Source of the DNA: a virus
Strand: one strand, 5' to 3'
Virus record (IMG/VR): IMGVR_UViG_3300017703_000567
Coordinates: 1-23,723 of that record
Length of the DNA: 23,723 nucleotides
In this document: piece by piece, positions 1-23,723 of the stretch
How the letters are laid out: every line of letters begins with the position of its first letter
Numbering within the stretch: position 1 is the first letter of the stretch
Notes under the pieces: generated by a model
Databases searched by the model: none
Seen by the model: only the letters and a program-made list of their open reading frames with translations
What the model was told of the DNA's origin: nothing
Position numbers and translations under genes: made by a program

Positions 1-278
1 AATCGGCCACCTGTAACTGGCTTCTCCATGATTATAATATAGCCTAATCCGTTTGGTCCATCGTAAGTGTGAACAGATACATCTTCTGTGATATCTCCCA
101 GAGCTATACCTTTTGTTTCCCATGAATCATGGTCAGATACTTTTGCAGTACTATCATCTCTGGTCTTTGCCCCTTGCCAATATGATTTACTTGCGGCCAA
201 CTCTTCAGATTGCTTAGTATCAATAGTAGTAACAAGCGAATCGAGTGCTGCCGATGTTTTAGGTTCTACTGGGAGCAT
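1..278 (-). CDS. Partial hypothetical protein, N-terminal 92 residues
   Basis: An open minus-strand frame starts at ATG 278 and runs off the left edge. It begins MLPVEPKTSAALDSLV and reads on through a polar region (residues about 20-55) to a more hydrophobic YIIIMEKPVTGG stretch near the edge. I do not recognise the family. It starts 11 nt after the stop of the 511-aa structural gene, so it is the next gene of the late operon and probably virion-related by position only. The start is the first ATG after that stop. It has no Shine-Dalgarno; an ATCCCC hexamer lies 6 nt upstream (285-290), a variant of the TTCCCC motif seen before other starts here. The true length is unknown. Confidence 0.7.
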   Translation of the reverse strand, partial: MLPVEPKTSAALDSLVTTIDTKQSEELAASKSYWQGAKTRDDSTAKVSDHDSWETKGIALGDITEDVSVHTYDGPNGLGYIIIMEKPVTGGR

Positions 279-289
279 AAATATGGGGA

Positions 290-1825
290 TTAAGATACGT
301 CTACAACTGCGACTGAAATCCATCCATCGACATCACCTCCTGTGATATCAACTTCAAGGTCTTTGTCTGTTGCTAGTTTCCATATAGGCATTGCGAAGTT
401 CCCTGAAGGGGATACTGCTGCACCTCCATACTGTGCGAACTCCATGATTCCAGATAGAGCTGTATCGTCTTCGTCTTGAAAGCTAACCGTTTGTCCATCT
501 GCATCACCACAAGTGAATGTGTATCCATATACCCATATCTGCTTGTTTGCGGCAGAAGAAGCCAGAACTTGGTTTGCACCAGTCGTTAGGTTTATGGCTA
601 CTTGTGTATATGAGTCTACCGATGGTCCTGTGGATGATTCTGGTCCATTGATAGAGTCGTTTGTGATACTCGTCACATCGACATCTCCAATGTCTACACC
701 TGAGTTAGCTGCCAGCTTACCAATCGCTGCGCTACCAGCGGGTAAAGAACCAACCACATCAACTTGTAATTCATTTCCAGACGATATTGAGTTATCTAAC
801 AAAGCGAGAGAAGCAGCAATTGCATCTAATACTGCATTATCAGTAGCACCAAGGTCAGCAGTAACAGTACCATCTATTGTTATTGAGTTACCACCATCGG
901 AGATATGCAAAGCACCATCTGTATCACAAGCCAAGGCTGCTGAATCATTAGCATTGACAGATTGTGTACCTGCAAATCCCATCATCATCACTCCTGAACC
1001 TGAACCCAGTGAGAACGCTGCATCATCTACAGAAACAATGTTGTCTATCAGTTGCAGGGCCGTAAGAGCTGAACCATCTACTTGCACAGCAAATGTACCT
1101 GCGTTGGTTACGTTTGCAGAGACAAGGTCTACTTGCATCTCACTACCAGAGATTGCATTGTCTAAAGTCTCCACAGCCGTCTTTATGGCTGTAGTGTCTG
1201 CAAGGATTGCATCTGAGTTAAAGTCCTGAGTCCAGAGCGCACCTTCAGCTGTACCTCTCATTCCAATCCAGTCTGCTTCTGCTGGTGTCACTGTTGTAAG
1301 TGCATCATCCCTTTCCATCAGTGTAGCCGTACCAACTATAGGGTTAGCTGTAGCTACATCCTCTGTGTACTCCGTTCCTCCACCTCCTCCAGAAACAATG
1401 TCTACCTGCATCTCACTACCGGATACTGCGCCCGCGATAGTGCCAAGGTTGGTATCCATTGCTGCTGTATCGGCAAGTATGGCTGTAATATTCGTGTCCA
1501 TATTGGCTGTATCAGCCAAAATAGCCGTTGTGTCGGATAAGATTGCATCACTATTAAAGTCTTGTGTCCATAATGCCCCTTCTGCTGTACCCCTTGCGCC
1601 AATCCAATCTCCCTCAGCAGGAGTAACAGACGTAAGAGCGTCATCACGCTCCATCATAAGCGTCGGACCAACTATTGTAGAAGGTGTAGCGGCGTCTTCA
1701 TTGTATTCAGTCGCGCCGGTAGAACCAGCTACTACGTTTACTTGTAATGCGTTGTTACTCGTATCCCAAACATCTTTGAGAACGAATCGCGCCAAGCTAT
1801 TTATATCGTTGGGGTTGGAAGCCAT
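290..1825 (-). CDS. Structural/surface protein with duplicated module (fibre or decoration-like)
   Basis: 511 aa, rich in Ala, Asp, Thr, Ser and Gly, with no enzyme motif. A module of about 58 residues occurs twice (residues 39-96 and 151-208). Both copies start TEY(N/T)ED and contain MERDDALT.VTPAE.DWIG.RGTAEGALWTQDFNSDAIL. Between and after them run short repeats of the type AILADTA.MDTN and LDN.ISGSEMQVD, the spacing expected of alternating trimeric coiled-coil and beta segments. The C-terminal about 100 residues (ANKQIWVYGYTFTC to the end) look like a compact beta domain. Proteins with this TEYTEDAA...ARGT...LWTQ pattern are familiar from phage structural regions, so a virion surface or fibre role is inferred. 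The gene follows the 1295-aa protein after 48 bp. A TATAAT box (1839-1844) and an overlapping TTCCCC lie just before the ATG. Confidence 0.7.
   Translation of the reverse strand: MASNPNDINSLARFVLKDVWDTSNNALQVNVVAGSTGATEYNEDAATPSTIVGPTLMMERDDALTSVTPAEGDWIGARGTAEGALWTQDFNSDAILSDTTAILADTANMDTNITAILADTAAMDTNLGTIAGAVSGSEMQVDIVSGGGGGTEYTEDVATANPIVGTATLMERDDALTTVTPAEADWIGMRGTAEGALWTQDFNSDAILADTTAIKTAVETLDNAISGSEMQVDLVSANVTNAGTFAVQVDGSALTALQLIDNIVSVDDAAFSLGSGSGVMMMGFAGTQSVNANDSAALACDTDGALHISDGGNSITIDGTVTADLGATDNAVLDAIAASLALLDNSISSGNELQVDVVGSLPAGSAAIGKLAANSGVDIGDVDVTSITNDSINGPESSTGPSVDSYTQVAINLTTGANQVLASSAANKQIWVYGYTFTCGDADGQTVSFQDEDDTALSGIMEFAQYGGAAVSPSGNFAMPIWKLATDKDLEVDITGGDVDGWISVAVVDVS
1202..1375 (-). 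repeat. Second copy of duplicated 58-residue module
   Basis: Residues 151-208 of the 511-aa protein repeat residues 39-96 (1538-1711) with few changes; both end in the identical stretch LWTQDFNSDAIL. The DNA differs mostly at third codon positions, so the duplication is old and kept at protein level. Confidence 0.8.
1538..1711 (-). repeat. First copy of duplicated 58-residue module
   Basis: Residues 39-96 of the 511-aa structural protein; partner of 1202-1375. The copies are separated by a stretch with the repeated unit AILADTA.MDTN. Confidence 0.8.
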
Positions 1826-1833
1826 AGTCTATT

Positions 1834-1844
1834 GGGGAATTATA
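1834..1844 (-). promoter_or_regulatory. Candidate internal promoter -10 plus TTCCCC start motif
   Basis: TATAAT (1844 to 1839) is followed 13 nt later by the ATG at 1825, so a transcript from it would have a leader of about 6-7 nt. I find no convincing -35 hexamer at 16-18 bp. The last T of the box begins a TTCCCC (1839-1834) that ends 8 nt before the ATG. The 48-bp gap is unusually long for this operon, which supports a regulatory role. Confidence 0.4.
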
Positions 1845-1873
1845 CAGGGGATTACTGTTTTACGATGCGCAAG

Positions 1874-4800
1874 CTAATTCGCAGGAGAAAATAAGGGAGT
1901 GTAATTGGCGTTATCCAAATCTCTGAAGAGACGAGTGGAACGGTTGAAGCTTTGTCTGTCTGGTAGTGCCTCTTTTCTCATATCAAATAACACCTTTTGG
2001 TTAGTGCGTCCATGTTGTACACCGTAACGTACTAGCAATTCTGTCAACTCATTTACAGATGATGGCTTATGCCCGAAGAGTTTGATCTTCGCTGCGGTGT
2101 TGATGTTGGTGAGGACCTGGCCCATCTCCTTTGCTTTCTTTTCCGGGGTAAGCGCCTGGAACTGTGGAGTATCAAATACCATCTCATACATTGCTTTTGT
2201 ATCTGCGCCAACCATGTGCTGATATTCAGATATTTCTCGACCTTTAAGCTTCCGGTTTACGGGACCGTCCGGACCACCAGAAATCTTAATAGACCGTTGT
2301 ACGACACGAGGCATGTGCGCTGCGTCGCCAGTCACTTCATAGAGGCTCATAAGCTCTTCCATGCCTGGGTTCTTTTTGTACTCGGATACCATAGCTGGAT
2401 TAATGAATACATCAACGAGGAAGAGTCCGAGGTTTTTGTCTGCGGAGCTGAAAGTCTTTATCTCTTTGCCAAGAGTAGATGACTTTTTGGGTAGCCCACT
2501 AGACATGTACGGAATCTTTGCCTTCATTCTATTAAGTCCAGTCCGCAATGGTGACGGGTCATACGTCTCTCTGCGTAGATGATTTCCTAATTGGTTTACC
2601 TGGCTCATCATCGTAGGTACAAAGGAGGACGCAGCGTTCTCAGAGAGTGTGACCGCAACAGATTCCAACATACCATCAGCATCACGACGGAAAGCTTGTG
2701 ATAGTCCGCGTAGCAGAGAGTTTCCTTCCAGCGAGCCAAGCCCTTGGGCGGTACCCCTTAAGAGATTTTCATATACGGCTGTGACTTCTCCGCCACCGTC
2801 ATACATATCAGCACCCATAGCTAGTGAAACACCTGTTGGCTGTAGCCAGTCATACGTCATCATCTCATCTCCGTCTACGTGCTCATTAGACATCTCTTTA
2901 TTGAAGCCGCTCATCACGTACCTCTTAAGCGCGTTAAGGTTTATTTGGTAGTCTTTGTACCCAGCGCTCTGCTGCGCGGCTCGTACATTCCTATTCTCAT
3001 CGAGCTGACCAGTGATGACACCAGCTTCCCTAAGCTTCATACCAATGAACATTAATCCAGAACCAACAGTCGCACGAGAGAAAGATTCTATCACCTCCTT
3101 TTGGTCTATAGTCCTTTTAAATAGAGGCTTGGACATCTGCCACAAGGTGTTACCATATCCTGCTGGAGAGTAACGAATAGCCCTATCCAACAGATTACCT
3201 GGTACTTTAGGGAACTTGAGAATGAAGTCACCCGGACCAAATTTCAAACCAAGGTTTAATACGTTTTTCTTGAGAGCCACAAAAGCATTAGAGATCGCTG
3301 TATCATCCTGAAGAGTTTTGAACAGAGACTCAGCGTAGGCCGTCTCGATCATCTCTTGCGTAGGGACACCATCGAATTTCTTACCAGCGATTATCGCTTG
3401 GTTATCCATCGAGTTCTTAAAGGACGCCTTGAATGCAGCTCTATCGAACCCTTTCAATCCAACACCAACAGCTATCTCTCCACCCCTTGCAGTCTTCTCA
3501 ATAGCTCTTACGAAACCACTAGCAATAGAGTTATTTATCTTGTTACTACCGAATACACCGGGCTTAAATGTACGTCCTTTCTGCATACCCAAAAACTTAG
3601 ACTTCCCCTTCGCAGTAGGAGTGAGGTCGATACCGTGGTATGCCTCTTCTGAACCTTCAACGAATCCTTCCCAGAAAGCTTTCCACCTCTTACGCATCTG
3701 TATAGGAGGACGCTTTGTCTTCACCACATCTTTACCAAGTAGTCTCTGTACTGGATTGACCACACCTCTTTCAGTTAAGAACCCAAGTCTGTCACTCATG
3801 TTCTCCATCTTACCGAGGATGCCGTTACCAATAATGTTACGACCAAGAGTCTTGAAGTTACCAAGCATCATCAAAGCGTGTGTTGAACCAACCATATCCC
3901 ACACCTCTGTTGGTACCATCTCAGCCAAGTCCCTACGGATGATAGCCATAGCAACTTCGCGTGGCCTACCTGTAAGGTTCTGAGCTTTCTTTGCTCTGTC
4001 TAGGAACATCTTCTCTTGTGCCTTTGTAAGATTGATACGAGTCTTGATACCACGCTTTTTCAGAGCGTCGTTGGTATTACGTACAGTACGCTGTGCCTCC
4101 ATCAGTACTCCCGCAGGAGACAACTTATCCCACATAGATGCGGCTTGAATCGCACGACCCTGCTTAGTAAGAGAGTTGCTGACATTCAACGTAATGTTGG
4201 CTGCCTCCTGCAAGCTTGCATCATCACCCAACTTATTGAGCTTTTGTACCACTACATCAGCCGCCGCTACATCCACCTCATCCACAGTACGAGTGCTATC
4301 CAACAGCCTTGTACGGACTGAATCATAGTCTTTCGCCAACTGGCCCCGCACAGTCTTCGCAGTCTCTTTATTAGATATACTGTTGAATAGGGCGTCGTCT
4401 TTCTTATCAAACAGAACTTTTTGCATAGGCTTCTTAGCGTCTGCTGGCTGTTCCAAAGTTCTCTTGAATAGCTTTGAAGTTTTCTTTCCTGGAATATCAC
4501 TGCTACCACCCTTCGGAGTTGGACCTCCTTTCAAGTGAGCCATACGAGCCTCTTTGAAGAGTGTGTTGTATGTTACTTCCGTTCCATCAATCTCTAAATG
4601 TTTCATGGCGTCGAATAGTTCTCCGTTGGTTGGTGGCCGTCCCATGGTTTCTGTGAGGGTCTTAGCCATGCTCTCCATCTGGCTTTGTGCAATCTCCGGG
4701 CGTACCTCTTTCAACGCTTTAAGACTCTTCAATCCAAACGCTCCTGTCTCAAAAATTCCACCAAGGCTCATGCCCCAGATAAACTCTTTGACTCCATACT

Positions 4801-5761
4801 CTTGGCCTGTACCTAATCGGACCGACGATTCAACACCCTCTTCTGCAAGGTTCTGAACCGTTGCTCCATATAAATACGGGTGAGCTGTGGCAAATGACTT
4901 GATGCCAGCATGAGTCTGCAAACCCTTCCCAACCCATTTCGCAATTCCACCGTATGTCACAAGCCCACCCGCTAGTTGACCTCCTACGCTCGCCACCTTC
5001 TCTCCAGTAGACAGTGGGTCTTGCTGATACTGTGCCTGTATAAATGGGTCTTCTCTATCTTGTCCCAAGATTCCAAGAGACATCCCCTCACCAACCCCTT
5101 TACTTAATTGAGTCATTGCACCCCGCTCTCTTCGTGGTACCTCGCCTTGGCTGAGCATGTTTTCTATCACCTGTTCTTTGGTCATATCAAATTTCTCCAA
5201 AGCCATGTCATTAAGATTGTTTAAATCCTCCAGAACCCTGGAACCCATCCTTCCAAACAGTAATTTATTCTTTGTCTTCGATACAAAGTTGTCACCCGCA
5301 AGACCAAATGTATCCATGATGGCGCGAGTGCGCTGAGAAGTTTTCAGATTCTTTTCTACAGCAGACCACTGGTCAGCCGGGACATTCTCTTTTAGTCGTG
5401 CAAGCGTTCGCTCATCTGCGATGTCGTGCATCTTATGTTTGAATAGCAGCTCCTTACCTTTACCAAAAAGTATTGCGTCATCAGCTTTACTTACAAACTC
5501 TTTACCAACACCCTTTACCACTTTACCGACAGTCAGTTTTGGCTTAGCAGGAGTGCTTTGCTGTTGCCTTTTCTTCATCTCAGCCTCTTTTTTCTTACGC
5601 TCTTTCTCCATTTCCTCTTCCACTTCAGCAGTGATACGAGTCATCACATCCGCGTCGGTTTCTGCGCCGAAGAGATTTTGATTAAAGTGGTTTGGAGCTG
5701 GAGAGAAAAGCTGTCCTCCGCCTTGTGGTGCTTGCCGGCTCTTGCTGAAAAGGTTGGCCAT
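1874..5761 (-). CDS. Large internal virion / DNA-ejection protein, polyvalent-protein-like (1295 aa)
   Basis: Very large protein with no signal peptide and no catalytic motif I can assign. The N-terminus is polar and Gln/Lys-rich with a charged coil (residues about 39-68, EVEEEMEKERKKKEAEMKKRQQ). Long amphipathic stretches follow, with a weakly hydrophobic segment near residues 253-275. A central part reads HALMMLGNFKTLGRNIIGNGILG, and a later one has FPKVPGNLLDRAIRYSPAGYG. These central motifs resemble regions I associate with the large polyvalent-type proteins of phages and mobile elements, which are thought to enter the host with the DNA. Residues about 880-935 include hydrophobic stretches (RATVGSGLMFIGMKL). 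It is the largest gene of the window and follows two other large polar proteins, the usual position of podovirus ejection proteins. It starts 5 nt after the upstream stop, with no Shine-Dalgarno. The role is inferred. Confidence 0.6.
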   Translation of the reverse strand: MANLFSKSRQAPQGGGQLFSPAPNHFNQNLFGAETDADVMTRITAEVEEEMEKERKKKEAEMKKRQQQSTPAKPKLTVGKVVKGVGKEFVSKADDAILFGKGKELLFKHKMHDIADERTLARLKENVPADQWSAVEKNLKTSQRTRAIMDTFGLAGDNFVSKTKNKLLFGRMGSRVLEDLNNLNDMALEKFDMTKEQVIENMLSQGEVPRRERGAMTQLSKGVGEGMSLGILGQDREDPFIQAQYQQDPLSTGEKVASVGGQLAGGLVTYGGIAKWVGKGLQTHAGIKSFATAHPYLYGATVQNLAEEGVESSVRLGTGQEYGVKEFIWGMSLGGIFETGAFGLKSLKALKEVRPEIAQSQMESMAKTLTETMGRPPTNGELFDAMKHLEIDGTEVTYNTLFKEARMAHLKGGPTPKGGSSDIPGKKTSKLFKRTLEQPADAKKPMQKVLFDKKDDALFNSISNKETAKTVRGQLAKDYDSVRTRLLDSTRTVDEVDVAAADVVVQKLNKLGDDASLQEAANITLNVSNSLTKQGRAIQAASMWDKLSPAGVLMEAQRTVRNTNDALKKRGIKTRINLTKAQEKMFLDRAKKAQNLTGRPREVAMAIIRRDLAEMVPTEVWDMVGSTHALMMLGNFKTLGRNIIGNGILGKMENMSDRLGFLTERGVVNPVQRLLGKDVVKTKRPPIQMRKRWKAFWEGFVEGSEEAYHGIDLTPTAKGKSKFLGMQKGRTFKPGVFGSNKINNSIASGFVRAIEKTARGGEIAVGVGLKGFDRAAFKASFKNSMDNQAIIAGKKFDGVPTQEMIETAYAESLFKTLQDDTAISNAFVALKKNVLNLGLKFGPGDFILKFPKVPGNLLDRAIRYSPAGYGNTLWQMSKPLFKRTIDQKEVIESFSRATVGSGLMFIGMKLREAGVITGQLDENRNVRAAQQSAGYKDYQINLNALKRYVMSGFNKEMSNEHVDGDEMMTYDWLQPTGVSLAMGADMYDGGGEVTAVYENLLRGTAQGLGSLEGNSLLRGLSQAFRRDADGMLESVAVTLSENAASSFVPTMMSQVNQLGNHLRRETYDPSPLRTGLNRMKAKIPYMSSGLPKKSSTLGKEIKTFSSADKNLGLFLVDVFINPAMVSEYKKNPGMEELMSLYEVTGDAAHMPRVVQRSIKISGGPDGPVNRKLKGREISEYQHMVGADTKAMYEMVFDTPQFQALTPEKKAKEMGQVLTNINTAAKIKLFGHKPSSVNELTELLVRYGVQHGRTNQKVLFDMRKEALPDRQSFNRSTRLFRDLDNANYTPLFSPAN

Positions 5762-5766
5762 AAGGT

Positions 5767-6894
5767 TTATTCGTCGTCGTCGGAATTAAATTTCGTTGGT
5801 GGTACTTGCTGTGGGATTCCTCCGCCATCGTCGTATGGTGGGTAGAATTGCTTGGCGGACTGTAGACCAGCGTAAGGGTCTCCATAGATTGGGTCTATGT
5901 CCCCTCTGCTCTGTCGCAAATTGGGGTCTTCAAGCGCGTTACGGTTGGTAATATTTGGTCGTGTCTGCATACGGAGCCAGAACTCTGCCTTGTCCTTATC
6001 TGGCAATGACCCAAGAATAGTCTCTACTGGAATCTTACTTGATCGAGCTATATCTACTGCGGCATCAAGCTGCTCTTTTGTTGATGAGGCAATACCCTTC
6101 GCATCAGCTTTCCTGCGTAAGCGAGCAAGCTCTTCTTTAGCTTTCTCTACTGTAAGGTTCATCATCGCTTTCGTCTCTCTGTCAGCACCGATGCCATCAA
6201 GCATATTACCCAAATTAGTAAGCATACTCACACGGTTTGTGAACGCGGTCTCCTTAGCACGGATGTCTCCAATCTCTTCGGATACCCGACCCTCAATCTT
6301 TAGTTTACGTTTGCTACGTATCTCTAACAAATTATCCACAGTATCGCCAAACATCTGTAGGCGCCTCGCTACCACAGCCCTGCGCTGTGAAGGTGGTAAG
6401 CTTCGTAGTTTTTGGTTTAGTAATGTTTTAGAGACAAGGCCCTGGCGTGTCACCTCCTTAATACGTGTATCAATATCAGTGTACGGGTCCATGTCCGCAA
6501 TAATCTTATTACGGATGATGTTTGTGTCCGCAGCCTCTAGCTCACCCGCGCGAGCATATTGATCTTGGAATCCCTTAAGAATATCAAGGCGTGCATTTGC
6601 TACTGGGTCATTAATACCACTCAAATCTTGCTGCTCTCCAGGCTTCGTAGAAACGATAGGCACTGGAGCATCTAATCCTCTTAATGTAGATGAGCCAATA
6701 ATTCCAGCTTTTGGAGTAGTGTCTTTAGTCGGACCACCGCGCCGTACATTAAAAGCTTTAGATCGCGCAGCAGCTAAGAAGTTTTTGCTACCCGCTTGAG
6801 TCGCAATTTCTTTTGCATCCAGGAAGTCTGATGCGGCGCTCTCCATCGAGAAGCCGAATGTGTTGCCGGTGGAGGGTTGGGTTGAATTAGGCAT
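5767..6894 (-). CDS. Hypothetical helical protein, probable internal virion component (375 aa)
   Basis: Predominantly helical, charged protein with Ala/Lys/Arg/Glu-rich stretches (residues about 100-300) and a disordered acidic end (FNSDDDE). The N-terminus (residues 1-35, TFGFSMESAASDFLDAKEIA) is followed by a basic linker. No family recognised. It lies between the 629-aa Arg-rich protein (2 nt upstream) and the 1295-aa protein (5 nt downstream). Such tight spacing suggests translational coupling and a shared role, most simply as an ejected or internal protein. A TTCCCG sits 12 nt before the ATG, inside the upstream coding sequence, so it may be fortuitous. Confidence 0.6.
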   Translation of the reverse strand: MPNSTQPSTGNTFGFSMESAASDFLDAKEIATQAGSKNFLAAARSKAFNVRRGGPTKDTTPKAGIIGSSTLRGLDAPVPIVSTKPGEQQDLSGINDPVANARLDILKGFQDQYARAGELEAADTNIIRNKIIADMDPYTDIDTRIKEVTRQGLVSKTLLNQKLRSLPPSQRRAVVARRLQMFGDTVDNLLEIRSKRKLKIEGRVSEEIGDIRAKETAFTNRVSMLTNLGNMLDGIGADRETKAMMNLTVEKAKEELARLRRKADAKGIASSTKEQLDAAVDIARSSKIPVETILGSLPDKDKAEFWLRMQTRPNITNRNALEDPNLRQSRGDIDPIYGDPYAGLQSAKQFYPPYDDGGGIPQQVPPTKFNSDDDE

Positions 6895-6896
6895 AA

Positions 6897-8786
6897 TTAT
6901 CTTTTGCGGGAATTGGCAGCTATACGTGCGGCACGTCTCTTTGCTACTGCTGATTGTAGCCTACTAACTGATTGCCTCGTCGGTGTCGTATGCTTAGTAT
7001 TACGAACGGTGGGGGTCGATACGCGCCTTACTTGAATTTGCGCTTTCGGTGGAGCCGCTTTAATGTTGTAAGTGGTCGTACTTTTACGGATATTGGGGGT
7101 CGTACTTCTTCGCACAGATGATGAACGTGAGCTAGTTGGCGGAGCTGTTGGGGTGGACCGATATGTTGGCAAGCGTTCCTCTATTGGGATTTTTGCCAAA
7201 CGATCTGCTCTTCGTTGAGCCACGTTATTTTGAAGGTTGGTAAGATTTTCTTCAGCAGTACCACCTCTAGCTCCTTGAGAATCACGCGGCTTTTTCCCCT
7301 CACTCTCATCTGTTTGGTCTTCCGTAAAGTCTGGAATAGATGCTTGGTCACCCTGGTTGAGATAGTTGAATCGTTCCAGGTCTCCAAAGATGTCTGATTT
7401 CTCATCTTCTAAATCCCCAAGACGATCATAGTCCAATTTATTACGTGCCCTATCAAACGTGAGGTCGATACCCTGGTCATTAAGTTCTCCAAATCTACGT
7501 GTAAATTCATTACTCAATGAAGCGTCTTCCTCCAGCCTACCCAGGCCACGGTTGCGAGCTTGGCTTAACCTAAAGCCACGACGGTTGGATGCACCCACAC
7601 CACGCTCATCAAGACCTCGTGATGTGAATTCAGTTCCTATATCTTCGTATGCCCTACCCGTCTCTAGGTTTATATCCTGCTCACCTCGGCGTAGCCGAAG
7701 GTCTGTTAAACGTCTTTGTTGCTCTCGTGTAAGATCGCTCCTACGCTGCTGAACATCCTCAGCCCTATCAAGGAACCTACCCTCACTATCATAGTATGGG
7801 TCTACCTCAGCAGCCGCTTGGTCATCTATTTCACCAAGGGCCTGGTCGCGTTCCTCTTGTGACATGTTTTGAATCTGCTGCAAGAAATTAATGTAATCAC
7901 GGAATGCTTGCTTCTGCTCATCATCACCAGACTCAATAAGGGCCTGGCTTTTCTTCTCTCTCTCTGCGATGTTAGCACGCCCCTGCTCTGTCTCTGGGTC
8001 AAAGCCAGAACTCTTTATCCTGTCTTCGCGACGCTGCCTTCTTTCATCAACAGCAGCTTGTAATGCAGTCTTTTGAGACGCTCGCTGATTTCGGACTCTC
8101 TGGTGCTCCTGCCTTTGTGTGACTTCTTTCGCCTCTTTTTCTACAGTCTTAAATACAGAATCAATTTTACTTGATCGTGCGTTAGTCATTGATCGTGTCA
8201 TCAACCTCTCTTGGTATGCAGCTTCACGCGCTACCTTAGAGCCACTGGTTGTACCGAATTGCTGTTGTGCCTGTTTCCTAGCCTTCTCTCTTATTTGCGC
8301 CCCACTCATAAAGAGTTCTGGATTGCTCTCTCGCACTCTGCGTGTTGCCTCATCCCTCAGGCTTCTGCCATTTATTTCTTTCGCAGCAGGAATGACGGGG
8401 TAAGTATGTCTCATTATTCGGCCACCTGGACCAGAGATGTAAACCCACTTAGCTTTCACTGGTCCCTGTACAGGTTTAAATGTAGATGCCTTACTTATGT
8501 TCCTGGTTGATAATCTCTTATTAGAAGAGTCAAGAGCCGCGCGACGTACTGTATCTGGAGTACGACTACCATCCTCATCACTCCGTCTACCAGCGATTTC
8601 TACCTTATCTTTCTTGTGCTTGTATACAGGAGTGGTTTGCTTTTTCTTTGTACGAGTAGATGAATTACGAGTGCTTTCAGTCGCACGACTGCGAAGAGTG
8701 CGTCGTGAAGGTCTGCTACCAACTGATGTGCGCCTAACGTAATTTAGGAGCCTTTGTTCGCCTGTAATGTAAGAAGAGTTATTCAT
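6897..8786 (-). CDS. Arg-rich internal virion protein candidate (629 aa)
   Basis: Strikingly basic at both ends: residues 1-70 and the last about 110 residues are full of Arg, Lys, Ser and Thr (ends AKRRAARIAANSRKR). The middle is a charged helical region. Around residues 385-480, units such as RGLDERGVGASNRRG and repeated LxxxRxxG patterns recall helical segments of phage internal or tail-associated proteins. I chose ATG 8786 (MNNSSYITGEQ). It lies 1 nt after the stop of the adhesin gene in a TAATATG junction, identical to the one before the portal. The upstream extension to 8951 only reads through the adhesin gene in another frame. The basic tails suggest binding to packaged DNA; this is inference. 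Confidence 0.6.
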   Translation of the reverse strand: MNNSSYITGEQRLLNYVRRTSVGSRPSRRTLRSRATESTRNSSTRTKKKQTTPVYKHKKDKVEIAGRRSDEDGSRTPDTVRRAALDSSNKRLSTRNISKASTFKPVQGPVKAKWVYISGPGGRIMRHTYPVIPAAKEINGRSLRDEATRRVRESNPELFMSGAQIREKARKQAQQQFGTTSGSKVAREAAYQERLMTRSMTNARSSKIDSVFKTVEKEAKEVTQRQEHQRVRNQRASQKTALQAAVDERRQRREDRIKSSGFDPETEQGRANIAEREKKSQALIESGDDEQKQAFRDYINFLQQIQNMSQEERDQALGEIDDQAAAEVDPYYDSEGRFLDRAEDVQQRRSDLTREQQRRLTDLRLRRGEQDINLETGRAYEDIGTEFTSRGLDERGVGASNRRGFRLSQARNRGLGRLEEDASLSNEFTRRFGELNDQGIDLTFDRARNKLDYDRLGDLEDEKSDIFGDLERFNYLNQGDQASIPDFTEDQTDESEGKKPRDSQGARGGTAEENLTNLQNNVAQRRADRLAKIPIEERLPTYRSTPTAPPTSSRSSSVRRSTTPNIRKSTTTYNIKAAPPKAQIQVRRVSTPTVRNTKHTTPTRQSVSRLQSAVAKRRAARIAANSRKR

Positions 8787-8787
8787 A

Positions 8788-9954
8788 TTAGTCGACAATA
8801 AAGAATTCATGGAAAGCTCCGGCGTCTCCGTTTGTACCGTCTTGACCAGCAAGACCATCATTGTTATCACCGTCACCTCCTGCGCCACCACTACCAGCAG
8901 TGCCGCCAGAAACATCGGTAGTCCATTCAAATACATCTTTTCGTGAAGCAATTAAAGCTGCAACACCACCCGCGCCACCTGCGCCTCCAGCTCCACCACC
9001 TCCACTATGAGCGCTTCCTTCTCCTGGTCCTCCTGCCGCTCCATTACCACCGTTTCCACCAACAGCATTAACGGCTCCGTTACCAGAAACAATAGCTGCG
9101 ACAATCAAGATGTTTCCTCCTGGGGAACCCCCTCCACCTCCACCTCCTCCATCTCCCCCATCTCCACCACCTCCACCTCCGAATCCCTGTCCAGATGAAC
9201 CACCACCACCACCACCGGCTCCTGCTGAGCCAAAGAATGGCTGAGGCACAAGTGCTGCGGGGTTTGTCCTCCAGCGTGCTACATGATTCAAATTATCAAA
9301 GCTACCAACTGATGCTATAGGTGCTGTTACAGAGCCTCCAGCACCAGCAGCGCCTCCAGGTGCACCAGCACCCTCACCTCCAGATGCTCCTCCAGCACCT
9401 CCAGCACCTCCAGCATCTCCCGCTACACCTACGGAATTTATTGCTGAACCACCACCACCACCACCACTACCAGCAGTACTAAAGGCATCGTTTCCACCTG
9501 CTCCCGCCCCACCTGCTCCAGATGCCACTGACCCATTGAGATAGTTTTGAGATAATGCTGTCCCAGCCGCTCCAGCAGTGAGACCACTTCCATTACCCCC
9601 TCTGGAGCCAGCCCTACTTATAGTACCGTAATGACTGAATTTAGTACGCACAGCGATAGAGAATCCATCTGGGTCTACAGTGACACCAGCTTCAATAACC
9701 AAACTGTCATAGAACATATTTTTGGTCAGCGTCGTATTGTCAGTTATAACAGTGTCGCCATCCGCCGCGTTACCGAACTCTGAAATAATCGCATTGAGAC
9801 GCGCAAGTGTTATCCACTGTGTACCATCCCATTGCTCCCACTCACCCGTATGTGGGTTGAGCCAGCGTGTAAATTGGCTAGGGCTATTGGGCCTATCTGG
9901 TTGGATAAGTTCTGAGCCGGAGCCAGCCGAAGTTAGTGGGGGTCGTATAAGCAT
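8788..9954 (-). CDS. Glycine-rich receptor-binding adhesin / tail fibre tip candidate
   Basis: 388 aa. Residues about 10-60 form a unique N-terminal part with WLNPHTGEWEQWDGTQW, likely the virion-anchoring part. Residues about 115-370 are dominated by long Gly-rich runs (many GG, GGG and GGGGGG tracts) broken by a few hydrophobic inserts, for example residues about 205-235 and ILIVAAIVSGNGAVNAVGG. Blocks of this kind form polyglycine-II helix bundles in known phage adhesins such as that of Salmonella phage S16, where the inserts carry specificity. The gene lies directly after the gp10-like nozzle gene; stop and start overlap in TAATG. The DNA is correspondingly C-rich on the plus strand (ccacctcc repeats). 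A host-receptor role is inferred. Confidence 0.65.
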   Translation of the reverse strand: MLIRPPLTSAGSGSELIQPDRPNSPSQFTRWLNPHTGEWEQWDGTQWITLARLNAIISEFGNAADGDTVITDNTTLTKNMFYDSLVIEAGVTVDPDGFSIAVRTKFSHYGTISRAGSRGGNGSGLTAGAAGTALSQNYLNGSVASGAGGAGAGGNDAFSTAGSGGGGGGSAINSVGVAGDAGGAGGAGGASGGEGAGAPGGAAGAGGSVTAPIASVGSFDNLNHVARWRTNPAALVPQPFFGSAGAGGGGGGSSGQGFGGGGGGDGGDGGGGGGGGSPGGNILIVAAIVSGNGAVNAVGGNGGNGAAGGPGEGSAHSGGGGAGGAGGAGGVAALIASRKDVFEWTTDVSGGTAGSGGAGGDGDNNDGLAGQDGTNGDAGAFHEFFIVD

Positions 9955-11681
9955 TATTTTACAATTCCGCCGAAGTAACCGAGATTAATAAGCTCGAACT
10001 CCGGTACGGCGATGGAGGATGAGCCAGTAATTTTATAGCTAAGGAACTCACCAGAATTTTTTGGTGGGTCGTCTGATGGATTACCAGTGACCTGTATCTC
10101 ATGGTCAGCAGATAGGGCACTATTAAGATCAACAGTCTCAACGGCAGTACCGTATGAGTTGCCACCAGGAGCAAAGAAGTAACTCTGGACCAATGAACTT
10201 GCGGCGTTGTTTTCTTGTCGGATGTGCAAGCTATGGTAGTGGTTTGGCCTCTTCCCGTACTCTCCCTTCTGCCAGTTTTGCTTTTCAATAACGTATGAAA
10301 TAGCAGTACCATCATCATCATACGTGCTACTTTCTTCAATCTCATATACCTGTCCACTATCTTGTGCACCAGCTACGAACTTCGTTCCGTAGTGGCCTAA
10401 CACAAGTGCGTCCATAGCGTCCGGCCTATCATCAAGGCTCCAAATCCATCGCACGTTCCCAAATGGGTCTCGCGGAGTATCAAGAGAAGCCTTCACGTTA
10501 AGTCGGTACCAGTCATTATCACAACACCAATGGACCTCACCTTTGTGTGTACCAGCACAAGTGGTCCGTAGATTCGCAGAACTTTGTGCGAGAATATTAT
10601 CATTGATGAAATCTTCAGAGATAGATAGTGGCTCGTTTACCTTACCTCGATTAGCCAAGGCTGCGAGAGAAAGAACACAGAAGCCGTACTCTTCAGAGAC
10701 GAAGAATATGTAGTCACCGTATGATGTGACACTTTTTGGGGCAGTGGTTCCTACTTCATTAAGAACCTCTACAAATTGGTGACGGTCCGGGTTATCTCCG
10801 AACATCACAGTGACACGCCTTCGTTCAAATATAACGAGCACAGACCCGAAGGAATAAACACGTTGGATTGGTGTGGCAAAATCGTACACAGCGTTACGGC
10901 TGAAGTGCTCGCCTACACCATTGTCTGAATAGAAGAGACTGGTGCCCTTCCATGCGAAGATACGGTTGTGGTGGACTTCTATTCCATCAAATGCTTTTGC
11001 GAAGTTGCTGGTATCAAGCTGCGTGAACGTGGTCCCATCACACTTGTAGAACTCTGTACCAGTAGCGATAAAGAATTCCTGTGCACGAGGGTTCACAGTA
11101 AATGCATCTGCGGTGGGGAGTGTATCAAACGCTTCATTAAGGTAGATGATGTCAGCATCATTACCTCCGATGTTTTTAATCTCACTGTTTATAGTAAGAA
11201 CCTGCTTTGTGTACGCACCGGGAGTCCAACCGATACCATCGTCTTCAATAGATGTAGCTTCGGCTGAGGTAGTGGTACCAGATGTACTGTTGCTAGAGCC
11301 TGTATCTTTTGTATTCAACGTAACCATCCATGTATCGGCCTCTGTAAAACCTCCGCCGGGTGCGCTTGCAGTGATTTCGCTCCATGTACTACCAGAAGAT
11401 TTATAAACTTTTCCTCCGGACATCTTTACATATAACTCAGTGCCCGCATCATCAACGAATGTATGAAGAGCGCGCACATCTGTTCCAGTGGTATGTGTCT
11501 GGGAAAATGATTTGATACCTCCAGGGCGAACCGCAAGGGTCTTCAAGTTCTTATTGACGATATTTTGAAGCAACGTAAATTCCCGCTTATCAAGTTTGAC
11601 ACCGCTCCGATCACTGGCTGTGCCATAGAAATTGGCAACAGTGACGGTAGATAACGATGGGGGTACAACAACACGGGTCAT
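9954..11681 (-). CDS. Tail nozzle / packaged-DNA stabilisation protein, P22 gp10-like
   Basis: 575 aa, beta-rich, with repeated blade-like units: ELYVKMSGGKVYKSSGSTWSEI, EFFIATGTEFYKCDGTTFTQLD, IFAWKGTSLFYSDNGVGEHFS, VRWIWSLDD and KFVAGAQDSGQVYEIEE. These fit the beta-propeller tail-hub proteins of P22-like podoviruses. The central section, residues about 270-345 (YSFGSVLVIFERRRVTVMFGDNPDRHQFVEV ... GTTAPKSVTSYGDYIFFVSEEYGFCVLS), is highly characteristic of that family. In P22 the homologue sits below the adaptor ring and prevents DNA leakage. The gene directly follows the gp4-like adaptor with an ATGA overlap, the same order as in P22-like tails. A Thr/Ser-rich insert lies near residues 125-150. 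Confidence 0.75.
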   Translation of the reverse strand: MTRVVVPPSLSTVTVANFYGTASDRSGVKLDKREFTLLQNIVNKNLKTLAVRPGGIKSFSQTHTTGTDVRALHTFVDDAGTELYVKMSGGKVYKSSGSTWSEITASAPGGGFTEADTWMVTLNTKDTGSSNSTSGTTTSAEATSIEDDGIGWTPGAYTKQVLTINSEIKNIGGNDADIIYLNEAFDTLPTADAFTVNPRAQEFFIATGTEFYKCDGTTFTQLDTSNFAKAFDGIEVHHNRIFAWKGTSLFYSDNGVGEHFSRNAVYDFATPIQRVYSFGSVLVIFERRRVTVMFGDNPDRHQFVEVLNEVGTTAPKSVTSYGDYIFFVSEEYGFCVLSLAALANRGKVNEPLSISEDFINDNILAQSSANLRTTCAGTHKGEVHWCCDNDWYRLNVKASLDTPRDPFGNVRWIWSLDDRPDAMDALVLGHYGTKFVAGAQDSGQVYEIEESSTYDDDGTAISYVIEKQNWQKGEYGKRPNHYHSLHIRQENNAASSLVQSYFFAPGGNSYGTAVETVDLNSALSADHEIQVTGNPSDDPPKNSGEFLSYKITGSSSIAVPEFELINLGYFGGIVK

Positions 11682-12343
11682 GTTCGGTGAATAATGGTAG
11701 TGCCTCCGCCACCCGCATCCGGGTCACGAGAGTTCATAAATACAGGTTCATCATCAATGGTACGGTATGCACGACGAGCACGTTCTAGCTCACCGTTGTA
11801 TCGGCCACTATACTTATCTGCTGTCGCAAATATGGGAGGGGATTGGTCGAGGTACCAAAGTTCTGCGGCTTTAACCGCTATTAAATCTCTAAACTCTTCT
11901 GGGATAACTGGTTCCGCACTGGCCCCAGAACCCATAAGAGAAAGCTTCATGGCAAAGAAATACATTGTGGTGCTCGCAAGTGCGGTACCGTTTTTCATTA
12001 CTTGTAATTGCCGTTGGGTATTACTGTTTCCCCATCCTGCATAGTAATAACCAGTGCGACTGTATCTCTGCTCTAGTTGTATGCGTGGGTATTTCAACTC
12101 ACCTGCATCTTCGACCCGTTCCATTTCTACAAAGTCAGCATCCATAAGAAGGATTCCACTTGCATCTGTTACGGCAGAATCCTTTGCATATCGAAGAATT
12201 GACTTATCAAATTGAGACCAGTCGGACTGCACTTGGCGGTCAGCCAGATCAAGGAAGAGGTCTAGGTCGGCGGTGACTGTAAGCTGGAAAGCAGTCTTAC
12301 GTTTGAGAGATGCACGCAGTTCAGCGCGAGTTGTAGCAGCCAA
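11678..12343 (-). CDS. Head-tail adaptor, P22 gp4-like
   Basis: 221 aa. The N-terminal helix pair (RAELRASLKRKTAF, then LDLFLDLADRQVQSDWSQFDKSI), a Tyr-rich middle (LEQRYSRTGYYYAGWG) and helical segments AVKAAELWYLDQ and KYSGRYNGELERARRAYRTI match the general plan of podovirus gp4-like adaptor proteins, which dock under the portal and receive the nozzle. Position immediately before the gp10-like gene supports this. The start is TTG at 12343: no ATG occurs in frame until residue 67, and a TTCCCC lies 9 nt upstream. The C-terminus is disordered and Gly-rich, and the stop overlaps the next ATG. Confidence 0.7.
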   Translation of the reverse strand: MAATTRAELRASLKRKTAFQLTVTADLDLFLDLADRQVQSDWSQFDKSILRYAKDSAVTDASGILLMDADFVEMERVEDAGELKYPRIQLEQRYSRTGYYYAGWGNSNTQRQLQVMKNGTALASTTMYFFAMKLSLMGSGASAEPVIPEEFRDLIAVKAAELWYLDQSPPIFATADKYSGRYNGELERARRAYRTIDDEPVFMNSRDPDAGGGGTTIIHRT

Positions 12344-12352
12344 GGTGGTAAA

Positions 12353-12358
12353 GGGGAA
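12353..12358 (-). promoter_or_regulatory. TTCCCC start motif before adaptor gene
   Basis: TTCCCC ends 9 nt before the TTG start at 12343 and fills most of the 15-bp intergenic gap. It supports the TTG start, which has no Shine-Dalgarno. Confidence 0.5.
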
Positions 12359-13168
12359 CTAAGCATTAATATGAGAGTCTAGCCACTCTTTTACCCTTTC
12401 ATCATCACCTCCATACTTGAGAACCAAAGCGCGGAACTCTGTATAAAGATTTTTGATAGGGCGTAGCTTTATCTCTAAGTTGCTAAGATCAGTAACCTTT
12501 GCGTCGTTAAGACTTTTAGACTGTTCAACATCTTGCCTAACGCCATCAAGCTCTTTAAGAGTCTTAGCGTTACTAGCGAGAGTTGCTTCAACCTGGGCTA
12601 GATCATCTGCAACAGATTTTTCTCTATCGGAAACTGCACCTTCGCGCTGTCCAACCGACTGCACCTTTTCAGCAAGAGAAGCTTCTTTTGCTTTGAGATT
12701 ATCCTCACGCTCATCGAGAACACGAGCATTAGAATCGTTGTTTGACGCGGTTGCGGCGCACCCTTGGAGGCGTGACTTGAGTTGGAACTCTGTTCGAGTG
12801 GCTTCTTTTTCACGGGTTTCTAAGCCTTTCTCTTTCTCATCGAGGATTGCTTCATGCTCACGCTGTTTAGCGAGGGCAGTATTAGCTTCAGTTTTAAGTG
12901 CGTCCAATTTCTCAGACTCCTTATCCTCGTAAGCTTTGAGTTTTTCCTCTGCTTCTTTTAGAGCTTCCTGCTTATTTGTAAGTGACCTCTGCGTATTTGC
13001 AACTTCAGTGAATAGAGAAGTTTTCTTCTCCATCATATCAGCAAATTCCGTTTTGGCACTTTCAAGTTCCTCCTTTGCTTTACGTGACTCATGTACGTAA
13101 AACGCATATTGCTCAGCCACCTCTTCCATAGAGGATGCCGGTGGTGTAGGAGTAGGTTCATCAGTCAT
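12359..13168 (-). CDS. Long coiled-coil protein (269 aa)
   Basis: After an N-terminal Pro/Thr-rich tail (MTDEPTPTPPASS) nearly the whole protein is a charged heptad-type coiled coil (residues about 20-235: SRKAKEELESAKTEFADMMEKK, AEEKLKAYEDKESEKLDALK and so on), ending in a short mixed domain with KYGGDDERVKEWLDSHI. No family recognised. The start is ATG 13168, overlapping the end of the upstream gene by 8 bp; the alternative TTG at 13174 adds only two residues. Between decoration-type and adaptor genes, it could be an elongated head or tail accessory or an assembly chaperone. It resembles its upstream neighbour and the scaffold in having an acidic/Pro-rich head followed by a coil. Confidence 0.6.
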   Translation of the reverse strand: MTDEPTPTPPASSMEEVAEQYAFYVHESRKAKEELESAKTEFADMMEKKTSLFTEVANTQRSLTNKQEALKEAEEKLKAYEDKESEKLDALKTEANTALAKQREHEAILDEKEKGLETREKEATRTEFQLKSRLQGCAATASNNDSNARVLDEREDNLKAKEASLAEKVQSVGQREGAVSDREKSVADDLAQVEATLASNAKTLKELDGVRQDVEQSKSLNDAKVTDLSNLEIKLRPIKNLYTEFRALVLKYGGDDERVKEWLDSHINA

Positions 13169-13670
13169 TTTCAACTTGGGTAGCTAATTCAATACGTTTA
13201 TTCGCAGCAGCGAGCATATCGTTTGCTTCGTCGCGGAGGTCAGTCATTGCTTTCGATTTTTTTGCAATTTCCTTTTCTCCTAATTCGAGTTCGGCCATAC
13301 GAGCGTCAGCTTTTACGATTGCAGCTTCGGCATCAGCCTTCATATTGGCGGCTTCAGTCTTAGCATTGTCATGTCTCTTTATAAGAGCCATAGCTTCAGT
13401 CATTGAGGACATGCCTCGACTTTCGAGTTCCATAAGGAGGTCTATTTCCTTATCTTCCTCGTCTGTTACCTCTGGAACTTCTGGAGCTTCTGGAACTTCT
13501 GGAGCTTCTGGAGGAGTGTCATCAGATGGAGGGGCTTCAGCAGCACCTTCATCAGACGGTGGTGTTTCAGTGGGAGGACTCTCCTCAACTTGAGGGGCAT
13601 CCTCCCCACCAGGGGACTCCGGAGCATCTGACTCCGGAGTATCCACTGGAGTTGTGTCTTCATCAGACAT
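13161..13670 (-). CDS. Pro/Glu-rich plus coiled-coil protein (169 aa)
   Basis: Residues 1-75 are disordered, Pro, Glu, Asp and Ser-rich, with tandem PE(A/V) triplets. Residues about 76-165 are an Ala/Lys/Glu-rich coil (KTEAANMKADAEAAIVKADARMAELELGEKE). The coil resembles the one in the scaffold protein (TEAKNAEKARADAAEARIAELEG), so a scaffold-related or assembly-chaperone origin is possible. It is coupled to the following 269-aa coiled-coil gene by an 8-bp overlap. Start ATG 13670 has a TTCCCC 10 nt upstream and no Shine-Dalgarno. No enzymatic function is visible. Confidence 0.6.
   Translation of the reverse strand: MSDEDTTPVDTPESDAPESPGGEDAPQVEESPPTETPPSDEGAAEAPPSDDTPPEAPEVPEAPEVPEVTDEEDKEIDLLMELESRGMSSMTEAMALIKRHDNAKTEAANMKADAEAAIVKADARMAELELGEKEIAKKSKAMTDLRDEANDMLAAANKRIELATQVEND
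13471..13513 (-). repeat. 9-bp tandem repeat encoding Pro-Glu-(Ala/Val)
   Basis: On the plus strand, four to five units of tctggaact/tctggagct follow each other, alternating a and g at one position. They encode the PEAPEVPEAPEV part of the 169-aa protein. Such tracts can change copy number by slippage without breaking the frame. Confidence 0.75.
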
Positions 13671-13680
13671 AACTTTTAAA

Positions 13681-13686
13681 GGGGAA
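13681..13686 (-). promoter_or_regulatory. TTCCCC start motif before 169-aa gene
   Basis: TTCCCC ends 10 nt before ATG 13670, inside the 30-bp gap after the decoration-like gene. No Shine-Dalgarno is present. Confidence 0.5.
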
Positions 13687-13700
13687 AGAAGTACAAATCC

Positions 13701-14300
13701 TTACGCTACGGTGTAGGCAGGAATGTAGTGGGCTACGCCACCAATATCAATTTTCAAGAATTCATCAGCAGCCACAGTTTGTGGTGCCTTCATTGTTGTA
13801 TCGGTAGTACCTGTTGCCTTAAGAACGGAGTCTGCAACGCCAAGAGCGGACATATCAATACCGAGTACACCTGTACCTGTAATCGACATTGCTGCACCAG
13901 CAGTAGAGTCATTTTGTAGACTCAAACAAACGGCACCTGTAGCTGCGGTGTTATCGTTAGTAATTTGCACAAGTACACGAGTACCAGTGTCAGAAGAGTC
14001 ACTAACAAAACTAGCAAGACCTCCTGTAGTAAGGGCATCTCCATCATTCATTTGGAGACCCATACCAGTAGTGATTGTATCAACAGTAGCGTCGATAAAT
14101 ACACCAGTTGCCACCTCTGGATGAACGTGGAAAACCACGACATCAGAGTTATCTTTGATTGCAAACGGTGACGTCGTTTGCGTTTCGTTGAGACGAATAG
14201 AAATCGCACGAGAATCGGCATCGAGTACTAGGTCGATGGCCTCAACGCTCGCGTCTGTAATATTCGTCTGTTCCTGTAGTCTTAGGTATTCTTTAGACAT
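13701..14300 (-). CDS. Capsid decoration / head-fibre-like protein (199 aa)
   Basis: Beta-rich, Thr, Asp and Gly-rich protein without charged coils. Sections such as RAISIRLNETQTTSPFAIKDNSDVVVFHVHPE, GTRVLVQITNDNTAATGAVCLSLQNDSTAGAAMSITGTG and the end EFLKIDIGGVAHYIPAYTVA suggest repeated strands of a trimeric beta-prism or beta-helix, as in virion decoration or head-fibre proteins. It lies two genes after the major capsid gene, the usual place for such proteins. The start is preceded by TTCCAA at 10 nt and only 5 bp separate it from the previous stop. Family not certain. Confidence 0.6.
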   Translation of the reverse strand: MSKEYLRLQEQTNITDASVEAIDLVLDADSRAISIRLNETQTTSPFAIKDNSDVVVFHVHPEVATGVFIDATVDTITTGMGLQMNDGDALTTGGLASFVSDSSDTGTRVLVQITNDNTAATGAVCLSLQNDSTAGAAMSITGTGVLGIDMSALGVADSVLKATGTTDTTMKAPQTVAADEFLKIDIGGVAHYIPAYTVA

Positions 14301-14305
14301 AAGAT

Positions 14306-14584
14306 TTAAGTTGGAAGAGAAGAAAAAGATAGGCGTCTTTGGGGACCGGACAGTATATTTCCACGCTTCATCTGGTTATGGACGAGTGGTTCTAGTTCCT
14401 CGGATAGCTCATTTTGGATACGACGGTCTGTCTCCTCTTTGTGAGATTCTTGTCGTGCCTCCATAGTATCGAGGTGGGCGTCATTACGACGCTTAGCCTC
14501 TTGGAACTCTTCGCGTTCCTTTGGAGAACGGAAGTTCTTGTGAACACCTTTCCACACCTCTGATGAAATATCGGAGTTATTCAT
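14306..14584 (-). CDS. Small hydrophilic protein (92 aa)
   Basis: Charged helical protein (KEREEFQEAKRRNDAHLDTMEARQESHKEETDRRIQNELSEELEP), no Cys, no membrane segment. Not recognised. It starts 2 nt after the major capsid stop (TAATTATG junction), consistent with translational coupling, and ends 5 bp before the decoration-like gene. Codon phase and position support it as real. A head-assembly accessory is a guess from position only. Confidence 0.55.
   Translation of the reverse strand: MNNSDISSEVWKGVHKNFRSPKEREEFQEAKRRNDAHLDTMEARQESHKEETDRRIQNELSEELEPLVHNQMKRGNILSGPQRRLSFSSLPT
14311..14316 (-). promoter_or_regulatory. TTCCAA start motif before decoration-like gene
   Basis: TTCCAA ends 10 nt before ATG 14300. 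It lies within the 3' end of the preceding gene. Confidence 0.45.
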
Positions 14585-14586
14585 AA

Positions 14587-15894
14587 TTATCCAGTAATAC
14601 CAGTAAGACGACCAGAAGCACGAGCGTTCGTTTGAACGATTTGACCGTAATGAACAAACGGGAATTCATAGTTAGTTTGTCCACTAATACGCTGACCAGT
14701 AGCACCATTCATCTGAAGAGCATCTTCAAGGAATCCGAATGGGTGCATTTCAGCAAAGAAGTAACCTTCTGTATCGACAACTTGCATTTCTCCGTCAGCC
14801 ATGTCAGTCGCTAGGAAGACAGGGTAATCTCCATCAGGAGCAAAGTAAGTAAGTTGTGAAGCACCAGCAGCGAACATACCATCCATGCCCTGGGCCTTGT
14901 GAGTGGTGGAACGCTTGTTAGCAGTTAGAAGATCAGAGTAACGCCTCCACTGGGTCTTGTTACCTTGAATGAATACTTTCTTAGGGTCGTTAGCGTAATC
15001 TCGAACGTCTGTGATAATACTATCAATATCAGAAATTGCGAGAGTTCCAACAGAAGTAGCCTTCTGTGAAGCGAACCAGAAATTGGTTGCTTTGTTCACG
15101 TTCTGGATAGTTCCTGTTGTATCAATGAGTTCTTCGAGACATGCGAACTCGCGGTATGCACTTGAAGCGTAAACATTCTTACGAACGATTACATCATCAT
15201 CTGCAAAGTTTCCTGCGGAAGAGACGACGAACTTTGTAGCACTTGTGATGCTAGAAACTTCGACTTCATCAGCAGTACCAGCTTCAATAGCTGAAGTGGT
15301 ACCAATCCAGTATTTACCGGTTGGGAAGATGTAACGTGTAGCTGTTCCTTCTGACGTACCGCCGTTATCCACTGTTACAGTAGTGGATGAAGTGGTTGCA
15401 GTGTTCACATACGCTACGATACCGTCGCGTTTGTGAGTTGCCATACGAGAGAAGTCTTTCTGCGCTTGGCGCAGGGAGTTTAGTGCGTGTCGAGATACCT
15501 GCTCAACAAGAGCAATGTCATTGTTTCGAGATGCAGCAATAGAAGCACGAGAGAGCTTGAAAGCACCTTCGTAGAATCGGATAGTTGCTTGGGAACGGTC
15601 TTCAGCCCTCTTTCCATATTCAAGAGAGACGTCTTCCGCTACCGCGTAACCACCACCGAAAAGAGAGTGTTCATGCACAACGTCGATAAGATTACCTGCT
15701 TGCACGGTTTTAACCGGCTGGACACGAGGACGATTAACAGCACCAGTCATCTGGTCAACTGCTTTATCTTCCCACCCGAACATTTGTAAAACGGGAGATG
15801 TACCAGTACGCAAGTGGTTTTCTGCGAGCGTTGGGAACACTTTTTCCTTAATGGATTTGCTTGCCGCATCTGAGATGGTCAATAGATCACCCAT
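14587..15894 (-). CDS. Major capsid protein
   Basis: 435 aa, with features of an HK97-fold coat protein. The N-terminus (SIKEKVFPTLAENHLRTGTSPVLQMFGWEDK) is followed by VHEHSLFGGGYAVAEDVSLEYGKRAEDRSQATIRFYEGAFKLSRASIAASRNN, a long spine-like helix region (residues about 125-155), a beta-rich insertion (residues about 160-240, TATTSSTTVTVDNGG ... VVSSAGNFADDDVIV), then DIDSIITDVRDYANDPKKVFIQGNKTQWRRYSDLL and the C-terminal domain ending FPFVHYGQIVQTNARASGRLTGITG. The position directly after a scaffold-type gene is decisive. The start at 15894 lacks a Shine-Dalgarno and has a TTCCAA 9 nt upstream. The insertion may be an I-domain-like module; this is inference. Confidence 0.85.
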   Translation of the reverse strand: MGDLLTISDAASKSIKEKVFPTLAENHLRTGTSPVLQMFGWEDKAVDQMTGAVNRPRVQPVKTVQAGNLIDVVHEHSLFGGGYAVAEDVSLEYGKRAEDRSQATIRFYEGAFKLSRASIAASRNNDIALVEQVSRHALNSLRQAQKDFSRMATHKRDGIVAYVNTATTSSTTVTVDNGGTSEGTATRYIFPTGKYWIGTTSAIEAGTADEVEVSSITSATKFVVSSAGNFADDDVIVRKNVYASSAYREFACLEELIDTTGTIQNVNKATNFWFASQKATSVGTLAISDIDSIITDVRDYANDPKKVFIQGNKTQWRRYSDLLTANKRSTTHKAQGMDGMFAAGASQLTYFAPDGDYPVFLATDMADGEMQVVDTEGYFFAEMHPFGFLEDALQMNGATGQRISGQTNYEFPFVHYGQIVQTNARASGRLTGITG

Positions 15895-15903
15895 AAGAGA
15901 AGC

Positions 15904-15909
15904 TTGGAA
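15904..15909 (-). promoter_or_regulatory. TTCCAA start motif before major capsid gene
   Basis: TTCCAA ends 9 nt before ATG 15894 in the 40-bp scaffold-capsid gap. The rest of that leader is pyrimidine-rich (CTTCTCTT next to the ATG). As the most highly expressed virion gene would need strong initiation, the absence of any AGGAG is notable. Confidence 0.5.
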
Positions 15910-15934
15910 AAAAGATAGGGATGCTCATGTTTAC

Positions 15935-16729
15935 CTAGAGTCCTAGATTGGCCATGAGACCGGCCTTAAGGTCTGAGATATTATCGTATCTCCTGGGTCC
16001 GTTAGATGGAGTTTGACCTCCCTCTGCTGGAGCCGCGATTGTTGGGGGTGTTGGTCCACCGTCGCTACCTTCAAGAATCTTGTTTCCTTTCATCTCTGCG
16101 ATAGCGTCAGCTTTCAACGTACTGGCAATGACGTCCCAAGGTGCCCCAGCAAGATACTTAAGGTTTGGGTCATATTGGATTGTCTCCAAATAAACCTTCA
16201 ACTCTTCTCTTGTTACCTGCGGCAATTCTTTACCATCGAATTTCGTGAGAGTTGCTTCAAGCTGCTTTTCATCAGCAATATCAGCATTCTCTTGATCTCT
16301 TCTGGCAAATTCTTGATCGACCATTGCTTGGACTTCCTCCGGCTTCTTGTATCCCGACTTCTGTGCAAGTGACTCAAAGAGTGCAAGCTGTCCATCTGGG
16401 TCATCGTCTACTGGAGCTGGCGTCCCGCCAGTTGGTGGTTGACCTTCTAGTTCTGCAATTCGAGCCTCAGCAGCGTCGGCTCGCGCCTTCTCTGCATTCT
16501 TGGCTTCAGTCTGCCGTCCAATAATATCTTTACCGTATTGAGGCAGTGCATCGTATCCACCCGACGTCTGGCTTGAAGGTGGCTCACTATTTGCAAGTGG
16601 CTCTCCGCTTCCAGGGGGGACGGGATTGTTCGGGTCATCTCCGTTCGTTGGTGGGTTCGCAGGTGGCTCGGCTGCGGGTGGAGGTACGGGTTCTCCACCG
16701 GTTGGTGTAACGCCTGGTTCATCACTCAT
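15935..16729 (-). CDS. Scaffolding protein
   Basis: 264 aa. A Pro/Gly/Glu-rich disordered N-terminus (residues 1-60, MSDEPGVTPTGGEPVPPP) is followed by a coil (QTEAKNAEKARADAAEARIAELEG), a helical middle part (LALFESLAQKSGYKKPEEVQAMVDQEFARRDQENADIADEKQLEATL) and a C-terminal end with RRYDNISDLKAGLMANLGL. This composition and the place between portal and major capsid genes are typical of phage scaffolds, which direct procapsid assembly and leave before packaging. ATG 16729 was chosen over 16834 because the extra 35 residues read through the structured RNA region and the MSDE start has a TTCCAA 8 nt upstream. Confidence 0.75.
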   Translation of the reverse strand: MSDEPGVTPTGGEPVPPPAAEPPANPPTNGDDPNNPVPPGSGEPLANSEPPSSQTSGGYDALPQYGKDIIGRQTEAKNAEKARADAAEARIAELEGQPPTGGTPAPVDDDPDGQLALFESLAQKSGYKKPEEVQAMVDQEFARRDQENADIADEKQLEATLTKFDGKELPQVTREELKVYLETIQYDPNLKYLAGAPWDVIASTLKADAIAEMKGNKILEGSDGGPTPPTIAAPAEGGQTPSNGPRRYDNISDLKAGLMANLGL

Positions 16730-16737
16730 GGTAGTAA

Positions 16738-16743
16738 TTGGAA
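16738..16743 (-). promoter_or_regulatory. TTCCAA start motif before scaffold gene
   Basis: TTCCAA ends 8 nt before ATG 16729 and supports that start. No Shine-Dalgarno is present. Confidence 0.5.
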
Positions 16744-16753
16744 TGTGATATAG

Positions 16754-16783
16754 CCCACGTTTTTTAAACGGGGTAGCTTCCCC
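16754..16783 (-). promoter_or_regulatory. Overlapping, mutually exclusive hairpins in scaffold leader
   Basis: On the minus strand GGGGAAGCTACCCC (16783-16770) can form a short G/C stem. The same CCCC can instead start a second hairpin, CCCCGTTT-AAA-AAACG with a bulged T and GGG (16773-16754). Only one can form at a time. No U-run follows, so this is not an ordinary terminator. It lies between the three-way-junction RNA and the scaffold start. Confidence 0.35.
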
Positions 16784-16796
16784 TATTGGCAATGTA

Positions 16797-16884
16797 CTAC
16801 CCCCACAAAGAAAGGCCGTCATCGAAGTACACACAACTTCCGTAGACAGTTACCCATCTACGCGACCCTCCTTTGTGGGAGTAG
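16797..16884 (-). ncRNA. Putative three-way-junction structured RNA between portal and scaffold genes
   Basis: Read on the minus strand, bases 16884-16864 pair with 16817-16797 over 21 consecutive positions, with four G-U pairs and no mismatch. The outer 14 pairs are CTACTCCCACAAAG with CTTTGTGGGGGTAG. Inside are two perfect hairpins: CGTAGA/TCTACG (16862-16841, 10-nt loop) and GAAGT/ACTTC (16840-16824, 7-nt loop, TGTGTGT on the minus strand). They abut with no spacer; one base separates P1 from P2, and six bases (GATGAC) separate P3 from P1. The G-U pairs would be A-C mismatches on the plus strand, so the minus-strand transcript is the structured one. It sits in the only long gap of the late operon (192 bp). 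It could be a cis element, an RNase III processing site or an independent small RNA. No known RNA family recognised. Confidence 0.65.
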
Positions 16885-16921
16885 CAAGCAAATCCAGTGT
16901 TTTAAAAGAGCGCATTTATTC

Positions 16922-18763
16922 TTATACAGTATTTTCCTCCTCTTGACTGCGTGCACCGTTGCGCACCTCTTTCATCACGAGCTTATGCTCTTCTATATGC
17001 TTAGCGACATTCTCCATACCTTCCACATCTCCAAGTGCTTGTAGCTTCTTTTGCTCTGTATTATGAATCTCCATGTGCACCCCATGTTCATCTGATGCGC
17101 GAACTTCAAGGAAAGCTCCGCCACGCATCATCTGGTTTTCAGCTTGAGCCATCATGCGTGCTGGAGAATTAAGGTCTTCCATCATCTTGGTAAGCTCTCG
17201 CTGTGAACCGACAGTCCATGATCGACCCACGAGACGGTCCATAATTGGGTTTTCTCCCGGCACATAACCAACTCCGATAAGTTCCTTCACAGCTTCCTGC
17301 TGTTGGAAGTCGGAGTATGCGCTGCCTACAACGATTTCTACTTCAATATCTGTAAACGCCTGTAGGCCAGCTACATCCTTAAGGTCTCGTAATGTCTTCG
17401 CCTCTTCTCCAATAACATCAATACGTGTGCTCTCTCCTGGCTCAGTCTCAATAAAGACAGGCTGCCTAATGTTCAAGTTCTTAGAAGCAACACTCAATGT
17501 CTTTGTGGCTACACGCTGCAAATATGTCTTCAAGTTATCTCCTGCCGTAGCACTGTTCTGCTCATCGTTAGCCTGTAGCTGCGCTAGTGCCACTCCAGAA
17601 ATTTCACCTCCAGATGACCGGCCATAAGACTCTCCGTGCACACCGGCTACAGTCTCAAATTGCTGGACAGCATTATCGAAGTGTTGGAAGTGTGTCTGTG
17701 GTAGCGCTTGCATATTAAACTGCTCTATATCTCCAATAACCGCATCAAAAATCTGACCATGCTCGCCGGCCAGAGGAACGGCAACGCTCTTGTCGCTCCT
17801 GCGCCATCGGCCCTGGAGAGATGTATCTATGTACCCTTCGATGCTGCTGAAAATCTTATTGATAGATTTCTGCAACGGGACCCAATCCGAACATGGTGGG
17901 CGCTCGTAGAACTTGTCCGTATCTCTTGGCTTATACAAGTCGATAAAGTCATCGAATGAATCGTACTGGTGGAATTTTCCTTTACCAATAAGCTCATCTC
18001 CAATGATGTTGTATTCATAAATTCCTTTCCCTTGTGGCGTTTCTTTTATAACAAAGTATTGGTTCCGCATGTACATACCTTTTGGCGCTGAACCTCCATG
18101 CTGATTTCGTATGATGTCATCCTTAAGCTTAGATTGCGCATACCTCCCTGCCGATACCAACTGATCGGCTTGCTCCTTACCAATATCTGGCATTTGCTTT
18201 ATAGCCTCAAGAGAAATAGGGGTACTAATATTGAGTGTCATCCAGCTCTTTGGATGGTTCGCTGTTGGGTCTGGGTAGAAGTCCCACGCATCGTAAATGT
18301 TAAGCTCTGGCTTACTTCTCTTTTTATCCCACGAAATAACAGTGGGTGTAACACCACGCTTATCACCGTATCCAATTACCTTTTTCACCTTATCCCTCCA
18401 ATTCTCTGTGATGTATATACTTTGTAGATATGCGTTTGCAGCATCAATATCTTCAGAGGATGCGACCATCCCATGAGACTGTTTGACGTGCCAACGTGGT
18501 GGGTTTTTTGTAAGCCTATTCTGTCGGATGTCTTCTGCACCCGGCATCAAATTTATCTGTCTCCATACTTCATGCGGGGATAGCGTTTTCTTTCGGATGT
18601 TACCATCCTCATCCCACCACTCCGTATGCTTACCATTAAAGAAGTTTTCTACTGTTGCACACCAGGCTTCCCATTGTGTGCGCACCGCTTTCGCTTGCGC
18701 AAGTTTTACCTTTGAATCTGCAATAATTCCCTCCTTATCTGAATCTGTTAAATCTGTAGGCAT
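16922..18763 (-). CDS. Portal protein, P22-like
   Basis: 613 aa. The N-terminus has a helical region with TQWEAWCATVENFFNGKHTEWW and EVWRQINLMPGAEDIRQNRLTKNPPRWHV. There follow GYGDKRGVTPTVISWDKKRSKPELNIYDAWDFYPDP, a central domain with YFVIKETPQGKGIYEYNIIGDELIGKG, a stem-type helix region (VPLQKSINKIFSSIEGYIDTS ... GVHGESYGRSSGGEISGVALAQLQANDEQNSATAGDNLKTYLQRVATKTL) and a C-terminal helical, charged tail. The GEISGVALAQLQ stretch followed by long helices is characteristic of portal subunits. It would form the dodecameric DNA channel and bind TerL and the gp4-like adaptor. It starts one base after the small TM-protein stop (TAATATG). The terminase gene is not next to it but divergently placed beyond 19100. 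Confidence 0.85.
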   Translation of the reverse strand: MPTDLTDSDKEGIIADSKVKLAQAKAVRTQWEAWCATVENFFNGKHTEWWDEDGNIRKKTLSPHEVWRQINLMPGAEDIRQNRLTKNPPRWHVKQSHGMVASSEDIDAANAYLQSIYITENWRDKVKKVIGYGDKRGVTPTVISWDKKRSKPELNIYDAWDFYPDPTANHPKSWMTLNISTPISLEAIKQMPDIGKEQADQLVSAGRYAQSKLKDDIIRNQHGGSAPKGMYMRNQYFVIKETPQGKGIYEYNIIGDELIGKGKFHQYDSFDDFIDLYKPRDTDKFYERPPCSDWVPLQKSINKIFSSIEGYIDTSLQGRWRRSDKSVAVPLAGEHGQIFDAVIGDIEQFNMQALPQTHFQHFDNAVQQFETVAGVHGESYGRSSGGEISGVALAQLQANDEQNSATAGDNLKTYLQRVATKTLSVASKNLNIRQPVFIETEPGESTRIDVIGEEAKTLRDLKDVAGLQAFTDIEVEIVVGSAYSDFQQQEAVKELIGVGYVPGENPIMDRLVGRSWTVGSQRELTKMMEDLNSPARMMAQAENQMMRGGAFLEVRASDEHGVHMEIHNTEQKKLQALGDVEGMENVAKHIEEHKLVMKEVRNGARSQEEENTV

Positions 18764-18764
18764 A

Positions 18765-19034
18765 TTAAATTACGGGGTCGCGTTTAAAAATCTTGTCCAA
18801 AGCTTGTGATGTAAGAGTCCCGTCTGGAGCAGTCTCACCGGTTGGCTCTACTTTAACTGGCTTTGGTGCTTTCCGTGGCTTCTGTGTAAGTCCTCGGAAT
18901 TCTGACAACGTGGTTGCTGCATTCAATTTCGACACCTTCTCCGATAAGCTAGACAAAAAATAGAACGCAGCTATGAGCACTGCCGAGATGCACACAGTGA
19001 GTACGCTAAGGAAAATCGCAAGTCCATTAGTCAT
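18765..19034 (-). CDS. Small single-pass membrane protein (89 aa), first gene of late operon
   Basis: Residues 4-30 (GLAIFLSVLTVCISAVLIAAFYFLSSL) form a clear hydrophobic segment. After it come a short heptad-like helix (SEKVSKLNAATTLSEF) and a basic, Pro-rich soluble tail (QKPRKAPKPVKVEP) ending DKIFKRDPVI. It may sit in the inner membrane with the tail in the cytoplasm. Holin-like or spanin-like roles are possible, but one TM segment and the position before the portal do not decide. ATG 19034 lies 8 nt after a TATAAT box, so the late mRNA probably starts at or next to this codon. Confidence 0.6.
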   Translation of the reverse strand: MTNGLAIFLSVLTVCISAVLIAAFYFLSSLSEKVSKLNAATTLSEFRGLTQKPRKAPKPVKVEPTGETAPDGTLTSQALDKIFKRDPVI

Positions 19035-19042
19035 GTTGATAA

Positions 19043-19070
19043 ATTATACACACTGAACACATGTTGTCCG
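19043..19070 (-). promoter_or_regulatory. Leaderless promoter for late operon (minus strand)
   Basis: -35 CGGACA (19070-19065), 16-bp spacer, -10 TATAAT (19048-19043), then 8 nt to ATG 19034. The predicted start point is at or within two bases of the start codon. Its -35 overlaps the -35 of the divergent plus-strand promoter, so the two should compete or be switched together. Confidence 0.55.
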
Positions 19071-19092
19071 ACGCAACCCCTTGCGCTATAAT
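19064..19092 (+). promoter_or_regulatory. Leaderless promoter for XRE regulator (plus strand)
   Basis: -35 TTGTCC (19064-19069), exactly 17-bp spacer, -10 TATAAT (19087-19092), then 7 nt to ATG 19100. Transcription should begin at about the base before the ATG. The spacer holds a perfect CGCAA-CCCC-TTGCG inverted repeat. Confidence 0.6.
19072..19085. promoter_or_regulatory. Candidate operator, CGCAA-N4-TTGCG
   Basis: Perfect 5-bp inverted repeat between the -35 and -10 of the regulator promoter, a classic repressor site position. The same half-sites occur at the 23190 promoter. The nearby XRE-type gene is the natural candidate to bind it. Confidence 0.5.
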
Positions 19093-19099
19093 ATTGTAC

Positions 19100-19327
19100 A
19101 TGCCCCACTTACTCCTGCGGGAATACCGCGAACGCAAAGGTATGAGTCAGATTAGATTATCTGTTGTATCGAGAGTGGAGCGACGGACAATCCAATACAT
19201 TGAAAACGGCACAACCAAAAATCCATCACGTCTCACAATGGTAAAACTGTGCACAGCACTTGAAACCAGCCCCATTGATATTTTCTTCCCCGAATTCACA
19301 TGCCAGAAGAATCCCCAAAACCAGTAG
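19100..19327 (+). CDS. XRE/Cro-type HTH transcriptional regulator (75 aa)
   Basis: A short protein consisting almost only of a Cro/XRE helix-turn-helix domain: LREYRERKGMSQIRLSVVSRVERRTIQYIENGTTKNPSRLTMVKLCTALETSPIDIFF. The recognition region is SVVSRVERRTIQYIE, and the family end P.DIFFP is intact. A short polar tail follows. The leaderless start at ATG 19100 (7 nt after the -10) is chosen over 19061, which would lie upstream of the promoter box. It overlaps the glycosyltransferase gene by 28 bp. It probably controls its own promoter, the divergent late promoter and perhaps the 23190 promoter through CGCAA/TTGCG sites; this is inferred. Confidence 0.8.
   Translation: MPHLLLREYRERKGMSQIRLSVVSRVERRTIQYIENGTTKNPSRLTMVKLCTALETSPIDIFFPEFTCQKNPQNQ
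19286..19291 (+). promoter_or_regulatory. TTCCCC start motif before glycosyltransferase gene
   Basis: TTCCCC ends 8 nt before ATG 19300, inside the end of the XRE gene. This is one of the two plus-strand examples, so the motif follows gene sense rather than genome strand. Confidence 0.5.
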
Positions 19328-20025
19328 TCACACTTGGTATACCTACCGGAGAATACTTCACTGTATGCAGTGATTTCCATAAATGCCTTACTCAGCTTAT
19401 TTGCTACAGCTATGAGAATAATGTTGTCGAAAAGATCAACCTCATATATGCACAATCACCCAACACAGCAGCCAACCGAAACACCATCCTCAATCTGCAT
19501 GAAGGGGCTTATATGGTGCAAATAGACGCAGATATGACGTTCCCACCTAACGCCCTTGAGCAACTAATTGATACAGCAGAGAAGTTCCCCAATGCAGTCA
19601 TAACAGGATTTGGATGCGTGGGCAACTCCCCAAACTTCCCAGCTATCTACAAGTGGGACGGCGATAAGATGGAAGCGCACCCCACCGCAGATTGGCCAGA
19701 TGAGCCATTTGATGTCGGTGTGTGTGGCAGCTTTGGCTTCCTGGTCCCAGACAACATTGTAAAGGTTTTAGGAAACCAGGCATTCAACCACATCATTGTG
19801 GAGAATAATGAAACTAAAAAGACCAAGGAAATAGAGCACGACTTTGCATTTTGTATCCGGGCACAAGAGAATGGATTCAGAATAGTGTGTAATCCCGACA
19901 TTGAATTTGGACACATACGGCCATACCCCATTGGTAAAAGTGACTGGCTCGCACAAAAGGAAATTGTTCTCGCTTCAGAAAAGGAAGCGAAAAAAGGCGA
20001 TAGCAAAATTACCGTAAAGGAATAA
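19300..20025 (+). CDS. GT-A fold glycosyltransferase
   Basis: 241 aa. The N-terminus (VVTLGIPTGEYF) is the usual nucleotide-binding strand, followed by INLIYAQSPNTAANRN. Residues 74-83 (QIDADMTFPP) hold the DXD-type metal/nucleotide-sugar motif D76-A-D78. VGVCGSFGFLVP and EHDFAFCIRAQENGFRIVCNPDIEFGHI (about 179-206) give the acceptor-side acidic motif and the C-terminal His. Family GT2-like, cytoplasmic. Sugar and target are unknown; modification of a virion protein, phage DNA base or host surface is possible. It lies between the XRE regulator (28-bp overlap) and terL (stop codon TAA directly followed by ATG), so it is co-expressed with packaging. The start is supported by TTCCCC 8 nt upstream. 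Confidence 0.8.
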   Translation: MPEESPKPVVTLGIPTGEYFTVCSDFHKCLTQLICYSYENNVVEKINLIYAQSPNTAANRNTILNLHEGAYMVQIDADMTFPPNALEQLIDTAEKFPNAVITGFGCVGNSPNFPAIYKWDGDKMEAHPTADWPDEPFDVGVCGSFGFLVPDNIVKVLGNQAFNHIIVENNETKKTKEIEHDFAFCIRAQENGFRIVCNPDIEFGHIRPYPIGKSDWLAQKEIVLASEKEAKKGDSKITVKE

Positions 20026-21654
20026 ATGATTTCCGAAAACGAAATAAGAGACCTCTCCCCAAAGGAGATAAAAGAGCTAGATAAGACACTCTTCAATCGA
20101 CACTGGAGGATGGATAATATCTACCATATCCAAACGAAAGACTCGCGTCTCATGCAGTTCAAATTGAACCCAGTCCAGCAGGTGGTAGACCAGCAGACAG
20201 AGGGGCACCAGCGCATCATGCAGCTAAAATCCAGGCAGGTTGGTATGAGTACATACTGGCTACTACGGGAATTGGATGATGTTATGTGGACTCCCCATAC
20301 TACATGTGCTGTTTTAGCGCATGACTTAGCCACATTAAACCTCTTGTTTGAAATCGTAAAACGTGCTTATGACAATATCCCAGAGATAGAATTGCCAAAT
20401 GGCCAGCGATGGGTGAAGCCGTTCGCTGACCGTGATACCACTCGTATGCTTAAGTTTAATGAGATGGATAGTAAAATCTACGTCGACTTGGAGGTGCGTG
20501 GTGGTACCATCCACCGTCTACATATATCTGAGTCTGCGTTCGTAAAGGATATGAACTTGGTATGGGCGGCCACGCAAGAGTCTGTTCCGGTAAAGGGAGG
20601 GCGTATTGTGGTGGAGACTACAGCGAATGGTAAGGGAAACTGGTTCAACCAAGAATGGGAAAAGGACCCATCGGTATGGAAGAAACTATTCTTCGCATGG
20701 TTCGACCATCCGGATAACTACATGGACGTTCCATTTAAAGGGAACCTCACAAGGTATTCCCAGGAGCATATAAAGAGAACTATCACCCCAGAAGAAACAA
20801 AAATGAAGATGGAGTATGAACTAAATTTGGGCCAGATAGCGTGGTATAGATTCAAGATGGACTCCTACCCAGATGGCGATAAGCACTTAATGAAACAAGA
20901 GAACCCGTCGAATCCGGAAGAGGCGTTTATCTACGCTGAGGGGAGGTTCTACCCAGAATTCTCTCGCACACTGCATGTGCTCCCTGACCACGAACCACCT
21001 CCAGGTGTGAACAAATTTGTTAGCCTCGACTATGGGTGGAGTAACCCGTCCTCTATTGGGCTATGGTATGTGGATTACGATGGAAACTGTATTAGATACA
21101 AAGAGGGGTACCACAGATATTGGCCAATCGAGGAGCAGTGTAAATGGCTTAAATCTCATGGATTCACCACTGTCGACTTTGGAGACCCATCCATCCACGC
21201 AAAAAACCAGCAACGCATGGGTAAGGTGGAGTCTCTTGCAGATGAATACAAACGATATGGGGTCCTATTAAAGAAAGCGAACAATGATAAAGGAGCTGGT
21301 TTTCCACGCATGCGTGACTACCTCAAGCTGCGGAACAAACACAAGAACCCGCTCACTGGAGTTAGCCCAGCACCTACACTTTACTTCTGTGAGGGGTGTA
21401 CAAATAGTATCCGTGAGATGGAGACTATCCGCTATGCGAAGCCGCCGGGGGCTGGTGCAATGAACCAGGAGGCAAAAGAAGACCACGAGAAAACAGAGAA
21501 GGTTTCTCACGCATGTGATGATATTCGATACTTCATTGTGTCGAGGCCGCGTACCCCGACAGAGGAAGTCGACATACCACCAAACACTCCACTTGACCGC
21601 ATGCAGAGACACAATATTGGTGGAGGGGCAAAGCCGGATACTACTGCGTACTAA
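20026..21654 (+). CDS. terL: Terminase large subunit
   Basis: 542 aa packaging motor. The ATPase half has the adenine-binding region near LNPVQQVVDQQ (47-57), a Walker A-like KSRQVGMST (68-76), a Walker B region RLHISESAF (164-172) in which SES replaces the common DE pair, and a motif III ETTANGKGNW (197-206). The nuclease half begins KFVSLDYGWSNPSSIGLW (330-347, catalytic Asp 335), then TVDFGDPSIHAKN (382-393) and HACDDIRYF near residue 500, the typical three acidic sites. It would cut concatemers and pump DNA through the portal at the head vertex. ATG follows the glycosyltransferase stop directly; AAAGGA 5 nt upstream is the only Shine-Dalgarno-like site I see. No small terminase gene is recognised in the window. 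Its 3' end overlaps the convergent 58-aa gene by 14 bp. Confidence 0.92.
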   Translation: MISENEIRDLSPKEIKELDKTLFNRHWRMDNIYHIQTKDSRLMQFKLNPVQQVVDQQTEGHQRIMQLKSRQVGMSTYWLLRELDDVMWTPHTTCAVLAHDLATLNLLFEIVKRAYDNIPEIELPNGQRWVKPFADRDTTRMLKFNEMDSKIYVDLEVRGGTIHRLHISESAFVKDMNLVWAATQESVPVKGGRIVVETTANGKGNWFNQEWEKDPSVWKKLFFAWFDHPDNYMDVPFKGNLTRYSQEHIKRTITPEETKMKMEYELNLGQIAWYRFKMDSYPDGDKHLMKQENPSNPEEAFIYAEGRFYPEFSRTLHVLPDHEPPPGVNKFVSLDYGWSNPSSIGLWYVDYDGNCIRYKEGYHRYWPIEEQCKWLKSHGFTTVDFGDPSIHAKNQQRMGKVESLADEYKRYGVLLKKANNDKGAGFPRMRDYLKLRNKHKNPLTGVSPAPTLYFCEGCTNSIREMETIRYAKPPGAGAMNQEAKEDHEKTEKVSHACDDIRYFIVSRPRTPTEEVDIPPNTPLDRMQRHNIGGGAKPDTTAY

Positions 21655-21817
21655 TCCTCCCGTGGATAACGTCTATATGTCGTAACCACATCTTCGCCTC
21701 TCTGTTAATTTCAGCGAATCTGGCTTGCATATCCTCCACCCTATCCGCTTCGCGTATTGTTTTTTGGTGAGCCTTATCATTCTGGAGTACTGCCTCTTTA
21801 TGTGCTTCGGCGTCCAT
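21641..21817 (-). CDS. Small charged helical protein (58 aa)
   Basis: MDAEAHKEAVLQNDKAHQKTIREADRVEDMQARFAEINREAKMWLRHIDVIHGRISTQ is one charged, probably coiled-coil helix. Not recognised. ATG 21817 is chosen because it overlaps the upstream gene by only 20 bp. An ATG at 21880 would add 21 residues and an 83-bp overlap. It converges on terL, overlapping its last 14 bp. It is the last of three minus-strand genes. A small-terminase role is conceivable for a short helical protein beside terL, but no DNA-binding motif is visible. Confidence 0.5.
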   Translation of the reverse strand: MDAEAHKEAVLQNDKAHQKTIREADRVEDMQARFAEINREAKMWLRHIDVIHGRISTQ

Positions 21818-22115
21818 TTCTTGATGGTGGAGTACGTGCGGGCTGTGTCTTACTTTGCTCAAATCTGTATACAGGCTCATCATTCTCTGCGGTAGCTTCT
21901 GCGGGAGCCAGAAGCGTGTCGTACAGCATCGACCATTGCTGCGCAGTGATAGCGTACCGTGTGTATGCGGTATCAATTTTGTCTATCAGCAAACCGACTT
22001 TTCCAGCATACTCTACCCCCGTATATGCTTTACGCGTCTCATGCACCATCATCATAATGCGAGTGAAAAATGCTGAGTCTCCCTCATGCGCCACCTCGAA
22101 AGTTTCATCTTCCAT
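21798..22115 (-). CDS. Hypothetical protein (105 aa), leaderless
   Basis: Helical N-terminal part (MEDETFEVAHEGDSAFFTRIMMMVHETRKAYTGVEYAGKVGLLIDKIDTAYTRYAITAQQWSMLYDTLL) and a disordered basic C-terminal tail (KTQPARTPPSRNGRRST). No family recognised. ATG 22115 is 7 nt after TATAAT (22128-22123), the same geometry as the other leaderless genes. The longer frame to 22199 would run through the terminator hairpin and is rejected. Confidence 0.6.
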   Translation of the reverse strand: MEDETFEVAHEGDSAFFTRIMMMVHETRKAYTGVEYAGKVGLLIDKIDTAYTRYAITAQQWSMLYDTLLAPAEATAENDEPVYRFEQSKTQPARTPPSRNGRRST

Positions 22116-22122
22116 ATACCTC

Positions 22123-22128
22123 ATTATA
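22123..22128 (-). promoter_or_regulatory. Leaderless promoter -10 for 105-aa gene
   Basis: TATAAT followed by exactly 7 nt and ATG 22115. No good -35 is visible at 16-18 bp, because that space is taken by the terminator stem. Activity may need an activator. Confidence 0.5.
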
Positions 22129-22139
22129 CTCCTAATCAG

Positions 22140-22169
22140 AAAAGAGGGGAGCGACTTCGCCCACCCTCT
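22140..22169 (-). terminator. Rho-independent terminator after ssDNA-binding-like gene
   Basis: On the minus strand AGAGGG pairs with CCCTCT and an inner GGGCG with CGCTC (one G-U), with a single bulged T and an AAGT loop, followed by TTT. It lies 23 bp after the stop at 22192 and directly before the next promoter. The U-run is short. The plus-strand side is followed by a longer T run (22179-22184), so it might work both ways. Confidence 0.65.
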
Positions 22170-22191
22170 GTTTCTGCCTTTTTTCAGCCAC

Positions 22192-23043
22192 CTACGCACT
22201 AAGTGACTTCAGCTTCTTATCGTAAGCTGCCTGTACAGTCTTGCTTTCCTCCTGCGTCAAATCCGCACCCTCCAAAACAAGGGACTTATAGTCTTCCAGT
22301 GACTTAACATCTTCTGCTTTCTCGATAGGAGCGAGCAGTTGTTCGACTTTGCTTGGGGCGCCCTCATCTGGCGTCGTCTCTTCTACAGCTTTTTCCTCTT
22401 TCTTCTCTTCAGTCTTTTCATCTTCGACTTTCGGCTTCTTAGTCCCCTTTTCAACTGGAGGCTTAGACTCCGCCTTACTCTCCCCCTCGCTGACCGATTT
22501 AATGAAAGCGCAGTTATCCGCTTTTTCTTCCTTGGTGGTGACATAGGTTTCTATATTAACATAGAACGCCTTTGTGGAAGGGTCTGGCTCACTGTGCATA
22601 ATGATGATAGTAGACACCATGCCCTTAAATTGGCTGGCATCGAACATTGTTTCTGTGAACTTCTCACCATCAACCACAACCTCTTTCTGGTTTCTGAATG
22701 GTGGCTTACCGGTGAGGGCTTTGCACATCTTATAGAAGCGTGCACCTTCTCCACCTTCTGGAGAATACCAGGGTGAGAATGCAATATGCTTTTTTGTCTC
22801 TTTACCGTTTGGACCATCTGATTCGTAAGTCTCTTCGGTCTCCCACCAGAGCTTGAATAGTTTGTCGCCTGGCTGGGCGTCCTTATAGTGCGACTCTTTC
22901 TCTTGTACCTTAGTACACACTGCTGGATAAGAACCCTCATCGAGTTTAGGGTATTCGATTTTCTTGCGAAGATTGCGAACAACACCTGCGTCTTGCGGTG
23001 TATCGTTGCCATCTTCACTCATTACTTCTGTGACATCAGTCAT
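22192..23043 (-). CDS. Probable ssDNA-binding / replication-associated protein (283 aa)
   Basis: Residues about 20-165 form a mixed alpha/beta domain: YPKLDEGSYPAVCTKVQEKESHYKDAQPGDKLFKLWWETEETY ... HIAFSPWYSPEGGEGARFYKMCKALTGKPP ... GEKFTETMFDASQFKGMVSTIIIMHSEP ... FYVNIETYV. This strand pattern with a small-molecule-like FSPW loop resembles OB-type ssDNA-binding proteins of phages. The following acidic, Lys/Glu/Pro-rich linker (residues about 185-235) recalls SSB tails, but here another helical domain (VEQLLAPIEKAEDVKSLEDYKSLVLEGADLTQEESKTVQAAYDKKLKSL) follows. ATG 23043 is chosen over 23169, which would reach across the divergent promoter region; TTCCCC lies 8 nt upstream. Family membership is inference. 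Confidence 0.5.
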   Translation of the reverse strand: MTDVTEVMSEDGNDTPQDAGVVRNLRKKIEYPKLDEGSYPAVCTKVQEKESHYKDAQPGDKLFKLWWETEETYESDGPNGKETKKHIAFSPWYSPEGGEGARFYKMCKALTGKPPFRNQKEVVVDGEKFTETMFDASQFKGMVSTIIIMHSEPDPSTKAFYVNIETYVTTKEEKADNCAFIKSVSEGESKAESKPPVEKGTKKPKVEDEKTEEKKEEKAVEETTPDEGAPSKVEQLLAPIEKAEDVKSLEDYKSLVLEGADLTQEESKTVQAAYDKKLKSLSA

Positions 23044-23051
23044 AGAAACGG

Positions 23052-23057
23052 GGGGAA
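23052..23057 (-). promoter_or_regulatory. TTCCCC start motif before ssDNA-binding-like gene
   Basis: TTCCCC (within TTCCCCCC) ends 8 nt before ATG 23043, in a non-coding leader. A weak -10 candidate TATTAT lies at 23064-23059, implying a leader of about 8-9 nt if used. Confidence 0.5.
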
Positions 23058-23082
23058 AATAATAAGTCTGGTGCTTCACTGT
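23054..23082 (+). other. Left part of 146-bp divergent intergenic region
   Basis: The region 23044-23189 separates the minus-strand ssDNA-binding-like gene from the plus-strand 23190 gene. This left part holds the TTCCCC leader and the weak TATTAT box for the minus gene. The right part holds the CGCAA/TTGCG cluster and the plus promoter described separately. No gene is seen here. Confidence 0.4.
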
Positions 23083-23123
23083 TTGCACGCGACTGACACA
23101 CTGTACATTTGTATATGTATGAA

Positions 23124-23151
23124 CGCAATAGCAATTTGCGACAAGCGCAAA
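23124..23151. promoter_or_regulatory. Candidate operator cluster of CGCAA/TTGCG half-sites
   Basis: Three half-sites follow each other: CGCAA (23124-23128), TTGCG (23136-23140) and CGCAA (23146-23150). The last two extend to a 6-bp inverted repeat, TTTGCG-N5-CGCAAA (23135-23151). The same half-sites form the inverted repeat at 19072-19085, so one regulator may bind both regions. Confidence 0.5.
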
Positions 23152-23153
23152 AC

Positions 23154-23182
23154 TTTGCAAGCGAAACAAAGTGCGCTATAGT
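23154..23182 (+). promoter_or_regulatory. Leaderless promoter for 87-aa gene
   Basis: -10 TATAGT (23177-23182) is followed by 7 nt and ATG 23190. A -35 candidate is TTTGCA (23154-23159, 17-bp spacer) or TTGCAA (16 bp). The bases around the -10 (TGCGCTATA) match the 19087 promoter. Confidence 0.5.
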
Positions 23183-23189
23183 GTCGCAC

Positions 23190-23453
23190 ATGCCGGACAG
23201 CAATGGTAACAGTTCATCGGGTTCATCTCTACAAGTGGGCACGCAAGGGCTGTCCGGTTTTTGCGTGTCCACTTGTGAGGATGGCGACAGACCAGTAACC
23301 ATTGAGTCCATGCAAATATGCAAGAAGGAATCAAATGGTGAACACATTCCAATGTTCCGTGAACCAAACCCCATAGCAAAAGGATGGGAATGGAATGTCT
23401 GTAAACTTTGTAGAAAAAACTTCCCCGTAAAACCCTATGGCAAGAAAGCGTAA
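23190..23453 (+). CDS. Small Cys-containing protein (87 aa), possible zinc-binding
   Basis: The N-terminal 20 residues are Ser/Gly/Asn-rich and disordered. Cysteines lie at 25, 29, 44, 71 and 74 (FCVSTC and VCKLC), so a small zinc ribbon or knuckle using a CX3C and a CX2C pair is possible. The C-terminus is basic (RKNFPVKPYGKKA). Not recognised. ATG 23190 is chosen over 23109 because it lies 7 nt after TATAGT and 23109 is upstream of the promoter. It overlaps the primase-like gene by 17 bp, suggesting coupling and perhaps a replication or early regulatory role. Confidence 0.6.
   Translation: MPDSNGNSSSGSSLQVGTQGLSGFCVSTCEDGDRPVTIESMQICKKESNGEHIPMFREPNPIAKGWEWNVCKLCRKNFPVKPYGKKA
23421..23426 (+). 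promoter_or_regulatory. TTCCCC start motif before primase-like gene
   Basis: TTCCCC ends 10 nt before ATG 23437, inside the end of the preceding coding region. Second plus-strand example of the motif. Confidence 0.45.
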
Positions 23454-23723
23454 ATTCATCGACTACGAAGAGGTTCGTGAAATCCCCATCCATGAGGTGG
23501 CGGAGTGGCTTGGGATGCGCATACGAAAAGATCAAAGCGGATGGGTGATGCTGGAGGAAGATGGTAAAGGAGAGACGTCGCTACACCTCTTTAATAGAAA
23601 CAATAAATGGAAACGGTTCTCCGGAATTGAGCAAAATGGGGTTAGCCAGGGTAGCACAATGGACCTTGTAATGCACATAAATGGTGTTGATTTCCAGGAG
23701 GCCGCACAACAACTTTCCCGCCA
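23437..23723 (+). CDS. Primase-like protein, N-terminal part (partial)
   Basis: The frame from ATG 23437 stays open to the right edge (95 codons). It begins MARKRKFIDYEEVREIPIHEVAEWLGMRI and continues through WVMLEEDGKGETSLHLFNRNNKWKRFSG to GSTMDLVMHINGVDFQEAAQQLS. The frame IPI..VAE.LG, then P/TSL.LF, then G..DLVM...G.DF.EA...L is that of the CHC2-type N-terminal domain of DnaG-like and phage primase/helicase proteins. The zinc-binding Cys/His set expected between these blocks is absent. The catalytic part lies outside the window, so primase, primase-helicase or another TOPRIM protein cannot be separated. It probably begins the replication module. Confidence 0.6.
   Translation, partial: MARKRKFIDYEEVREIPIHEVAEWLGMRIRKDQSGWVMLEEDGKGETSLHLFNRNNKWKRFSGIEQNGVSQGSTMDLVMHINGVDFQEAAQQLSR

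Follow-up and report, generated by a model that had tools for sequence, protein, structure and literature searches.

A pyrimidine-rich hexamer as a probable non-Shine-Dalgarno ribosome-binding signal, shared by a marine phage and its likely host lineage, the Candidatus Peribacteria

The initiation of translation without a Shine-Dalgarno (SD) sequence is known from the Bacteroidota, in which the leaders are A-rich or Kozak-like and the anti-SD is sequestered by bS21-bS18-bS6 (PMC6847099, PMC9976891). C-rich ribosome-binding sites have also been selected in vitro with Escherichia coli ribosomes, and C-rich leaders have been noted in some phages and hosts (Barendt 2012, PMC3310771). A survey of 20,648 16S tails reported no case in which a variant anti-SD matched a variant SD with perfect complementarity, three AAAA motifs being disregarded (PMC6107228), and Candidatus Peribacter riflensis has been listed as “SD-scarce, lacking CCUCC” (PMC10783764). 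The passages of this last source consulted here share the loss of CCUCC with the present results, and present no replacement signal, no covariation in a 3' hairpin, and no phage. The open-licence papers searched gave no account of a signal taking the place of the SD in this lineage.

The window analysed here is the whole 23,723-nucleotide stretch of the IMG/VR record IMGVR_UViG_3300017703_000567, from an orphan marine phage, for which an initial annotation had proposed that a TTCCCC/TTCCAA hexamer replaces the SD at many starts. Exact matching recovered all of the listed copies, 8–10 nt before the starts named, together with two weaker variants, as follows (starts are given with their strand):

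1834-1839, minus strand: TTCCCC, exact match, 8 nt before the start at 1825-, which was called without reference to the motif
12353-12358, minus strand: TTCCCC, 9 nt before the TTG start at 12343- (adaptor-like gene), directly after the stop of the upstream gene
13681-13686, minus strand: TTCCCC, exact match, 10 nt before the start at 13670-
14311-14316, minus strand: TTCCAA, exact match, 10 nt before the start at 14300-
15904-15909, minus strand: TTCCAA, 9 nt before the start at 15894- (major head protein, phrog_14242)
16738-16743, minus strand: TTCCAA, 8 nt before the ambiguous start at 16729-
19286-19291, plus strand: TTCCCC, 8 nt before the start at 19300+ (glycosyltransferase), within the upstream HTH ORF
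23052-23057, minus strand: TTCCCC, exact match, 8 nt before the start at 23043-
23421-23426, plus strand: TTCCCC, 10 nt before the start at 23437+ (the first segment of a split primase region)
285-290, minus strand: ATCCCC, weak variant, 6 nt before the start at 278-
6907-6912, minus strand: TTCCCG, weak variant, 12 nt before the start at 6894-

The start at 16729- is ambiguous in that its frame is open to 16834 and motif-blind scoring favours 16822. The two remaining sense-strand copies of TTCCCC in the window are found at 9122-, as previously reported, and at 19585+, rather than at 19594+, and the copies antisense to genes are found at 3603+, 7294+, 12028+, and 16778+. The window as a whole contains no marked excess of the hexamer (12 copies, with 9.5 expected), whose non-random feature is the position of the sense-strand copies, not their abundance. 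A 684-codon ORF of the window (6897-8951, minus strand) overlaps the 3' part of a glycine-rich ORF (8788-9954, minus strand) by up to 164 nt, and has many start candidates with similar scores, which makes its start call ambiguous.

The window was extended on both sides by near-identical, overlapping IMG/VR contigs, which added 21.3 kb of unseen sequence. The gene order across these contigs closes on itself, which indicates a circularly permuted phage genome of approximately 45 kb. This genome encodes TerL, a P22-type portal, a capsid, GroEL/GroES, an integrase, a DNA methyltransferase, and the split primase region, with the integrase and the methyltransferase being named from their own sequence rather than through a family search. 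The interval 11523-13421 of contig L009 encodes GroEL (538 aa) and GroES (92 aa), directly 3' of a LexA-like HTH gene. Two further clear cases of the motif lie outside the window, at the groES start (TTCCCCCTACACCAG-ATG), where it falls inside the 3' end of the lexA-like ORF, and at the ORF at 13772+ of L009 (CTTCCCCCCTTACATT-ATG).

The association with start codons was evaluated using 50 starts (22 in the window and 28 in the unseen sequence) called computationally by a codon-usage score alone, without the motif, with the 310 in-frame ATGs located inside these genes (177 and 133, respectively) as the comparison set, and the motif being counted between -21 and -5. TTCCCC precedes nine of the 50 starts, with 0.14 expected, and none of the internal ATGs. 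The shorter TTCC is found at 17 starts (34%; 3.2 expected) and at 14 internal ATGs (4.5%), and CCCC at 14 starts (28%; 1.8 expected) and five internal ATGs (1.6%). In the window alone, TTCCCC is present at six of 22 starts and at none of 177 internal ATGs (p 9e-7), and TTCC at eight of 22 and six of 177. The count proposed as a check on the motif gave a similar result in the unseen 21.3 kb, which carries TTCCCC at three of 28 starts and none of 133 internal ATGs, and TTCC at nine of 28 and eight of 133 (p 4e-4). The end of TTCC lies 9–12 nt from the ATG at 15 sites.

The SD tetramers GGAG, AGGA, and GAGG are not enriched at the 50 phage starts, with GGAG being found at one and GAGG at none, as against 9.4% and 7.1% of the internal ATGs, which is not the pattern of a GGAGG-type SD. 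An A-rich or TAAAA leader motif is absent from the top enriched k-mers at these starts. The proposed replacement of the SD holds for about a third of the starts, as counted by the hexamer core TTCC, or somewhat more when AACCCC, ATCCCC, and ACCCC are included.

The leaders are pyrimidine-rich and G-poor throughout the bacterial class described below, and composition or chance, with no specific signal, would be one explanation of the motif. This is very unlikely in view of the contrast between starts and internal ATGs (p 2e-14 for the hexamer, a value uncorrected for the testing of 4096 hexamers) and of the excess of TTCC over mononucleotide shuffles in the hosts. A phage promoter or regulator site, such as the late-promoter -10 suggested initially, is also improbable. 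TATAAT directly precedes TTCCCC at 1825- and is weakly enriched at the phage starts (three starts), and -10-like boxes lie near the starts of leaderless-looking host genes, but the spacing of the motif is set relative to the start codon, and the motif occurs within operons, as directly after the upstream stop in the case of 12343-, and inside upstream ORFs, such as the lexA-like ORF before groES and the HTH ORF before 19300+. Its carriers also span different functional classes, and host housekeeping genes share the motif, including in their tuf leaders. Some of the motif-bearing starts are operon-internal, and these cannot all be leaderless.

The motif behaves as a signal of the ribosome-binding type, following gene sense on both strands with tight spacing, as was initially read from the sequence, and the same arrangement recurs at the tuf and groES/groEL genes of a bacterial lineage. 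Its fixed spacing, sense orientation on both strands, and operation within operons are all reminiscent of the classical SD/anti-SD system, although the motif is pyrimidine-rich, lies at a slightly greater distance from the start, and lacks a CCUCC partner. A C-rich tract upstream from the AUG is also found in the sites of Barendt (2012), where it promotes initiation. Those sites are mostly synthetic and perform poorly in E. coli cells, whereas the present sequences carry a defined motif at a fixed spacing, in a phage and in an SD-less lineage.

An identical pipeline was applied to approximately 60 TerL-related viral contigs as a control. GGAG/AGGA was found in nearly all of them, and TAAAA/AATAA, a signal of the Bacteroidota kind, in L023 and L024, the two contigs closest by TerL. 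The TTCC signal was found in none. The recovery of these known signals indicates that the pipeline works, and that the TTCC motif is peculiar to this phage among the contigs tested. Scans of viral contigs with TerL, the capsid, GroEL, the portal, a Cas4-like protein, and a structural protein, used singly, returned near-identical copies, with the sole exception of L313, a remote relative with a 31% Cas4-like match, whose contig uses the SD (AGGAG).

When 84,980 species genomes were scanned for TTCCCC-N7-12 in front of the conserved start of tuf, only 10 loci were recovered. Eight of these (G006-G013) belong to one order of ultra-small bacteria, the Candidatus Peribacteria/Peregrinibacteria (CPR), and are all contained in the list of 74 genomes of this order (p about 1e-23, an approximate value, as the two genome collections differ). 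One of the eight is a Peribacteraceae MAG labelled ETNP, taken as a marine oxygen-minimum zone. The other two loci are from brine Bacteroidota MAGs (L107 and L110; Rhodothermaceae and a relative), which are unrelated to the Peribacteria. The shared signal and the plausible habitat identify the Peribacteria as the probable host lineage of the phage.

Other approaches to the host were less informative. The phage GroEL is 41–44% identical to those of the Peribacteria and approximately 41% to others, which is not decisive, and tetranucleotide similarity does not discriminate hosts. A TerL search of the genome contigs returned no match, and no tRNA fragment of an att site was recovered in the tRNA and Rfam scans. 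In the 74 genomes of the order, no prophage was found, and TerL had a single 33% match (L283, on G160:C21). This phage-like contig was rejected as a link to the host, given that it has SD-like leaders and belongs to a 2.1 Mb MAG, in which it is probably a binning contaminant. One Peribacteria genome encodes a second, divergent GroEL-like gene (G123:C27; 34% to the phage protein), while the others searched have one GroEL.

The 16S rRNA of the Peribacteria has mostly lost CCUCC from its tail (GAACACUUCCUUACCAGGGAA). Type A genomes end in ...TATCCGTAGGAGAACCTGCGGATG-GAACACTTCCTTACCAGGGAA, and type B genomes in ...GAACATCTCCTTACCAGGGAG, with the sequence diverging right after GGGA(A/G) in both types. 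The core is CUUCC or UUUCC in type A and UCUCC in most type B genomes, and only G084 retains CCUCC. Throughout the class, the old anti-SD forms the 5' arm of a hairpin at the 3' terminus, the arms of which covary. This hairpin is folded by 20 of 21 tails, and when the arms were re-paired between species, the observed stability was never reached in 1000 trials. Cores of CCUCC, CUUCC, CCGCC, CCUCU, and ACCCC are found across the class (L112-L117, L119, L186-L211, and L178-L182). In the sequences compared, the anti-SD drifts class-wide with compensatory changes in the hairpin. The bin G020 contains two 16S genes (L197 and L211) with different 3' tails, TTACCTCC and TCACCTCC. In two other class members (L278 in G058 and L279 in G086), the EF-Tu frames contain 15 and 12 in-frame TGA codons, and the 16S tails read TCTCC and CCTCT, respectively; in these bacteria, TGA is evidently decoded as an amino acid.

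The tuf leaders of Peribacteria with type A or B tails mostly contain TTTTCCC[CAT] or TTTTCCAA, 8–12 nt before the ATG, with only a weak tract in the type A genome G095, and the motif is absent from the tuf leaders of other orders of the class (G017, G020, G024, G033, G050, G094, and others). The groES/groEL leaders of the Peribacteria carry TTCCCC, TTTCCAA, AACCCC, and ATCCCC, which is the repertoire of the phage. In 14 type A genomes, TTCC occurs 80 times in the leaders of the S10 operons, as against 46.8 after these leaders are shuffled, with CTCCC at expectation, and in the operon-internal genes of sampled type A genomes, TTCC occurs 46 times, as against 23. TTCCCC is far weaker overall in the host genomes than in the phage. 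Many host starts have TATACT/TACAAT boxes, which suggests leaderless mRNAs.

The 16S sequences also bear on how the motif might be read. In canonical 16S rRNA, the GGGGAA of helix 45 is perfectly complementary to UUCCCC, and the C-rich leaders that work in a reconstituted E. coli system were proposed to pair with the 16S (PMC3310771). Pairing with this segment and the adjoining UUGGA had been one initial suggestion. In the Peribacteria, however, helix 45 reads GGAGAA (linker GAUGGAAC), with half of the segment in a stem, which does not fit pairing with UUCCCC and contradicts this suggestion if these bacteria are the host. In addition, GGGGAA is also conserved where the SD is used and the motif is not, and the tail reads AUGGAA where UUGGA was proposed, which, by the geometry of the SD, would be on the side of the anti-SD opposite to that required by a gap of 9–12 nt. 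Given this, the helix 45 explanation is hardly tenable.

The comparison with candidate-host 16S ends, which does not support either of these partners, did reveal that the conserved end of the tail carries a GGGAA, complementary to UUCCC, in every type A genome. A rewritten SD system may be envisaged in the Peribacteria and the phage, in which CCUCC was lost, GGGA(A/G) at the 16S 3' end became the new anti-SD, and the mRNAs carry (U/C)UCCC. Such a natural orthogonal pair, with UUCCC pairing with GGGAA at the extreme 3' end and displacing the UUCC hairpin arm, is a possible explanation, albeit a rather unlikely one. The tail end is the only GGGAA site common to the five type A 16S genes compared, the sequence diverges directly after it, and type A favours TTCC over CTCC, while type B (GGGAG) shows both. 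A continuous helix with tail nucleotides 17–21 would, however, be expected to need a gap of about 18 nt, if the geometry of the SD is taken as a guide, rather than the 8–10 nt observed, and the sixth base of the motif prefers C, where AGGGAA would want U. The duplex energies with the tail are near the shuffle level, the type A mRNAs fit the type B tail equally well (the A/B swap test being non-significant), and TTCCC is also found in type B tuf leaders. The GGGAA may also be part of a processed hairpin found in the precursor only.

The hexamer is probably a host-type non-SD ribosome-binding signal, which the phage shares with its likely host lineage, the Candidatus Peribacteria (CPR/Peregrinibacteria). 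Of the readings offered initially, a host- or phage-specific enhancer is the best supported, given that the motif is shared with the tuf and groES/groEL starts of the Peribacteria. The signal would have the consensus UUCCMM, with AACCCC and AUCCCC also being used, and UUCC would lie about 9–12 nt from the start codon. With the CCUCC core gone from most of the lineage, and its place taken by the 5' arm of the covarying hairpin, signals of the GGAGG type would serve no purpose, and many starts would be marked by a pyrimidine-rich tag in their stead. The motif presumably acts in translation, and its reader would be a ribosome-bound component, most likely a bS1-like protein binding the C/U tract, or else the 16S 3' tail, but not helix 45. 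The bS1-like binding is at least as likely as pairing with GGGAA, although a spacing this tight resembles that of an SD more than that of an S1 site. S1-domain proteins are present in all of the genomes searched, with multi-S1-domain frames of approximately 440–520 codons in most of those tested, while the search for bS21 returned weak, uninterpretable matches in half of the genomes. The likeness to the Bacteroidota is found in the unused SD, the start-proximal signal, and the unavailable anti-SD, whereas the signal of the phage and the Peribacteria is C/U-rich (UUCCMM) and about 9–12 nt away, rather than A-rich, and in most of the lineage CCUCC has been mutated, not simply hidden.

The translation signal alone assigns an orphan marine phage to a probable host, and exposes a bacterial lineage in which an evolving 3' hairpin has taken the place of the textbook anti-SD and the starts carry a C/U motif. 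The choice of the start codon in bacteria that lack the SD becomes testable with defined sequences, and start-site motifs are suggested as host fingerprints for the phages of uncultured bacteria.
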